Shown here in pieces: positions 1 through 64,000 of a stretch of 64,000 nt of DNA. Position 1 is the stretch's first letter, and every line of letters begins with the position of its first letter. The notes under the pieces are model-generated. The model was not told the origin of the DNA. It saw only the letters and a list, made by a program, of their open reading frames with translations, and made no database searches. Source of the DNA: Corynebacterium hindlerae (lineage in GTDB: Bacteria; Actinomycetota; Actinomycetes; Mycobacteriales; Mycobacteriaceae); contig NZ_CP059833.1 in assembly GCF_014117265.1 (NCBI RefSeq), positions 620,001-684,000 of the forward strand. The letters run 5' to 3'. Both the position numbers and the translations under genes were made by a program.

Positions 1-1088
1 CCCGGGGGCGCGAAAGTCCACACGATATCGCCAGTGAGGAGCGAATCGAAGCTGCGGTAGGAACTCGCCTCCAGGTCCAAGGTGGCGGCGGCAAGCGGCC
101 CATCGGCACCCATCGCGGCGGCCTCCCACCCGGCAGCCAGAAACTCTGCATCGGTTGCCTGCAAGTCAGTAACGCGGGTGCGGATTTTCTCAGGATTCAT
201 CAGCACCACATGGGTGCCCTGCGGCATCAGCTCCGGCAGGGTGCGCAGCGGAGTATCGACGAGCGCGGGTATCAACGCCTCCATGCCGTCGGCAGGCTGC
301 TTTTCACTGATTTTCGTTAAAAGCTCCACCAGGGCGGCGTTGCCGGTGTGCTGTGTGGCGAGCTCGCCAGCACGCTTTGCGACGCCGTCGTCAATCAGCA
401 ATTCCCGCGCCGGATACAGGTCAACCTGCTGCAGTTCCAGCTCAGGGATCGCACGCTGATCCGCCACGGCGAAGGGGCGGATGTCGGTGACCTCGTCGCC
501 CCAGAATTCCAAACGAACGGGCTGTTCCGCGGTGGTTGGAAAAACGTCAATGATCCCGCCGCGGGTAGCGAAGTCACCCTTGCGCGCCACCATGTCCACA
601 TGGTTGTACGCGCGAAACACCAGCTCACGGGTGAGCTCATCGAAGTCGTATTCGTTACCCTGCTCAATCGTCAGTGCCGCTCGCCCATTCGCCGTTTCCA
701 GAATCGGCTGACAGTAGCCCCGCGCAGCAGTGACTACAATCTTCAACTTGTCCAGGTTGTGCAGCACTTCTGCACGCTTACCGACGGTATCCAGTCCCGG
801 ACTCATCCGTTCATGAGGAAGTGTCTCCCAGCTGGGAAACCAAGCAACGGCGTCGCCAAGCATGGCCTTCAGCTCGGCAGTGAGGTCCTCCGCCTCCCGA
901 CCCGTTGCCACCACAGCAAGCACCGGCGCGCGCTGTGCCAAAGCCCCCAGCACCCAAGGTCGGGCCTGGTCAATCGCGGTGAGGTGGAGACACGACTGGC
1001 CAACATTAGCGAGGAGCCCTTTCAGCTTAGGATCCTGACCGGCAACTTTCAGCAGTCCTGCCAGCATCGGGGCGGTGGTCGAGCTCAC
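1..1088 (-). CDS. mfd: Transcription-repair coupling factor Mfd, N-terminal part
   Basis: This is the first ~362 residues of Mfd, the ATP-dependent translocase that removes stalled RNA polymerase and recruits UvrA. The gene runs off the left edge, so the RNA-polymerase-interaction and helicase domains are not visible. What is seen is the UvrB-like N-terminal module (for example SWETLPHERMSPG near residue 82, and TRGGIIDVFPTT). The start is a GTG preceded by an AGGAG box. Its GTGA overlaps the stop codon of the upstream TetR gene, so the two are probably co-translated. Confidence 0.93.
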   Translation of the reverse strand, partial: MSSTTAPMLAGLLKVAGQDPKLKGLLANVGQSCLHLTAIDQARPWVLGALAQRAPVLAVVATGREAEDLTAELKAMLGDAVAWFPSWETLPHERMSPGLDTVGKRAEVLHNLDKLKIVVTAARGYCQPILETANGRAALTIEQGNEYDFDELTRELVFRAYNHVDMVARKGDFATRGGIIDVFPTTAEQPVRLEFWGDEVTDIRPFAVADQRAIPELELQQVDLYPARELLIDDGVAKRAGELATQHTGNAALVELLTKISEKQPADGMEALIPALVDTPLRTLPELMPQGTHVVLMNPEKIRTRVTDLQATDAEFLAAGWEAAAMGADGPLAAATLDLEASSYRSFDSLLTGDIVWTFAPP

Positions 1089-1696
1089 TGTTCTCCTAGA
1101 TTAATCGTCGGGTCTTTTTCTAACCGTGCCAAACCATTCCAGCACAGATTAACAATATGGGCCGCCACCACTTCCTTCGACGGCTCCCGCACATCCAGCC
1201 ACCACTGCGCCGTACCAGAAATCATCCCCACCAGCGCCTGCCCATACAGCACCGCCATCTCGGGATCATTCCCCGTCTTCTCAAACGCATGCGCCAAAAT
1301 ATGCGACACCTCCGCGACAGTGTCATTCAGCAATGTCGAATAGGTGCGGTTCTCCCCCGGCGTCATGTCACGCACCAGGATCTGGAAACCGTCAGTACGC
1401 TCCTCAATGAACGTCAGCAACGCCAACGTCGCATTCTCAATCCGCTGTCTCGCCTTCGCAGGACCAAGCGCATCCGTGATCGTAGATTCAAGAGCCTGCA
1501 TCTCACGGTCTACAACCACCGCGTACAACCCCTCTTTGCCACCAAAATGCTCATACACCACAGGCTTAGAAACCCCCGCCCTAGCAGCGATTTCCTCCAC
1601 ACTAGACGCACCAAACCCCTTTTCCGCGAACACCGCACGACCAATATCGATAAGCTGCTCACGACGCTGTTTACCCGTCATCCGCTTCGAAGCCAT
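1085..1696 (-). CDS. TetR-family transcriptional regulator
   Basis: About 203 residues, the usual TetR size. The N-terminal helix-turn-helix is clear: residues ~10-55 include GKQRREQLIDIGRAVFAEKG, then the recognition helix GVSKPVVYEHFGGKEGLY. The C-terminal ligand-binding half is helical and not assignable to a ligand. I chose the ATG at 1696 (MASKRM) because an in-frame start 10 codons earlier adds only a non-conserved leader. The stop overlaps the mfd start by 4 nt, so it may be co-transcribed with mfd. Its targets are unknown. Confidence 0.88.
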   Translation of the reverse strand: MASKRMTGKQRREQLIDIGRAVFAEKGFGASSVEEIAARAGVSKPVVYEHFGGKEGLYAVVVDREMQALESTITDALGPAKARQRIENATLALLTFIEERTDGFQILVRDMTPGENRTYSTLLNDTVAEVSHILAHAFEKTGNDPEMAVLYGQALVGMISGTAQWWLDVREPSKEVVAAHIVNLCWNGLARLEKDPTINLGEQ

Positions 1697-1735
1697 GCAA
1701 TAAACCTTAACATCAGGGCAGGTCACACCCCATTA

Positions 1736-1763
1736 TTTGTTTTCCCACCACATGATGTAAAAT
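1736..1763 (+). promoter_or_regulatory. Candidate promoter of tRNA-Gln
   Basis: A TTGTTT-like -35 (about 1737) and a TAAAAT -10 (1758-1763) are separated by 15-16 nt and lie 24 nt before the tRNA. Spacing is slightly short, so this is only a plausible promoter. Confidence 0.3.
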
Positions 1764-1786
1764 CTGTAACGCAGCTTTGGCTGTGG

Positions 1787-1858
1787 TTCCCCATGGTGTA
1801 ATTGGCAACACTCCGGTTTTTGGTACCGTCATTCTAGGTTCGAGTCCTGGTGGGGAAG
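1787..1858 (+). tRNA. tRNA-Gln (anticodon TTG)
   Basis: A 72-nt cloverleaf can be drawn by hand. The acceptor stem TTCCCCA pairs with TGGGGAA and is followed by discriminator G. The D stem is GTGT/ACAC with an AATTGGCA loop. The anticodon arm CCGGT-TTTTGGT-ACCGT has one terminal C/T mismatch and places TTG at positions 34-36. The T arm is CTAGG-TTCGAGT-CCTGG. No CCA is encoded; the sequence continues with CT. It sits immediately upstream of a prophage remnant, a common integration position. Confidence 0.93.
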
Positions 1859-1870
1859 CTGTACAAAAAC

Positions 1871-1910
1871 ACCCGCTGAACTGGCTTTTTATGTCAATTC
1901 AGCGGGTTTT
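1871..1910 (+). terminator. Intrinsic terminator after tRNA-Gln
   Basis: A perfect 10-bp stem (ACCCGCTGAA / TTCAGCGGGT) is followed by TTTT, 12 nt downstream of the tRNA. Confidence 0.85.
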
Positions 1911-2130
1911 CCATACCTTGACCATCCTGCCGTGACCTGCCGTTTCCTGCCTCTTCCGGTAGGAAAAATAGTCAAAAAATAGTCACAAAACCACTCGAAC
2001 GCTGCAGCTCAGAAAATAAAAACCGGCCCCCAGCTATCCGGATTTCCCGAACAACTAGGGGCCACTTTCACCCGTGCACTTGATAATGTGACGCCTTTAA
2101 CAGCCCTTGAACACGGGCCGGGAGATAGAT

Positions 2131-2256
2131 CTAGTTCGGTGGAACTGAAACGTCTTGTGCGGTTGCTTGCTTCCAGATTTCGTTCGAGACCGATCGGGGT
2201 AAAAGATTAGTCCCGCCATCGCCACCGAGGAGGGACTTTTCGTTGTAGGTGGTCAT
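2131..2256 (-). pseudogene. Phage major capsid protein, N-terminal fragment
   Basis: A 41-codon reading frame starts MTTYNEKSLLGGDGGTNLLP and stops after VSVPPN. The opening is typical of HK97-type major capsid proteins of actinophages, which normally continue for ~300 residues. The start has a good AAGGA box and lies 32 nt after the scaffold gene, the normal scaffold-capsid order. The rest of the gene, and any integrase, is missing up to the tRNA, so this is read as a deletion remnant. The capsid identity rests on this short match and on its position. Confidence 0.6.
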
Positions 2257-2288
2257 CAGTTATTCCTTTCACTACCGGAAATTGATCA

Positions 2289-2792
2289 TTAGTTCGAGCC
2301 AACTCCTAGAATCGAGCGGGCTAGTTCGTCTCGGGACATCCCCGAGGTGTCCTTGCCCACCCCAGTGACTTTCGGCAACGCAGGGGTTTTGTTTGCCCAT
2401 GCCAGCAGCTGATCAGCAGCTGCTTCAAGGTCTTCCTTGGATCCTGCGTCAGGCAGAAGCGACACCGGCACCCCCTTCGACTGCGCTACATCTGCGCGGA
2501 GGGCCTTCGACTGGGCCGCCGACGCTTCTGTTTCGAGCGTCTTGATTCGTTCAAGCGCTTTGTCTAGCTCAGTTTTCGAAGCGTCCTCGATCTCCTTAAG
2601 CTTGGCTGCTTGAGGTTCCAGTTCCTTGACCTTCGTGCGGTACTTCGCGTTCTCACGGCGGAGCTTCTCGACGTACTCACGATCGAACGTGTCTTGCTGT
2701 TCTGGGGTGTGCTGCTTGTCGTTGACTCCGTCGTCCTGTTCCGAAGTATTCTCAGCGACGTGATCGTTCGTTGTTGACTCGTTGGTGTCCAC
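2289..2792 (-). CDS. Phage scaffolding protein
   Basis: A 167-residue acidic, coiled-coil-rich protein. A Gln/Glu/Asp-rich N-terminus is followed by a predicted coiled coil (~40-110, LRRENAKYRTKVKELEPQ). A C-terminal ADVAQSKGVPVSLLPDAGSK segment is typical of tailed-phage scaffold (GP20-like) proteins, which organise procapsid assembly and are then lost or cleaved. The start is the GTG at 2792, because AGGAGG lies 8 nt upstream; a longer frame to 2858 would run through a terminator hairpin. It precedes the truncated capsid gene. Confidence 0.72.
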   Translation of the reverse strand: MDTNESTTNDHVAENTSEQDDGVNDKQHTPEQQDTFDREYVEKLRRENAKYRTKVKELEPQAAKLKEIEDASKTELDKALERIKTLETEASAAQSKALRADVAQSKGVPVSLLPDAGSKEDLEAAADQLLAWANKTPALPKVTGVGKDTSGMSRDELARSILGVGSN

Positions 2793-2830
2793 TGTTGTTT
2801 CCTCCTGGGATTTTTTGATGTGGGCATGAC

Positions 2831-2863
2831 AAAACCCCACGTCCCAACCAGGGGACATGGGGT
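2831..2863 (-). terminator. Terminator between immunity-like gene and scaffold gene
   Basis: Read on the minus strand, a 12-bp stem (ACCCCATGTCCC / GGGACGTGGGGT) is followed by TTTTG. It separates the toxin/immunity-like pair from the scaffold-capsid genes, so the two pairs may be separate transcripts. Confidence 0.7.
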
Positions 2864-2869
2864 CTTGAT

Positions 2870-2918
2870 CGTGCGCTGTCGGGACTTGAACTCGGCGACC
2901 TACCGGCTAGGCAGCGCG
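2870..2918 (-). other. tRNA-like 3'-half fragment
   Basis: A GTTCAAGTCCC segment resembling a T-loop lies between GCGCTG and CAGCGC arms (an acceptor-like hairpin). The T stem does not pair properly and no D or anticodon arm can be drawn, so it is not a functional tRNA. It overlaps the stop codon of the small gene at 2907. It could be a degraded phage tRNA or a remnant attachment sequence. Confidence 0.35.
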
Positions 2919-3155
2919 GTTAAGAGTATCTAAAAACTCTTCAATTAATGGAGAGGTAAAGCCGCCGGTCAAAGTAGTAGTGAAATCGGCGCCGAAGACT
3001 TCCCACTGTAATGCTGACTCAATCAGCTCAAAGAAAGCCCCGTCCCACTCTCCTTCTTCGGCACTGCGCTGTGCTGCAGTCAAATCAGCATTAGAAGGAA
3101 ACAATGCTCTGAGACGATTGAACGTTTCACGGTATGCAAGCTCAGACTCGTCCAA
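2907..3155 (-). CDS. Small acidic protein, putative immunity protein for the EndoU-like toxin
   Basis: An 82-residue, strongly acidic protein (opens MDESELAYRETFNRLRALFP, contains AEEGEWDGAFFELIESALQW) with no recognised family. It starts with TTG 3 nt after the stop codon of the MuF-toxin gene. Its GGAGG box is embedded in the last codons of that gene, so translation is coupled. Size, acidity, single-copy position and coupling are what is expected of an immunity protein for the adjacent nuclease domain. That role is inferred from context only. The reading frame is intact. Confidence 0.6.
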   Translation of the reverse strand: MDESELAYRETFNRLRALFPSNADLTAAQRSAEEGEWDGAFFELIESALQWEVFGADFTTTLTGGFTSPLIEEFLDTLNRAA

Positions 3156-3158
3156 GTT

Positions 3159-4018
3159 TCACCTCCGATTCAATTGGTCTACTGGGTAGCTTTCTACGAA
3201 TATCAGCCTACCACCAGGTAGAACCGCCCATTTGGCATAGACTACGACTCCATCAATTTCTTTCCACACGCTTCGAGAATATTCTTTGCTGAGTACAGTA
3301 TCCGGTTTTTCGATTGTGTCTCGAACCGCGTTAACAACCTTTTGGTCTGTCCATTCACGTGGAAACGTTGATGCGCCTGACCGCTGCGTATCCCATCGAT
3401 GCCCATCCGCGAGACTCTCGTCGTGAGGCCAGCCGCTTCCATCCTTCTTTGGCTTGTCCCGCCACCCGTGCAGCACATGGCCCGGCATATTATCCAGAGG
3501 AGGCAGCTTCTCACCGGGAAACACCGTCGATAAGCCATCGCCCTTGTAACGAGGCAACCGCACGTATTTCAACCGTGGCCACATCGTGTCCTGCCCGGCC
3601 TGTTGCCTCGACGCATCGACCCACTGGCGCCAGTCCTTCACATCTGCAGGCCTGCCCAACTCACGGTCGAACACCTTGACTTGAGCCATCAAATCCTGAT
3701 TGATCTGAGGCAATGGAGCTCTACCGGTGACCTCGATAGCTAAGCAACGACAGTTGTCGTGATAGCGCCCAACTTCACCGAACACGGTCTCATGATCATA
3801 CACAGCACCTCGGGAACCCAACATGAGGCAAAACGCACACGCACCAGGCTCCGGCACACGCGCATACGCGGTTCCGGCTTTTAGGGTGCCCATCATCACG
3901 GTACGACGGGCTGGATCTGCAACAACCCTGTTCGTCACCCCCGCAGCTTTAAGAAAGCATTGGCCCGATCTGCCGAAGACTCATGGTCGCGCGCCCAATC
4001 TGGTCCCTCAGCCCAATT
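3159..4018 (-). pseudogene. MuF-type phage head protein with C-terminal EndoU-like toxin domain, frameshifted
   Basis: The open part (3159-3938, 259 codons from a GTG) begins inside a MuF minor-head domain: VADPARRTVMMG, a CAFC pair at residues 34-37 and YHDNCRC at 59-65. A linker follows. The C-terminal ~105 residues carry HVLHG (H154, H157), DGHRWD (H180), TFPREWTDQKVV and a final ESYPV, which fits the bacterial EndoU ribonuclease fold of polymorphic toxins. Upstream, the other frame encodes GPDWARDHESSADRANAFLK, a natural continuation of the MuF domain. The two frames join if one base is restored near 3945-3955, so the gene is frameshifted and lacks its N-terminus. The toxin part could still be made from the GTG at 3938. 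Confidence 0.62.
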
Positions 4019-4049
4019 TCGCAATCAAAACCGCGTTACCATCCATTTC

Positions 4050-5258
4050 ATGGATAATGAGTGCTTTAATGCCCGCAGGTTTGTTGGTGCCAATGGGTTG
4101 CAGAGCATTGGTGACCAGGTTGTGGCGGCGAAAACGGTACTTCCGTACATTTTGCATACCGCTGGTGCTCCGACGTTTTTCTCAGCGATGTTGGTGCCGA
4201 TTCGCGAGTCGGGATCAATGTTGCCGCAGGCTGCGCTGACGCCGTGGGTGGTGCGTCATGAGCGCCGAAAGATGATTTGGGTCTGGGGATCGGTTATCCA
4301 GGGGACCGCGGCGGCGGGGATCGCGGTCGCTGCGCTTTTCACCCGTGGTGTGTTGCTCGGAACGTTGACGGTGGTGCTGCTGGGCGTGTTGGCCGGTGGC
4401 CGAGCATTGTGTTCGATTGCGTCTAAGGATGTGCAGGGTCGCACGATTTCGAAGGGAAGCCGAGGCAAAGTCACTGGCACCGCGACAATGGCCGGTGGTG
4501 TTTCGGTGGTGGTAATCGGGGCGGCGTTGTTGGCGCTGGGCAGTACCCCACCGATGTTTTTGCTGGTTAGTTTGATTGGGGCGTCGGCGTGTGCGTGGCT
4601 GCTGGCTGGGGTTATTTTTCGGTCGATCAAGGAACCAGTTCCTGAAATCCCAGAACGGGCTCCTAACAATTGGCTGCGCGATTCATTGGAGACGCTTCGC
4701 GAGGATCGTAGCTTTCGCAGGTTTGTTGTTGTGCGTTCATTGTTGTTGGTGTCGGCATTGTCTCCTACTTTTTTGGTGATGTTGGCTCCAAGCAGTTTGG
4801 GGGCGTTTTTGCTCGCTAGCGGTGTTGCGTCGATCGTGGGAGGTCGGATCGCTGGTGTGTGGTCGGATCGGTCAAGTAAGGATGTCATGCGTTTTGGTGC
4901 TGTCTCAGCATCGGTGCTGTTGTTGGGTGTGCTGGCGGCTGACCGGTGGGCTGGTGAAGCGGTGAATGTGTGGTTTATTCCGCTCTCGTTTTTGATGTTG
5001 CATCTGATCCACACCGCGGTGCGGGTGGCACGTAAAACCTATGTGGTGGATATGGCCAAGGGTGAGAAGCGGACGCGGTATGTCGCGATTGCTAACTCGG
5101 CAATGGGCGTCATCTTGTTATTCGCCGGTGTGGTCTCTGGCGGGCTGTCGATGCTTGGCCCCCAGGCGGCGTTACTGTTTTTATCAGCCCTAGGAGTTGT
5201 TGGTTTTGTCGCAGCCCGAGGGCTTGATGATGTAAGTACCGGCCCGCGCGGGGCGTAA
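4050..5258 (+). CDS. MFS transporter
   Basis: About 402 residues with roughly 12 hydrophobic segments and no signal peptide. It resembles the multidrug or metabolite exporter branch of the major facilitator superfamily: an N-terminal [19 protein letters not shown] segment, and a cytoplasmic loop [11 protein letters not shown] after TM8 corresponding to the repeated MFS motif A. The start at 4050 ([11 protein letters not shown]) is the most sensible; the frame stays open upstream but reads non-conserved sequence antisense to the prophage remnant. No convincing ribosome-binding site is seen, so it may be leaderless. The substrate is unknown. The glmU gene follows on the same strand. Confidence 0.8.
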
Positions 5259-5332
5259 ATTCCCACGCCAGTTTTTCCTGTGCGGTAGATTCATTGGGGT
5301 ATAAATCCTCGAATCCACATGATCGGAGACCC

Positions 5333-6799
5333 ATGAGCAACCCTGTTGCTGTAGTCATCCTCGCTGCTGGTGCTGGTACTCGTATGAAGTCCGCTAAGCC
5401 GAAGATGCTGCACGAAGTTGCTGGACGTTCCATGCTTTCCCACGCTCTGCATGCGGCGGCAGAACTAATGCCTGAGCATTTGATCGCTGTTGTAGGCCAT
5501 TGCCGTGATCAAGTTATCCCAGCTATCGAAGCCGAGACCGCAGCTCTGCCCGTTGCCGAAGTGAAGACGGCAGTGCAGGAGGAGCAAAACGGCACTGGCC
5601 ACGCGGTTGCGTGTGGGTTGGAGGCGCTTCCGCAGGATTTTCACGGGACGGTTGTAGTCACCACCTCCGACGTGCCGATGCTCAGTGGCGACGTTCTACA
5701 AGGCTTGATCGCCGAGCATGGCTCTGACGCTGCTGTCACAGTTCTTACCGCGAACATCGACAATCCGACGGGCTACGGTCGCATCGTCCGCGATGAGGCT
5801 GGTATCACCGCGATTGTGGAGGAGAAGGACGCTGACGAGGCCACCCGCGCGATCACCGAGATCAATTCCGGTGTGTACGCCTTCGATGCCGCGTTGCTGC
5901 GCGAGGCCATCACTAAGTTGGACACCAACAATGCTCAAGGCGAGTTCTACCTCACCGATGTCGTGGGCATTGCGCGTCGGCAAGGTAAGGTTGTGCGCGG
6001 GCACATGCTTGACGACGCCATGCTGATCGCCGGCGTGAACGACCGCGTGCAGCTCGCTGCAATGAATGCAGAAATGAACGCACGCCTGCGAGAAAAGGCG
6101 ATGCGTGGTGGCGCCACCCTTATTGATCCCGCGTCCACCTTCATCGATGTCCAGGTGAAAATCGGACAGGATGTTGTTATTCACCCGGGCACCCAGCTGC
6201 GTGGCACAACCGTCATCGGCGATGGCGTGGAAGTCGGTCCGGACACCACGCTGGTGAATGTCACTGTGGGTGATGGTGCCTCCGTGGTCCGCACCCACGC
6301 GTTCGACTCCGAGATCGGCCCGGAAGCGACCGTCGGACCGTTTACCTACCTGCGCCCTGGCACGAAGTTGGGTGCCAAGGGCAAGCTGGGTGGCTTTGTG
6401 GAAACCAAGAATGCCCAGATCGGCGAAGGGTCGAAGGTTCCGCACCTGACCTATGTGGGGGACGCAACGATCGGCAAGCATTCCAACATCGGTGCCTCTT
6501 CTGTGTTCGTCAACTACGACGGCGTGAACAAGCACAAGACCGTGGTGGGCTCGCATGTCCGCACTGGTTCCGACACGATGTTTATCGCTCCAGTGACCGT
6601 CGGTGACGGTGCCTACTCCGGAGCGGGTACAGTAATTAAGGACGATGTCCCGCCAGGAGCTCTCGTCGTTTCCGGTGGACGCCAGCGCAATATCGAAGGC
6701 TGGGTCCAGCGGAAGCGCCCAGGCACCGCAGCAGCCGAAGCGGCTGAGGCGGCTTTGCGGGATGCCGAAAACGCCAAAAACTCCGAGCAGGAAGGCTAA
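5333..6799 (+). CDS. glmU: Bifunctional N-acetylglucosamine-1-phosphate uridyltransferase / glucosamine-1-phosphate acetyltransferase
   Basis: 488 residues, full length. It makes UDP-N-acetylglucosamine for peptidoglycan and other envelope polymers in two steps. The N-terminal nucleotidyltransferase domain begins [20 protein letters not shown] (~5-25) and includes [12 protein letters not shown]. From ~255 on, a left-handed beta-helix of hexapeptide repeats carries the acetyltransferase site ([24 protein letters not shown] with the catalytic-type His). The C-terminus is an Ala/Glu-rich tail. The ATG at 5333 is preceded by GGAG. It forms an operon with prs, 11 nt downstream. Confidence 0.97.
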
Positions 6800-6810
6800 G
6801 CTGCGTCATT

Positions 6811-7788
6811 ATGACTGCACATTGGACCGAAAGCCAGAAGAACCTGATGCTGTTTTCCGGGCGTGCGCACCCGGAACTCGGCGAGGCTGTGGCTGAAGAA
6901 CTGGGTGTTGAGCTCACCCCGATGACCGCGCGCGATTTCGCTAACGGCGAGATCTTTGTTCGTTTCGAGGAGTCGGTACGTGGTTCCGATGCCTTCGTCA
7001 TCCAGTCCCACACTCAGCCGCTGAACAAGTGGCTGATGGAACAGCTGATCATGATCGATGCGCTCAAGCGTGGCTCCGCTAAGCGCATCACCGCGATCCT
7101 GCCGTTCTACCCATACGCTCGCCAGGATAAGAAGCACCGTGGCCGTGAGCCTATTTCCGCTCGCCTGGTTGCTGACCTGCTCAAGGCTGCTGGTGCAGAC
7201 CGCATCGTGTCCGTGGACCTGCACACTGACCAGATCCAGGGCTTCTTCGATGGCCCAGTCGACCACATGCATGCCATGCCTATCCTCACGGATTACATCA
7301 AGGCAAACTACTCGCTGGAAAACATCTGCGTGGTCTCCCCTGATGCCGGTCGCGTGAAGGTCGCAGAGAAGTGGGCGAACACCCTCGGCGATGCCCCGCT
7401 CGCATTCGTGCACAAGACCCGTTCCACCGAGGTAGCCAACCAGGTGGTAGCGAACCGCGTTGTCGGTGACGTCGCTGGCAAGACGTGTGTGTTGCTCGAT
7501 GACATGATCGATACCGGTGGAACTATTGCAGGCGCCGTCGGCGTGCTGCGTGAAGCTGGCGCTTCCGACGTGATCATTGCCTGCACCCACGGCGTGTTCT
7601 CCGAGCCAGCTCGTGAGCGTCTGTCCCAGTGCGGTGCGAAGGAAGTCATCACCACAGATACCCTGCCTCAGTCCACCGAGGGTTGGGACAACCTCACCGT
7701 GCTGTCCATCGCTCCGCTGCTGGCCCGCACGATCAAGGAAATCTTCGAAAACGGTTCCGTGACTACCCTTTTCGAAGGCCAAGCCTAA
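6811..7788 (+). CDS. prs: Ribose-phosphate pyrophosphokinase
   Basis: 325 residues, standard length. It converts ribose 5-phosphate and ATP to PRPP for nucleotide, His, Trp and NAD synthesis; in corynebacteria PRPP also feeds decaprenylphosphoryl-arabinose synthesis. Visible motifs are the N-terminal LFSGRAHPELGEAVAEELG, the metal-binding DLHTDQIQGFF, and the PRPP loop VLLDDMIDTGGTI near residue 225. It follows glmU by 11 nt. A strong hairpin follows the stop codon. Confidence 0.97.
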   Translation: MTAHWTESQKNLMLFSGRAHPELGEAVAEELGVELTPMTARDFANGEIFVRFEESVRGSDAFVIQSHTQPLNKWLMEQLIMIDALKRGSAKRITAILPFYPYARQDKKHRGREPISARLVADLLKAAGADRIVSVDLHTDQIQGFFDGPVDHMHAMPILTDYIKANYSLENICVVSPDAGRVKVAEKWANTLGDAPLAFVHKTRSTEVANQVVANRVVGDVAGKTCVLLDDMIDTGGTIAGAVGVLREAGASDVIIACTHGVFSEPARERLSQCGAKEVITTDTLPQSTEGWDNLTVLSIAPLLARTIKEIFENGSVTTLFEGQA

Positions 7789-7800
7789 AAGCTGCCTTCA

Positions 7801-7857
7801 TCTCCCTATCGGGTTGGGTGTTTTACCATGGGGTAACTCAACTCGATAGGGAGATTT
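7801..7857 (+). terminator. Long hairpin after prs that also covers the leader of the next gene
   Basis: TCTCCCTATCG (7801-7811) pairs perfectly with CGATAGGGAGA (7844-7854), with further inner pairing (TTACC/GGTAA), followed by TTTCTC. It is a likely prs terminator. The only purine-rich ribosome-binding candidate of the next gene (GGGAGA, 12 nt before its ATG) forms the 3' arm, so the hairpin could also block translation of read-through transcripts. Confidence 0.7.
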
Positions 7858-7866
7858 CTCATTTCT

Positions 7867-8838
7867 ATGATTTCCATCCTCGATCTCGTCCATGTCCGCC
7901 CCGGCATGACCATCCAGTCTGCCATCGCTAACTCGGTTCGCATCGCCCAGGAGGCCGAGCAGTACGGTTTTCACCGCGTCTGGTACGCCGAGCACCACAA
8001 CATGCCGACCATCGCCTCCTCCGCCACCTCGGTCCTGATTGGCCATGTTGCGAACCACACTTCCACGATCCGTTTGGGTTCCGGTGGCGTGATGCTCCCC
8101 AACCACTCCCCACTGGTGATTGCCGAGCAGTTCGGCACCCTAGCCACCATTCACGGCCCCCGCATCGACCTCGGGCTCGGGCGTGCGCCGGGCACGGATC
8201 AGGTGACGCTGCGCGCTTTACGACGCTCCCCTGCTGCCGCGGAACATTTTCCCGCTGATGTAGCTGAACTGCAGTCCTTGCTCGGAGAAGGCCGGTCTAC
8301 CACCGATGTGAATGCGTATCCGGGCCGCGGTACGAACGTGCCACTGTATATCTTGGGCTCGTCATTGTTCGGCGCCGAACTTGCCGCAAAACTGGGGCTA
8401 CCCTATGCCTTTGCCTCGCATTTCGCACCGACGCATCTGAAACAAGCTGCCCATGTGTACCGGGACAACTACCAGCCCTCCGAGGCTCATCCTGAGCCAC
8501 ACTTCATCGCAGCACTGAACGCGATCGTCTCCGACGACCCCAACCAGGCCGTTGCTGAAGCTGAGGAGTCCTTCCGACTGCGGGTAGAAGCCCTGATTGG
8601 GAGGAATCGTAAGTTCAGCGAATCCGATAAGCAGCTGTTGTTGGCATCACCTGCCGCCGAACAGGTGCGGCAAATGTTGCGATACACCGCCGTCGGTAAG
8701 CCTGCCGAGGTAGCGCAGTACTTCCGTGAGTTCGCCGGCGAGGTGCATGCAGACGAACTCATCACTACCCTCGCTGCACCAAGTGTCGAGGGTCAGCTGC
8801 GGACGCTGCGGTTGTTAGGCACCGAATACCGCACGTAG
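7867..8838 (+). CDS. Luciferase-like (LLM class) flavin oxidoreductase
   Basis: 323 residues. It belongs to the bacterial luciferase-like FMN-dependent group (MsnO8/YhbW type). Seen are [14 protein letters not shown] at the N-terminus, the YAEHHNMP motif at ~40, [32 protein letters not shown] at ~55-85, and [13 protein letters not shown] at ~100. These enzymes are flavin monooxygenases or reductases of unknown substrate; no subfamily-specific function can be read. The 3' end overlaps the convergent PiT gene by 24 bp. Confidence 0.88.
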
Positions 8839-10449
8839 GACCACGAAGCCTACGGCGCCGACGACCGCGGACACTGGTATAGTAATGACCCATGCCATCG
8901 CGATTCGGCGCATCAAGCCCCAGTTGGCGGAGCGATTGACCATGCCGACACCCAGAATCGCGCCGATGAGGATGTGGGTGGAGGACACGGGCAGGCCCAA
9001 CAGCGACGCGCCCATCACCACGCCGGCAGCCGAGAGCTCCGCAGAGAAGCCCGACGCCGGGTGCATTTGCGTCAGCCCGGTGCCCACGGTCTGAATCACA
9101 TGGCGCCCGATGAACCACAGGCCCACCACCAGGGAAATACCCGCGGTGATCATCAGTGGCATCGGAACTTCTGCCTTCGCCTGGATCGCATCATGCTTGA
9201 GCACATCCAGGACCGCAGCGAACGGTCCTACGGCGTTGGCGATGTCGTTGGAGCCGTGGGAGAACGCGAACGTCGCCGCGGTGAACACCTGCATCCAAGA
9301 AAACAGGACGAAGGTTGATCGCTCCAAGTCCTTGCCCACCATGGTGCGCGCAAAGATGTAAACAGCCATCCACACCACAGCAGCGACCATCAAGATGATG
9401 CTCAGGTTCCCCATTGTGGTCAAGTGCAGGCCAATGTTTTTCAGCCCCTTGAACAGCATCATCGACGTAATAACCACTGAACCGAACAGTGCCAGAAGCG
9501 GCACGTAGCGGATGAGAGCGCGGTGGGTACCGACCCCCTTTACCTGGGAGTTAATCCGGTGCAGCTGTCGGAAATAATCACTCTCCAGGTCAGAAACCGC
9601 GTAGGTGCCGTTCGAGGTGGTCACCGCATCTCGCGCCATCGCATCATTGACCCGGATAAGCTCATCACCACTGAGACGACTGAGCTTGATTTTTTGTTGT
9701 TCTGCAAGCTGAGTACGCTCCTGGCGGATCTGTTCAATTTTGGCGTTTGCTTTGTCGTTGTACACCAGGATCGTCTTTTTCACCGTTAAGTACAGCGCGT
9801 AGGCCACTAGTCCGCCGAGCGCGGGTGATAGGAACCAGCTGATCACGATATTGCCGATCTCACCCCACTGGACGATCGCCCATGGGCTCATGTCGCCCGT
9901 CGCATCGGAGACGAAGCCGAGAGTCACCGCGGCCCCCACGATGCCGCCCACGATGGAGTGCGTCGTCGACACCGGCCACCCCAGCTTCGTTGCTACCAGG
10001 AGCCACAACGCTGCCCCCAACAGCGCAGCCAACATGATGTAGGCGAAATCCATCGGCTGAAGACTGACACCCTCAAACTTGACGATGCCGGACTTCACCG
10101 TGTCCGTCACATCGCCACCAGCCAGGACCGCACCACCGACTTCAAAGACCGCTGCGATGAGCAAGGCCTGTTTCATCGTCAGCGTGCCGGCCCCCACGGA
10201 GGTGCCAAAGGAATTGGCCACGTCATTGCCGCCAATGTTGAAGGCCATGAAGCAGCCGAAGGCGATGGTAGTTATCAGAAGTACAACGTGGTTTCCCACT
10301 CCGATTTGTCCAGTAGCCCACAGGAAGAGACTCACTACGGTAGCGATGAGCAGACCACCGAAGATTAGGTTGAACCACTTATCGGTGCCGGCATCATCTC
10401 GCACGGGGGCAACGCCGAAATTCTCTAAGGAATCATGGGAAGAAGTCAT
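8815..10449 (-). CDS. pit: PiT-family inorganic phosphate transporter
   Basis: 544 residues, a low-affinity phosphate (metal-phosphate):H+ symporter in the inner membrane. The two inverted PiT signatures are clear: [19 protein letters not shown] (~75) and [17 protein letters not shown] (~405). About ten membrane segments are interrupted by a long charged cytoplasmic loop (~225-300, [18 protein letters not shown]). Start at ATG 10449; only a weak AGG lies upstream. It converges with, and overlaps by 24 bp, the luciferase-like gene, so the two mRNAs have complementary 3' ends. Confidence 0.94.
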
Positions 10450-10644
10450 CGATGCAAGGGCCTATCTAGACAAATTTTCGGTTATCCTCATTGTGCGTCC
10501 AAAGAACGCCTTCTCGCAAAAGACGACGACACGATCTGATACCCCGCAGCTGCTTTGGAAATACCTCACAGACATGGTAAGTTATCACCGTCTCGGCGAG
10601 GGCACCTAATCTGGGCCGTTATCGACGCGATAGTTTTTGAGAAC

Positions 10645-10698
10645 ACGCCTGCGAAAACTCGACGACGACACATTCCGCGAGTTGGCCGCAGGCGTTTT
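10645..10698 (+). terminator. Hairpin with T-run upstream of rplY
   Basis: ACGCCTGCG (10645-10653) pairs with CGCAGGCGT (10687-10695), with an inner AACTCG/CGAGTT pairing, followed by TTTT. It lies 46 nt before the rplY start with no gene upstream on this strand. It may be a terminator or attenuator in the rplY leader, or stop transcripts antisense to the PiT promoter. The rest of 10450-10743 shows only promoter-like AT-rich sequence. Confidence 0.55.
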
Positions 10699-10743
10699 GC
10701 TTGTCATGCGGCCTTCACACAATGAACTTTAAGGAGGCTGAAT

Positions 10744-11382
10744 ATGTCCAACCAGGCTATCTCCCTGGACGCAACCCCACGTAAGGAATTCGGCAAGGGC
10801 TTCGCACGTCGTGCACGCAAGGCCGGCCTGATCCCTACCGTCATCTACGCTAACGGCTTCGAGCCAGTTCACATCAACGTGAACCGCATCGAGTTCACCA
10901 AGATCGTCCGTAACCACGGCGTGAACGCTGTTGTGTCCGTGAACATCGAGGGCGAGAAGCAGCTCGCCATGATCAAGCACGTTGACCAGAACGTTCTGAC
11001 CTGGGAGATCGATCACGCTGACCTGCTCGCCATCAAGAAGGGCGAGACCGTTGAGGTTGAGGTTCCAGTTGTTGCAGAAGGCACCCCTGGCCCAGGCACC
11101 ATGGTCATGCAGGAGACCGACACCATCCGCATCCTCGCAGACGTCATGTCCATCCCTGAAGAGATCACCATCTCCATCGAGGGCAAGACCGTGGGCGAGC
11201 AGATCACCGCTGCCGACATCGAGCTGCCTGCAGGCGCTGAGCTTGTCGACGAGCCAGAGCTGCTCATGATCAACTTCGTTGCCCCAGAAGACAATGAAGC
11301 TGAAGCCGATGAGGCTGCTGCTGAGGCCGGCGTTGTTGAAGACGCCCCAGAAGCTCCAGAAGCTGAGGAAACCGAAGAATAA
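10744..11382 (+). CDS. rplY: 50S ribosomal protein L25 (CTC form)
   Basis: 212 residues. It binds 5S rRNA in the 50S subunit. The N-terminal L25 domain (DATPRKEFGKGFARRARKAGLIPTVIY...) is followed by a TL5/CTC beta domain (~95-185) and a Glu/Ala-rich acidic tail typical of actinobacterial versions. A strong AAGGAGG lies 7 nt before the ATG. I expect pth next to rplY in actinobacteria; here an aromatic catabolic island of ~22 kb separates them. Confidence 0.97.
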   Translation: MSNQAISLDATPRKEFGKGFARRARKAGLIPTVIYANGFEPVHINVNRIEFTKIVRNHGVNAVVSVNIEGEKQLAMIKHVDQNVLTWEIDHADLLAIKKGETVEVEVPVVAEGTPGPGTMVMQETDTIRILADVMSIPEEITISIEGKTVGEQITAADIELPAGAELVDEPELLMINFVAPEDNEAEADEAAAEAGVVEDAPEAPEAEETEE

Positions 11383-11397
11383 TTCTTCACAGCGTAA

Positions 11398-11432
11398 ATG
11401 CCGGGAGGGTGACCACCTTCCCGGTATTTTTG
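11398..11432 (+). terminator. rplY terminator
   Basis: The stem ATGCCGGGAGGGTG / CACCTTCCCGGTAT (one mismatch region) is followed by TTTTTG, 16 nt after the rplY stop. Confidence 0.85.
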
Positions 11433-11440
11433 TTTTTGTT

Positions 11441-11482
11441 ACCCGATAGGGTTTTGTTCTGAGGATCTAATCCCTACGCCTT
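11441..11482 (+). repeat. ACCCGATAGGG / TAATCCCTACGCC repeat, copy 1
   Basis: Contains ACCCGATAGGGTTTTGTT and, 4 nt later, GGATCTAATCCCTACGCCTT. Both sub-motifs recur at 44050-44144, the second in inverted orientation. TAGGGTTT and AATCCCTA can pair into a hairpin. A related CCCTAATCCCTATCC lies at ~11539-11552, overlapping the 3' end of mhpA. This marks the left edge of the aromatic island. Confidence 0.5.
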
Positions 11483-12701
11483 CCCTAACCATTCACTGCG
11501 GTGAACGCGTTAAATAAGCGTAGTTTTTCCTCACGCGACCCTAATCCCTATCCAGTTAAGGATCCGGCCTCACGCACAGCGCGCCAGGCTTGTGACAACT
11601 GGGCGTTCAGAGCAACGGCGGCTACGAACTTGTCTGGGCGTAGGATCACAGATCCCACACCAGTCTGGTCGAACCATTCTTTGAGCTCTCCCGTGATGTC
11701 GCAGACCACCACTGTTCCTTCCGCGCAATGGGTTTTTGCCCAGTCGTATTGGGAAGGGGACACCACGCAAACCGGTTGTAGCAACGTACAGTCAGCATCG
11801 CGGAGGAATCGCTGGGGATCCATCCCCCAAGTGAGCACAGCGAAACGCTCTCCTAGCACGGTATCGAGGAGCCGCGGTTCTGGTGCCGCGACTTGGGGTT
11901 GAATGAACATTCGACCCACTGCGCTCTCTTTAGGTTGCGCATTCTTGAAGGGGATGAGCAGCGCGTCTTTCACAGAAAGTTTCGCACGGGCAGTACCTGG
12001 GGTCAGCGAAAGATGGTCGGCCACCACTCCCCTCTGGTACCGTGGCATCGGCTTGAATTTCATGTCCGCGAAGTACTCGCGGGTCGCCGAGGATTTGTTC
12101 ACCACCCAAGAAACTGCGTCTCGGGCGCCAGCCAGCACGGGGTTCGTTGGCTTGATGATATTCCCCAGGGTGAGCGAAAGATCGATCATTGCCTTCGCAT
12201 GGTCGCGACGCTCTAGGTCGTAGGTGTCCGACAATTCTTGCCGGGCCAGGCCTCGGACCACGAGGGATAGCTTCCACGCCAGGTTGGTGGCGTCACGGAC
12301 ACCGGAGTTGAACCCCTGCCCCATCCACACAGGCATGAGATGGGCTGCGTCGCCCGCAATCAGGACGCGCCCTTTACGGAACGTCGAAGCGATGCGCCCG
12401 TGGTGGGTGAACACGCGACGCCGAATGACGTCCAGTGAAGTATTGGGGGGAAGATGATCTCCTAGCAGCTTGGTGACAAAATCATCGTCTTCAACGATCT
12501 CACTCGGCTCATCATCGAAGAGCATGAATTCAAATCGGCGCACACCGCGTGGCAGTCCAATGGGCACATATGGCCGCTTCGGATCAGCCCCCAGATAGAC
12601 GTTTGGCATACCGAGCGGATCATTGTCCACATCGATGACCACCCACCGAGTGGAGGGAGACACCCCGTCAAACTGCGCCCCGATCCATTTGCGAGTAAAA
12701 G

Positions 12702-14153
12702 GGCTCTTCCGGTTTCAGAGTGCGTAGCTGACCATGGGGTGGGGTTCGGGGTGGCACAACATATAGGGGTCCTGGCCGGTACAAGATGAGAGTTGCGAAG
12801 TTTCCATCCAACCGAACCAGGACCCTACTGTGCAGCCTACTACTGGCAACCTCGTCGCCGACACCATCTGCCGCACCGCAGAAATCGGCCTCACGATCAC
12901 CGGAGCCGCCGACGCCGGAAACATCACCATCATCGACGCCACCCCGGTGGCCGTGAACCACACCTGCCCGGACTGCGGGCACCCCGGGAAGCTGAGGGAT
13001 CACACCCTGCGCCGGCTCGTTGATCTTCCCGTCGTCGGGTTCCCCACCCGCCTGGACGTCCGCGTCCCCCGCTTTCTGTGCACAGAGCCCTTCTGCTCTA
13101 GGAAGATCTTCCAGGCATCCCTGGCCTGCGCGGATGACGGATCCAAGCTCACCCACCGAGTCACCCGCTGGATCCTCCAGCGCCTCGCCATTGACCGGAT
13201 GAGTGTGTCTGCCACCGCCAAAGTACTCGGTATCGGCTGGGACCTGGTCAACCAGGTCGCACTCGATGCCTGCCGCCAGCTCGTCTACGACGACCCGCAC
13301 CACCTCGACGGCGTGCGCATCCTCGGAGTCGATGAGCACGTCTGGAAACACACCCGAGGTCAGCCCTCGAACCTGGTGACCATCCTCGTGGACCTCACCC
13401 CACTGGTCGACGGCCGCGGGCCCGCCCGACTACTGGACATGCGACCGGGGCGGTCCGCGGACGTGCTGCGCGGGTGGCTGCAGGAACGCGACCCCGGCTT
13501 CCGTCGCCAAGTGCAGGTGGTGACCATGGACGGCTTCACCGGTTATGCCACCGCAGTCGAAGAGCAACTACCACAGGCAAATAAAGTCATGGACCCTTTC
13601 CATGTGGTGCATCTGGCGGCTGACAAACTCACCGGGTGCCGGCAACGACTCCAACGAGAGACCACCGGACGCCGCGGACGCAAAGATGATCCGCTGTATA
13701 AGTACCGTCGCACCCTGTTGACCAGGACGAACTACCTCACCGAGCGGCAGAAACAACGCCTGGACATGCTGTGGGCCACCGACGATGACTACGTGGCACT
13801 CGAGGTCACCTGGATGTTCTACCAGGACCTGATCACAGCATACGGGCACCCGCAGAAATCAGAAGGCAAGAAGTTGATGGAACGGATCATCACCACCCTG
13901 CGCAAAGGCTTGCCGAAAGGTCTGGAGGAGCTGGCTCAACTCGGGAGAACCCTGTGGCGTCGGCGGGAAGATGTGCTCGCCTACTTCGATATCGGGGCGT
14001 CCAACGGGCCGGTCGAGGCCATCAACGGCAGGCTCGAGCACCTACGGGGGATCGCCCTGGGATTCCGAAACCTCAACCACTACATCTTGCGGTGCCTGAT
14101 CCACTCCGGACAACTACAGGACAAGATCAACGCACTCTAAAACCGGAAGAGCC
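12702..14153 (+). mobile_element. ISL3-family insertion sequence, IS31831-like
   Basis: A 1452-bp element bounded by near-perfect 24-bp inverted repeats beginning GGCTCTTCCGGTTT (12702-12725 and 14130-14153, one mismatch noted). It is flanked by a perfect 8-bp target duplication AGTAAAAG at 12694-12701 and 14154-14161. Length, 24-bp ends, 8-bp duplication and a 436-residue transposase match what is known of C. glutamicum IS31831/ISCgl1. It has an intact transposase and inserted opposite to the mhpA reading direction. Confidence 0.96.
12830..14140 (+). CDS. tnp: ISL3-family transposase
   Basis: 436 residues, full length. An N-terminal zinc-binding region (CPDCGHPG ~45, then CTEPFCSRK) precedes a helix-turn-helix-like stretch. 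The DDE transposase core follows: VRILGVDEHVWK (first Asp), VVTMDGFTGY (second Asp) and GASNGPVEAINGRLEHLRG (Glu region). It catalyses movement of the surrounding IS. The start is a GTG at 12830, and the stop lies within the right inverted repeat. The frame is intact, so the element may still be active. Confidence 0.96.
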   Translation: MQPTTGNLVADTICRTAEIGLTITGAADAGNITIIDATPVAVNHTCPDCGHPGKLRDHTLRRLVDLPVVGFPTRLDVRVPRFLCTEPFCSRKIFQASLACADDGSKLTHRVTRWILQRLAIDRMSVSATAKVLGIGWDLVNQVALDACRQLVYDDPHHLDGVRILGVDEHVWKHTRGQPSNLVTILVDLTPLVDGRGPARLLDMRPGRSADVLRGWLQERDPGFRRQVQVVTMDGFTGYATAVEEQLPQANKVMDPFHVVHLAADKLTGCRQRLQRETTGRRGRKDDPLYKYRRTLLTRTNYLTERQKQRLDMLWATDDDYVALEVTWMFYQDLITAYGHPQKSEGKKLMERIITTLRKGLPKGLEELAQLGRTLWRRREDVLAYFDIGASNGPVEAINGRLEHLRGIALGFRNLNHYILRCLIHSGQLQDKINAL

Positions 14154-14660
14154 AGTAAAAGACCGACCACCTTCGCAGCCCACAACAAACCGACCAACCA
14201 AGTCTTCTTTCGTACCATCTGCACGCTGACTCGTGACGACTACGCTATCTTCCTCTTCCCGGATCCCCACCAGTTCTGTCCCGAAAGTCAGACTCACGCT
14301 GTCAAAGCGGTCCAAGTTTTTCATCAACTGCTCGTCGATAAGCGGCTGCAAAAAGCCCAGCTTGCGTGGCCACCCGAGTGGGGTACCTTTCGGGTCGTTA
14401 GCCATAATGACATCGCCATGTCCGTTGACCAGTCTCATCTTGTGGTTCGGGACCACAAAGGGTTCAATGCTATCTACAACGTCGATGCTTTGGAATGTAC
14501 GCATCGATTCATCATCGAGGCCGACGCCCCGTGGATAGTCAATGAGAGTATCTCGCTGTTCAATCACTCGGGTAGCTACGCCGAATTTCCCCAGCAAGTT
14601 GGCAAGCACCAACCCCGTCGGACCGGCTCCGATGATGATGACGTCGTACATGGTTAGCCC

Positions 14661-16055
14661 CTAGGCCTTAAACACGGAGGTCTCTTCGAAGCGCTCCGCA
14701 TGAGTTTCAGTATGTGCGGTTTCCTTGGAGAAGTAGATGGCCAAGGAGCTGATGACGAAGAGGACAGAACCATAAATCACGATTGGAGTGAGTCCGGATT
14801 CTGCAGAGACCAGGCGATTTGCCACCAGCGGTGCCGTACCTGCACCGAGGATAGAACCGAGCTGGAAGGTCATTCCGGAGCCGGTGTAGCGGTGAGCTGC
14901 ATCAAACTTCTCAGATAGGAATGCACCGATCGGGCCGTACTGTGCTGGCTGAACTACGCACACCATCAAGATCATTCCGATCCAAATGAGCAGTGGCTTG
15001 CCGGTTTCAATCAGACTCGTGACACCCCACAGCCCTGCGATCGAGACCATGCCACCAGCGATCATCACTCGACGACGTCCATACACGTCCGACAACGCCG
15101 CGATCGCCGGCATCACAAAAATCGCGATGATGGAGCCGATGGTGACCATCATTAGGCCATCTGCGCGGTCAATCGGATTCTCCGTCCCCGCAGTTGACTT
15201 TACGATGTAAGGAACCATAAAGGTGCCCTGGAGTCCCTGCATGAACAGACCAGCCATCGCAGCCAACGAACCCAAGACAATCTCGGTAGGAGAATCCTTG
15301 AGCATCTTCATCAGCGGGACACCAGTTTGCACATTGCCTTGTTTGCGTGCCTGCTCGAACTCAGGGGACTCACTGACCTGGGAGCGCAGGTACAGGCCGA
15401 ACACTACAATTCCCGCGGAGAGTAGGAACGGAACACGCCAGCCCCAGTCAGTAACAAAGTACGAGCTAGGATCTGCAAAGCTATCTCCAGAAATGTTTGA
15501 GAATAACGCCAACGTGAGCGTGGACAGCACCGCACCGGCAGGGCCACCAGCGATAGCGAAGGACGCACCTAATCCCTTGCTTTCCCGCTTGGAATGTTCC
15601 ATCGCCATAAGCGTTGCGCCTGCCCACTCACCGCCAACAGCAACGCCTTGAACCGTGCGTAGCACCACCAGAATGATCGGTGCTGCGACACCAATGTGGT
15701 TTGCTGAGGGCAGGAGGCCGATACAGACCGAAACGATGCCCATGGTCAGCAGAGTGACAATTAGGACGTTCTTACGCCCATATTTATCGCCAAAGTGACC
15801 GAATGCCATGGAACCGATTGGTCGGGAGATGTACCCAATGAGGAGAATGATGAAGGATAGCGTGGTTCCCATTGCTGGGCTGAGGTTGCCGAAGAACAAC
15901 GAGGGAAAGACCAGTCCGGCGGCTGCTGCGTACAGCAAGAAGTCGTAGTATTCCACGGCGCTGCCGAGAAAGCTCGAAAGTTGAGCTTTCCGACGCAACG
16001 TCGGATCCTTGCTTTCCGCAACCGGTTCCTGGCTATGAGTCAAAGTATTAGTCAT
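14661..16055 (-). CDS. MHS-family (MFS) aromatic/organic acid:H+ symporter
   Basis: 464 residues, 12 membrane segments. Features of the metabolite:H+ symporter (ShiA/KgtP/ProP-type) branch are SFLGSAVEYYDFLLYAAAAG at TM1, then the motif A loop FGHFGDKYGRKN (~100) and the GVAVGGEWAGA motif (~150). It probably imports the aromatic acid degraded by this island (phenylpropionate or hydroxyphenylpropionate); that is inferred from position. mhpA follows 9 nt downstream. A GTTCC-N7-GAAAC site lies ~90 bp upstream, so the pair forms one unit of the regulon. Confidence 0.88.
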   Translation of the reverse strand: MTNTLTHSQEPVAESKDPTLRRKAQLSSFLGSAVEYYDFLLYAAAAGLVFPSLFFGNLSPAMGTTLSFIILLIGYISRPIGSMAFGHFGDKYGRKNVLIVTLLTMGIVSVCIGLLPSANHIGVAAPIILVVLRTVQGVAVGGEWAGATLMAMEHSKRESKGLGASFAIAGGPAGAVLSTLTLALFSNISGDSFADPSSYFVTDWGWRVPFLLSAGIVVFGLYLRSQVSESPEFEQARKQGNVQTGVPLMKMLKDSPTEIVLGSLAAMAGLFMQGLQGTFMVPYIVKSTAGTENPIDRADGLMMVTIGSIIAIFVMPAIAALSDVYGRRRVMIAGGMVSIAGLWGVTSLIETGKPLLIWIGMILMVCVVQPAQYGPIGAFLSEKFDAAHRYTGSGMTFQLGSILGAGTAPLVANRLVSAESGLTPIVIYGSVLFVISSLAIYFSKETAHTETHAERFEETSVFKA

Positions 16056-16137
16056 CGGGACCTTACTCTCTATGCGATGTGACTTAACATACAGCGGTTC
16101 CTAAAGAGTAAGACAGAACACATCTTTAATTGCAGTG

Positions 16138-16158
16138 GTGTTCCGTTCCCCGAAACAC
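16138..16158. promoter_or_regulatory. Aromatic-regulon operator, site 1 (MHS transporter-mhpA)
   Basis: GTGTTCC and GAAACAC arms (core GTTCC-N7-GAAAC at 16140-16156, one mismatch from the other four sites). The centre is ~93 bp upstream of the transporter start. Probable binding site of the IclR-type regulator at 28623. Confidence 0.65.
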
Positions 16159-16199
16159 ACCACCATTGACCTGCGAAAACATTGGGATTCCTGGCCAAT

Positions 16200-16236
16200 A
16201 AAAATGGGGCCACGCCCGCTGGCGCAGCCCCATATT
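16200..16236 (-). terminator. mhpC terminator
   Basis: On the minus strand, ATGGGGC pairs with GCCCCAT with an inner GCGCC/GGGCG stem, followed by TTTTATT. It lies just after the mhpC stop and upstream of operator site 1, so mhpC and the transporter are separate units. Confidence 0.78.
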
Positions 16237-16245
16237 CTTGTGCGA

Positions 16246-17094
16246 TTACATGTGGCGTTCGAGCCACTTCCCTACCACTTCATTGAATTCTTCTGCTCGC
16301 TCCACCTGAGACCAGTGGCCACATTGCGAGAAAATGTGTGCATCAGCGTGTGGCACAACGTTGAGGATGTCCCAGGTACGAGACACTGGGATCACGCGAT
16401 CCTGTACGCCGTGGATAAGCAAGACGGGGATGTCGAGCTTGGCCAAGACGTCGAAGTCGAGAGGCAGTTCGTTGCGGTCGCGGTCACGAGCAGCGACCAC
16501 TTCCTTGAGCCGATCCGACGCGGTGTCATTGAGCGCGGATTCGTAGCGCAGCTGCACCAACTCGTCGGAAATCAGGTCATGATCGACAACGAACAGCTCC
16601 AGGGTATCCCGGATGCCTTCCGGGGTGAGGTTCGGGTTTGAGTGCCCCTTCAGTGCCCCGGTGAGCTTTGCGCCACCGGTACCCATGGAGACGATGCCCA
16701 GCAGGCGATCCGGGTAGTCAATAGCAAATTGGAAGGCCAGCCAGCCGCCGAGGGAGTTGCCAACGATCCAGGTCTTTTCGATGCCCAGCGCGTCCAAAAC
16801 GCGCACTGCGTGGCGAACCCACTCTTTAATACCGTACTTGGTCCCTTCTGCGACAACGGTCTGGCCGTAGCCGACGGAGTCAATCGCAATGCAGCGACCA
16901 TAGTTTGCTAGTTCAGGGAGGTTGAGCCACCAGTTGGCAGCAGCGGTGACGCCAGTACCAGAGCCGTGGAGGAACAGGATAGGTGCACCCTCGCCCAGCT
17001 CGTGGTAGTGCGTGATTTCACCTTCAGCGGTTTCCAGCCATTTGTCTTCCAAATCGAAGAAGTCATCGGTGCGGTAATCAGGGATCTGAGCCAT
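16246..17094 (-). CDS. mhpC: Meta-cleavage product hydrolase (2-hydroxy-6-oxonona-2,4-dienedioate hydrolase type)
   Basis: 282 residues, alpha/beta hydrolase fold of the MhpC/BphD group (E. coli MhpC is ~288). It hydrolyses the C-C bond of the ring-fission product to 2-hydroxypenta-2,4-dienoate plus succinate. Visible: oxyanion region LFLHGSGTG (~40), nucleophile Ser in VGNSLGGW (~115), Asp in HGVQDRVIP (~230) and His in SQCGHWSQVE (~258). A perfect GTTCC-N7-GGAAC site is centred 87 bp upstream and a terminator follows, so it appears monocistronic. The mhpD, mhpF and mhpE products would take the dienoate further. Confidence 0.9.
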   Translation of the reverse strand: MAQIPDYRTDDFFDLEDKWLETAEGEITHYHELGEGAPILFLHGSGTGVTAAANWWLNLPELANYGRCIAIDSVGYGQTVVAEGTKYGIKEWVRHAVRVLDALGIEKTWIVGNSLGGWLAFQFAIDYPDRLLGIVSMGTGGAKLTGALKGHSNPNLTPEGIRDTLELFVVDHDLISDELVQLRYESALNDTASDRLKEVVAARDRDRNELPLDFDVLAKLDIPVLLIHGVQDRVIPVSRTWDILNVVPHADAHIFSQCGHWSQVERAEEFNEVVGKWLERHM

Positions 17095-17172
17095 TTTTCT
17101 TCCTCACTTCACTGTCACTTAGCAGATCGTTGTTGCCATTGTTCCCCCTTCAAAGAAACAACGGGGGAATGC

Positions 17173-17189
17173 GTTCCACCTGACGGAAC
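17173..17189. promoter_or_regulatory. Aromatic-regulon operator, site 2 (mhpC)
   Basis: A perfect palindrome GTTCC-ACCTGAC-GGAAC, centred 87 bp upstream of the mhpC start. Confidence 0.72.
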
Positions 17190-17193
17190 ACTG

Positions 17194-17892
17194 TCAGCGT
17201 GCTCCCCAGCGCACAGTCTCCGCATAACGCTCGGGTTCACGTGGCAGGAACATTCCGTAGTGAAGTTCAAAGGCTTGCTGACGGTAAAACTCTCGTGACG
17301 GTTCTCCCCGAAGCATCGGCGCAGGTTGACGACCGGAATCACCACGTAGCTCGACGCTGCGCATCCTTCCCTGCCAATGGAGATCGTAGATCCGCTGATC
17401 GGACCATAACTCGAGCAGCATGAGGTGGTCAGGAAGCTCGATATTCTCGTACCAGGCGTAGTGGATGCAACCGGGTTCACGTCGCGTTTCTGCGATTTCT
17501 CGCGCCGTCAGCTCCCGCATCAGCTCATTGGGCTGGTAAGCACCTTGAATGACGATGGATACCGGCCCGGCGGCGGGCCACATGATGGGCCCAGGTTCGG
17601 TCGTCGCATCGGTGGGCGTCCAGCACCCGTCGGCGAGCTGATATGAAGACTGACGGTAGATCTCCACGTCTCCATCTGTGAAGATTTGGGATAGCGCTGG
17701 GAATTGCCCGCTTCGCTCCAGAAGCGCAGCCATGCCTTTCTCGTCGTCACACAGCATGGCCAGCGCGTATGCTTCTTCACCTGCTGCGAGGCTCCGGTAA
17801 ACCTCACACTGCGCTACCGCTTCGCGAGCAGCAGTGATTTCAGTCAGGAGGGCGTCGTCAAGCTGTGCAAACCTGGCGGTGAGGCGTATCAC
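17194..17892 (-). CDS. Two-domain ABM-like (dimeric alpha-beta barrel) protein
   Basis: 232 residues. The C-terminal half (~108-170: VIQGAYQPNELMRELTAREI..., EPGCIHYAWYENIELPDHLMLLELWSD) has the pattern of antibiotic-biosynthesis-monooxygenase/quinol-monooxygenase barrels. The N-terminal half (RLTARFAQ..., EEAYALAMLCDD) looks like a weaker second copy. No catalytic residues are diagnostic. It is the last gene of the alpha-beta-VOC operon, overlapping the VOC gene by 4 nt (ATGA), so a role in handling a quinol or ring-cleavage intermediate is likely but unproved. Confidence 0.6.
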   Translation of the reverse strand: MIRLTARFAQLDDALLTEITAAREAVAQCEVYRSLAAGEEAYALAMLCDDEKGMAALLERSGQFPALSQIFTDGDVEIYRQSSYQLADGCWTPTDATTEPGPIMWPAAGPVSIVIQGAYQPNELMRELTAREIAETRREPGCIHYAWYENIELPDHLMLLELWSDQRIYDLHWQGRMRSVELRGDSGRQPAPMLRGEPSREFYRQQAFELHYGMFLPREPERYAETVRWGAR

Positions 17893-18929
17893 GCCTGCTC
17901 CTCAAAGTCGATGACCCAGTCTGGGGCTTGATATTCCGGCTCGGCTGGGCGACGACGCACCACGCCTTCCACCAAGTACCCACCGAGGGCGTCGAACAGG
18001 TCGAAATATCCAAATTCCGCTGCTTCGCCACGCAGTGTCGAGCCCATGCACAGTGGGTGTCCCGCGGCAGTCATGTCATCCACCACTCGCTGCCATTGCG
18101 CATCATCCTTGGTCATCCAGCTGAAAATGTGGTGGATTCCGGGGCCACGGATATCAAAGAATTCGCGGTTGTAGTGGCTTGGACCGTGATTGCACTGGAT
18201 GATCTCGAAGCCAAAGTCGCCGGCAAAGCCCTGAGCCGTGAAGTAGCCGTGGTCGACCTTCTCGCCACGGTATTGTGGCGCGTCCAACCTGCCGAAACCG
18301 GTTTCCCACGTCTTCATCTCAAAGCGCTGGATTCCGAAAATCGCCCGGTAGTCATCTAGGGTCGCCAATACATCGTGTACGAGGACTCCGAAGTGGTACA
18401 TGCCCTGCGTCGGCAGCGGCGATGGCGCCCCCTGATCGCTGATCGGCTGCTGCACCTTGGTCACCATTTCCACATAGAAGCCACCGAGGCGCTCTCGGGT
18501 GTCGTAGAAGGAGCGCTGCTCGCCGCCGACGGTGGAGCGGTAGGCACAAGGCACGCTTAACGACGCAAAATGCTCCTCAATCCCATCGCCTTCCGCAGCG
18601 ACCTGAATGAAGCAAATGCCTTCCCGCTTGGTGCGCAGGTGCTCCATGAAGGGGGATTCGCCAGACACTGGCTGGATGAGTTCAAAGGTGAGGGCCCGTG
18701 CCGGTTCACCACCTGGCCCTTCCTCCCCTTCCCGAGGAACCGTGGACCCGACGGCACTGCGCCACGTTCCTGGCGTAGTGATATTGCGACGTCCGTTTGT
18801 TTCCCCGTCAGTGGGCGCGTTGTCTGCGAACTCCCACTTGGTGATGCCGTAGATTCGCTCGTACTCTTTCACTGTGGCGTCCAGGTCGTACACCACGACG
18901 CCAATGCGATTGAGATGTGTGGTCTTCAT
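17889..18929 (-). CDS. Two-domain VOC-superfamily protein, possible ring-cleavage dioxygenase or isomerase
   Basis: 346 residues made of two glyoxalase/VOC modules. The N-terminal module opens THLNRIGVVVYDLDATVKEY. The C-terminal one (~175-335) opens GMYHFGVLVHDVLATLDDYR and keeps potential metal ligands: His in MYHFG, His in GIHHIFSW and Glu in GGYLVEGV. Type I extradiol dioxygenases are built this way, but so are epimerases and glyoxalases. The sequence looks at least as close to methylmalonyl-CoA-epimerase-like VOCs. It lies in the second ring-hydroxylating operon, 16 nt after the beta subunit, so it probably acts on that enzyme's product. Confidence 0.7.
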   Translation of the reverse strand: MKTTHLNRIGVVVYDLDATVKEYERIYGITKWEFADNAPTDGETNGRRNITTPGTWRSAVGSTVPREGEEGPGGEPARALTFELIQPVSGESPFMEHLRTKREGICFIQVAAEGDGIEEHFASLSVPCAYRSTVGGEQRSFYDTRERLGGFYVEMVTKVQQPISDQGAPSPLPTQGMYHFGVLVHDVLATLDDYRAIFGIQRFEMKTWETGFGRLDAPQYRGEKVDHGYFTAQGFAGDFGFEIIQCNHGPSHYNREFFDIRGPGIHHIFSWMTKDDAQWQRVVDDMTAAGHPLCMGSTLRGEAAEFGYFDLFDALGGYLVEGVVRRRPAEPEYQAPDWVIDFEEQA

Positions 18930-18945
18930 ACGTTACTCCTGTTCG

Positions 18946-19479
18946 TTAGTAGAAAAGGCTGAGATTCTTCACCAGGATCGTCGCCATGTCGAAGCGGATT
19001 TCGCGCTCCAGCACCTGGAACCCGAATGGGGCGTCCGGGTTGGCGACGATGATATCGCGACGCTCGCCGGCGATGGTGTCCTGGCTGCGCTCGCCTCGGG
19101 AGCGGTAGATCAGAAAATTGGAGCGGACATTGTAATTGCCGTCCTCGCGGGCATCGATGCGCACGTTGGAAATCATGTGCCGTGAGCGTGACGGCGGTTC
19201 CTCTGCCCATGCCATGTGGGTTTGCAGCCGGAATACCCGCTGCTTCAAAAATGCCAGGTTTTCCTCGAAGTACACGGACGTGCCCTTCGGGTAGAACTCT
19301 TCTTTGCGCTCACGGGCGACGCGATTCTCACGCACTGGGGCCCAATAGTAGATGTCAGGGTGCATGCACGTGAGCCAGTCATCCCAGCGCATGTTGTCGA
19401 CGAGCTCGGCTTCGTCGTAAAGGAAGCGTGTGATTGCGCGTTCGGTCTCCGCGTCAACTCGCAGCGTTGTGGTGTCCAT
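18946..19479 (-). CDS. Aromatic-ring-hydroxylating dioxygenase, beta subunit (system 1)
   Basis: 177 residues, SnoaL-like fold of the BphA2/HcaF family. Typical segments are ITRFLYDEAELVDNMRWDDWL (~12), YYWAPVRENR (~45) and AWAEEPPSRSRHMISNVR (~90). It is the structural partner of the alpha subunit encoded 14 nt upstream in an alpha3beta3 complex. It differs clearly in sequence from the second beta subunit at 24788. The operon continues with VOC and ABM genes. Confidence 0.9.
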   Translation of the reverse strand: MDTTTLRVDAETERAITRFLYDEAELVDNMRWDDWLTCMHPDIYYWAPVRENRVARERKEEFYPKGTSVYFEENLAFLKQRVFRLQTHMAWAEEPPSRSRHMISNVRIDAREDGNYNVRSNFLIYRSRGERSQDTIAGERRDIIVANPDAPFGFQVLEREIRFDMATILVKNLSLFY

Positions 19480-19493
19480 GCCCTCAGTTCTCC

Positions 19494-20843
19494 TTACTTT
19501 TCCGTGTTCTCCGACATGACCGCGCTGAAATCAGCGGTCTCCACCTCCGGGCGTCCGCCTCTCATCTCTTTTAGCTCCTCCCAGGAATGTCCCTCCATCA
19601 GGTCTCGGTAGAAGCCATACATATTGAGGGCTGCGTTGTCGGAATAGACGTGTGCAGTGGACCCTCCCGGGTAGCCGTCGTCGTCCTGAACTACTGGCAC
19701 GCCACGCATGTTGTAGGTGAAACCCGTTTGACGGGACTTCGCACCGCGGAGAATGCGCTGCATCTCCTCCCAGTTTTCAGCATCGTCCTGTTCAAACATG
19801 CCGCCCGGAGAGAAGGTACGCATCACGTCGACACGGATTGCTTCCTTAACTTCCTCCGGAGCATCCTTAGGCACGAACGCCCACGACCAGATCTCCATCT
19901 CGTGTGGCCCGCGTGGGTGTGTCACGCGGAAGGTGTAGTTGCCCAGCAACATGAAGTTCGGGAACACGTTCATGTGGCCACGCACCTCACGGAACTCGCC
20001 GAGGCGTTGCTCAATGGAGTCGCGCACCGTGTTTTCCCATTCAATCAGCGCAGGGGCCGTGTTAGGGATTTCCTTGCCTCGGGCGCCGAAGAATGCGCCA
20101 CCGTGACCATACGGGCTGAAGAATTGACGTCCCGTCGGGATCTTTTCGCGTCCCTTCTTACGGTCGAAGGTATCGGACCCGGACGACAGCGCTTCCACTG
20201 CGGACACGTGGCTAATCTCAGAGTGCTGCATGTCAGAGGTTGGCTGTTCAACATTGAATTTCCAGTTTGCGGGAAGAACCCACTTGTGAACAGCGATGGC
20301 TTCCATGCCACCCTCGTAGCGGTCCACATAACCATCTAGGTAGTATTTGGCGTTTCCGAGGTATTCCTCCAGAGGCGGGATGGTCTCGTCCCAGGAGCCG
20401 AAAATGAATCCCTTGTAATTTTCAATCCGAGGAACCTGAATGGCGCTGAGCTTGGATTTATCGATCCCCTGCGGGTACGCGGTCTCCTCATGCGGGATGT
20501 TGATCAGTTTGCCTTCTAGGTCGTAGGCCCAACCGTGGAAGGAACACATGAAGCCCTTCGCCACTCCTCGGTCAGCTCGACAAATGCGCATGCCCCGGTG
20601 GCGACACTGGTTGAGGAACGCTTTGACCTCACCGGACTTCTGGCGAACCACGATCACTGGGTCTTCGCCAATGTAGGTCTGAATGTAGCTTCCTCGCTTG
20701 GGCAACATGGTTTCGTGGGCTAAGAAGACCCAGGTACGTTGCCACACTTGATCGAGTTCTTGGGCGTAGATGTCATCGTCAACGAAAATGCGTCCGGAGA
20801 CGTAGCCGCCTACTGGATCAATCAATTCTGAAATCTTACTCAC
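19494..20843 (-). CDS. Aromatic-ring-hydroxylating dioxygenase, alpha subunit (system 1)
   Basis: 449 residues. The Rieske [2Fe-2S] site is CRHRGMRICRADRGVAKGFMC...H (~81-105). The mononuclear iron ligands follow the D-x2-H-x4-H pattern in SDMQHSEISH (~207); Gln occupies the position that is Tyr in most relatives. The start is GTG with a strong AGGAGG. No ferredoxin or reductase gene accompanies it, so it probably borrows electrons from the ferredoxin/reductase of system 2. A perfect regulon palindrome is centred 83 bp upstream. The substrate is unknown. The family includes phenylpropionate, PAH and biphenyl dioxygenases. Confidence 0.92.
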   Translation of the reverse strand: MSKISELIDPVGGYVSGRIFVDDDIYAQELDQVWQRTWVFLAHETMLPKRGSYIQTYIGEDPVIVVRQKSGEVKAFLNQCRHRGMRICRADRGVAKGFMCSFHGWAYDLEGKLINIPHEETAYPQGIDKSKLSAIQVPRIENYKGFIFGSWDETIPPLEEYLGNAKYYLDGYVDRYEGGMEAIAVHKWVLPANWKFNVEQPTSDMQHSEISHVSAVEALSSGSDTFDRKKGREKIPTGRQFFSPYGHGGAFFGARGKEIPNTAPALIEWENTVRDSIEQRLGEFREVRGHMNVFPNFMLLGNYTFRVTHPRGPHEMEIWSWAFVPKDAPEEVKEAIRVDVMRTFSPGGMFEQDDAENWEEMQRILRGAKSRQTGFTYNMRGVPVVQDDDGYPGGSTAHVYSDNAALNMYGFYRDLMEGHSWEELKEMRGGRPEVETADFSAVMSENTEK

Positions 20844-20917
20844 ATTACCCTCCTAATGCGGTTATGCCGATCGTTGAAAGTAAATGTAGCCCCGCTCACA
20901 GCAAAGTTGGGAGCGGT

Positions 20918-20934
20918 GTTCCACAGACTGGAAC
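20918..20934. promoter_or_regulatory. Aromatic-regulon operator, site 3 (dioxygenase system 1 operon)
   Basis: A perfect palindrome GTTCC-ACAGACT-GGAAC (extended TGTTCC...GGAACA), centred 83 bp upstream of the alpha-subunit start. Confidence 0.73.
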
Positions 20935-21091
20935 ACAATGGGGTGAATGTGATTGCTGCACCCAAAAAGGGCTAAGGGACAAAATGTGTGTCTGAATTCC
21001 ACAGTAAAGCCAGGTCAGGGCATCTAAACAGGTGCTGTATATTGTTTCAGGCCTGATAAACCCACAAATCTTGTTCCATACCGCCAGTGAT

Positions 21092-21117
21092 ACCGCACCT
21101 GCACTAACAGGTGCGGT
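21092..21117. promoter_or_regulatory. Perfect 10-bp hairpin/palindrome
   Basis: ACCGCACCTG and CAGGTGCGGT are separated by 6 nt, with no T-run on either side. It could be an operator or the stem of a read-through barrier; no target gene is obvious. Confidence 0.45.
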
Positions 21118-21370
21118 CACCTAACTCCGGTAACCAAAAACCGACCCCGATGCCCCGTCTGCCTGGGACAAAAGCAAAAACAACGGCACCACCAGGTGAC
21201 GCTTCGGCCACCAAAACCAAAGCTGATCACACACACGCAGCAACCTTCCGGGCCTTCCATGCTTATGTTGTCAGCTCAACCGCAATGACCGACACTGCAG
21301 GCTCGTGAGGTATCTCCCGAAGGAGTCTGAACCGCAGGTTCGCACCCTTGTGCTGCTTAACTCCGCAAAA

Positions 21371-21464
21371 CCCGGGAAGCGTTCCCCGGGTCTCGGTGAT
21401 CTTTTAGGCTTCACACCTGCTATTTCACTGATTTCGGCCCGAGCCCCGGGGAACGCTTCCCGGG
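21371..21464. repeat. REPIN-like element, copy A
   Basis: Two 20-nt arms, CCCGGGAAGCGTTCCCCGGG (21371-21390) and its exact reverse complement (21445-21464), separated by 54 nt. Each arm is itself nearly palindromic. Homology with copy B (33906) extends through the spacer and ~75 nt beyond (to ~21543, ending near CCGACCGGACACAC). Confidence 0.85.
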
Positions 21465-21573
21465 CTTTAGTAAGAAACTTCAGGGGCCGTGATCAACGCC
21501 CCCAGAAGTGAAGTAACAACCGACAACACGCCGACCGGACACACATTTTGCTCCCTTAACCAACCAAAAACAA

Positions 21574-21614
21574 CAAAACCGCCGCCTCCCCAGGACACTG
21601 GAGATAGGCGACGG
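21574..21614 (-). terminator. Terminator of the dioxygenase system 2 operon
   Basis: On the minus strand CCGTCGCCTATCTCCAG pairs with CTGGGGAGGCGGCGG (a few mismatches), followed by TTTTGTTGTTTTT. It lies 14 nt after the thioesterase stop codon. Confidence 0.82.
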
Positions 21615-21628
21615 TGAACCTTACGGAA

Positions 21629-22045
21629 TTACTTCTTAGGCGCCGGAACCGTATAGGTGGTGACCACCTTAGCTAGAATCGACTCGTCAACGGAAGAAAT
21701 CACGCTGGTATCGGTGACGATCACGCTACGCCCTGCACGCACAATCGTGGACACTGCGATCGCGTCGCCTTCCTTCTTGTTCGAGACGACGTTCACCGAG
21801 CTGGCAACAGCTAACGGGAATACCCCGGGTTCCACCTGCTGCATCGCCAGCCACGTGCCGGAAATATCAGCAAGCCCAAACAACGCTGGAGCGGAGAACA
21901 TTCCCGCTGGTTGGGATACCTCCTTTGACAACGGCATCCCGACCCGGACTTCCTCCTTAGACCCGGAGATCGGGTACAGCCCGAGCGTAATAGCTACGTC
22001 ATCGACGCGGGAGTAGAAATCGTCCCACTGCTCTTTGAAATTCAC
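21629..22045 (-). CDS. Hotdog-fold (PaaI-type) thioesterase-like protein
   Basis: 138 residues, one hotdog domain. MFSAPALFGLADISGTWLAMQQ (~48-70) matches the central helix of PaaI/YbgC acyl-CoA thioesterases, with Asp in the ADISGTW segment as candidate catalytic residue; SKEVSQPAGM precedes it. It is the last gene of the eight-gene operon and overlaps the GNAT-like gene by 4 nt. Next to an acyl-CoA ligase, it probably hydrolyses unproductive aryl-CoA esters and so releases CoA. That role is inferred. Confidence 0.75.
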   Translation of the reverse strand: MNFKEQWDDFYSRVDDVAITLGLYPISGSKEEVRVGMPLSKEVSQPAGMFSAPALFGLADISGTWLAMQQVEPGVFPLAVASSVNVVSNKKEGDAIAVSTIVRAGRSVIVTDTSVISSVDESILAKVVTTYTVPAPKK

Positions 22046-22362
22046 TTGAGCTCCATTTCATCCATGTTCTTAGGCTGATTAACTACCCAATCCGGCTCTG
22101 CCACCATGAGTGATACATCATTGCCGTCGCGAAGCTGCACGTCCAAGACATAGCGCATACCGGCCTTTTCACACTGTGCGATGGCGCTGAGGTCCCCCTC
22201 AGGAACCGCAACAACCACGCGGCGGCAAGCCTTATTGGTGGTGAAAATCTCGCGGATTTCTGCGGTCATTTCATCGATGGATCCAAAAACCAGTTCCACG
22301 TCATCTTTCCCGTACGGGTAGGTATGGCGCAGTGGTGAATCTTGAATGAGAATATGGTTCAT
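22042..22362 (-). CDS. Small GNAT-like protein
   Basis: 106 residues. The C-terminal part (RRVVVAVPEGDLSAIAQCEKAGMRYVLDVQLRDGNDVSLM) has the look of the last strands of a GNAT acetyltransferase, including an AIAQCEKAGMR segment where GNATs usually read A..LYEK.GF. The N-terminal acetyl-CoA-binding loop is absent, so catalysis is doubtful. It is tightly coupled to its neighbours: its ATG overlaps the ligase stop (TAATG) and its stop overlaps the thioesterase start. The function is unknown. Confidence 0.5.
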   Translation of the reverse strand: MNHILIQDSPLRHTYPYGKDDVELVFGSIDEMTAEIREIFTTNKACRRVVVAVPEGDLSAIAQCEKAGMRYVLDVQLRDGNDVSLMVAEPDWVVNQPKNMDEMELK

Positions 22363-23954
22363 TACTGCTCCTCTTGCTCACGCACGAATTGACGCACGGC
22401 AATTTTGTCGATTTTACCTGCGGAGTTACGTGGAATTTCCTCAACCACGTAGAGCTGCTTCGGCAGCTTGTAGCGAGCCAGGTGGCGCTCGCAGTGGTTA
22501 CGCACATCCTCGAGGTTCACTTCAGCGTCACGGTCCGGCTGGATAACCGCAACCACGATTTCACCCCACTTGTCGTCACGGCGTCCCACGACGGCGTTAC
22601 CGCGAACACCATCCAGCTCTGCAATGACGCGCTCCACCTCAGCTGGGTACACATTTTCGCCACCCGTAATGATGAGGTCCTTGAGTCGATCCACAATGTA
22701 GTAGTAGCCATCCTCATCGCGGTGGCCAAGGTCACCCGAGTGGAACCAGCCGGCGGTGTACGCCTTCTGGGTTACTTCTGGGTTGTTCCAGTAGCCTGTC
22801 GCTACGTTTGGCCCACGCACCCACAGTTCGCCGGTCCGGCCTGCTTCCTTCACTTCCTCACCGGTATCCGGATCCATGAGGCGAATCTCGGTGTACGGCA
22901 TAGGGATGCCACAGGAGCCGATCTTCTTCTCTGTCATCTCTGGCGGCAAATAAGTAGCGAACGGAGCTGTCTCCGTCAGCCCCCATGCCTGCTGTACAGC
23001 AATCCCCTTCTCCAGGTAACGGCGAATGAGGATAGGCGGCACCGGCGCACCAGCACAGATAGTGGCGCGCATAGAGTCGAGCTTCGCGTCAGCAAAATTC
23101 GGATGCGCATAGAGTGCTTCAAGCTGAGCAGGAACCATGAATGTGGAACCCACCTGGTGGTTTTCAATATCGCTCAGTACCTGTGCCGGGTCGAAACCGC
23201 GGTGGATAAGAACCGTGTTTCCCCGAGACAGTGCCTTAATAGCGAAGGAGTTCAGTGCTCCCACGTGGAACAATGGGGCCGCCACCAGGGTGACGTCGCC
23301 AGGGCGGGAATCCACCATGGTGTCCACGTTGACGGAGTTCCACCACAGATTGCCGAAAGTGAGCTGTGCTCCCTTTGGCAGGCCGGTGGTGCCAGAAGTA
23401 AACAGCAGCAATGCCAGGTCAGTCATCACCATTGGGCGAGGTCGCACTGCCTGTTCTGGTGCTTCCGGCATGGTGGAGGTCTGATTCCAGTACAGTGGCA
23501 CACGGCCGTCGGGTTCTGCTATGGGATCGTCGTCAACCACGATCACGTGGTGGCGCTCGATGCCGTAGATGTGCTTCGCCTGGTTCAGGTATGGCCCTTC
23601 CACCACCACGCTGTGCGGTGTTCCCTGCATCAATAGCTGCGAAACTTCTGGGGCGCTGAGGCGGAAGTTAAATGGCATGAAGGTGGCGCCCACTCGCCAC
23701 GCCCCCAGCATGGCGAAAATGAAGGATTTCGAGTTCATGCCCAAGTAAGCGATGCGATCGCCCTGACGAACGCCAGACTCTTCAAAGTAGTGAGCCCATT
23801 TGCGCACGACCTTCTCAAGATCACCGTAGGTGAACTGCTCATCACCATAGATGATGGCCACACGGTCCGGCTGGTACGTAGCGTGGCGTACCAGCTGGGC
23901 GCATGGGTTGACGTCGATCGTTTCAGCACGATGCTCTACACCAGTGATAATCAC
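22362..23954 (-). CDS. Acyl-CoA synthetase (AMP-forming), aryl-alkanoate:CoA ligase type
   Basis: 530 residues, ANL superfamily. The AMP-binding P-loop LLFTSGTTGLPKG is at ~183, WGLTETAP at ~325, the hinge/gate region GWFHSGDLGHRDEDGYYYIVDRLKDLI at ~405-430, and the C-terminal catalytic Lys in NSAGKIDK at ~515. It activates a carboxylic acid to its CoA thioester via an adenylate. In this operon the likely substrates are phenylpropionate/cinnamate-like acids or a side-chain-bearing intermediate. E. coli hca/mhp clusters lack such a gene, so it suggests a broader substrate range. It overlaps the dehydrogenase gene by 4 nt. Confidence 0.88.
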   Translation of the reverse strand: MIITGVEHRAETIDVNPCAQLVRHATYQPDRVAIIYGDEQFTYGDLEKVVRKWAHYFEESGVRQGDRIAYLGMNSKSFIFAMLGAWRVGATFMPFNFRLSAPEVSQLLMQGTPHSVVVEGPYLNQAKHIYGIERHHVIVVDDDPIAEPDGRVPLYWNQTSTMPEAPEQAVRPRPMVMTDLALLLFTSGTTGLPKGAQLTFGNLWWNSVNVDTMVDSRPGDVTLVAAPLFHVGALNSFAIKALSRGNTVLIHRGFDPAQVLSDIENHQVGSTFMVPAQLEALYAHPNFADAKLDSMRATICAGAPVPPILIRRYLEKGIAVQQAWGLTETAPFATYLPPEMTEKKIGSCGIPMPYTEIRLMDPDTGEEVKEAGRTGELWVRGPNVATGYWNNPEVTQKAYTAGWFHSGDLGHRDEDGYYYIVDRLKDLIITGGENVYPAEVERVIAELDGVRGNAVVGRRDDKWGEIVVAVIQPDRDAEVNLEDVRNHCERHLARYKLPKQLYVVEEIPRNSAGKIDKIAVRQFVREQEEQ

Positions 23955-24775
23955 AGGTCATCTCCTCCTGCTGCCTGGGCGAAGCCCCGGGCACTAATGC
24001 CACCATCGACGTTGATGATGGCGCCGGTGATGTTGCCGCCTTCTGCGTCGTCGGCAAGCATCAGATATGGTCCGGTGAAACTTGATGGATCTGTGGAAAT
24101 GTCGTGCAGTGGGATGTACGGGTTTCTTCCCTCATCACGGCGACGTTCCAGAGTGTCCTTGAAGCTGCGGTTTTCCATTCCGATGGCGGCTGGGCCCCGC
24201 AGGTCCGTCTTCATACCACCAACGGCAACCCCGTTGACACGCACTTTTGGTGCGAGTTCATAGGCAAATTCCAACATGAGGCCACGGTCAGCGAACTTGC
24301 TGGCGGTGTAAATCGGGCCACCACCCGCGGCGTAGAACGCTGCGTTTGACAGTGTCATAATGATCGAGCCGCGTGTTTTCACCAGTTCGCGCCAGGTCGC
24401 CTCGACGGTAAGCAGGTATCCCTTGACGTTGATGGAGAAAATCTCGTCGAACATCTGGCCCAGCTCGTGGCCGTTATGACGCGTGACGGAACGGTTGTAG
24501 TCCCAGATACCGGCGTTCGGGATGACGGTATCTATTCCGCCAAACTTTTCCACCGTAGCCGCTACTGCTGCAGCGAGTGCATCTGAGTCACGGACATCCG
24601 CACCGACACCGAGGACGCGGTCAGCGTCGAAATCACTGATGGATTGCTGTGCGCGTGCTTCGTCGATGTCAACCGAGACTACATTCGCTCCGGCGTCGTA
24701 GAACCGACGTGCGAGTGCAGCCCCGAGGCCGGAACCGGCCCCGGTGATAAATACAGTTTTGTTCTGCAAGGACAT
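23951..24775 (-). CDS. hcaB: cis-Dihydrodiol dehydrogenase (SDR, HcaB/BphB type)
   Basis: 274 residues, classical SDR. NAD-binding TGAGSGLGAALARRF (~11), NNAG-equivalent IPNAGIWDYNRSVTR (~88), and a catalytic triad with Ser in TLSNAAFYAAGG and YTASK (~158). The PNAGIWDY signature is characteristic of aromatic cis-dihydrodiol dehydrogenases. It re-aromatises the dihydrodiol to a catechol, here 2,3-dihydroxyphenylpropionate if the substrate is phenylpropionate, delivering the substrate for mhpB without needing MhpA. It sits 12 nt after the beta subunit. Confidence 0.87.
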   Translation of the reverse strand: MSLQNKTVFITGAGSGLGAALARRFYDAGANVVSVDIDEARAQQSISDFDADRVLGVGADVRDSDALAAAVAATVEKFGGIDTVIPNAGIWDYNRSVTRHNGHELGQMFDEIFSINVKGYLLTVEATWRELVKTRGSIIMTLSNAAFYAAGGGPIYTASKFADRGLMLEFAYELAPKVRVNGVAVGGMKTDLRGPAAIGMENRSFKDTLERRRDEGRNPYIPLHDISTDPSSFTGPYLMLADDAEGGNITGAIINVDGGISARGFAQAAGGDDL

Positions 24776-24787
24776 CTGGTGACCGCC

Positions 24788-25348
24788 TTAGAAGAACGTG
24801 GAGATGTTCTTAGATGGCAGGACGTTGATGTCCAGCAGGATGCGTCGATCGAACACCTTGTAGCCTTCGTCGGTGACACGCAGCAGGTCAGTGCGGGTGC
24901 CAGCGAAGATATCGCGCTCGCGTTCCAAGCGGGTACGCCAGACGAGGAAGTTGGTACGCGCTTCAATCACCTCAGTGCCTTCGGCGTCAGTAGCGTGGTG
25001 CGCCTGCAGGTTGGTGATCAGGTGGCGGGTGCGGGACGGTGGGTCCTCAGCCCAAGCCATGCCGGAGTCGAAACGACGGATGCGCCACGCCAACGAGTCA
25101 TAGGTCTCGTCATAGAACGCTGCTTCTTCAGGCCCAGCGATGCTGAGTGCCTGTTGACGGCGCAGCCGGTTGGTGCGGGTAGGAGCCCAGTAGTACAGGT
25201 CCTTATCAAACTTTTCCAGCCAGTCAACGTACCGGCCGTCGTCGAGCAGATCCGCTTCTTCAAAGTAGAAGCTTTGCAGGTCGTAGTACGTCTCAGCGCT
25301 GACCCGATCGCCTAGTGTGACGTCTTCACGTCGGAGAAAGTCAGTCAT
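24788..25348 (-). CDS. hcaF: Aromatic-ring-hydroxylating dioxygenase, beta subunit (system 2)
   Basis: About 186 residues, SnoaL-like beta subunit. Recognisable by YYDLQSFYFEEADLLDDGRY, YYWAPTRTNRLRRQQ and AWAEDPPSRTRHLITNL. I prefer the ATG at 25348 (MTDFLRRE) to a TTG two codons earlier. It pairs with the alpha subunit at 26964, although the ferredoxin and reductase genes lie between them, unlike the alpha-beta order of system 1. The family fit is to phenylpropionate/biphenyl dioxygenases. Confidence 0.88.
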   Translation of the reverse strand: MTDFLRREDVTLGDRVSAETYYDLQSFYFEEADLLDDGRYVDWLEKFDKDLYYWAPTRTNRLRRQQALSIAGPEEAAFYDETYDSLAWRIRRFDSGMAWAEDPPSRTRHLITNLQAHHATDAEGTEVIEARTNFLVWRTRLERERDIFAGTRTDLLRVTDEGYKVFDRRILLDINVLPSKNISTFF

Positions 25349-25385
25349 CTTCAATCATCCCTTATGTATGTCAGTGGTATGCGGC

Positions 25386-26594
25386 CTAACGAGCCAACTT
25401 CTTCAGATTCACCGCGGGATCAGCAAGCGCCTCGGGGTCCACCACAACCTTGCGATCAATCAGGCGTCGGGCTGCGCGTACCGCCATTCCCTTGTCGTAC
25501 GCGGTGCAACCAACGATGGTGCTGTCCGGTGCAACGCGGAACACCACTTGTGGTTGTCCTTCTTCATCTGGACGAATCACGGTCTCGCCTTCGGCAGTCA
25601 TTGAGCCGACGCCTTCCACGTGCACGCCATAGCGGTCTGTCCAGAACCAGGATGCGCCGTGCTCTGGTAGCTCTTGCCCGCAGATATCAGCGGCAGCGGT
25701 TTGCGCGTCGAAGATTGCGGACTCCCAGTGCTCGTGGCGTCGTTCCAGGGTGCCGTCGGCATTGCGCACGCGAGCGCAGTCACCTACCGCCCAGATCCCG
25801 TCAGCGGTGGTGCGCTGAGCATGATCGACCAGAACGCCACCGTCGCATTCCAGTTCTGCGGACTTGGCCAGGTTTTCTTCTGGGATGATGCCCACTGCAA
25901 CCAGGACTACGTCTGCAGTCACGGTGTCTTTGCCATCGATGTCGATGACGAAGGTGGCGCCTTCTCGACGGATGCCCGTCGTAAAGCCGGCCACGGTCTC
26001 AACGCCGTGCGCTGCGTGCAGCGCATGCAGACGCTCGGCAATTTCCTTACCGACGGCTGGTACCAGCGCTACTGGAACAGGATCGATGAGGGTGACTTCA
26101 GCGCCCAACTCTCGGGCACTCGACGCAACTTCGGCACCAATCAGACCAGCGCCGATGATGGCCAAACGAGTGCCTTTGCCCAGGGCCTTCTTCAGACGCT
26201 GCGCATCTTCAGTGGTACGAAGCACGAATAGATCTGGGTCATCAAAGCCCGGAGCTGGCAGCGGCCGTGGTAGCCCACCGGTAGCCAGCACGAGTTTGTC
26301 AAAAGAGTGGGTCCCACCGCCGTCGAGAACGAGCTCGCGTTCCTCCGGCTTGATCCGATCCACCTTTGCCTTGACCAGGGTGACCTTGTTTTCCTCATAC
26401 CAGCTACGCGGAGCGAGCAGAAGTTGTTCGGCGTTCTTGGAGCCCTGCAGGATTTCCTTTGACAGTGGCGGACGATCGTAGGGGTAACCGAGTGGATCGA
26501 TGATGGTCACGGCACCTTCGAAGCCACGGTTGCGCAGTTCCGCAGCCACGGTGTACCCGCCGATACCGCCACCTACGATGGTGACATTACTCAT
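25386..26594 (-). CDS. hcaD: Ferredoxin-NAD(+) reductase of the dioxygenase system
   Basis: About 402 residues, glutathione-reductase-like FAD/NADH flavoprotein (HcaD/BphA4). FAD-binding TIVGGGIGGYTVAAELRNRG at the N-terminus, YPYDRPPLSKEIL (~45), NAD-binding AIIGAGLIGAEVASSARELG (~148) and the second FAD motif GIWAVGDCARVRN (~270). It passes electrons from NADH to the Rieske ferredoxin. The start at 26594 is chosen because ATGAGTAA overlaps the ferredoxin stop by 8 nt and the GGGIGG motif then sits at residue 7. Confidence 0.92.
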   Translation of the reverse strand: MSNVTIVGGGIGGYTVAAELRNRGFEGAVTIIDPLGYPYDRPPLSKEILQGSKNAEQLLLAPRSWYEENKVTLVKAKVDRIKPEERELVLDGGGTHSFDKLVLATGGLPRPLPAPGFDDPDLFVLRTTEDAQRLKKALGKGTRLAIIGAGLIGAEVASSARELGAEVTLIDPVPVALVPAVGKEIAERLHALHAAHGVETVAGFTTGIRREGATFVIDIDGKDTVTADVVLVAVGIIPEENLAKSAELECDGGVLVDHAQRTTADGIWAVGDCARVRNADGTLERRHEHWESAIFDAQTAAADICGQELPEHGASWFWTDRYGVHVEGVGSMTAEGETVIRPDEEGQPQVVFRVAPDSTIVGCTAYDKGMAVRAARRLIDRKVVVDPEALADPAVNLKKLAR

Positions 26595-26937
26595 CGGTGG
26601 CCTCCGCCGGAGTGCCTGGGTAGAGCCACACTTCATCGTCACGAATCTCAACCTTGTGGGTGTTGGTGTCCTCGGATGCTGGCATGCACAGGACCTTGCC
26701 GGTCTTCAGGCAGAAACGACCGGAGTGCATCGGGCACTCAACTTCGTTTCCTTCGATCCAGCCGTCTGCCAGTGACGCATCTGCGTGGGTGCAGATGTCA
26801 TCGAGCGCGTAGTATTCGTCTTCATCGGTGCGGAAGACTGCGATGCCTACTGGGTGGCCAGACGTCTCTGGAGAAACAACGATTGCTTCCTCCTGCTCGA
26901 TGTCGTCGACCTGGGCTACTTTGACGGGATTGCTCAT
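26587..26937 (-). CDS. hcaC: Rieske ferredoxin of the dioxygenase system
   Basis: 116 residues, soluble Rieske-type [2Fe-2S] ferredoxin. Cluster motifs are CTHADASL (~46) and CPMHSGRF (~66), that is, C-x-H plus C-x2-H. It shuttles electrons from the reductase to the terminal oxygenase. It is the only ferredoxin in the island, so it may serve both dioxygenases. It lies 26 nt after the alpha subunit and overlaps the reductase start by 8 nt. Confidence 0.93.
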   Translation of the reverse strand: MSNPVKVAQVDDIEQEEAIVVSPETSGHPVGIAVFRTDEDEYYALDDICTHADASLADGWIEGNEVECPMHSGRFCLKTGKVLCMPASEDTNTHKVEIRDDEVWLYPGTPAEATDE

Positions 26938-26963
26938 GGGTATGCTCCTATGTTCGGTGTCGG

Positions 26964-28298
26964 TTACTGATCGGTGTTTTCATGCCATGCTGGCGTGGAC
27001 ATCAGCTCACGCCACCTGCGGTAGAGGCCACGACCTGCTGCATCGGAGTACAGCTCGGAGGTGGTTCCTGGGTAGTCTTCGCGCTGTTGCTCAGTACCCA
27101 TACCCATCTGGTAGTTGAGCGCGGTGTTGCCGACCATGAACGCGTGTGCGTTGGCCTGGCATTCAGACCAGTTTTCTCCGTCGTCCTGCTCGAAGATGCC
27201 GGACGGGCCAAAAGTGCGGAGGTTGTAGAGGCGCTGAGCGCGACGTACTTCCTCGGGCATGGACTTATCCAGGACGGTCCAGGACCACACTTCCATCTTG
27301 TTCGGGCCCTTTGGGTGCCAGACGCGGATGGAACCATTCACCGGAAGGTAGGAGAAGTTAGGGAACACCGTGGCGTGACCGTTGGTCAGCGGTCCCATGA
27401 CTTGCTCTGGAGACAGGCGCTCACGGAGGAAGTCGTAGTCGTAGTATTCGTGTACTGGTTGGGCGTCGAAGCGGTTCTTCGGGTGGACTGGGAAGCCAGC
27501 ACCATTGCCGCGTTCGTCGGTGTATTGGCGTCCGGTACGCTGCGCGATTTCTTTCTTTGGTCCCTTGCCCGTTGGAGACATCACCATCAGCGCGGATGCA
27601 TGGGACATGTTGACGTGGTACCAGTCGGTTGCGAACTGTTCAGCTGCGAGCTTCCAGTTGCCTTCCAAAACCCATTTGGTCACGCCCCCGACAACGGTGG
27701 TGCCTTCTGGATCACGGTCCATGAAGGCATCGATGTACCACTTCATCTCTCCGAGCGCGTCTTCCAGCGGTTCGGCGTCTTTGTCCCAGTTGGCAAAGAT
27801 GAGGCCCTTGTAGCTTTCGACACGTGGTGCGGTCACCAGGCCCCAGTCCGCGAGATTGAAGTCGGACGAGTAGGACTCCTGCGCTGGTACGTTGACGAGG
27901 TTGCCATCGAGGTCGTAGGACCAACCGTGGTAGGTACAGGTGAAGTTTTTGGTGGATCCCATGTCTGCACGGCAGACGCGGGCGCCACGGTGACGGCAGT
28001 TGTTCAGCAGAACGCGGATTTCGCGCTTCTTGTTCATAGAAGCGATGACTGGGTCTTCGCCCATGTAGGTCTGGAAGAAGTCGCCTGGCTTCTTGAACTG
28101 ATCCTCGTGCGCGATGAACAGCCAGCTGCGGGCGAAGATGCGACGCATTTCCTGGTTGTAGACCTTCTCGTCAGAGAAGATACGTCGATCGATTAGGCCA
28201 CCTTCTGGGTTGACCATGCCGGTGACGTCAAGGTTCTCCTCCAAGCCTTCCGGCCTGGTGAGCCCTGCCCGAGGCATGGGGTTGTCAGGGGTGCACAT
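26964..28298 (-). CDS. hcaE: Aromatic-ring-hydroxylating dioxygenase, alpha subunit (system 2; phenylpropionate/biphenyl type)
   Basis: 444 residues. Rieske site CRHRGARVCRADMGSTKNFTC...H (~100-124). Mononuclear iron site EQFATDWYHVNMSH (~225) with D-x2-H-x4-H. It is the first gene of the eight-gene operon, preceded by GGAGG 4 nt before the ATG. With ferredoxin, reductase, beta subunit and dihydrodiol dehydrogenase it makes a complete multicomponent dioxygenase. The linked mhpB-D-F-E genes suggest 3-phenylpropionate or cinnamate as substrate. A biphenyl or alkylbenzene substrate cannot be excluded. Confidence 0.92.
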   Translation of the reverse strand: MCTPDNPMPRAGLTRPEGLEENLDVTGMVNPEGGLIDRRIFSDEKVYNQEMRRIFARSWLFIAHEDQFKKPGDFFQTYMGEDPVIASMNKKREIRVLLNNCRHRGARVCRADMGSTKNFTCTYHGWSYDLDGNLVNVPAQESYSSDFNLADWGLVTAPRVESYKGLIFANWDKDAEPLEDALGEMKWYIDAFMDRDPEGTTVVGGVTKWVLEGNWKLAAEQFATDWYHVNMSHASALMVMSPTGKGPKKEIAQRTGRQYTDERGNGAGFPVHPKNRFDAQPVHEYYDYDFLRERLSPEQVMGPLTNGHATVFPNFSYLPVNGSIRVWHPKGPNKMEVWSWTVLDKSMPEEVRRAQRLYNLRTFGPSGIFEQDDGENWSECQANAHAFMVGNTALNYQMGMGTEQQREDYPGTTSELYSDAAGRGLYRRWRELMSTPAWHENTDQ

Positions 28299-28426
28299 AG
28301 TTCCTCCTTGATTACTACGGGGAATCCCATTTGAGATCCACCGACCATTCAGGACTTTTTGTAATCCGGTTCACAATTGGGTGATGGCATTACTTTGCTC
28401 CCGATGTGAGTCAAATTAAAACTGCC

Positions 28427-28443
28427 GTTCCGCCTAGCGGAAC
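28427..28443. promoter_or_regulatory. Aromatic-regulon operator, site 4 (between hcaE operon and iclR-type gene)
   Basis: A perfect palindrome GTTCC-GCCTAGC-GGAAC, in which the inner GC/GC also pairs. It lies in the 324-bp divergent intergenic region (28299-28622), centred 137 bp before hcaE and ~190 bp before the regulator. Reading toward hcaE, a TTGACT box follows it within ~15 nt, consistent with a regulator bound just upstream of a -35. Reading toward the regulator, a TACGAT -10-like box is at 28588. Nothing else is recognised in this region. Confidence 0.73.
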
Positions 28444-28622
28444 GATTGATATGAGCGCTTACCCCCGCTGGCGATAATGAAACACATCTCAGCTAGCCAG
28501 GTCCTCGGTTTTCCCAAGTGAATCAATGACTGCCACCCCCGGGGTTAGTCACAACGCTTGCGAACTTTTTGGGAATCGCCCACCGAGTACGATGTAAGAA
28601 AAAATGAAAAGAGGTTCCTCCC

Positions 28623-29417
28623 GTGGCTACTGCGCCAGACACCCGCAGCGCCGTCGATAAGGCGTTCAGTTTGCTGCGTTGCTTCAGCCCCAATGACGCG
28701 TCCGGCGTCGGCGTGAGTGAACTCGCTCGCCGTGCTGAGCTATCCAAATCCACTGCTCACCGGCTGCTCGCAATGCTCGTGGCCAATGGCGCGGTGGAAC
28801 GAGCTGACGATGTGTACCGACTCGGCCCGCTCTGCTTCGAACTGACTCAGCAGTCGGTCAGCGAGTCCGCCGAAATGATCAGTGAAGTACTCACTCCTCA
28901 CCTGGCTGCACTGTTTGAGCAGACTAGGCACACGGTTCAGTTGGGGTATTTGGAAGGCACTGAGGTGGTGTACGTGAACAAGCTGTTCTCGGCCCAGCGC
29001 GTATCCTCCCCTTCCCGCATCGGCGGGCGCGCCCCTGCGGTGTGCACGGGAATTGGTAAGGCCCTGCTCGCGTGGGACGAGACCCGACTCGAGTCCGCAC
29101 TGCAACGTGGTCTTCCGAAATGGACGCCCTACACCATCACTGACCCTGAGGAACTGCGCCAGGAGCTGGAACAGGTTCGTCTCGAGGGCTTCGCATACGA
29201 CAGGCAAGAAATCGCACTCGGCCTGTCCTGCATCGCCGCTCCAATTTTCGGCCGAAATAACCAGGCAGTAGCAGCGATGTCCATTTCGGGGCACGCCGCG
29301 CAGTTTAAACCCGACGTTTTTGCCAATGCTTTACGACGCACCTGTGCCGCCGCAAGCAAGTCCCTCCTGAATTTCCAGCGCCAACAGGAACGAAAAAAAC
29401 CGCTAGCCAGCACGTAA
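28623..29417 (+). CDS. IclR-family transcriptional regulator (MhpR-like)
   Basis: 264 residues. The N-terminal winged helix-turn-helix (~5-60: SAVDKAFSLLRCF, SKSTAHRLLAMLVANGAVER, YRLG) is followed by the IclR effector domain (~80-255, with VYVNKLFS, RAPAVCTGIGKALLAW, and CIAAPIFGRNNQAVAAMSISG). E. coli MhpR, the activator of the mhp genes, belongs to the same family. It is the only regulator in the island and is transcribed away from the hcaE operon. It probably binds the five GTTCC-N7-GGAAC sites with an aromatic acid as effector. Start is GTG with AGAGG upstream. Confidence 0.9.
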   Translation: MATAPDTRSAVDKAFSLLRCFSPNDASGVGVSELARRAELSKSTAHRLLAMLVANGAVERADDVYRLGPLCFELTQQSVSESAEMISEVLTPHLAALFEQTRHTVQLGYLEGTEVVYVNKLFSAQRVSSPSRIGGRAPAVCTGIGKALLAWDETRLESALQRGLPKWTPYTITDPEELRQELEQVRLEGFAYDRQEIALGLSCIAAPIFGRNNQAVAAMSISGHAAQFKPDVFANALRRTCAAASKSLLNFQRQQERKKPLAST

Positions 29418-29446
29418 TCCACGCTGGCTAGCGGCCAAGCCAAGGC

Positions 29447-30451
29447 TTAGGCGTTCTTCAGGGCCACAGCAACATCAATAATCATGTCTTCCTGACCGCC
29501 CACGTAACCACGGCGGCCAACTTCCCGCAAGATATCAGCGGTAGGTACGCCGTAGCGCTCCGACGCCCGCTCGGCGTGGAGCAGGAAGGAGTTGTAGACG
29601 CCCATTTGACCTTGGACGATCGAACCGCGGTCCATCGCTGGCAGGCGAGGCACCATAGGCTTAAGAACGTCCTCCGCCGCGGACAGGATCTTCGGGATAT
29701 CCACGCCGGTCTCAATCCCCAGGCGGTCAAAGGCAGTCGCGAGCACTTCCGTCGGAGAGTTACCTGCACCAGCGCCCAGGCCTGCGAGGGAACCGTCGAT
29801 CTGCTGTGCACCGGCACGGACCGCAAGAACAGAGTTGGCAACACCGAAGGACAGGTTCTGGTGACCGTGATAACCAACCTGAGCTTCGTCGCCAATCTCG
29901 TCCAGGATAGCCTTCACGCGGTCGCTGGCCTCTTCCATGATGAGCGCACCAGCGGAGTCAACCACGTACACGCACTGGCAGCCAGCGTCCACCATGATCC
30001 TGGCCTGCTTAGCTAGGCCGGCAGGATCCAGGCGGTGAGACAACATGAGGAAACCACCGGTTTCCATGCCAAGGTCACGGGCAGCCTGGAAGTGCTTGAT
30101 GGAGACATCTGCTTCCGTGCAGTGCGTCGCCACACGGACCATCCCAGCGCCACGCGCATGCGCTTCCTTCAGATCGGCCACAGTGCCGAGGCCCGGCAAC
30201 AACAACACCGCAATCTTTGCCTGCTTCGCCTCATCCACGGCTGCGGACACCAAATCCAGCTCGTTGGTCTTGGAGAAACCGTAGTTGAAAGAAGAACCAC
30301 CCAGGCCATCGCCGTGCGTGACTTCGATGAGTTGAATTCCGGCGTCGTCAAGCGCGCGTACGACGGCGCGCACCTGCTCCTCTGTGTACTGGTGACGCAC
30401 TGCGTGGGAACCATCGCGGAGAGTGGTGTCATTGATACGAATCTTGGTCAT
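29447..30451 (-). CDS. mhpE: 4-Hydroxy-2-oxovalerate aldolase
   Basis: 334 residues, DmpG/MhpE family TIM-barrel aldolase with a C-terminal communication domain. N-terminal metal-site motif INDTTLRDGSHAVRHQYT, then the metal-ligand region GYHGHQNLSFGVANS (~195). It cleaves 4-hydroxy-2-oxovalerate to pyruvate and acetaldehyde and channels acetaldehyde to MhpF. I chose the ATG at 30451, 1 nt after the mhpF stop; longer starts run into mhpF. It is the last gene of the mhpB-D-F-E operon. Confidence 0.96.
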   Translation of the reverse strand: MTKIRINDTTLRDGSHAVRHQYTEEQVRAVVRALDDAGIQLIEVTHGDGLGGSSFNYGFSKTNELDLVSAAVDEAKQAKIAVLLLPGLGTVADLKEAHARGAGMVRVATHCTEADVSIKHFQAARDLGMETGGFLMLSHRLDPAGLAKQARIMVDAGCQCVYVVDSAGALIMEEASDRVKAILDEIGDEAQVGYHGHQNLSFGVANSVLAVRAGAQQIDGSLAGLGAGAGNSPTEVLATAFDRLGIETGVDIPKILSAAEDVLKPMVPRLPAMDRGSIVQGQMGVYNSFLLHAERASERYGVPTADILREVGRRGYVGGQEDMIIDVAVALKNA

Positions 30452-30452
30452 G

Positions 30453-31376
30453 TTACTTTCCTTCCCCACGCAGCACATCAACCATGCGGTCGGCGGTCGC
30501 CACCGCAGCGGCGGTAATGATATCGAGGTTTCCGGCATAATCCGGCAGGTAATCGGCAGCTCCAGCGACCTCCAGCAAGACGGTCACCCGGCCCCACCCC
30601 TGCCAATCTTCGCGAGCCTCATCAAACTGCGGCTCGGCAGTAAGACGGTACCCAGGAACGTAAGCCTGCACCGTTTCCACCATGTGCTCGATGGATTGGC
30701 GAATCTGATCCCGCAGCTCACCCGGGGCCGCGGCCTCCGGAGGCAACGCACAGTACACGGTGTTGCGCATCATCATCGGCGGCTCAACCGGATTCAGGAT
30801 CAAGATCGCCTTGGCCTTCTTCGCACCGCCGACCTGTTCCAACGCTGCCGCAGTGGTCTGCATGAACTCGTCAATATTGGCACGCGTACCAGGGCCGGCA
30901 GAACGAGACGAAATAGACGCCACGATCTCGGCGTACTCGACCGGAATGACGCGAGAGACTGCAGCAACAATCGGGGTGGTTGCCTGACCGCCACAAGTAA
31001 TCATGTTGACGTTATCTACGTCCTGCAGCTCATCCAGGTTCACCGCTGGGCAGAAGTATGGGCCCACCGCTGCCGGGGTAAGGTCGATCGCCCGAATGCC
31101 CGCCTCACGGTAGAGGGGCGCATTAGCCTGATGAGCATACGCGGAGGTCGCTTCGAACACCAGGTCAGGCTTAACATCCTGTTCCAGCATCCATTCCACG
31201 CCGCCTGCCGACGCCTGGACACCCAAATCTTCGGCTCGCTTCAAACCATCCGACGTAGGATCTACACCGATCATGTAAATCGGCTCAACGTTCTTGGAAT
31301 TCTTCTGCAGCTTCATCAGCAGGTCAGTACCAATGTTTCCTGGCCCGACGATAGCCGCTTTTAGCTTTTCTGCCAT
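30453..31376 (-). CDS. mhpF: Acetaldehyde dehydrogenase (acylating)
   Basis: 307 residues. NAD-binding [17 protein letters not shown] at the N-terminus. The catalytic Cys lies in [13 protein letters not shown] (~130), followed by the [11 protein letters not shown] region. It oxidises acetaldehyde plus CoA to acetyl-CoA, in a channelling complex with the aldolase encoded 1 nt downstream. A clear AGGGGAGAAG ribosome-binding region precedes the ATG. Confidence 0.96.
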
Positions 31377-31399
31377 CTTCTCCCCTTATTCTTTTTTAA

Positions 31400-32176
31400 T
31401 TAGCTAAACGAAACGCTCAGTTGGCCGTAGCGACCAAAATCGACATCAACGGTGGAGCCAGGAATCACCGGTGCTGCGGCACAGAAGCTTCCGGTGAGCA
31501 CAATGTCGCCGGCCTTCAGTCCAACTCCTTGCTCCCCCAATGTCTGGGCGAGCCACACGAGAGGCTCAACCGGGTGTCCCATTACAGCGGAACCTTCGCC
31601 CGTGCCCGCAACCTCACCATCAATGGTCATGGTTGCTGGTACCGACGGCAGATCATCAAAAACAATCTCTTCAGCAACGTTGCCCAAGACGATCGCAGCG
31701 CAGGATGCGTTGTCAGCAACGGTATCCACAAGCTTGATGTCCCAATCGCGGACGCGAGAGTCAATGATTTCCACAGCCAGGAACGTCTCCCCGATCGCCT
31801 CACGCACCTCATCCATAGTGGCGGTGGCCGGCAGGTCACGGTTCAGGACGAAACCCAACTCAGGCTCGACCTTTGGAGAAATAAACTGAGAAGCGTCGAT
31901 AACGTCACCGGACCGGAATACCTGCTTCTCGGTAAAGAAACCAAAATCTGGCGAATCGACCCCCAGCTGCTGTTGCATCGCGAGGGACGTCAACCCAATT
32001 TTGCGGCCAGCGATCTTCTCGCCTGCAGCAACCAGCATTTCCTCCTGAATCTGCTGAATACGGTATGCGCCGGACAGATCCAAACCAGGCAGAGTCTCTC
32101 GAGGTGGAGTGATTGGCTGCTTGGTCGTGTACGCCTCAGCGAGTTCCTTCGCAACTGCCTCGTAGTTTACGTTCAT
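31400..32176 (-). CDS. mhpD: 2-Keto-4-pentenoate (2-hydroxypentadienoate) hydratase
   Basis: 258 residues, fumarylacetoacetate-hydrolase-like fold of the MhpD/BphH family. Motifs: GRKIGLTSLAMQQQLGVDSPDFG (~57), VEPELGFVLNRDL (~105), EIIDSRVRDWD (~138) and VLTGSFCAA (~228). It hydrates 2-hydroxypenta-2,4-dienoate to 4-hydroxy-2-oxovalerate. I use the ATG at 32176; a TTG directly before it is possible. AAGGAAG lies upstream. It is second in the mhpB-D-F-E operon. Confidence 0.94.
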   Translation of the reverse strand: MNVNYEAVAKELAEAYTTKQPITPPRETLPGLDLSGAYRIQQIQEEMLVAAGEKIAGRKIGLTSLAMQQQLGVDSPDFGFFTEKQVFRSGDVIDASQFISPKVEPELGFVLNRDLPATATMDEVREAIGETFLAVEIIDSRVRDWDIKLVDTVADNASCAAIVLGNVAEEIVFDDLPSVPATMTIDGEVAGTGEGSAVMGHPVEPLVWLAQTLGEQGVGLKAGDIVLTGSFCAAAPVIPGSTVDVDFGRYGQLSVSFS

Positions 32177-32192
32177 CAAAAAGCTTCTTCCT

Positions 32193-33128
32193 TTAACTAG
32201 CGGTCATAATGCCGAAACCAGCGATGTATTCCTTGATCGGCTCATAGAACTGGTAATCCACCGCATACTCAGGATGTGCAGCAGCCAACGCAGAGAACGC
32301 CGCCACCCAGGTGCGGACCTCGTGGGAGGAATGACCAGCAAGCTTGTCCATCTCATCAGCCTGGTACTGGTCAAAGAGTTCTGGCGTACCTGACGCGCAG
32401 ACCTTCATAAACTCCTTGTCCCACTCCGGATTCAGATCCTGAATATCAGCCTGACCGGCAGCGAACGCCTTAGCCGTGTTGATCACGCGTTCTTGGCGCG
32501 CGTTGCGGGCTTCCGGAGTTGGGTTCCGGCCGTCGAGAAGCAATGCCCGCTGTTCCTCGTTCGCGGTCACCCACTGTGGCACCGGCGGGTCGTGGCTCAG
32601 TCCACCGGAAGCAATAAGAAGAATCTTCTCATCGCGGTCTTTCAGGAACTCACCGATCGCCTCTCCCATCAAGCGGACGCGCTGCATCGGCACAAACGGA
32701 CGGGCCAATCCGTTGACATACACCGGGACGGTCTTGCGGGCAGCAATGTCACCAAAGACAATTTCCGCAGGTTGAACCGCACCGTGATCGACTTCCATCT
32801 TGCGAGAAATTGCAATATCAATTCCTTTATCGATCACAAACTGAGCCATCTCTTCAGCGAGCTCGGTAGGAACATCGAGCTCACCTTCCTGAGAATTGTA
32901 ATCACCCACGCTGCGAGCTTTGTACCCAATGCAGTACGGCGGCATCAAATCATAGAAGAACCCGTTGTAATGATCCGGAGCGAACGTCACAATCAGATCA
33001 GGATCAAAATCACGCGCAAAATCCTTCGCGGATTTCAGCGCAGCGCGCAAACTCTGCTCAGCATCCTTCGGAAGCTCATTGATCCCAAGAAGCGGGCTGT
33101 GTGACATGGCCAGCAAAGCAATCGGCAT
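32193..33128 (-). CDS. mhpB: 2,3-Dihydroxyphenylpropionate 1,2-dioxygenase (extradiol, LigB family)
   Basis: 311 residues (E. coli MhpB 314). Type II extradiol dioxygenase. MSHSPLLGI at the N-terminus, FAPDHYNGFFYDLMPPYCIG (~50-70), DHGAVQPAEIVFG (~115) and SGGLSHDPPVPQW (~175) cover the His/Asp residues that bind Fe(II) and act as acid-base. It opens the ring of 2,3-dihydroxyphenylpropionate (or dihydroxycinnamate) meta to a hydroxyl. It heads the mhpB-D-F-E operon, with a perfect regulon palindrome centred 86 bp upstream. Confidence 0.95.
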   Translation of the reverse strand: MPIALLAMSHSPLLGINELPKDAEQSLRAALKSAKDFARDFDPDLIVTFAPDHYNGFFYDLMPPYCIGYKARSVGDYNSQEGELDVPTELAEEMAQFVIDKGIDIAISRKMEVDHGAVQPAEIVFGDIAARKTVPVYVNGLARPFVPMQRVRLMGEAIGEFLKDRDEKILLIASGGLSHDPPVPQWVTANEEQRALLLDGRNPTPEARNARQERVINTAKAFAAGQADIQDLNPEWDKEFMKVCASGTPELFDQYQADEMDKLAGHSSHEVRTWVAAFSALAAAHPEYAVDYQFYEPIKEYIAGFGIMTAS

Positions 33129-33205
33129 GGTAAGTCAAGCTCCTTAAACTCTCGGTATTTGTGTATCGAAAGTCTAAAATGCCGCAAAACACAATCCACG
33201 TCCCT

Positions 33206-33222
33206 GTTCCACTGTTCGGAAC
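33206..33222. promoter_or_regulatory. Aromatic-regulon operator, site 5 (mhpB-D-F-E operon)
   Basis: A perfect palindrome GTTCC-ACTGTTC-GGAAC (extended TGTTCC...GGAACA), in the 153-bp gap between mhpB and the divergent pth, centred 86 bp upstream of mhpB. Confidence 0.73.
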
Positions 33223-33281
33223 AGACAGTCGGAGTAAACACCCTCAGCCCACCCCTCAACAGATGTGCCACAATAGAGAAC

Positions 33282-33857
33282 ATGTCTGAACCATTCCTCA
33301 TCGTCGGCCTTGGCAACCCCGGAGCCAGGTACGAAACCACCCGGCACAATGTGGGATTCATGGCCATCGATGAGATCGCCGAAGATCACATGGGCTCATT
33401 CAACGTCCACAAAAAATCAAACGCGGACATCTTAGAAACCCGGATTGCCAACACCAAGGTGGTCCTCGCCAAGCCACGTACTTTTATGAACCTCTCCGGT
33501 GGCCCGATCCGAGCACTGTGCGACTTCTTTAAAATCCCACCCACCCATGTCATCGTCATCCACGACGAGCTAGACCTGGACTTCGGCACGGTGCGTCTCA
33601 AGCAAGGCGGTGGCGAAAACGGACACAACGGCCTGCGGTCCACTAGCCAAACACTTGGAACCAAGGATTACTACCGCATCCGCATCGGTATCGGCCGCCC
33701 GCCCGGACGACAAGATCCTGCTTCCTACGTGCTCAAACCATTCAGTGTGCAAGAGGCCGCTGATCTAGGAGCCATCTGCGCGGACGCGGCCGAGGGCGCC
33801 GAGTTGATCGTTACCCAGGGACTGGCCGCGGCACAGAATCGTATTCACAGCAAATAA
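33282..33857 (+). CDS. pth: Peptidyl-tRNA hydrolase
   Basis: 191 residues, standard length. It recycles peptidyl-tRNA released from ribosomes. Motifs: FLIVGLGNPGARYETTRHNVGF (catalytic His in TRHN), RTFMNLSGGP (~66), and the HDELDLDFGTVRLKQGGGENGHNGL block (~92-116). The start at 33282 gives the canonical N-terminus; the frame is open upstream through the mhpB operator and is not coding there. It marks the right edge of the island, where core gene order resumes with gapB. Confidence 0.97.
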   Translation: MSEPFLIVGLGNPGARYETTRHNVGFMAIDEIAEDHMGSFNVHKKSNADILETRIANTKVVLAKPRTFMNLSGGPIRALCDFFKIPPTHVIVIHDELDLDFGTVRLKQGGGENGHNGLRSTSQTLGTKDYYRIRIGIGRPPGRQDPASYVLKPFSVQEAADLGAICADAAEGAELIVTQGLAAAQNRIHSK

Positions 33858-33905
33858 GCGCAACATCGGGTAAAGGCACACACTTTTTTACTTAACCCCA
33901 CAAAA

Positions 33906-33999
33906 CCCGGGAAGCATTCCCCGGGTGTCGGTGATTTTTTAAGCTTCACACCTGCTATTTCACTGATTTCGGCCCAAGACCCGGGAAATGCTTCCCGGG
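33906..33999. repeat. REPIN-like element, copy B
   Basis: Arms CCCGGGAAGCATTCCCCGGG (33906-33925) and CCCGGGAAATGCTTCCCGGG (33980-33999), separated by 54 nt. The spacer is almost identical to copy A and homology continues to ~34076 (GGCCGGACACAC). It has the same orientation as copy A. It lies 49 nt after pth. The pth-gapB gap (33858-34204) is filled by this element, a terminator and repeat R1. Confidence 0.85.
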
Positions 34000-34081
34000 T
34001 CTTAGCAAAAAGCTTCGGGGCCGTGGCCGTAGACCCAGGGGTGCAGTAACAACACAAAGCGCTCGGCCGGACACACTAACC

Positions 34082-34123
34082 CTAAAAGCCCGCCAGACGG
34101 AAGGGGATCCGTGTGGCGGGCTT
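34082..34123 (-). terminator. gapB terminator
   Basis: AAGCCCGCCA (34086-34095) and TGGCGGGCTT (34114-34123) pair perfectly, with an inner GGA/TCC pairing. Read on the minus strand it is followed by TTTTAGG. Confidence 0.75.
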
Positions 34124-34134
34124 AGTTACGTGCT

Positions 34135-34197
34135 GAATTTCCAGCTCCATCTGGCCAAAACTTACCCCTGTTTTGGTCAAACAGAACCAGAAATTCA
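34135..34197. repeat. GAATTTCTGG inverted-repeat element R1
   Basis: A 63-bp imperfect inverted repeat: GAATTTCCAGCTCC... and ...GAACCAGAAATTC, with a CCAAAA/TTTTGG inner pair. It lies 8 bp beyond the gapB stop codon. Related copies are at 38381 and 39023. Confidence 0.72.
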
Positions 34198-34204
34198 ACC
34201 GATA

Positions 34205-35656
34205 TTAAACCTCAGTCAGCTCGAGGCGGTGTGGGCGAACCTTTGGTCGTGCGCCGGCGATTTCTTCGACGATACGGATGACCTGGTTGGAGTAGCCAAA
34301 CTCGTTGTCGTACCAGACGTACAGCACGAGCTGCTTACCCTTGGCGATGGTGGCCAGGCCATCGACGATGCCGGCGTGGGTGGAGCCCACGAAGTCGGTG
34401 GAGACGACCTCTGGGGACTTGATGTAGTCGATCTGCTGACGCAGGACGGAGGTCAGGGATACCTGGCGGAGATAGTCGTTGACTTCGTCGACGGTGACAT
34501 CGGACTTCATGTTCAGGTTGAGCACTGCCATGGAGACGTCTGGGGTCGGAACGCGGATGGCGTTACCGGTGAGCTTGCCTTCGAATTCTGGCAGAGCCTT
34601 GGATACGGCCTTGGCTGCACCGGTTTCGGTGAGGACCATGTTCAGGGTGGCTGCGCGACCACGGCGGGCGCCCTTGTGGAAGTTGTCGATCAGGTTCTGG
34701 TCATTGGTGAAGGAGTGGACAGTTTCCACGTGACCGAACTCGACGCCCCACTTGTCATTGACCACCTTAAGCACTGGGGTGATGGCGTTGGTGGTGCAGG
34801 ATGCGGCAGACAGGACGCGATCCTCTGGAGTGATGTCCTTCTGGTTGATGCCGTACACGATGTTTTTAATGTCGCCCTTGCCTGGTGCGGTGAGCAGTAC
34901 CTTGGCAACACCCTTGGACTTCAGGTGCTGCTCGAGGCCTTCGCGGTCGCGCCAGCGGCCGGTGTTGTCGACGACGATGGCGTCGTTGATGCCGTATTCG
35001 GTGTAGTCAACGGTGGCCGGGTCGGAGGAGTAAATAACCTGAATCGGTGCGCCGTTTGCCCAGATGATGTTCTTGTCGTGGTCGACGGTGATGGAGCCTT
35101 CAAAGGCGCCGTGGACAGAGTCGCGGCGCAGCAGGGAGGCGCGCTTGACCAGGTCTTGGTCGCCGTTCTTGCGGACGACGATCGCGCGGAGGCGTGGGCC
35201 GTTGTACATTGCCTGGCGGGCCAGCAAAATGCGGGCGAGCAGGCGACCGATGCGGCCGAAGCCGTAGAGCACAACGTCGGTTTGTGGGGTTTCGTCGGCA
35301 TTACCGATGACGTCGGCAAGCTCACGCTCGAGGAATGCGCGCAGGTCACCACCTTCTGCTTCGAACTTGGTGGCCAGTGCGCCGAGGTCGATGGAAGCGG
35401 TGCCGAGGTTCATGTCCACGAGCTGCTCCAGGATTGGCAGGGTCTGGGACAGTGGCAGTTCCTGCTCGGTGATGCGGCGAGCGTAGCGGTGAGACTTGAT
35501 GATGTCGATCTCGGTCGCGGTAACCAGCAGACGGCCGAAGATCGAGACGACAACGTTGTGCTCACGACGCAGCTTGCCGATCAGCGGGATCATCTTCTCG
35601 GCGAGCTCCACGCGCTCGTTCCAGTCAGCTTGAGAAATCGGGGTCTGCTCCGACAT
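34205..35656 (-). CDS. gapB: Glyceraldehyde-3-phosphate dehydrogenase, long GapB type
   Basis: About 483 residues, much longer than glycolytic GapA (~335). An N-terminal extension of ~130 residues (QADWNERVELAEKMIPLIGKLRREH...) precedes the Rossmann start VVLYGFGRIGRLLARILLAR (~130). The catalytic Cys is in LSAASCTTNAITP (~290). C. glutamicum GapB has this layout and works with NADP in gluconeogenesis; the same is inferred here. GGAGG lies 6 nt before the ATG at 35656, which I prefer to a GTG-type start 11 codons upstream. Confidence 0.93.
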   Translation of the reverse strand: MSEQTPISQADWNERVELAEKMIPLIGKLRREHNVVVSIFGRLLVTATEIDIIKSHRYARRITEQELPLSQTLPILEQLVDMNLGTASIDLGALATKFEAEGGDLRAFLERELADVIGNADETPQTDVVLYGFGRIGRLLARILLARQAMYNGPRLRAIVVRKNGDQDLVKRASLLRRDSVHGAFEGSITVDHDKNIIWANGAPIQVIYSSDPATVDYTEYGINDAIVVDNTGRWRDREGLEQHLKSKGVAKVLLTAPGKGDIKNIVYGINQKDITPEDRVLSAASCTTNAITPVLKVVNDKWGVEFGHVETVHSFTNDQNLIDNFHKGARRGRAATLNMVLTETGAAKAVSKALPEFEGKLTGNAIRVPTPDVSMAVLNLNMKSDVTVDEVNDYLRQVSLTSVLRQQIDYIKSPEVVSTDFVGSTHAGIVDGLATIAKGKQLVLYVWYDNEFGYSNQVIRIVEEIAGARPKVRPHRLELTEV

Positions 35657-35701
35657 GTGGTCCTCCACGGGTGATGGTTTAGTTGACATACATATTCGAA
35701 T

Positions 35702-36718
35702 TTACCGGGTTTTGCTTTGGTTGTCTGGCAACCCCTCAGTCAGGGCGGAAACGATTTCCGCTACGGATCCCATAAAAGCATGTTTTACCTGCGTACCTGC
35801 CCATGCAGCGACGTAATTTGTGTCCGAGGTAACGCTCCGAACGGGCTTCATTAAAGTGTTCACATGGGGGTAGATGGCGGGGGCATCGAGGTGGTCGCGC
35901 ATGAATTGTGTTTCGATGCCACGCGCCCACCGGCCGGAGAATGCGCGCGTGAGGGCGGTTTTTCCGCCACGGGCGACCTGCTCGCGGTGGAGCTTTGCGG
36001 TGCCTGCTTCGTCAGCAAGCAGGAAGGCGGTGCCACACGCGGCAGCCACGGCGCCGGCGTCAAGTGCGGCCCGGACGGCGGTTGCGGTGGTCAGGCCGCC
36101 GGCAGCAAGCACGGGCTTATCGACGTCCACTGCCCCGAGCAACTCAAGCAGCGATCGCTGATCCGGTTCTTCAGCTACTGTGAGCGTCGAACGGTGTCCG
36201 CCGGCCTCAGGGCCTTGCAAAATCAGGGCATCGGCGCCTCGGGTTACCGCTTCCCTTGCGTCTTGCGGGTTTGTCACTGTCATCCATACTTCGATTCCGC
36301 GCTCGTGGAGCCGTTCTACTTCTGCCACGGTGAAGAGTCCAAAAGTGCAGCTGACCACGCTGGGGCGTAGTTCGCACACCACGTCCAGTTTCGCCGCAAA
36401 CCCGTCGGTAGGGTCGGCTGCTGCGTAGTCCGGCACCTGTGCGTCATGCTCGGCAAACACCTGTGCAAGCGCGTCGGCGTAGCGGTCTACTGGGCTGAGG
36501 TCCGTCACTGGGGCCTGCGGATAAAACAGGTTTACCCCATAGCGATCGCAGGTCACAGCAGTCATCTTCTCTCGCAGCTTTTCCGGGGTGAGGTACCCGG
36601 CCGCGAGGAACCCGAATCCGCCTGCGGCGGCGATGGCGTCGACAAGCGCGGGCGTGGACGGTCCCCCAGCCATGGGAGCTGCAACGATGGGCACTGACAG
36701 TTGGGATAGGACAGTCAT
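35702..36718 (-). CDS. Nitronate monooxygenase (2-nitropropane dioxygenase-like)
   Basis: 338 residues, FMN-binding TIM barrel. N-terminal PIVAAPMAGGPSTPALVDAIAAAGGFGFLAAGY, then ALILQGPEAGGHRST (~165, with the His region), VLAAGGLTTATAVRAAL (~202) and AACGTAFLLADEAG (~225) form the FMN phosphate-binding part. These enzymes oxidise toxic alkyl nitronates; some relatives are enoyl-ACP reductases, which is less likely given the QGPEAGGH motif. It is divergent from prfC (20 bp) and lies 45 bp upstream of the gapB start. Confidence 0.88.
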   Translation of the reverse strand: MTVLSQLSVPIVAAPMAGGPSTPALVDAIAAAGGFGFLAAGYLTPEKLREKMTAVTCDRYGVNLFYPQAPVTDLSPVDRYADALAQVFAEHDAQVPDYAAADPTDGFAAKLDVVCELRPSVVSCTFGLFTVAEVERLHERGIEVWMTVTNPQDAREAVTRGADALILQGPEAGGHRSTLTVAEEPDQRSLLELLGAVDVDKPVLAAGGLTTATAVRAALDAGAVAAACGTAFLLADEAGTAKLHREQVARGGKTALTRAFSGRWARGIETQFMRDHLDAPAIYPHVNTLMKPVRSVTSDTNYVAAWAGTQVKHAFMGSVAEIVSALTEGLPDNQSKTR

Positions 36719-36738
36719 GCCAGCTATTCTTATACGTC

Positions 36739-38373
36739 ATGAGCTCCATTGCCACCGAGGCGTCACGCCGCCGCACATTCGCCGTCATTGCCCACCCCGA
36801 CGCTGGTAAGTCCACGCTGACGGAGGCGTTGGCGCTACACGCGCACGTCATTTCCGAGGCGGGCGCCGTGCACAGCAAGGCGGGCCGCAAGTCCACCGTT
36901 TCGGACTGGATGGACATGGAAAAAGAGCGTGGCATCTCCATCGGTTCCTCCGCGCTGCAGTTCGAATATGCGCCCGAGGGCCACGAGGGCGAACCATACA
37001 TGATTAACCTGGTGGACACCCCGGGTCACGCGGACTTTTCCGAGGACACTTACCGCGTGCTCACCGCCGTCGACGCCGCAGTCATGCTTGTCGACGCCTC
37101 CAAAGGCCTGGAGCCCCAGACGCTGAAGCTGTTCAAGGTGTGTAAATCCCGTGGCCTGCCGATTGTGACCGTGATCAACAAGTGGGACCGCCCGGGCCGC
37201 TCCCCGCTCGAGCTCGTGGATGAGATCGTCAACGAGATCCAGCTGCAACCCACCCCGATGTACTGGCCCGTAGGTGAGGCCGGTGACTTCCGTGGCCTCG
37301 CGCGGATCACCGAAGACGGCGAAGTGGACGAGTACATTCACTTCCTGCGCACCGCAGGTGGTTCGACCATCGCGCCGGAAGAACACTACACCCCGGACGA
37401 GGCCGCCACGCGTGAGGGCGATGCCTGGGATACCTGCGTGGAAGAGGTCGAACTGATGACGATGGACGGCGCTGTCCATGACCAGGAACTCTTCGAATCC
37501 TGCACCACTTCCCCAACGATCTTTGCCTCCGCGATGCTGAACTTTGGCGTGCACCAGATCCTGGACACGCTGTGTGCCCTGGCTCCTTCTCCGCGGGGCC
37601 GAGAGTCCGATCCTGTCGCTATCGAAAAAGCGACCGGTACCTTTGATGCGGCCCGAGAGATCGACGACTCCTTCTCCGGCGTCGTATTCAAGGTGCAGGC
37701 CGGCATGGACAAGAACCACCGCGACTCCCTAGCCTTCATGCGCATCGTCTCCGGCGAATTCGACCGCGGCATGCAGGTCACCCACGCCCAGTCGGGTCGC
37801 TCTTTCTCCACCAAATACGCCCTCACCGTGTTCGGCCGCACCCGCTCCACCGTGGAGACCGCCTACCCTGGCGACATCGTCGGCCTGGTCAACGCCGGAT
37901 CGCTTGCCCCTGGCGACACCATCTACGAGGGCAACAAAGTTCAATTCCCACCGATGCCACAGTTCGCGCCGGAGCACTTCCGCACCTTGCGCGCCAAGTC
38001 GCTGGGCAAGTACAAGCAGTTCCGTAAGGCTCTCGACCAGCTCGCCGCCGAAGGCGTGGTCCAGATCCTGCGCAACGACGCCCGTGGCGATGCCAACCCA
38101 GTCATGGCAGCCGTCGGCCCGATGCAGTTCGAAGTCATGCAGGCCCGCATGGAAAACGAATACAACGTCGAAACCGAAACCGACCCAATTCCGTACTCCG
38201 TCGCGCGTCGCACCGACGCCGAATCCGCCCCTGAGCTAGGCCGTCAGCGAGGCGTGGAAATCTTCACCCGCACCGACGGAGAGCTCATCGCCCTCTTCGG
38301 TGACAAATGGAAGCTCGCGTTCATCGAGAAGGAGCATCCGGAGCTCACCATGGAGCCATTGGTAGCTGATTAA
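36739..38373 (+). CDS. prfC: Peptide chain release factor 3
   Basis: 544 residues, translational GTPase that recycles RF1/RF2. G1 is AVIAHPDAGKSTLTEAL (~14), G2 region EKERGISIGSS, G3 NLVDTPGHADFSEDTYR (~90), G4 VTVINKWDRPGRS (~147). These are followed by RF3-specific domains II and III. The start is 20 bp from the divergent nitronate monooxygenase start, so their promoters overlap or the mRNA is leaderless. Confidence 0.96.
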   Translation: MSSIATEASRRRTFAVIAHPDAGKSTLTEALALHAHVISEAGAVHSKAGRKSTVSDWMDMEKERGISIGSSALQFEYAPEGHEGEPYMINLVDTPGHADFSEDTYRVLTAVDAAVMLVDASKGLEPQTLKLFKVCKSRGLPIVTVINKWDRPGRSPLELVDEIVNEIQLQPTPMYWPVGEAGDFRGLARITEDGEVDEYIHFLRTAGGSTIAPEEHYTPDEAATREGDAWDTCVEEVELMTMDGAVHDQELFESCTTSPTIFASAMLNFGVHQILDTLCALAPSPRGRESDPVAIEKATGTFDAAREIDDSFSGVVFKVQAGMDKNHRDSLAFMRIVSGEFDRGMQVTHAQSGRSFSTKYALTVFGRTRSTVETAYPGDIVGLVNAGSLAPGDTIYEGNKVQFPPMPQFAPEHFRTLRAKSLGKYKQFRKALDQLAAEGVVQILRNDARGDANPVMAAVGPMQFEVMQARMENEYNVETETDPIPYSVARRTDAESAPELGRQRGVEIFTRTDGELIALFGDKWKLAFIEKEHPELTMEPLVAD

Positions 38374-38380
38374 CCGCTGT

Positions 38381-38444
38381 CGAATTTCTGGTTCGGTTTG
38401 GCCACGACGGGGGTGTTTTCCTGCCAGATCGACCCAGAAATTCG
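38381..38444. repeat. GAATTTCTGG inverted-repeat element R2
   Basis: A 64-bp imperfect inverted repeat, CGAATTTCTGGTTCG... and ...CGACCCAGAAATTCG, directly after the prfC stop. It could act as a bidirectional 3' hairpin. Confidence 0.75.
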
Positions 38445-38548
38445 ACCTCCTAAGTTAAAGTATCTAGTTTTCACGAAGCTTCATTGATAGCATCACTGTA
38501 TGCTTTTTTTCCTAACCTAAAGGGCTATTTTCGGCGGGGAGTGCCACA

Positions 38549-39016
38549 ATGAAGCGTTCGACCTGGTTCGTTGGAGCGAGTGCAGCAATCGCACTAGTGG
38601 TGGTAGCAGGGTTTGTCGATGTCAGCCTGCGACAATCGCCTTTCGAAACCGCGATCTCGAGGTCCGATCACATCGTGCTGTCGGAGGTTTCCAAGAAGAA
38701 GATCGATAAGGCGTATGTCATCTGCCCATACGCTGAACAGGAATCCTTCACCAAGCTCGGCTTCCGCGAGAAGGACATCTACTCGATCCGCAACAACTCC
38801 CAGGCCTGGGAGACTCACTCCGGACTCGCGGTGAAGTACGAAGGCGGCGACACGGATGTTGTCTATTTTAATCCGACCGAAGTCGACGCGTGCCCAGGAA
38901 AACCAGCAGGTAACCCGCCGGAGGTCGATCCCAACGCGACCATCCGCGTCGATGAAGTAACCAAGAAATTCGCCAACCCAGACAGCGAAGCGACAGTGAA
39001 AGTGCTGCGCTATTAG
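38549..39016 (+). CDS. Secreted or membrane-anchored protein of unknown function
   Basis: 155 residues. The N-terminus MKRSTWFVGASAAIALVVVA is a signal peptide or anchor with no lipobox Cys. The exported part has two Cys (ICPYAEQ near 59 and DACPGKPAG near 114), so a disulfide is possible. It ends with a charged DEVTKKFANPDSEATVK tail. No family is recognised. GGGGAG lies before the ATG. The gene is bracketed by repeats R2 and R3, so it may be an insertion relative to related strains. Confidence 0.75.
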   Translation: MKRSTWFVGASAAIALVVVAGFVDVSLRQSPFETAISRSDHIVLSEVSKKKIDKAYVICPYAEQESFTKLGFREKDIYSIRNNSQAWETHSGLAVKYEGGDTDVVYFNPTEVDACPGKPAGNPPEVDPNATIRVDEVTKKFANPDSEATVKVLRY

Positions 39017-39022
39017 GCAGGC

Positions 39023-39086
39023 CGAATTTCTGGCTCGATCTGACCAAAAATCACCTCCGCTGTGGCTAATCAGAACCACAAATTCG
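39023..39086. repeat. GAATTTCTGG inverted-repeat element R3
   Basis: A 64-bp imperfect inverted repeat, CGAATTTCTGGCTCGATC... and ...CAGAACCACAAATTCG, in the convergent gap between the secreted protein and the GAP-family gene. Confidence 0.75.
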
Positions 39087-39093
39087 CCAGCAG

Positions 39094-39744
39094 CTAAAGA
39101 TGCAGCAGACCCATAGCGACCAGGATCGCCGACACGAGATACCCGGCGATCGGGGTAAGCGTTTTGGTGTTGCTCCGCGCCCACTCAAATCCCCTGCCTG
39201 CAGGGCTGTTCGGGTAGGCACGAACGAAGCCCACGAGGATCGCGGTGATAAAGGGCAGGCTCAGCGCCAGGGTGGCGTAGAGAACCAACGCGGTGTAACG
39301 GAATCCGAGGCTGAAGCCACCTGCGCTGAGGTAGGCAAGACCTGCGAAGAAGGGGACTGAGGTGGCGGATTGGATGACGCCGAGGGTGAATCCCATCCCA
39401 GCGGTGCGCCAGGACGGCGTTTGCAGGGGCCGCATGATGCGATTCACCAGGGCGGTGTTATCGCCGCCGCGGAAGGTCATGACAGCCCCCAGCACGCCGA
39501 CGGCAATCAGGATGGCACCAAACCACGGTGATTCCAGGGCGCCGCGGATTCCTTTGATCCGGTCGAAGACCACCAGGGTCGGCACTGACAGCAGGAACAC
39601 GCCCAGCCAATCGCCACCGACGAGGAGCGCCGCGATGCGTCGATAAGGCGCGCGCGGGGGCAGTAGCACACCGATCGTCACGATCACGCCGATGAGTAGG
39701 ACGTTGATCGAGTCCATCAGCGCGAAGCTGACCGCATGCCACAT
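39094..39744 (-). CDS. GAP/LysE-like membrane protein
   Basis: 216 residues with about six membrane segments. It resembles the GAP (Sap, sulfolipid-1-addressing) family within the LysE superfamily: FALMDSINVLLIGVIVTIG at TM1, RFRGGDNTAL-like loop (FRGGDNTALVNRIMR), GFTLGVIQSATSVPFFAGLAYL. The mycobacterial members move glycolipids, but the substrate here is unknown. AGGAGG precedes the ATG. It is the third gene of the GntR-DUF1648-GAP operon, 15 nt after its neighbour. Confidence 0.78.
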   Translation of the reverse strand: MWHAVSFALMDSINVLLIGVIVTIGVLLPPRAPYRRIAALLVGGDWLGVFLLSVPTLVVFDRIKGIRGALESPWFGAILIAVGVLGAVMTFRGGDNTALVNRIMRPLQTPSWRTAGMGFTLGVIQSATSVPFFAGLAYLSAGGFSLGFRYTALVLYATLALSLPFITAILVGFVRAYPNSPAGRGFEWARSNTKTLTPIAGYLVSAILVAMGLLHL

Positions 39745-39759
39745 GAAGCCTCCTAGGTT

Positions 39760-40800
39760 TTACAAAAACACTAGCAGCAGCGGCGCGAAGCTCACGAGCA
39801 GCACGGTGACGAGGTAGATTGTGCCGAGCGGGTGCGCGAAGTTGAAGGACACGCCCACGCCATCGCGCTTATCGACGATCCGTGCCGGGTCATCCTTATT
39901 CACATAAAACATCCCGGCCTTGTAATAGCTGTCTGAGCGGAAGGACCTGCTGTATTCCCGGGGATAGCGGGCGCGGGCTTTATCCATGGCATGCATGATA
40001 TAGGCGATGAGGCCGATGGTGCCACCGATACTCCCCACCAGCGTCAGCGTGACGGCAACCCCCATGAGCCCTGACCAGTCGGGAATCACCATCGCCAGCT
40101 GCGCCAGGCTCAGACCCGCAGCTAATGCAAACTCGAACCATCCCAACGCCGTGGCCGAAGCCGAAACCGCTGCCCCCGTTGCGGCCATGCCTCCGGGGCT
40201 GGTGTCAGTTCGGGCGTAGATCGGCACAACCAGAAACGGTGCCATGCATCCCAAGAGCAACAGCCACACCACCAGGTTAAGAATGCTCATGGCAAACACG
40301 GAGCCCACCGATTTGTCGGACCACGCATCGGGTTGCATGGATCCGTCAAAGTGCGTTGCGAAGGTCGCTGGGATGTCGGGCCAGCGCGTGGCGACATAGG
40401 CGACTGTGAGCAGGATGATCGCCAGGGCAAGCCAGTAGCCAAGGAGATTCACGGGCGGAACGGTGATGATGTTGTCGCCATCACCAGTGAGCGATCCGCT
40501 CAGGACTTCGCCTTCAATGCGATGTGGCTGGATGCGGCGTCGAGAAGCCAGCCAGCACCATCCTAAGACGGGGATCGCCACCAGCCCGATGGGCACGGCG
40601 AAAGCAGGAAGCGTCACAGTCAGCACAAAAACGAAAAGTGCAGCCAGGATGCAGCTGAAATTGAAGCGGCGAAACTCCGGAGCGCGGTCGAAGTCGAAGG
40701 GAACACGATATCCGAAGGCAGTTCCGTGGGGAGCAAGCCGGGTATAGAGCATCCCGGAACAACAAACGAGGGCGTTCGACAGAGCCAGCAGAATTGTCAT
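39760..40800 (-). CDS. DUF1648/DUF5808-type integral membrane protein
   Basis: 346 residues with about eight membrane segments. The central WPDIPATFATHFDGSMQPDAWSDKSVGSVF (~138-167) is the DUF1648 signature (SdpI-like proteins). The C-terminal YYKAGMFYVNKDDPARIVDKRDGVGVSFNFAHPLG is the DUF5808 signature. Members are often encoded with YtrA-type GntR repressors, as here: the start overlaps the regulator stop by 4 nt. SdpI relatives give immunity to envelope-active peptides; such a role here is inference only. Confidence 0.8.
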   Translation of the reverse strand: MTILLALSNALVCCSGMLYTRLAPHGTAFGYRVPFDFDRAPEFRRFNFSCILAALFVFVLTVTLPAFAVPIGLVAIPVLGWCWLASRRRIQPHRIEGEVLSGSLTGDGDNIITVPPVNLLGYWLALAIILLTVAYVATRWPDIPATFATHFDGSMQPDAWSDKSVGSVFAMSILNLVVWLLLLGCMAPFLVVPIYARTDTSPGGMAATGAAVSASATALGWFEFALAAGLSLAQLAMVIPDWSGLMGVAVTLTLVGSIGGTIGLIAYIMHAMDKARARYPREYSRSFRSDSYYKAGMFYVNKDDPARIVDKRDGVGVSFNFAHPLGTIYLVTVLLVSFAPLLLVFL

Positions 40801-41138
40801 CTCGCGTGCTCCTGTTCTAGTTGCGCAAGGCAGGACCGGATCTCTGCAGCGCTAAACCCCTGGTCGAGCAAAATCCCCAGCTGCTGCACAAGCAGGTCAA
40901 TGCTGTTTACCGCGACGAAGGTGCCCTGGCGGCCACGCGTTACGACGATCCCCTGTTCCTGAAGCAGGTCGTAGGATTGTTTAACTGTCGCAGGGTTAAT
41001 CCCAAAATCAGCAGCCACCGAGCGGACAGAGCCTAACTTCGAGCCACGTTTCAGGCGCCCCGCGGTGATCTCGCACACTATCGAATCGCGAAGCTGCAGG
41101 TAAAGGGGCGCAGGATTCTCAGTATTGAGTGAAACCAT
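40797..41138 (-). CDS. GntR-family regulator, YtrA subfamily
   Basis: 113 residues. An N-terminal winged helix (APLYLQLRDSIVCEITAGRLKRG..., SVRSVAADFGINPATVKQSYDLLQEQGIV) is followed by the short helical YtrA tail. YtrA-type repressors control adjacent transport or membrane-stress genes and bind inverted repeats in their own promoter. A perfect 10-bp palindrome at 41149-41175 overlaps this gene's promoter. First gene of the operon to 39094. Confidence 0.88.
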   Translation of the reverse strand: MVSLNTENPAPLYLQLRDSIVCEITAGRLKRGSKLGSVRSVAADFGINPATVKQSYDLLQEQGIVVTRGRQGTFVAVNSIDLLVQQLGILLDQGFSAAEIRSCLAQLEQEHAR

Positions 41139-41148
41139 CCCACATCCT

Positions 41149-41175
41149 TTCTGTATCAGATTATATGATACAGAA
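41149..41175. promoter_or_regulatory. Operator palindrome between divergent gntR- and tetR-type genes
   Basis: TTCTGTATCA and TGATACAGAA form a perfect 10-bp inverted repeat with a 7-nt spacer. It starts 11 bp from the GntR start and lies ~50 bp from the TetR start, in an 85-bp gap. Either regulator, or both, could bind it. ATATGAT within it resembles a -10. Confidence 0.75.
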
Positions 41176-41223
41176 GTTAGTGTTAGATTTCTTGGGGTAA
41201 GTAGTCAATCGAATGGACACCAC

Positions 41224-41823
41224 GTGCTGACGCATCGCGAGAAAAAGAAAGCTGCCACCAAAACAGCCCTAGCCACCGCTGCCGCAGAGATCGCACTCTC
41301 AGAAGGCATCGCCGCAGCTACCGTTGCGAAAATCTGCCAAACGGCTCATGTTTCGGTCCGCACCTTTCACAATTACTTCTCTTCCCGGGACGAGGCCCTG
41401 CACTTCTTCAGCACCGAAGCGATCGATGAGTTCTGCCAGATCATTGTAACCACTTCCCCGGGCGCTGACCTCCTCGCCACTATTGAGCAGGTCACGCTGC
41501 AGGTACTCCACCAGGATGCGCAAAGGTCCCAGAGCTTGCGAGGAATCATCGCCCTCACCGGACCAAACTTCTCCCCCACTGGAATTGACCTCAACCGGCT
41601 GAGTGCGAGCGTCGTCAGCAGCTACCACAGGTTGCACCCGGAGCTAACCACAAACACAATCGAGTGGGTGGTCATTGTCACCGCCCAAGCACTGGCGGGT
41701 AGCCTCGTCCGCTTCTTCCATGGCAGTGCCAATGACACAATTGGGCGCACCCCGGAAGAGTGTGTGACCAACTGCATGAGGGTGCTCCGCCACGGTTTCC
41801 AGCTACCAGAAAGCAAATCATGA
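41224..41823 (+). CDS. TetR-family transcriptional regulator
   Basis: About 199 residues. HTH: HREKKKAATKTALATAAAEIALSEG, then AATVAKICQTAHVSVRTFHNYFSSRDEAL. The start is GTG at 41224, since the in-frame sequence before it would encode the operator region; no strong ribosome-binding site is seen. It is divergent from the GntR gene, with a shared palindrome between them. Its stop overlaps the next gene by ATGA, so it is probably co-transcribed with the unknown gene at 41820. Confidence 0.85.
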   Translation: MLTHREKKKAATKTALATAAAEIALSEGIAAATVAKICQTAHVSVRTFHNYFSSRDEALHFFSTEAIDEFCQIIVTTSPGADLLATIEQVTLQVLHQDAQRSQSLRGIIALTGPNFSPTGIDLNRLSASVVSSYHRLHPELTTNTIEWVVIVTAQALAGSLVRFFHGSANDTIGRTPEECVTNCMRVLRHGFQLPESKS

Positions 41824-42902
41824 ATTTTCACGCCCCCACCACCGTTTCCGAGGTCGCTGCCGACGGACTCGTACGGCAACGCTGGGTCGATTCCCTGATT
41901 CCGCAGCTCATCGGCCCAGTGGTCGCCACCGAGGTGTCCCATACCTCCGACCACGATGCTGAGGTGCGTTTCGGGCGTCAGCACGGCCCGGACCTCACAT
42001 TCCCTGCTACCCGCGTCGCGAATGTGACTGAGGATGGGTGGCAGTGGGCGTCGTTAAGCATGCAGGAAGCCGCCGAGCGGTTCAACCTGCCTGAGCTGTG
42101 GGGCAGCGTCGGCGAAGAACACCCTGACTTTATCGGTGCTGCCCGCACGCTCCACGGCGGCATGCCGATCCTGCGCGCCACCATGCCAGGCGGCGACACC
42201 GCCATCCTCGCCGTATGGCTCACCCTGCCGCCCCACGGCCCAGAGACACCACTGCTCACCGCAGCTGGGCTGAGCGGCCGCCCCGTCGACGCCTACCTCG
42301 CCACCAACCCCACCGAAGCTATCCTGCGTGACGGCGCCCTCTACGACCTGCCCGGCAACATGCTTCTCGACGACATCCGCGCCGACGCCTGGCACCTCTC
42401 CGCCGAGCACCAGCTGCTTTACGACGCCCTTGTCCCCCACCCCGGCACGTACCTCGACCTAGCCACCGGGTGTGCTCATCTGACCACCACCCGCGGGCCG
42501 CTGTCCGCTAACGCAACCGTTGTCGCCACCGTCACCGACGACCAATGGACCTGGAGCTGGGCAGACCCCCACCTCGTCCGCACCCCACACGCTCATGCAG
42601 GGCAGCAACTCCTCGAGTTTGGGCAGCACCAGCTCCTCCCTGCCCTGTGCACCCCCACCCTCCCCGTGAAGTGCGCACAGCAGTGGAACCTGGACATCGT
42701 GGTCAAGCCCATCTTGCGCAGCTGGACCCACGCCTTCATCCCCATCACAGCCGACACCTACGCGGTGACGCTGCTGAGCCACCCCGAGCTGCAACTGCCA
42801 CCGCTCACCCCAGAGGTGCGCGCTGCCGTCCTCGCACAAAACGTGCCCGCCCCGCTATCTGCGGAACGAGCACAACAGTTCTACGACGCCGCCAGGAGCT
42901 AG
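41820..42902 (+). CDS. Protein of unknown function with internal duplication
   Basis: 360 residues, no signal peptide or membrane segment, probably cytoplasmic. It appears to contain two similar modules: FPATRVANVTEDGWQWASLSMQEAAERFNLPEL (~60-93) and LSANATVVATVTDDQWTWSWADPHLV (~228-253). The GxWxWxW..P pattern is reminiscent of DUF6882-type proteins. Rich in Pro, Thr and His. It is translationally coupled to the TetR gene (4-nt overlap), so it is likely its regulatory partner or target. The function is not known. Confidence 0.7.
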   Translation: MNFHAPTTVSEVAADGLVRQRWVDSLIPQLIGPVVATEVSHTSDHDAEVRFGRQHGPDLTFPATRVANVTEDGWQWASLSMQEAAERFNLPELWGSVGEEHPDFIGAARTLHGGMPILRATMPGGDTAILAVWLTLPPHGPETPLLTAAGLSGRPVDAYLATNPTEAILRDGALYDLPGNMLLDDIRADAWHLSAEHQLLYDALVPHPGTYLDLATGCAHLTTTRGPLSANATVVATVTDDQWTWSWADPHLVRTPHAHAGQQLLEFGQHQLLPALCTPTLPVKCAQQWNLDIVVKPILRSWTHAFIPITADTYAVTLLSHPELQLPPLTPEVRAAVLAQNVPAPLSAERAQQFYDAARS

Positions 42903-42924
42903 CTGCTGTAGCTAGCTCCCATGG

Positions 42925-43959
42925 CTAGCTCAGCACCGAACGGAACTGGATCGGATCCACATCGCTCGGTTTATCCGGAACGAACGTCGGATTCCGATCT
43001 TTATCCACGAGCACAGCACGCACACCTTCCACAAAGTTTGGCTGGCGGCGCAGCACGGAACCGATCGCATACTCATTGTGCAGGCCCTTTTCTACTGAGT
43101 CTGCTTCTTCGTTCGCGGTGTACAGCTCCACGGTAGCGACCATAGAGGCCGGGTTACCTGCACTCAGCAGATCCCATACCAGGTCCACGAACTCCTTATC
43201 CGCCTTACCCAAAGCTTCTTCAATGTCAGCCCACGTATCGTGGCCAAAGCACTCTTCGATCACCGCGAGATTGGCCTTGAGGAAGGACTCCTCTTCCAGA
43301 TCAGCGGCATACTTTTCTAGTGCCTCGTCCAGCGACTCCGCGATCAGCATTTCAGTGAACTGCTGCATGTCCTCGTGCGGCACATAATGCGTCGCCAGAC
43401 CCGTGTACAGCATGTCCGCGGCTGTAAGGCGGTAGCCGGTCACACCGGCAAACTTCGCGACCTCCGGCAGCGGACGCCCCTCCTGGCTCTCCACATGGGT
43501 GCTCATCCACGAAACTCCCACGTCAGGGACAAAGCCAATGGCCACTTCCGGCATCGCAGCGAACGCCTTCTCAGAAATCACGCGGTGGCTGCCGTGAGCA
43601 CTCACTCCCAAACCACCGCCCATCACCACACCATCGATAATCGCGACATACGGCTTAGGAAAGTTCGCGATCATCGCGTTCATGGTGTACTCAGCCTGCA
43701 GGAACTGATCCCCGAATTCGTGATTGCCTTCCACCGCCTTTTCCCGCACCACTTTGATGTCGCCGCCCGCGCAGAACCCTTTCTCCGAGTTCGAAGTGAT
43801 GATGACGCGATGCACCTCCGGGTCATCGCGCCACTCCTCCAGCTGCTCAGTGATAATGCGGACCATCTCTGGATCCAGCGCATTCAAGGCCTTCGGACGA
43901 TTAAGGGTCAAGACGCCGGTTGAGGCGCGGGTTTCAGTCAAAACTTCAGGTGTAGTCAT
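42925..43959 (-). CDS. Enoyl-CoA hydratase/isomerase family, probable 3-hydroxyisobutyryl-CoA hydrolase
   Basis: About 344 residues, crotonase fold. GVLTLNRPKALNALDPEMV at the N-terminus, oxyanion segments GFCAGGDIKVV (~63) and GVVMGGGLGVSAHGSHRV (~112), MPEVAIGFVPDVGVSW (~138). The long C-terminal part and the PDVG motif match 3-hydroxyisobutyryl-CoA hydrolases of valine breakdown (hydrolysis to 3-hydroxyisobutyrate and CoA) more than ordinary ~260-residue hydratases. No other valine-pathway gene is nearby. I use the ATG at 43959; a GTG two codons earlier is possible. Confidence 0.85.
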   Translation of the reverse strand: MTTPEVLTETRASTGVLTLNRPKALNALDPEMVRIITEQLEEWRDDPEVHRVIITSNSEKGFCAGGDIKVVREKAVEGNHEFGDQFLQAEYTMNAMIANFPKPYVAIIDGVVMGGGLGVSAHGSHRVISEKAFAAMPEVAIGFVPDVGVSWMSTHVESQEGRPLPEVAKFAGVTGYRLTAADMLYTGLATHYVPHEDMQQFTEMLIAESLDEALEKYAADLEEESFLKANLAVIEECFGHDTWADIEEALGKADKEFVDLVWDLLSAGNPASMVATVELYTANEEADSVEKGLHNEYAIGSVLRRQPNFVEGVRAVLVDKDRNPTFVPDKPSDVDPIQFRSVLS

Positions 43960-44049
43960 ACCCACGAGTGTGCCAGATTTTCGTGGTTCGAGTATCGGAA
44001 ATCAACGTGTTTATTGCTGCTTCAACTTGCTGGCTGCGAACCAGCGACT

Positions 44050-44144
44050 ACCCGATAGGGATTTGTTGTGCGTGGCAAATCCCTTCCCCTTCCTGACGCA
44101 AAAACCGAGGAGAATAGCTGGCCAAGGCGTAGGGATTAGGATCC
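44050..44144 (+). repeat. ACCCGATAGGG / TAATCCCTACGCC repeat, copy 2
   Basis: Begins ACCCGATAGGGATTTGTT as at 11441 and ends with AAGGCGTAGGGATTAGGATCC, the reverse complement of the second half of copy 1. AGGGATTTG also pairs with CAAATCCCT 10 nt later. It lies in the 267-bp gap between the crotonase-type gene and ppk2. Confidence 0.5.
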
Positions 44145-44178
44145 GGAAAACAAATGGCTATCAGCACTCGCAGGTATG

Positions 44179-44216
44179 AAAAAGCGCGGAAGGCGTACCC
44201 CTCCGCCTTCCGCGCT
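44179..44216 (-). terminator. ppk2 terminator
   Basis: AGCGCGGAAGGC and GCCTTCCGCGCT form a perfect 12-bp stem, followed on the minus strand by TTTTTC, 10 nt after the ppk2 stop. Confidence 0.9.
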
Positions 44217-44226
44217 CTATCAGGAC

Positions 44227-45075
44227 TTATTTGGACTTCTTCTTGTCCTTCTTAGCCACTTTCTTTACTTCCAGTTTTTCAGCGACATCGGGGACGTAGC
44301 GGAAATCGGAACGTGGCGGGCGCACGTAGTCATTGACGGACGCTGGGCGCTCTGGGATCTCCGGCATCGGGCGCTCGATCTTCTCGTAAGGGATGGTCGA
44401 GAGCAGGTGGCTGATGACGTTGATGCGGGAGCGCTTTTTGTCTTCGGATTCCACGGTGTACCACGGCGCGGACGGGATGTCGGTGTGAATGAACATCTCG
44501 TCCTTGGCGCGGGAGTATTCCTCCCACTTGGTGATGGACTGCAGGTCCATGGGGGAAAGCTTCCAGCGACGCAGCGGATCATTGCGGCGGGACTTGAAGC
44601 GCTTGACCTGCTCTTCATCGGAGACGGAGAACCAGTACTTGCGCAGTAGGATGCCGTCTTCCACCAGGAGACGCTCGAAGATCGGCGCTTGGTGGAGGAA
44701 GCGACGGTATTCCTGGGAGGTGCAGAATCCCATGACGCGTTCGACGCCACCGCGGTTGTACCAGGAGCGGTCGAAGATAACGATTTCGCCCTTGGTTGGC
44801 AGCTTTTCCACATAGCGCTGGAAGTACCACTGGCCCTGTTCACGGGAGTTCGGTGCCGGCAGCGCTTCGATGCGGCAGGTGCGCGGGTTCAGGTACTGGG
44901 TGATGCGCTTGATAGCGGACCCCTTACCTGCGGCGTCGCGGCCTTCCATGATGATGACCACGCGGGCGCCGGTCTCGACGACCCATTGCTGCATATCGAC
45001 GAGTTCAGCCTGGAGCCGCTTGAGCTCGGCTTCGTAGGCTTCTTTGGATAGCTTTGGTAGTTTGTTCTTTCCCAT
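44227..45075 (-). CDS. ppk2: Polyphosphate kinase 2
   Basis: 282 residues, class I PPK2. Walker A EGRDAAGKGSAIKRI (~45), lid region EALPAPNSREQGQWYFQRYVEKLP (~70-93) and FDRSWYNRGGVERVMGF (~100). It transfers phosphate between polyphosphate and nucleoside diphosphates (C. glutamicum PPK2 works mainly toward polyphosphate synthesis). A Lys-rich tail (VKKVAKKDKKKSK) may bind polyphosphate. Single gene with its own terminator. Confidence 0.94.
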   Translation of the reverse strand: MGKNKLPKLSKEAYEAELKRLQAELVDMQQWVVETGARVVIIMEGRDAAGKGSAIKRITQYLNPRTCRIEALPAPNSREQGQWYFQRYVEKLPTKGEIVIFDRSWYNRGGVERVMGFCTSQEYRRFLHQAPIFERLLVEDGILLRKYWFSVSDEEQVKRFKSRRNDPLRRWKLSPMDLQSITKWEEYSRAKDEMFIHTDIPSAPWYTVESEDKKRSRINVISHLLSTIPYEKIERPMPEIPERPASVNDYVRPPRSDFRYVPDVAEKLEVKKVAKKDKKKSK

Positions 45076-45113
45076 ATCTATCAGCCTACTTCCCCAGTTG
45101 CTTTAACCCTTAA

Positions 45114-45440
45114 TTATCCTTCTACTTTGAATTCCGCCATCTCGTCCCATTCAGTCTTGCCTGGGATGAGGGTGTTGATGATGGTTGGGGTTTCCACCAG
45201 CAGCTTCGGCATATCGACGCACGCCTGCTTGAAGTGCTCAGAAGAAACGTGCGCCTCGGCGGCATCATCCTTGAAGCCTTCGACGAGGATGAACACGTCT
45301 GGCTCGTCAGTGGATTTGTACCACTCGAAGAACAGGCAGCCGTCCTCAGCGCGGGTTGCGTTGGTGAAGGCGGCGACTTCCTCACGGAACGTGTCGACGA
45401 ACTCGGGGCGGACTTTGTATTTGACGTTGATGAGAATCAT
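45114..45440 (-). CDS. Antibiotic-biosynthesis-monooxygenase-type (putative quinol monooxygenase) protein
   Basis: 108 residues, one ABM barrel: ILINVKYKVRPEFVDTFREEVAAF, EDGCLFFEWYKSTDEPDVFILVEGFKDDAAEAHVSSEHFKQA. Small proteins of this type (YgiN/LsrG-like) act on quinols or autoinducer derivatives; no substrate can be read. It lies 38 bp upstream of ppk2 and 10 bp after the membrane hydrolase gene, both on the same strand, so it may be co-transcribed. Confidence 0.82.
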   Translation of the reverse strand: MILINVKYKVRPEFVDTFREEVAAFTNATRAEDGCLFFEWYKSTDEPDVFILVEGFKDDAAEAHVSSEHFKQACVDMPKLLVETPTIINTLIPGKTEWDEMAEFKVEG

Positions 45441-45450
45441 GGGAACCAGC

Positions 45451-47160
45451 CTAGTAAACTACCAACGCCTCGCGCAGGGGCTCCAGGTCACCCTCATATC
45501 CCGTGATAGCAGCGAGCCCATCGAGCACTTCCGAACCGTAGTTGTGGCCGTAGTAGGTGGGCACGCTCACCGAGTTCGCCATGTCCAAGGTCACCTGCCA
45601 GAACGTCACCACTGGCTGCCAGCTCATGCTAGGGTGCCGGCCAATCCCCGGCGATTCCCGCAACCAGTCGGGCTGCTCAAACAGCAGATTTGGCGACCAC
45701 CAGACGATCGGATCCGTGGCGTGCTGGATATAGAGGATACGCGGGCGATTCCAGGGGGCGGCGTCGTGAAGCATGCGCCCAATCTGCTGCGAGTTTTCCG
45801 CAAACCGCACCGTGGTACCGCCGCCATACTCCGGCGCGACTTCGCGGGTGCCGGGGTCGCGGCGCAGGCTTATCGACGCCCACAGCTCATTCGAGTTCGG
45901 CGGCCCTACCCACAACACGCCATCGAGCTGGCGGGTGATATCGCGCACCCCGTCGAAAGCTCCCTCCCCTTGGGTGGTTCCCAGCGATTCACCGAAGAGG
46001 TACAGCTCGGGGCGCTGCTCTGCTGGCAGGCTATCGCGCCAAGCAACAATCGCAGAGACCAGCGCCTTGCCGGATTCATGGACTTGAGTTTTGGAGGAAA
46101 TGAACTGCACCGGGGATGGCAGGTTTGAATATTGCATGGCCACTACAGCGGTATCTCCGCCATACAGCAGCTCGAAGGATTGCGCGGCCGTCGGATTTAC
46201 CCAGCCGGTACCCGTGGTCCCCGCGATCAAAACGGCTTTCCGTTCGTGCGCGTGGGTCCGGCGCAGGTCAGCAAGCAGCCGGGTTGTCTGCTCCGAGGGA
46301 TCCTCAGCTCCGCGCAACCCCGCATACATCCGAATTGGTTCCTTGGCAGGCTGACCGGTCACCCGCTCAATGTCGGCCTTGCTGGGCCCCATCGTGACAA
46401 AGCGAGAGCCCTGCGCGCCCAGGTCATCCCACCTATTGAAGGAATATTCGGAGCCGGACTTCAACGGGTCACTTGGGCGTTGTGCATCAGGGTCAGGAGA
46501 AGCATTCGTCACCGCAGCTCCCGACTCAAACACCCGAATGACGGTCCCGGGAATCACCGAGTCCACCAGCCACAGCCCGAGACTCAGGGCAACGAAACCG
46601 GCAATGATGGAATGGGCAGCTGCGGTCCAGTGGTCCGGGGCGATACGGGCTACAAAGCGCCCCAACTGCAACAACGCGTGGACAATGAGCAAGACGAGCG
46701 CCCACAGTCCTAACCCAATGGGAACGATTCCGAGGGCTTTCCACCCCAACTGCTGGGGCATGCCCATATATTCGTGTAGTTCACGTTGCCAGCGAATCGC
46801 TGACACAGAGATGTAGCTCGCCCACACCAAAACTAGGGCGAGCAGGACCAGTTCCAACCGAACCCTAGCTTTTTCAGAAAGAGCTGCCCATTCTTTGAAT
46901 GCCGCCCATTCCTCCTCTAGGGCGAATGCTTTGAGGAATTTATGGCCGAACACCGCAGCTACTTCCCTACCCCAGTTCCGCCAGTTCCAGCGCAAAAACA
47001 CCCCGAGCCCGTAGCCCGATGCAGCTGAAAAACCGCTGGCCACTGCTTGGAACAGCCAGCTTCGTGGCAGCAGCGATGGGGTCGCAGCCACGGCGAACAT
47101 GATGCCACCGAGGATCAAACCCCAGGAGTTGAGGCGTCCAGGTTTGAAAAAACCACCCAT
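45451..47160 (-). CDS. Membrane alpha/beta hydrolase (Abhydrolase_9 type)
   Basis: About 569 residues. The N-terminal half (~1-230) has five or six membrane segments, starting LNSWGLILGGIMFAVAATPSLLPRSW. The C-terminal soluble half (~255-565) is an actinobacterial alpha/beta hydrolase with nucleophile motif LYLFGESLGTTQGEGAF (~400), AGLRGAED, and IQHATDPIVWWSPNLLF as the probable Asp segment. Function unknown; such proteins are presumed cell-envelope lipid hydrolases. Start at 47160 (MGGFFKPGR) with GGGGAG upstream; a longer frame runs into the divergent promoter. Confidence 0.82.
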   Translation of the reverse strand: MGGFFKPGRLNSWGLILGGIMFAVAATPSLLPRSWLFQAVASGFSAASGYGLGVFLRWNWRNWGREVAAVFGHKFLKAFALEEEWAAFKEWAALSEKARVRLELVLLALVLVWASYISVSAIRWQRELHEYMGMPQQLGWKALGIVPIGLGLWALVLLIVHALLQLGRFVARIAPDHWTAAAHSIIAGFVALSLGLWLVDSVIPGTVIRVFESGAAVTNASPDPDAQRPSDPLKSGSEYSFNRWDDLGAQGSRFVTMGPSKADIERVTGQPAKEPIRMYAGLRGAEDPSEQTTRLLADLRRTHAHERKAVLIAGTTGTGWVNPTAAQSFELLYGGDTAVVAMQYSNLPSPVQFISSKTQVHESGKALVSAIVAWRDSLPAEQRPELYLFGESLGTTQGEGAFDGVRDITRQLDGVLWVGPPNSNELWASISLRRDPGTREVAPEYGGGTTVRFAENSQQIGRMLHDAAPWNRPRILYIQHATDPIVWWSPNLLFEQPDWLRESPGIGRHPSMSWQPVVTFWQVTLDMANSVSVPTYYGHNYGSEVLDGLAAITGYEGDLEPLREALVVY

Positions 47161-47304
47161 GGCTCCCCAGTGTAATCCGGCTGCAACTTCAGCAAATTGG
47201 AACAGGTGTTCTCTTTTCCCGCAGTTATGTCCGGCAGCCCAGCTAACGTTCACTTTATTCACAGCATTAGCAGTTCCACTGCACAGATTTCTAAGGAGCT
47301 TTCC

Positions 47305-47823
47305 ATGACTTACCCATCCCCTCAGCAGCAACCGGTTCGCAAGAAGGCCGGCTGCCTCACCTGGGGAGCAATCGTGGCTGGAGTCGTCATTTTTGTTGGT
47401 TCTTGCTCCGCGCTGATGAGCAGTACCAATGACTTTTCGAGCACGGCGCCTGCTTCACATTCGGTCGCGTCTCAGCCAGCGCCACTACTGCTTGAGGCAT
47501 CGGACATGCCACAGGTCACCAAGGAACAAAAATCCGCGCTGCGCAAAGCCGAAACCTATTCAACGATGATGCACATGTCCAAGCAGGGAATCTATGACCA
47601 GCTCACCAGCCAGTACGGTGAAAAGTTCTCACCGGAAGCCGCCCAGTATGCGATAGAGAACCTACAGGCCGACTACTACAGCAACGCGTTGGAGAAAGCG
47701 AAGTCCTATCAAGACAGGATGGCCATGTCACCGGACGCGATCTATGACCAGCTGGTCTCCGAGTACGGTGAGCAATTCACGCCCGAGGAGGCCCAATACG
47801 CGGTGGACAACTTGGAGCCTTAG
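47305..47823 (+). CDS. Ltp-family surface lipoprotein with two repeats
   Basis: 172 residues. The N-terminus has a cationic KKAGCLTWG segment, a membrane segment and a lipobox-like VGSC at ~34. The exported part carries two ~47-residue repeats of the host-cell surface-exposed lipoprotein (Ltp) family: SALRKAETYSTMMHMSKQGIYDQLTSQYGEKF and NALEKAKSYQDRMAMSPDAIYDQLVSEYGEQF. The founding member, from phage TP-J34, blocks DNA injection by related phages; corynebacterial homologues are chromosomal. AAGGAG precedes the ATG. It converges with the ABC-F gene (4 bp apart). Confidence 0.82.
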   Translation: MTYPSPQQQPVRKKAGCLTWGAIVAGVVIFVGSCSALMSSTNDFSSTAPASHSVASQPAPLLLEASDMPQVTKEQKSALRKAETYSTMMHMSKQGIYDQLTSQYGEKFSPEAAQYAIENLQADYYSNALEKAKSYQDRMAMSPDAIYDQLVSEYGEQFTPEEAQYAVDNLEP

Positions 47824-47827
47824 CCGG

Positions 47828-49621
47828 CTATTCCAGCTCTTCGCCGAGCTCCATCCACTGCATTTCCAGCTCCTCCAGCTGGGAGTTCAACTCTGTGAAC
47901 TCAGTGTTGAGGTTGGTCAGAGCTTCGGTATCCACGGCTTCCGCAGCTGCTGCCATCTTGTCATTTACGGTGGCTACGGACGCACGAAGTTTATCCATCT
48001 TGCGTTCCAGGGTGTTCATCTCTTTGACGATGCGCCGGTGCGTCGCCGCGTCTACCTTGGGTTCTTCGCGAACCGTATCAGTCTTCTCCCCCAGGTCAAT
48101 CACCCCGCCTTGGGATGCTGCCAGGGCGGATCGGCGCGATAGGTACTCTTCGATGCCACCGGGCAGGTTGGTGAGTTTCCCGTCGCCAAACAACGCCCAG
48201 GTGGAATCACAAATACGCTCGATCAGGTAACGATCGTGAGAAATGACCACCAGGGTGCCGGGCCAGGAGTCCAGCAGGGACTCCAGCTCTTGCAGCGTAT
48301 CGATGTCCAGGTCATTGGTGGGCTCGTCCAGCAGCAGCACATTCGGCTCAGCCATAAGCACGCGGGTGAGCTGCAGGCGGCGGCGCTCGCCACCGGAGAG
48401 GTCTCCCACTGGGGTGCGCTGGCGCTTCGCGGAGAACCCGAGTCGTTCTGCCAGCTGGGAGGCAGACAGTTCCTTCTTGCCGAATTGCACGTACGTCGCT
48501 ACCTGCTCGACGGCGTCGAGCAGCCGCAGGGATGGATCCAAGTCATCGAGTTCCTGACGTAGCCACCCCAGTGCGACGGTCTTGCCCTCAATGCGACGTC
48601 CGGTGGTGAGCGGGTGCTCGCCCGCCAGCGTGCGCAGCAGGGTGGTTTTGCCGGACCCGTTGACGCCGACGAGGCCGATGCGTTCGCCCGGCGCGAGTCG
48701 CCACGTAAGGTCTTCCACCAGCACGCGGCCGTCCAGGGTGGATACTGTAGCGTCCTCTAGCTCGATGACGACCTTGCCCTGGCGTTTCTTGGAAAAGGCC
48801 ATCAGCTCAACGCTGTCACGTGGGGCCGGCACGTCTGCGATGAGAGCTTCGGCTGCTTCGATGCGGTAGCGCGGTTTGGAGGTGCGGGCGGGTGCGCCGC
48901 GGCGCAGCCACGCCAGTTCCTTGCGGGCCAGGTTTTGGCGACGCTGCTCGATGGCGTCGGCTTGACGAGCGCGTTCGGCGCGGGCGAAGGTCCAATCGTT
49001 GTAGCCACCTTCGTAGGTGTCGACAACGCCGTCGTGGACTTCCCACGTGCGAGTGGCGACAGTGTCAAGGAACCAGCGGTCGTGGGTAACCACCACGATG
49101 GCCATCTTGGTCTTGAGCAAGTAGGAGGCGAGCCATTGGACGCCTTCCACGTCGAGGTGGTTGGTGGGCTCGTCGAGCACGATCAGGTCAAGATCCTGCA
49201 CCAGCGCAGCCGCCAGATTCGTGCGACGGCGCTCCCCACCCGAGAGCTCCCCTACCGGCGTATCGAGCCCCAGGTCAGCAATCCCCAGGCCACCCAGCAC
49301 CTCACGCACCTTCGGGTTCGACGCCCACTCGAAGGTCTGCAGACCGAGGGGCTGCAGGACCACCTGCCCTACCGTCGCTGCCGGGTCGAGCTCTGCACGC
49401 TGCGTAACGACGGCCATCCTCAGTTGCGAATTGTGCGACACGCGCCCCTCATCCGGCGGTTCAATCCCGGTGAGGACTTCTAGCAGTGTCGTTTTGCCGC
49501 CACCGTTGAGGCCCACAACGCCGATGCGGTCCCCGGTCTGGATCCCGAGCGAGACGCCATCGAGGAGGGTTTTCAGTCCGAAGGACTTGGTGACATTTTC
49601 AAGATTGATCAGGTTTGCCAT
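47828..49621 (-). CDS. ABC-F family ATPase (Uup-like)
   Basis: 597 residues with two ABC domains and no membrane part. First domain: GLNGGGKTTLLEVLTG (~38), LSGGERRRTNLAAALVQDLDLIVLDEPTNHLD. Second: GVNGSGKTTLLRTLAG (~325), LSGGERRRLQLTRVLMAEPNVLLLDEPTNDLD. A C-terminal coiled coil (~520-597, KEMNTLERKMDKLRASV...) is as in Uup. ABC-F proteins act on the ribosome or DNA, not in transport. It is the last gene of the rpf2-ksgA-ispE-abcF series, 14 nt after ispE. Confidence 0.92.
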   Translation of the reverse strand: MANLINLENVTKSFGLKTLLDGVSLGIQTGDRIGVVGLNGGGKTTLLEVLTGIEPPDEGRVSHNSQLRMAVVTQRAELDPAATVGQVVLQPLGLQTFEWASNPKVREVLGGLGIADLGLDTPVGELSGGERRRTNLAAALVQDLDLIVLDEPTNHLDVEGVQWLASYLLKTKMAIVVVTHDRWFLDTVATRTWEVHDGVVDTYEGGYNDWTFARAERARQADAIEQRRQNLARKELAWLRRGAPARTSKPRYRIEAAEALIADVPAPRDSVELMAFSKKRQGKVVIELEDATVSTLDGRVLVEDLTWRLAPGERIGLVGVNGSGKTTLLRTLAGEHPLTTGRRIEGKTVALGWLRQELDDLDPSLRLLDAVEQVATYVQFGKKELSASQLAERLGFSAKRQRTPVGDLSGGERRRLQLTRVLMAEPNVLLLDEPTNDLDIDTLQELESLLDSWPGTLVVISHDRYLIERICDSTWALFGDGKLTNLPGGIEEYLSRRSALAASQGGVIDLGEKTDTVREEPKVDAATHRRIVKEMNTLERKMDKLRASVATVNDKMAAAAEAVDTEALTNLNTEFTELNSQLEELEMQWMELGEELE

Positions 49622-49635
49622 GGTAAGAGGTCATT

Positions 49636-50535
49636 CTAGTCCACGTGTGCGCCGGCAGCGGGCCCCTGGGCCACTGTGGTCGCGGTGGCCACCCCAGCAT
49701 CCAGCACATAGTCCGCTACTTCGGCGGCGTGTTCCGCTGACTCGCACAAGAAAGCCACAGTGGGCCCAGAGCCTGACACGATTCCGCGCAGAGCTCCGGC
49801 CTGTTCACCTGAGTGAATAGTTTTGCGTAGCGCAGGCATGAGTGACAGCGCCGGCGCCTGCAGATCGTTAGCCAGGTGGGGTGCTACCTGCTTTGGGTCG
49901 CCCGTGAGCAGTGCCGCGGCCAACTCATTACTGCCAGTAGCGCGGGGCATGTCGGGTTTCGCATCCCGCATGGCGTCCAGGGTGTGAAACACCTTCGGCG
50001 TCGATAAGCCAGCGCTATTGAAGGCAAGCGCCCAATGGTAGCTACCCCGTGAGAGCACCGGCACCAGGTTCTCCCCACGGCCCGTCCCTAGCATTGTGCC
50101 GCCGAGCAGGGTGAACGGAACGTCGGAGCCGAGCTGTGCAGCAATGTCCAGCAGTTCGGCCTCCTCAAGGCCGGCATATGTGTTCATTGCGCGCAGGGCC
50201 GCCGCCGCGTCCGCCGATCCGCCAGCCATCCCACCGGCGGTAGGGATCCCCTTGTGCAGGTGCACGTCGACGGCCGGGAGCTGTGCGCGGGTCGCCATCA
50301 GGTCGATAGCCCGCCACACCAAATTATCCGGAGTGGTCGGCACCGATGCCGCTCCTAAGCCCGTAACGTTGAACGACTGCACGGTGCCTGGATCCCCAGC
50401 CACTGGGGTGATCTCCAGGCGGTCCTTGAGCGACAGCGACTGAAACACCGTTTCCAGCTCGTGGTACCCGTCCTCGCGGGCATCGCCGACACCTAAGTAC
50501 AGGTTGACTTTCGAGTGTGCGTAGGCGGTGATCAT
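49636..50535 (-). CDS. ispE: 4-Diphosphocytidyl-2-C-methyl-D-erythritol kinase
   Basis: 299 residues, GHMP kinase of the MEP isoprenoid pathway. [22 protein letters not shown] at the N-terminus, the ATP loop [21 protein letters not shown] (~97) and [16 protein letters not shown] (~250). It phosphorylates CDP-methylerythritol. Its start overlaps the ksgA stop by 4 nt; the ksgA-ispE pairing is common in bacteria. Confidence 0.96.
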
Positions 50536-51419
50536 TGGGTGACTCCGGCAAGCCGAACGAAGTCCGCGACGCCTAGTTTCTCGCCGCGTTCGCTGGGAGC
50601 GATACCCGCCGCGACCAGCGCTGCCTCGGCCTGCGCACCACCTCCGAAGTGACCGCTCAGCGCCGCCCGGAGGGTCTTGCGGCGTTGCGCAAACGCGGCG
50701 TCGATCAGCGGAAACACTTTCGCGCGAGTCTCATCATTGAGGGGCCACGGCTCATCGCCCGCTGCGAAACGATCGATGCGCACCAAACCGGACTCGATCT
50801 TCGGCGCAGGCCAGAACACATTTCTACCGATGGATCCTGCGCGGCGAACCTCACCGTAGAACGCGGCCTTCACACTCGGCACACCGTAAATCTTTGATCC
50901 AGGGGTCGCAGCTAACCTGTCCGCCACCTCGGCCTGCACCATCACCAACACGCGGGTGATGGACGGAAATTCGGCGAGCAGGTGCAGTAGCACGGGAACA
51001 GAAACGTTGTAGGGCAGGTTTGCGACCAGCGCCGTCGGCATCGGTGCACCCGCAGCCTCGAAATCTCCAGTACTGACCTGGAGCGCATCTTTCAGAATGA
51101 TCCGCAGGTTGTCCGCATAATCGGGGGCTCGCCACGCCACGGTGTGCGGCAGCTCCCCGGCCAGGCGTGGATCGATCTCCACCGCGGTCACATCTTTGAC
51201 GGTGTCAAGGAGTGCGAGAGTGAGCGAGCCCAAGCCCGGGCCTACCTCCACCACGTGGTCGTGCTCGCTGACATCCGCAGCGGCGACAATCATCCGAACC
51301 GTGTTGGGATCGTGCACAAAATTCTGGCCCAGCTTCTTGGTCGGGGTGACATCGAGTTTTTCAGCAAGTTGCCGAATTTCCACCGGACCTAACAGCTGAG
51401 CCAAAGCGCGTGATTCCAT
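50532..51419 (-). CDS. ksgA: 16S rRNA (adenine1518/1519-N6)-dimethyltransferase
   Basis: 295 residues. Typical N-terminus [21 protein letters not shown]-binding [17 protein letters not shown] (~57), the [15 protein letters not shown] catalytic motif (~133) and [16 protein letters not shown] (~205). It dimethylates the 3' helix 45 adenines of 16S rRNA during small-subunit maturation. Overlaps ispE by 4 nt; rpf2 ends 23 bp upstream. Confidence 0.96.
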
Positions 51420-51442
51420 GCTTTAAGAATCTACCGCAGGTG

Positions 51443-52597
<1,155 letters not shown>

Positions 52598-52804
52598 TCA
52601 CATTCGCTTGAAGGACTTACAGTGCGCGACCGGACGAAGAATAACAATCCGGCCCCATTCTTTGTCACGGTACGGTAACAACCCGCTGAAGTCCAGCACT
52701 TTTTCGTTGCTTCTTAAATCACGCGAGTGTTAGTTCAGCTCGAAATATAACAATTCACAACTCAATTAACACGCGACCTCGCGATTTAAAAACCTGTGAT
52801 GTTG

Positions 52805-53644
52805 CTAATAATCCAGCCCGTAGACCCGATCAAAGGTCACATTAACCGCAGCTACCACATCGCGCGGATCCTCCCCGCGAGCCTCAGCAAGGCACAACGC
52901 GGTGTGGCCGACGAACGCTGGCTCATTGCGGCCACCACGGTACGGCTCCGGAGTCATATAAGGAGCGTCAGTTTCTATGAGGAACTGCCCCTGCGGTGCC
53001 AGTCGCGCAACCTCACGCAGTTCGTCGTTGCGCTTAAAAGTGAGGTTTCCGGCGAAACTCAACACGTACCCGCGCTCCAGCGCCTCTTTCGCAACGTCAA
53101 GTGGCGAGGAAAAACAATGCAGGATGGTCTCTTTTGGTGCGGGTGCATCCTCTAGCACGCGAAGCAACTCCTGATCAGCCTCACGGTTGTGGATCATCAG
53201 CGCCTTTCCTGAAGACACAGCAAGGTCAATGTGCCAGCGCAGCGCTTCCTCTTGCGCATCGAGCGGCGCGCAGGTATCGGATTTATCGATCCAGTAGGTG
53301 TCCAGGCCGGTCTCGCCAATCGCGACGCACCGCGGGTCAGCAGCCATGTCGGTGAGCTGCTGCTTGACGACGTCATTCAGCTCTAACGCACGGGTCGGAT
53401 GGATCGCACAGGCCGCATACACCCGTTCATGGTTCCGGGCCGCCTCCAGGGCGAGCTCGGCTTCTTTGATGCCATCTCCAACGGTGCAGATTTTATCGAC
53501 ACCGGCAGCAACAGCGCGGTCAACAAGCTCCCTCACTTCCTCTTCGGTGGTGGCGCCACACGACGCGAGGTGCGTGTGCGCATCCACTAGGCCAGGGAGA
53601 AAGTCGGCAGGTTCAGGCTTCGGTCGAGGTTTCTTCTTAGACAC
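52805..53644 (-). CDS. tatD: TatD-family metal-dependent hydrolase
   Basis: 279 residues. Metal-site motifs: GLVDAHTHLASC (~18), AIGETGLDTYW (~107), LMIHNREAD (~147), ILHCFSSPLDVA (~170) and FLIETDAPYMTPEPYRG (~215). TatD proteins are 3'-5' DNases or D-aminoacyl-tRNA deacylases. The C(x)SS form of the loop, rather than FSG, is usual in this group. It lies between metG and rpf2, a common order. Confidence 0.94.
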   Translation of the reverse strand: MSKKKPRPKPEPADFLPGLVDAHTHLASCGATTEEEVRELVDRAVAAGVDKICTVGDGIKEAELALEAARNHERVYAACAIHPTRALELNDVVKQQLTDMAADPRCVAIGETGLDTYWIDKSDTCAPLDAQEEALRWHIDLAVSSGKALMIHNREADQELLRVLEDAPAPKETILHCFSSPLDVAKEALERGYVLSFAGNLTFKRNDELREVARLAPQGQFLIETDAPYMTPEPYRGGRNEPAFVGHTALCLAEARGEDPRDVVAAVNVTFDRVYGLDY

Positions 53645-53711
53645 GGCTCCCCATCCTAGCCGTACTTTCCATCGCCCACAGTCTGCTGCTCTCGTCCCTA
53701 TAACGCGAAAA

Positions 53712-53805
53712 CCCGGGAAGCATTTCCCGGGTTTCGGCCAGTTTAGTGGCTTCAGATATGCTTTTTCTCTGTTTTTCCTCCGAGATCCGGGAAATGCTTC
53801 CCGGG
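53712..53805. repeat. REPIN-like element, copy C
   Basis: Arms CCCGGGAAGCATTTCCCGGG (53712-53731) and TCCGGGAAATGCTTCCCGGG (53786-53805), again 54 nt apart, although the spacer sequence has diverged from copies A and B. Each arm is a self-complementary hairpin followed by TTT, so it can terminate metG. It lies between metG and tatD. Confidence 0.83.
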
Positions 53806-53842
53806 TTTTATGCCTCGGAGCCAGTGGAGCTGGTAAAAGCTG

Positions 53843-55675
53843 CTACTGCACCACTGGCGCCCACTCGGGGCCGGTCTCCCCTAGCTCAGGATCCAGCTTC
53901 GCAATCAGTGGCTTGGGCTTCGCCAGCGCCGTGCCCGGCTCGACGGGTACGCGCTGCCACACAGCCTGTTGATTACCGTAATCACCCATGATGACCGGGT
54001 AAGTCTTCCCCTCGGCCGGCAGATTCACACCAACTGGGTTTACCGGCATATCATCCTGAACTTCGACAATCGATGGCGTCGCCGCCCACACCCCTTCGCG
54101 TCCAAGGGTTTCGTGTACTGCCTGCGCAATGTGTGGCAGGTACGGGGTGAGCAGCGTGTTGCAATCGGACACGACCTGTAGGGCGGTGTGCAACACCGTG
54201 GCCAGGCGCTCCCGCTGGGATTCGTCCTTCGCCAGCTTCCACGGCTCCATTTCCGCGATGTAAGCGTTGGCCTCACCCACCACGTGCATAGCGTGGGTGA
54301 TACCTACCTTGAACTTGTTCTTCTCCAAGGCCTCCCCGACGACGTCAAAGGCGTTCGCGGCGAGATCAAGGATTCGCTGGTCAGCGTCGGTAAGCGAGCC
54401 TGGCGTTGGCACTTCACCGAAGTTCTTATGTGCCATGGAGACGGTGCGGTTGACCAGGTTGCCCCAGCCGTTTGCGAGCTCGTTGTTCACGCGGCGGACG
54501 AACTCGTCCCAGGTGAAGTCGGTGTCGTTGTTTTCTGGGCCGGCAACAGCGATGAAGTAGCGCAGCGGATCCGGACCAAATTCGCGAAGGAAGTCCTTGA
54601 CGTAAATGACCACGCCTTTGGAAGAGGAGAACTTGGAGCCGGACATGGTGAGGTACTCGGAGGAGACGACCTCGGTGGGAAGCTGCAGCTCACCAAGGGA
54701 GCCTGCGGTGCCTTCACGGGTGCCCAGGCCTCGGTAGCCGAGCAACTCGGCTGGCCAGATCTGGGAGTGGAACGTGATGTTGTCCTTGCCCATGAAGTAG
54801 TAGGACTGTGCGCTTTCAGAGGTCCACCAGTCGCGCCACGCCTCGGGACGGCCCACGCGGTGTGCCCATTCGATGGAGGCAGACAGGTAGCCGACGACAG
54901 CGTCGAACCACACGTACAGCTTCTTGGCGTTGTTGTCCTGCCAGCCGTCCAGTGGGATCGGCACGCCCCAGTCGATGTCGCGGGACATGGCGCGCGGACG
55001 CAGGTCTTCCAACAAGTTCAGGGAGAACTTGAGCACATTCGGGCGCCAGTCCTTGCGCCCCTTCAACCATTTCTCCAGTGCGCCAGCCAGCGCAGGGAGG
55101 TCGAGCAGGAAGTGTTCGGTCTCCACAAACTGCGGGGTTTCGCCGTTGATTTTGGATACCGGATCGATAAGGTCGGCTGGATCCAGCTGGTTGCCGCAGT
55201 TATCGCACTGGTCGCCACGGGCACCACTCGCGCCACAGATCGGGCAGGTGCCCTCGATGTAGCGGTCCGGCAGGGTGCGACCGGTGGAAGGACTGATGGC
55301 GCCCATCGTGACCTGCTTAATCATGTAGCCGTTATCGTGCAGGCCCCGGAATAGCTCCTGTACGACGGCGTAGTGGTTGCGGGTGGTGGTACGCGTAAAA
55401 AGGTCGTAGGTCAGTCCAAGCCCCGCCAGGTCCTCCACGATCTGCCGGTTGTAGCGGTCCGCGAGCTCTTGGACAGTCACGCCTTCCTTTTCCGCTTGCA
55501 CTAGCAGCGGAGTGCCGTGTTCGTCCGTGCCTGAGATCATCAGCACGTCTGCGCCACGCATTCGCTGGAAGCGGGCGAAAACGTCAGAAGGAACACCGAA
55601 ACCCGCCACATGTCCGATGTGACGGGGTCCGTTGGCATACGGCCAGGCAACAGCTACGAGCACAGACTTTGTCAT
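53843..55675 (-). CDS. metG: Methionyl-tRNA synthetase
   Basis: About 610 residues, class I synthetase. HIGH-type motif [17 protein letters not shown] at the start, a four-Cys zinc knuckle CPICG...CDNCG (~145-163) and KMSKS-type [11 protein letters not shown] (~350). The C-terminal anticodon-binding helices end without the extra tRBD domain. ATG at 55675 preferred over a GTG two codons upstream. REPIN copy C follows its stop codon. Confidence 0.96.
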
Positions 55676-55729
55676 GCTCACTACCTTACTAAGCTCCTGG
55701 CGGAATGCTGTATTTAGGGGCGCACAGCC

Positions 55730-57505
55730 TTAACGACGTCCTTTGATTGCCTTCTTGTTTTGCAGGCGTTGCCGTTTGCGTCGTTCCATCTCGGCGTGGA
55801 TCCGGTGCTCGCGGGCAAGGCGTCGCTGGAACTTGGCGTGTGCCTTCGCCTCGAGGTACAGCGGATCCTCGGATAGGCCTTTCACCACCGCGAACATCAA
55901 AGCGACGAGAACAATGAGGAATGGGCTAGCGACCACGATAGTGATGCTCTGCAGGTTGCTGAGCGAGTCTTCGCCACCTGCCAGCAGCATGGTCAGGCCG
56001 ATGACTGCAGTCAACACGCCCCACACGCCAGTGATCCATGGTCGTGCCTCCAGGCGGCCGTTCTGGCTCATTGAGCCCATCACGGTAGATGCAGAGTCAG
56101 CGGAGGTGATGAAGAACACTGCCAGCAAAATCATTGCCACAGCGCCTGCGATTTGACCGCCTGGCAGCTGGTGCAGCAGATCGAAGAGCTGACGCTTCGA
56201 GTCGCCTTCGCCCCACACCGATTGGCCCGCACGCTCGAAGGTCACGGCTGCGCCACCGAAGATTGCGAACCACACGACGGTGACGGCGGAAGGGATGAGC
56301 AGCACACCAATCACGAACTCGCGGATAGTGCGTCCGCGGGAGATACGTGCGATGAACATGCCCACGAATGGGCTCCAGGACATCCACCACACCCAGTAGA
56401 AGATTGTCCAGCTACTGAGCCATTTCCCTGCGGTACCATCAGCGGTTTCACCAGTGCGCGCCGCCATCTCAAAGAAGCTAGACAGGTAGTTGCCAATGCT
56501 GCCCGGGATGAGGTTGAGAATGGCTACCGTTGGGCCGAACACGAAGACAAAGATCGCGAGCAAAACGGCCAACACCATGTTCGTATTGGACAGATATTGA
56601 ATTCCGCGGCCGACGCCAGACATGGCAGAAATCAGGAAGGCCAGGGTCAGGATGAGGACGATGGTGACCACCGTTTTATCGCTCGGGTCTTTCACGAACC
56701 CGCTGGCGGACAGCCCTGCAGCGATCTGAGTAGCACCGATACCGAGGGAACATGCGGTACCAAACAAGGTGGCAATAATGGCCAAGATGTCGATGATCTT
56801 ACCGATGGGCCCCTCAGCACCATGCTTGCCAATCAGTGGAATGAACGCGGAGCTCAGCAGCTGCTTGTGCCCCATCCGGAAGGTGGCGTACGCCAGAGAC
56901 AGCCCCACGACGGCGTAAAGCGCCCACGGGTGCAACGTCCAGTGGAAGAGCGTAGTGGCAAAAGCGGTGCCCACTTCATGCTTCTCGTGTCCCGGCACGC
57001 CGTTGCGGTAGAAGGTCAATGGCTCGGTCACACCGAAGAACATCAGGCCGATACCCATACCTGCGGCGAACATCATCGCAATCCAGGACGGGGTGGAGAA
57101 TTCGGGAGCTTCGTCGTCTCTACCGAGTTTGATATTGCCGAACTTCGACAGCGCGATGGCGACAACGAATGCGACAAAAATCGTTCCGAACAGAACAAAC
57201 GCCCAGCCAAAGTTGGTCACCACAAAGCTCAGGCCCGTGGAAGCAAACTCAGCAAGGTTGTCTGGGAACAGCAAGCCCCAAGCGATGGCAAGGACAGCAA
57301 AGACAGCCGCCACGATGGTCACTGGCCAGTTAATGCCTGCAGATTCATCCTCAAAGGCGTAGTCAATGTTGCGATCCAACACGGACTCGTCATAGTTATC
57401 GCCACGGTCAATCATCTCCGCGAGAACGGCCGTGGCTGAGGCTTCCTGTGCGACAGGCTCAGAATGTTCGACGACTTTAACGTCTTCATTTTCGTCAAGG
57501 GTCAT
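55730..57505 (-). CDS. betP: BCCT-family glycine betaine transporter (BetP)
   Basis: 591 residues, 12 membrane segments, Na+-coupled betaine uptake during osmotic stress. The unwound TM3 motif [16 protein letters not shown] (~150) and the Trp-rich TM8 box [26 protein letters not shown] (~370) match C. glutamicum BetP. So do the acidic N-terminus (~1-60) and the basic C-terminal helix ([20 protein letters not shown]..., ~550-591), which in that protein senses K+ and lipid state. Own transcription unit; 173 bp of AT-rich sequence upstream. Confidence 0.94.
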
Positions 57506-57678
57506 GACTTCCAGCTTCAGCGTGTCACTGGGGCAATCTCAAGCTGATACGCCACCAAAACACAGGAAGCGACCCCGCCTACACCGCATTGTTACCCTTT
57601 CGTGACATGCAATGCCACTGGTCAAAGCGGATAAGCACGGGGTAATTATTACATAACTACAACAATTAGCTAACAGCG

Positions 57679-58533
57679 TTAACTTTTTCCGGTTTTCTGC
57701 GACACTACTGCGTCGTAGATCTCTTTCTTCGACACGCCATAGCTAGCGGCTAAATCGGCAGCCACCGCCTTCACTCGCTCCCCCGCGTGTACCCGTTCGA
57801 TAGCCACAGCAACCACAGCTTCCAAATCCACCACGACGTCGGAAGCGCCCTCAATAACGACCGAAATCTCCCCTTTCACACCATCGGCAGCCCACTTCGC
57901 AAGCTCTGGAAGTGTCCCGCGGCGCACTTCTTCAAACATCTTCGTCAGCTCCCGGCACACCGCCGCCCGACGCGAGCCACCGAGCACCTCCGCGGCGTCG
58001 GCAAGCGTGTCAGCGATGCGATGCGGGGATTCGAAAAAGCACACGGCGCGCTGCTCTGCTTTGAGGGATTCGAGCCAGGCGCGGCGCGCGCCATGTTTAC
58101 GCGGGGCGAAGCCGTCGAAGGCGAACCGTCCGACGGGCAGACCTGACAACGCCAACGCGGTGGGGACAGCAGAAGGGCCGGGGAAGCAGGTCACGGCGAC
58201 GTCGGCATCGTGAGCGGCCTCGACGAGCGGGAAACCGGGATCGGAGACGGAGGGCATGCCAGCGTCGGTGACAACGAGCACGGATCCGTGGCGAGCGGCG
58301 TCGATGAGCTGCGTGACTCGGCCTTGCTCGTTGTGGTCAAAGTTGGACACTACTTGGCCACGGATCTCCACCCCGAGCGCCGCGGCGAGGTTGCGGGTGC
58401 GCCGGGTGTCCTCCGCAGCGATCACATCAGCGTGCTCGAGGGCATGTCGCAGTCGAGGCGAGGCGTCATACGGATTTCCTAAGGGCGTGGCTGCGATGAT
58501 GATGCCGCGGGGCAGGTCTCCAAGTGGTTCCAT
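57679..58533 (-). CDS. rsmI: 16S rRNA (cytidine1402-2'-O)-methyltransferase
   Basis: 284 residues, SAM-dependent tetrapyrrole-methylase fold. IIIAATPLGNPYDASPRLRHALEHADVIAAEDTRRT (~11-45), VVTDAGMPSVSDPGFPLV (~87), CFPGPSAVPTALALSGL and FEEVRRGTLPEL. It methylates C1402 at the decoding centre. Divergent from pmt (49 bp between starts), an arrangement conserved in corynebacteria. ATG 58533 preferred over an upstream GTG. Confidence 0.95.
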   Translation of the reverse strand: MEPLGDLPRGIIIAATPLGNPYDASPRLRHALEHADVIAAEDTRRTRNLAAALGVEIRGQVVSNFDHNEQGRVTQLIDAARHGSVLVVTDAGMPSVSDPGFPLVEAAHDADVAVTCFPGPSAVPTALALSGLPVGRFAFDGFAPRKHGARRAWLESLKAEQRAVCFFESPHRIADTLADAAEVLGGSRRAAVCRELTKMFEEVRRGTLPELAKWAADGVKGEISVVIEGASDVVVDLEAVVAVAIERVHAGERVKAVAADLAASYGVSKKEIYDAVVSQKTGKS

Positions 58534-58582
58534 AACTGTTAAGCATTGCACAAACTTCGTGACTATTACTTAATATGAATCC

Positions 58583-60151
58583 GTGACCCACATCGCTGCT
58601 ACACCTAACATCGCTGCTCCCCCGCCGAAGTTGCCGGTTGCGGAGCCGAGACGCATTCAGCTGTCCACCGTGGACGCTGTGGTCTTTGGTGTCATTGGCG
58701 TGCTCGCTGCGATTTCTCGATTCATTGGGCTGTCGGGGGCCACTGACCAGGGCACACCGGTGTTCGATGAGAAGCACTATGTGCCCCAAGCCTGGGATAT
58801 TGTCACTTCCTCCACTAATCCGATCCTCGGGGGCATCGAGTCAAACCCTGCCTACGGTTTGGTGGTACACCCGCCACTGGCAAAGCAGATCATCGCCATT
58901 GGCGAGCAGCTCTTTGGGTACACCCCGCTCGGCTGGCGGGTGATGACGGCACTGTTTTCCACCCTGACGGTACTGCTCATCGTCGCGATCGCGCGTCGCT
59001 TAAGCCACTCGCCGACAGTCGCCGCCTGGGCGGGCCTTCTCGCCCTGAGCGATGGTGTGCTTCTGGTGGCGGGGCGCTTCGGGATGCTCGATATTTTCCT
59101 CACCCTATTCGTGGTGCTGGCGGCCTACTGCTTGATTCGCGACCACCAGCAGCTACGGGAACGCTTTTATCGCGCGTACCTAGCGGGTCTGGTTCACCAG
59201 AGCGATCTGGGCCCTCGGTGCGGGTTCCGCTGGTGGCGCTTTGCCGCAGGAGTGGCCCTGGGGCTGGCGTTATCCGTCAAGTGGTCGGGCCTGTATTACA
59301 TGGCATTTTTTGGTGTCATGACGGTGCTGCTGGATTACTGGGTGCGGCACCAATACCGCATCAAACGCCCATTTCTCGGGGCTGTGTGGCGCGATAGCAT
59401 TCCTTCCTTCGCTAGCATTGTCCTGCTTCCGATAGCGCTCTATGCGTGGTCCTGGCGCGCGTGGTTTGCCAACGAGACTTCCGTGTACCGGCATGCAAAA
59501 GAAATCGGGACGTTTTCAGAGGACAAATGGTATTTCAACCTGCCCGACGCACTGGCTAACTGGTGCTACTACCACGACACAGTGTTGAAGTTTCACGCCT
59601 CACTGACCAGCTCTGGCGGTCATTCCCATCCGTGGGATTCTAAGCCGTGGTCGTGGCTGGTGGCGGCGCGCCCCGTGCTGTACTACTCCCAAACCGGCCT
59701 GACGTGCTCGGGCGATGCAGCTTGCCGACGCATGATCTACCTCTTCGGCATCCCGACGATTTGGTGGCTTACTGTCCCAGTGGTGCTGTGGGCGATTTGG
59801 TGCTTGATCGTGAGGAAGGATCGCCGGTTCGTGGTGCCACTGGTCGGGTTCGCGGCCGGGTTCATTCCCTGGATCCTGGCGTATGACCGCCAGATGTACT
59901 TCTTCTACGCCATCCCATTGGTGCCGTTTACCATCGTGATGATCGCGCTTACCCTGGGGCTCATTGCCAACTCCACCACCCTGGTGCAGGTTCCCGGACG
60001 GCACACCCCACTACAGCTCGGCAAAGCCGTCGTGCTTGGTTATCTGGCTCTCGTCGTCATATCCTTCGTATACTTCAGCCCCATTTTCTATGGCATTCAG
60101 ATCACTGATGATCACTTCCATTCCATGATGTGGCTGCGCAGCTGGAAGTAA
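58583..60151 (+). CDS. pmt: Protein O-mannosyltransferase (PMT family)
   Basis: 522 residues with ~10 membrane segments. The luminal-loop acidic motif is FDEKHYVPQAWDI (~62-75, DE pair), followed by GLVVHPPLAKQIIAIGEQLFG. It transfers mannose from polyprenyl-phosphate mannose to Ser/Thr of proteins crossing the membrane, as Rv1002c of M. tuberculosis does. C. glutamicum Pmt modifies resuscitation factors, and rpf2 is nearby. Start GTG; divergent from rsmI. Confidence 0.94.
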   Translation: MTHIAATPNIAAPPPKLPVAEPRRIQLSTVDAVVFGVIGVLAAISRFIGLSGATDQGTPVFDEKHYVPQAWDIVTSSTNPILGGIESNPAYGLVVHPPLAKQIIAIGEQLFGYTPLGWRVMTALFSTLTVLLIVAIARRLSHSPTVAAWAGLLALSDGVLLVAGRFGMLDIFLTLFVVLAAYCLIRDHQQLRERFYRAYLAGLVHQSDLGPRCGFRWWRFAAGVALGLALSVKWSGLYYMAFFGVMTVLLDYWVRHQYRIKRPFLGAVWRDSIPSFASIVLLPIALYAWSWRAWFANETSVYRHAKEIGTFSEDKWYFNLPDALANWCYYHDTVLKFHASLTSSGGHSHPWDSKPWSWLVAARPVLYYSQTGLTCSGDAACRRMIYLFGIPTIWWLTVPVVLWAIWCLIVRKDRRFVVPLVGFAAGFIPWILAYDRQMYFFYAIPLVPFTIVMIALTLGLIANSTTLVQVPGRHTPLQLGKAVVLGYLALVVISFVYFSPIFYGIQITDDHFHSMMWLRSWK

Positions 60152-60157
60152 TACTTC

Positions 60158-60871
60158 TTACAGATCAGTTTGCGGTGTGGCCGTGACGGATCGGACCATC
60201 CGGTCCACTGTCCCTGTTCGCAGCGTTGTCAGCCACGCGAGCAGCACCAGCACCGCTGTGGCAAACATCAACGCAATCCCCCACACATCACCAGCCGTGG
60301 CGAACCCCAGAACGAGGTCGCGCACCCCGAAGCCCAAGGAGAAGGTGAAGAGCGCCCCGAAGACCGGGAACAACCCCGCGGCGGATTGCAGCCGCCACGC
60401 GGCGAAAAAGAGACCAAAAGCCATGGCCATGCGGAAGGCGGCAGCGTCGAAAAGCAGCCCGGCTAGGAGCGGGTCATCCGTCGCGATCAGCGTGCCGGCG
60501 GGAAGCCCACTGACGGGCAGCGCCGCGACGTTGGTGAGCAGCATGACGGCCCAAGCCACGTAGATGAGTCCGAACACCACCAGCAGTACCCGAGCTATGG
60601 CCTCGGCAAGCGCGAATCGGGTGGCTTGCTTGCGCCGCACTGGTTCCACACCGGCCAGGATCATTGCCGTGAGATCTGGCGGGGTTTCTGTCTCTATGTC
60701 GGATGCATCTTGGAACGCCATCATGCGGTTCAGCGCTGTGATGCGTTCGTAATATGCTTGGCAATCCGGGCAACCGGACAGGTGAGCGTCGACAATGTCG
60801 TCATCGAAGGGGCTGTCCTCGCCATCAACGCGCGCGGAGAGCGCAGCCCGCACCTGGTCGCACGTTAACAT
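60158..60871 (-). CDS. Zinc-finger (zf-HC2) anti-sigma-like membrane protein
   Basis: 237 residues. The N-terminal zinc-binding anti-sigma motif is DAHLSGCPDCQAYYERI (H-x3-C-x2-C, ~29-36). Five or six membrane segments follow (~90-220). Such proteins hold ECF sigma factors at the membrane, but no sigma gene is present in the window. It is coupled to doxX (the stop of doxX and this start share TGATG). The partner is unknown. Confidence 0.8.
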   Translation of the reverse strand: MLTCDQVRAALSARVDGEDSPFDDDIVDAHLSGCPDCQAYYERITALNRMMAFQDASDIETETPPDLTAMILAGVEPVRRKQATRFALAEAIARVLLVVFGLIYVAWAVMLLTNVAALPVSGLPAGTLIATDDPLLAGLLFDAAAFRMAMAFGLFFAAWRLQSAAGLFPVFGALFTFSLGFGVRDLVLGFATAGDVWGIALMFATAVLVLLAWLTTLRTGTVDRMVRSVTATPQTDL

Positions 60872-61272
60872 CAGGACAACGCCCCATCGATGCTCGCACG
60901 GCCAGAACCAAACACGACAATAACCAGCAATGCCACCACCAACACCGCTGTGTACTCAATACCGTTGCTGCTCACAAAAATTCCATTTTCAAGGTGCACG
61001 AAATACAGCGCCGCAGCAACCAGCAACGCCAAGGCGCCGGCAACGAGGGTAGTCAATAGGCCGATCACCAGCAGCGCTCCCCCGACTAACTCCACACTCC
61101 CCACCAGATATGCGGACAGCTTCGGCTGGGGAATCCCGAAGGCGCTGAACTGGCCTGTGGTTTCCACCATGCCGGTAATGAAGAATTTATCCCACCCATG
61201 GGCAATAAACACAAACCCTAACACTGCGCGCAACAGCAACAGGGTGAGATCACGAACTACCGGTTTATCCAT
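60871..61272 (-). CDS. DoxX-family membrane protein
   Basis: About 133 residues with four membrane segments: LTLLLLRAVLGFVFIAHGWDKFF at TM1, GQFSAFGIPQPKLSAYLVGSVELVGGALLVIGL, and an ALYFVHLENGIF loop. DoxX proteins take part in membrane redox/sulfur homeostasis in mycobacteria; here the role is unknown. It overlaps the anti-sigma-like gene downstream. ATG 61272 is preferred to a TTG two codons upstream. Confidence 0.85.
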   Translation of the reverse strand: MDKPVVRDLTLLLLRAVLGFVFIAHGWDKFFITGMVETTGQFSAFGIPQPKLSAYLVGSVELVGGALLVIGLLTTLVAGALALLVAAALYFVHLENGIFVSSNGIEYTAVLVVALLVIVVFGSGRASIDGALS

Positions 61273-61305
61273 GGTCAATAGATTAATGCGAAGGGTGCGC
61301 TGGGA

Positions 61306-62367
61306 TTAGCTCACCCGGCGTGGCTCAGGGGTAGAATCGTGATCCTGCTCTGGCGCGAAATGCGCGGTGGTTTCTGGAAGGTAGGCGAAATCTGGGCTTT
61401 CATCATCCAGTTCCAGCACTACTGCACCCGGGCGACGCAACCGAGGCGGAAGCCCCAGTTCCACGCCTTCCGCGGAGCGAACCCCCAGGCGAGCCCGGCG
61501 CATATGCCGAATCCGGCGGGCACGCAGCTGATGTTCCTGCTGCACCTGCTGCCGCAGCACATAGAGGTAAAACGCGGTGAGCGCCAGGACGACGGCCGGA
61601 GCGATCCAGACCCAGCCACCGACGACAGCCGACACGATGACGCTGAGCACCAACACGCTGACCAGACCAATGAGGGTCCGCTGCCGACGCTGGAAGCGGT
61701 TGGCGGTGGCCAGGGCGTCTGCTTCTGGATCGTATCCGCCACGGCCGCGTCGTTTAGCTGCGAATTCCAGGTCGGCTTCGCTCAGTTCCTCGTCGTTGCC
61801 ACCGTCTTCTACGTCGTAGTTCGCAGACTCCAGCTCGTCGACAGGCTCGTAGGTAGCATCGTCGTGCAGGTAGTCCGCTGGGGAGAGGTAGGCCTCGTCA
61901 TAGTCGTAGTACTCGCCCTCGTCATCGAGGTAGTCCTCGTCGTAGCTGTCCTCTTCCAGCTCAGATTCTGCAGGCTCTGGGGCTGGCAGCTCGGCCACGA
62001 CGGAGCCCTCAACAACGTCCATGTTGTCCACACGTTCGGCGGTTTTGTTTCGGCCGAAACGTCCGAAGGCCTGGCCGATGCGATCGCTGAGGTGACCGGT
62101 TCGTTCATCCTCGTCATCGATGAGCACGTCATCAACCTCAACCAGCTCCATGTCTTCGTCGTCCAGGTCGGACGCATGGACATCTTTCGAGGACAAGCGC
62201 GGTTTCCGGCGCTGCAGGGAGACCTCGTCGCCCCCTGAGTGAATGACGCGGGTTTCTTCGAACGCCTCATTAGTGTGGCGAATCGGCTTCCGGCCACGCA
62301 AGGCAATCGGGGCCAGCACAAACAGCCATACCACCACGATCAGAACGATGGGAAGAGTTCCGGACAC
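61306..62367 (-). CDS. glpR: GlpR, membrane receptor of the gephyrin-like protein Glp
   Basis: About 353 residues. N-terminal membrane segment LPIVLIVVVWLFVLAPIAL. A long acidic, disordered stretch (~65-190: DLDDEDMELVEVDDVL..., Asp/Glu/Tyr-rich) follows, then two further membrane segments (LIGLVSVLVLSVIVSAVVGGWVWIAPAVVLALTAFYLY) and an Arg-rich tail. In C. glutamicum the homologue recruits the MoeA-like Glp to the FtsZ ring; the name is unrelated to glycerol metabolism. The start is GTG at 62367 (SGTLPIV). The same rimJ-glp neighbourhood is present here. Confidence 0.8.
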   Translation of the reverse strand: MSGTLPIVLIVVVWLFVLAPIALRGRKPIRHTNEAFEETRVIHSGGDEVSLQRRKPRLSSKDVHASDLDDEDMELVEVDDVLIDDEDERTGHLSDRIGQAFGRFGRNKTAERVDNMDVVEGSVVAELPAPEPAESELEEDSYDEDYLDDEGEYYDYDEAYLSPADYLHDDATYEPVDELESANYDVEDGGNDEELSEADLEFAAKRRGRGGYDPEADALATANRFQRRQRTLIGLVSVLVLSVIVSAVVGGWVWIAPAVVLALTAFYLYVLRQQVQQEHQLRARRIRHMRRARLGVRSAEGVELGLPPRLRRPGAVVLELDDESPDFAYLPETTAHFAPEQDHDSTPEPRRVS

Positions 62368-62482
62368 GCGGGAGCACCTTTGCCTTTCACTAGGGGTCAA
62401 CTTGTCGAGCTATACCCCAAAACGTTATCCATCCCAGGCACGCCGCTCCGAGTGCCACGCCGCGCCGCTGGATAAAAAGTAG

Positions 62483-63175
62483 CTAACGAAGCACCCCAAC
62501 GCTACGCAGCCTATCGACGGCATTTTTCTCATAATCATCTGCCACTAGCGCCATCAGGATGTGATCTTGCCATGCGCCGTTGACGTGCAGGTTGCGTCGT
62601 AGCACCCCTTCTTCTCGGTACCCGTTATCGGCGAGCACTTTTCCCGACGCCGGATTGCTCGGCAAATACGTTGCGGTGACGCGGTGCAGGCCCACCCGGG
62701 TAAAAGCGAGATCGGTTCCCAGCGCCACAGCGGTTTTGGCTACGCCGCGCCCCGTCACTGCAGCATCGACCCAGTATCCAATCCAGCAGTCGGAAACGAT
62801 CCCATGTTGGATGTTGCCCAAGGTGAGCTGCCCTGCGAACATGCCGTCGAGTTCGATCACGAGCGGAATGATCGTCCCGCTGGAAGCCGCTAACCGCAGG
62901 TGGTCAAACATTGCTGACCAGGCCGCGGGGCCGTGCGCTTCTTCCGAAGTTCCGACCACGGTCGGCTCTACCGGCTCCAGAAATTCTTGGTTGGCTACGC
63001 GCAGCTCACGCCACCGGTTCTGGTCTTTCTTAACCAAGGGGCGAAGCTGAACCCGCGCGCCATCGGCTAGGTGCACCGCTTCGGTGAGTTCTGGCCAACC
63101 GGGGTGGATACGGTGCCGCGGAGCCTGCGGCCCCCACTGCTTTATGCGTGGTAAACCAAAAACTTGCGCGACCAT
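62483..63175 (-). CDS. rimJ: GNAT acetyltransferase, RimJ/RimL type
   Basis: 230 residues. GNAT fold of the ribosomal-protein-alanine acetyltransferase group: VQLRPLVKKDQNRWRELR (~41), LTLGNIQHGIVSDCWIGYWVDAAVTGRGVAKTAVALGTDLAF (~115-156, acetyl-CoA loop GRGVAKTA), RVTATYLPSNPASGKVLADNGYREEGVLRR. It probably N-acetylates a protein. Its ATG shares TGATG with the stop of glp, so it is co-translated with it. glpR follows 115 bp downstream. Confidence 0.88.
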   Translation of the reverse strand: MVAQVFGLPRIKQWGPQAPRHRIHPGWPELTEAVHLADGARVQLRPLVKKDQNRWRELRVANQEFLEPVEPTVVGTSEEAHGPAAWSAMFDHLRLAASSGTIIPLVIELDGMFAGQLTLGNIQHGIVSDCWIGYWVDAAVTGRGVAKTAVALGTDLAFTRVGLHRVTATYLPSNPASGKVLADNGYREEGVLRRNLHVNGAWQDHILMALVADDYEKNAVDRLRSVGVLR

Positions 63176-64000
63176 CAGCTACCTTGGCCGAGGAAAAGCA
63201 CGTCTACGACATCGCCCGGGCGGACTTCGCCCACTGGTTCCGGAATCCTAATCAACGCATTAGCTTCGGACATGCCTGCGAGCAGATGCGCAGGGGCGCC
63301 GGTAGCGCCACTGAGCCCTTCGACCAGGTAGTCCTGGGTGTCCGCATCGCGCATCAACCGGGCGCGCACATAGCCACGACGGCCTTCCTTGGACGCGATG
63401 GGGCCAAGTGCGCGGGAACGCACGTGACGGCGTCGCGTGGAATTCTTCCCCAATGCCGCCCGGATACTCGGACGAACAAAAATCTCGAAGCTCACCAGCG
63501 CAGACACTGGGTTGCTGGGGAGCAGGAATGTGGGGATACGAGCATCGCCGAGTAGTCCGAATCCTTGCACAGAACCTGGGTGCATCGCCACGCGGCTAAT
63601 GTCCACCTCTCCCAGTTCTTTCAGCAGGTCGCGGGCCCGTTTGGAGGCCGCCCCGCCAACAGCACCGGAGATGACGAGCATCTCGCTGCGCATCAGCTGT
63701 CCCTCGATGATCTCGCGGAGGCGGCGGGGCTCCCCCGCCGCGACACCCACACGGTGCACTTCTGCGCCAGCCTCCCGAGCAGCAGCTGCCAGTGCGTAGG
63801 AGTTCACATCGTAGACCTGGCCGAGCCCCGGATCGCGGTCAATATCGACGAGTTCGGCACCGATGGAAAGAATCGAAACTCGTGGTCGCGGATACACCAG
63901 CACCTTGTTACGCCCCACAGCTGCCAGCAGGCCGATGTGTGCCGCCCCGAGGATGGAGCCCGGGGTGACAGCGACGTCACCCGGCTGAATATCATCGCCG
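63175..64000 (-). CDS. glp: Gephyrin-like protein Glp (MoeA-type), C-terminal part
   Basis: The C-terminal ~274 residues of a MoeA-family protein; the N-terminus lies beyond the window. Seen are domain III VSILSIGAELVD...DVNSYALAAAAREAGAEVHRVGVA, the MISGAVGG-type loop (LVISGAVGGAASKRARDLL, where true MoeA usually has a GGxSxG(D/E)-type loop), MHPGSVQGFGLLGDARIPTFLLPSNPVSALVSF and domain IV. The altered loop (GAVGG rather than GGVSMG) fits a cell-division role rather than molybdopterin synthesis. No molybdopterin genes are in the window. Confidence 0.8.
   Translation of the reverse strand, partial: GDDIQPGDVAVTPGSILGAAHIGLLAAVGRNKVLVYPRPRVSILSIGAELVDIDRDPGLGQVYDVNSYALAAAAREAGAEVHRVGVAAGEPRRLREIIEGQLMRSEMLVISGAVGGAASKRARDLLKELGEVDISRVAMHPGSVQGFGLLGDARIPTFLLPSNPVSALVSFEIFVRPSIRAALGKNSTRRRHVRSRALGPIASKEGRRGYVRARLMRDADTQDYLVEGLSGATGAPAHLLAGMSEANALIRIPEPVGEVRPGDVVDVLFLGQGS

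What the first reader, a model, noticed from the sequence alone, without database searches (positions are those of the whole stretch)
16138..33222. One palindrome, GTTCC-N7-GGAAC, precedes all five transcription units of the aromatic island
Sites at 16140-16156 (one mismatch), 17173-17189, 20918-20934, 28427-28443 and 33206-33222. Four lie 83-93 bp before start codons and the hcaE site lies 137 bp before. The seven spacer bases differ at every site while the arms are constant, which argues for selection on protein binding. The only regulator in the island is the IclR-family protein at 28623, whose own gene is divergent from site 4. This also links the uncharacterised dioxygenase operon to the phenylpropionate genes.
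Basis: partly seen in the sequence, partly recalled or inferred. Interest (0 to 1): 0.75.

Follow-up and report, generated by a model that had tools for sequence, protein, structure and literature searches.

The report
IclR operators of a phenylpropionate regulon
One short DNA palindrome sits at the same distance from the promoters of a gene island for degrading phenylpropionate-type aromatics and is most likely the landing site of the island's own IclR-type regulator: a well-supported example of a known kind of gene control.

Summary
In detail: GTTCC-N7-GGAAC occurs four times exactly and once with one mismatch at the stated places. The genome (2.68 Mb) has 11 exact copies, four of them here. 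The extended motif YGTTCC-R-N5-Y-GGAACR, read from relatives, occurs exactly four times in the genome, all in the island. Of 25 other same-genus genomes with an iclR orthologue, 24 carry at least one exact copy in the fetched island stretch, in differing gene orders, before hcaE, mhpC/mhpB, the second dioxygenase, the transporter and often iclR. Among 16,384 palindrome classes it ranks first (51 of 100 upstream regions). New here: the site lies 29 bp upstream of a -10-like hexamer at all five window promoters (0 of 20,000 shuffles) and 27-30 bp in 57 of 74 sites of relatives, with no recognisable -35 box. That geometry suits an activator. The arms match the published GTT-11-AAC class of IclR operators (PMC8222616). 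Best reading: a local IclR regulon, new member of a known kind. Binding, direction of control and inducer are inferred, not shown.

The parts
16140..16156 (.). site 1, one mismatch in one arm, before the transporter gene
   Evidence: -10-like TACTCT at 16105-16110 on the - strand, 29 bp away
17173..17189 (.). site 2, exact, before the mhpC-like hydrolase gene
   Evidence: -10-like AACAAT at 17138-17143, - strand
20918..20934 (.). site 3, exact, before the second ring-hydroxylating dioxygenase operon
   Evidence: -10-like TACATT at 20883-20888, - strand
28427..28443 (.). site 4, exact, between divergent hcaE and iclR
   Evidence: -10-like CAAAGT at 28392-28397 (- strand, hcaE side) and GATAAT at 28473-28478 (+ strand, iclR side), both 29 bp away
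33206..33222 (.). site 5, exact, before the mhpB operon
   Evidence: -10-like TAGACT at 33171-33176, - strand
28623..29417 (+). iclR: IclR-family regulator, the likely binder
   Evidence: Pfam HTH_IclR and IclR_C; orthologue in 26 of 242 genus genomes, own included
14661..16055 (-). MFS transporter
16246..17094 (-). mhpC-like alpha/beta hydrolase
17194..20843 (-). second dioxygenase operon: alpha and beta subunits, glyoxalase-fold protein, ABM-domain protein
21629..28298 (-). hcaE operon: dioxygenase alpha, ferredoxin, reductase, beta, dehydrogenase, acyl-CoA ligase and two small genes
   Evidence: names by likeness
29447..33128 (-). mhpB-D-F-E meta-cleavage operon
   Evidence: MhpB passes the NCBIfam cut-off for 3-carboxyethylcatechol 2,3-dioxygenase, 451.8 against 291 bits; D, F, E by likeness, not scanned against a library

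Best explanation
The palindrome, in full YGTTCC-R-N5-Y-GGAACR, is the operator of the island's own IclR-family regulator. A dimer binds it just upstream of each promoter and, when the inducer (phenylpropionate or a pathway intermediate) is present, helps RNA polymerase start all units together; at site 4 one operator faces both hcaE and iclR. Shown by sequence: the sites, their restriction to the island, their conservation with the genes, the fixed distance to a -10-like hexamer, the poor -35. Inferred: that IclR is the binder, that it activates, and what the inducer is.
For: Extended motif 4 times in the genome, all in the island, against 1 for the reversed control. 24 of 25 other same-genus genomes with iclR have an exact copy in the fetched stretch. 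Unit heads carry the site, internal genes do not: e.g. hcaE 17 of 19, second dioxygenase 5 of 5, against 2 of 63. First of 16,384 palindrome classes. Offset 29 at 5 of 5 window promoters, 0 of 20,000 shuffles; 27-30 in 57 of 74 sites of relatives. No site has TTGACA within one mismatch in 58 cases; the consensus promoter scan finds none at these units. Motif class published for the IclR family (PMC8222616). iclR intact or as a remnant in 24 of 24 genus genomes with mhpB. Recognition helix closely conserved in orthologues.
Against: No binding or expression data. G497 has only a one-mismatch copy. iclR lacks a site within 350 bp in 8 of 25 regions. In other genera 10 of 12 hcaE loci carry only a one-mismatch form and 2 carry none. 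The published consensus has an A/T-rich centre, which these sites lack. In G347 only 1 of 3 exact sites fits the extended motif. For hcaE in the window a slightly better -10-like hexamer lies at offset 6.
Confidence: 0.8

Rival explanations
1. Same operators and same IclR protein, but it represses the units and is released by the inducer.
For: Many IclR-family proteins are repressors (established knowledge; e.g. NpdR and LtbR are called repressors in the reference titles of PMC8222616).
Against: The palindrome ends about 41-42 bp upstream of the inferred start, clear of the -35 and -10 positions, at a nearly constant distance, with a poor -35. A repressor would not need that.
Confidence: 0.13
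2. Another regulator encoded elsewhere in the genome binds the palindrome; iclR is a bystander.
For: Binding was not tested; the genome has other IclR-domain genes (12 matches at E<=1e-3, 9 over the Pfam cut-off). In G568 the sites persist although iclR is reduced to a remnant, and another IclR-like gene (26% identity) lies nearby.
Against: Co-occurrence of iclR with mhpB and hcaE; motif class of the IclR family; a site also before iclR in 17 of 25 regions, partly shared with hcaE.
Confidence: 0.05
3. Chance palindromes, or RNA structures such as terminators.
For: Site 4 is also listed as a terminator-like stem (16 such in 18 kb, 15.1 expected). Seven exact copies lie outside the island.
Against: The other four sites are not listed as terminator-like. 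None of the seven outside copies fits the extended motif or has a -10-like hexamer scoring over 2 at 27-30 bp. Conservation and promoter spacing.
Confidence: 0.02

Closest known systems
IclR-family operators of group 1, subgroup GTT-11-AAC (Suvorova and Gelfand 2021, PMC8222616)
   Same: GTTYC-R ... Y-GRAAC arms and purine/pyrimidine ends, 17-bp palindrome of odd length
   Different: Centre is not A/T-rich; a base outside each arm (Y, R) is also constrained here; whether this regulog is in the paper's supplementary tables could not be checked
GenR of Corynebacterium glutamicum (gentisate, IclR type)
   Same: Same layout: ATTCC-N7(5)-GGAAT in Table 1 of PMC8222616 (passage seen); aromatic catabolism in the same genus
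   Different: Outermost base A/T instead of G/C; different pathway; protein sequences were not compared
MhpR of Escherichia coli (3-(3-hydroxyphenyl)propionate, IclR type)
   Same: Works like it: IclR-type control of mhp genes; activation by MhpR is recalled, not from a call
   Different: Operator GGTGCACCTGGTGCACA (PMC8222616 Table 1); orthology was not tested
PcaR/PcaU/PobR subfamily (TIGR02431)
   Same: Best NCBIfam hit of the protein
   Different: 156.1 bits against a cut-off of 284.75: not a member

Membership tests
IclR transcription factor family | N-terminal HTH_IclR and C-terminal IclR effector domain | tested here: met
   PF09339 55.4 bits (cut-off 22) and PF01614 151.2 bits (cut-off 24)
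IclR group-1 GTT-11-AAC operators | Arms GTTYC-R and Y-GRAAC, 17 bp | tested here: met
   4 exact window sites; 42 of 43 distinct exact sites of relatives have R and Y at the spacer ends
IclR group-1 GTT-11-AAC operators | Three central A/T bases | tested here: not met
   Central columns are mixed: T 32, C 34 and A 26 of 66 are the commonest letters
IclR group-1 GTT-11-AAC operators | Bound by an IclR protein | not testable with these tools
   needs EMSA or footprint
IclR-type transcriptional activator | Site upstream of the core promoter at a fixed distance, with a weak -35 | tested here: met
   starts not mapped, so -10 hexamers are by likeness
PcaR/PcaU/PobR subfamily (TIGR02431) | Score over the curated cut-off | tested here: not met
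   156.1 against 284.75 bits
MhpR orthologue | Orthology to E. coli MhpR | not tested
   no MhpR sequence was compared

The most novel reading that the evidence does not exclude
Operator, a 27-30-bp spacer and a -10 box form one portable promoter module that lets islands be reshuffled freely between species and lets new enzymes, such as the second dioxygenase, join the regulon; in the window the single hcaE/iclR operator is read from both sides with the same 29-bp spacing, so one site drives the pathway and its own regulator.
Probability: 0.45. Interest if true: 0.45.

Novelty: new member of a known kind. Interest (0 to 1): 0.35.

Why it matters
It makes five operons, one with an uncharacterised dioxygenase, and the regulator gene one predicted regulon with a defined operator, promoter geometry and a single candidate regulator, recurring in about 25 genomes of the genus. 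It gives a lead on the second dioxygenase (a phenylpropionate-related substrate) and testable parts for an aromatic-acid biosensor. It is not a new kind of regulation.

Tried and rejected
Rejected: chance. A global regulator: no exact extended site outside the island; of 18 other copies examined (11 one-mismatch extended, 7 exact short) two have a -10-like hexamer scoring over 3 at 27-30 bp, and both lie in frames open through nearly all of the stretch. Terminator reading: only site 4 is listed as terminator-like, and terminator-like stems are at background in this stretch (16 against 15.1). Uninformative: one-mismatch scan of the genome; site 4 facing iclR has no counterpart with a good -10 at that offset in every relative: among the 18 iclR-side sites of relatives with a hexamer to score, 9 score 3.0 or more (which listed 19 sites in all and in L141 and L142 ran into the end of the region).

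Literature: searches (PMC open library). None of the listings showed a paper on this regulon; one search held 19 papers of which 15 were listed, held 78 of which 15, held 22 of which 15. PMC8222616: passages, outline and the whole Results section; PMC6498646: passages; all other papers: listings only. PMC3624541 (GenR) was not held. The supplementary tables of PMC8222616 could not be read, so this regulog may be listed there.

Rows dropped: tblastn hits under 90 residues and genes with under 40 nt of upstream gap; L001 was left out there because its contig has the same length as that of L134. L142, near-duplicate of L141, was left out but kept in 42 and 43. L041 and L147 overlap, so one transporter and one mhpA region were counted twice. 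Sites between divergent genes count for both genes. Relatives are not independent samples, so the counts are not probabilities.

Full report
Observation. GTTCC-N7-GGAAC was found exactly at 17173, 20918, 28427 and 33206 and with one mismatch at 16140. Exact copies expected by chance in the window: 0.06; none of 100 shuffles reached 4. The genome is 2.68 Mb and has 11 exact copies against 6 for the reversed control; 4 of the 11 are here. With up to one mismatch the count is at background, 129 against 136. The genus is Corynebacterium by inference: G481, marked same genus, has a contig of 699,869 bases, the length of the contig titled Corynebacterium sp. 74A.

Genes. All five sites precede leftward units: transporter, mhpC-like hydrolase, second dioxygenase operon, hcaE operon, mhpB operon; iclR is divergent from hcaE. 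MhpB passes the cut-off for 3-carboxyethylcatechol 2,3-dioxygenase (451.8 against 291 bits). Both dioxygenase alpha subunits match HcaE best but far under its cut-off (430.5 and 428.1 against 830), so hca names are by likeness.

Comparative test. iclR was found in 26 of 242 genus genomes at E<=1e-45, own included. I fetched about 20 kb (in three cases two stretches) around it for the 25 others. 24 of 25 carry at least one exact copy; G497 carries one one-mismatch copy only. Gene orders differ, yet the site stays with unit heads. Regions (up to 350 bp upstream) with at most one mismatch: hcaE 17 of 19 (17 exact), second dioxygenase 5 of 5 (4 exact), mhpC 19 of 21 (10), transporter 10 of 12 (3), mhpB 11 of 18 (9), mhpA 4 of 7 (1), iclR 17 of 25 (7); other genes with at least 40 nt of upstream gap, 2 of 63 (2). 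The two hcaE misses and the two hits in the last group are the same two loci, L144 and L145, where an mhpD gene heads the operon. Six of seven mhpB misses have an mhpC-like gene ahead of mhpB with an exact site; the seventh is G497. In 12 loci of other genera with an hcaE orthologue, 10 carry a one-mismatch form ahead of hcaE or of mhpD-hcaE, and L148 and L152 do not.

Unbiased rank. Over 1,024 five-base arms and 16 spacer lengths, GTTCC with spacer 7 occurs exactly in 51 of 100 regions of at least 80 nt; the next four classes (17, 16, 11, 9) are shifted versions of it, and the rest reach 6 or less; the reversed pattern occurs in none. From 66 distinct sites the motif reads Y-GTTCC-R-N5-Y-GGAAC-R; 42 of 43 distinct exact sites have R and Y at the spacer ends, where chance gives about a quarter. 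The extended motif occurs 4 times in the own genome, all in the island, against 1 for the reversed control; with up to one mismatch 16 against 9, site 1 among them.

Promoter geometry. In relatives the best -10-like hexamer in the 40 nt downstream starts 27-30 bp from the palindrome in 57 of 74 sites, against about 8 for an even spread; on the other side it is 19 of 71, as expected where units are divergent. In the window one offset, 29 bp, scores at all five promoters (TACTCT, AACAAT, TACATT, CAAAGT, TAGACT): summed score 20.1, next offset -1.6, 0 of 20,000 shuffles as high. For hcaE a hexamer at offset 6 scores a little higher, 3.8 against 3.1. The hcaE site thus differs from the others by a longer leader, not by promoter spacing. 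On the iclR side of site 4, GATAAT also starts at 29 bp. The -35 is poor: of 58 sites none lies within one mismatch of TTGACA and 12 have two mismatches (21%, against about 13% with two or fewer in shuffles); a consensus scan of 16000-34000 finds one promoter-like site, at 18992-18964, none at these units. If the hexamer is -12 to -7, the palindrome spans about -58 to -42. That this means activation is inference.

Who binds. The protein has both IclR domains. PMC8222616 gives GTTYCRYW3RYGRAAC as one of four group-1 operator classes of the family and lists ATTCC-N7(5)-GGAAT for GenR. mhpB is in 24 of 242 genus genomes; 23 of them have iclR at E<=1e-45, and G568 has a C-terminal remnant of it beside the transporter gene, an exact site before the transporter and a one-mismatch site before mhpB. 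In the family sample, the 14 other genomes with an unbroken hcaE hit of at least 68% identity all have an iclR match at E<=1e-60; a fifteenth, G193, has hcaE in two pieces and a partial iclR match at 8e-47. The recognition helix is closely conserved among orthologues.

Verdict. A local IclR regulon of six units, probably activated, with a defined operator and a fixed promoter spacing. The kind is known. This member and its spacing were not seen in the searches named, whose lists were partly cut and whose library is open-access only.

Noticed in passing
window 11548-14651: An mhpA-like FAD monooxygenase gene lies in two pieces (11548-12663 and 14127-14651, - strand) on either side of an ISL3-family transposase gene (12830-14140, + strand; DDE_Tnp_ISL3, 205 bits). 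The 3-hydroxyphenylpropionate branch is probably broken here while the hca branch looks whole.
   Followed up: partly
window 21367-21468: A 30-nt inverted repeat, 93% complementary with 42 nt between the arms, in the wide gap between the second dioxygenase unit and the hcaE operon; it holds GTTCC and GGAAC words but not the operator. Function unknown.
   Followed up: no
window 2289-3938: Phage-like genes: a VG15 match (75 bits) with a weak EndoU-nuclease match below the cut-off in the same reading frame, and a neighbouring coiled-coil-like protein.
   Followed up: no
L179 (genome G568) 13777-15204: iclR reduced to its C-terminal half beside the transporter gene, with an exact operator still upstream and a one-mismatch operator before mhpB: a natural case for what happens to the sites once the DNA-binding half is gone.
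   Followed up: partly
L133, L134, L135, L136 and others, mhpC upstream: In several relatives mhpC starts only 45-49 nt after the operator with the -10-like hexamer in place, so its mRNA is probably leaderless (sequences; inference).
   Followed up: no
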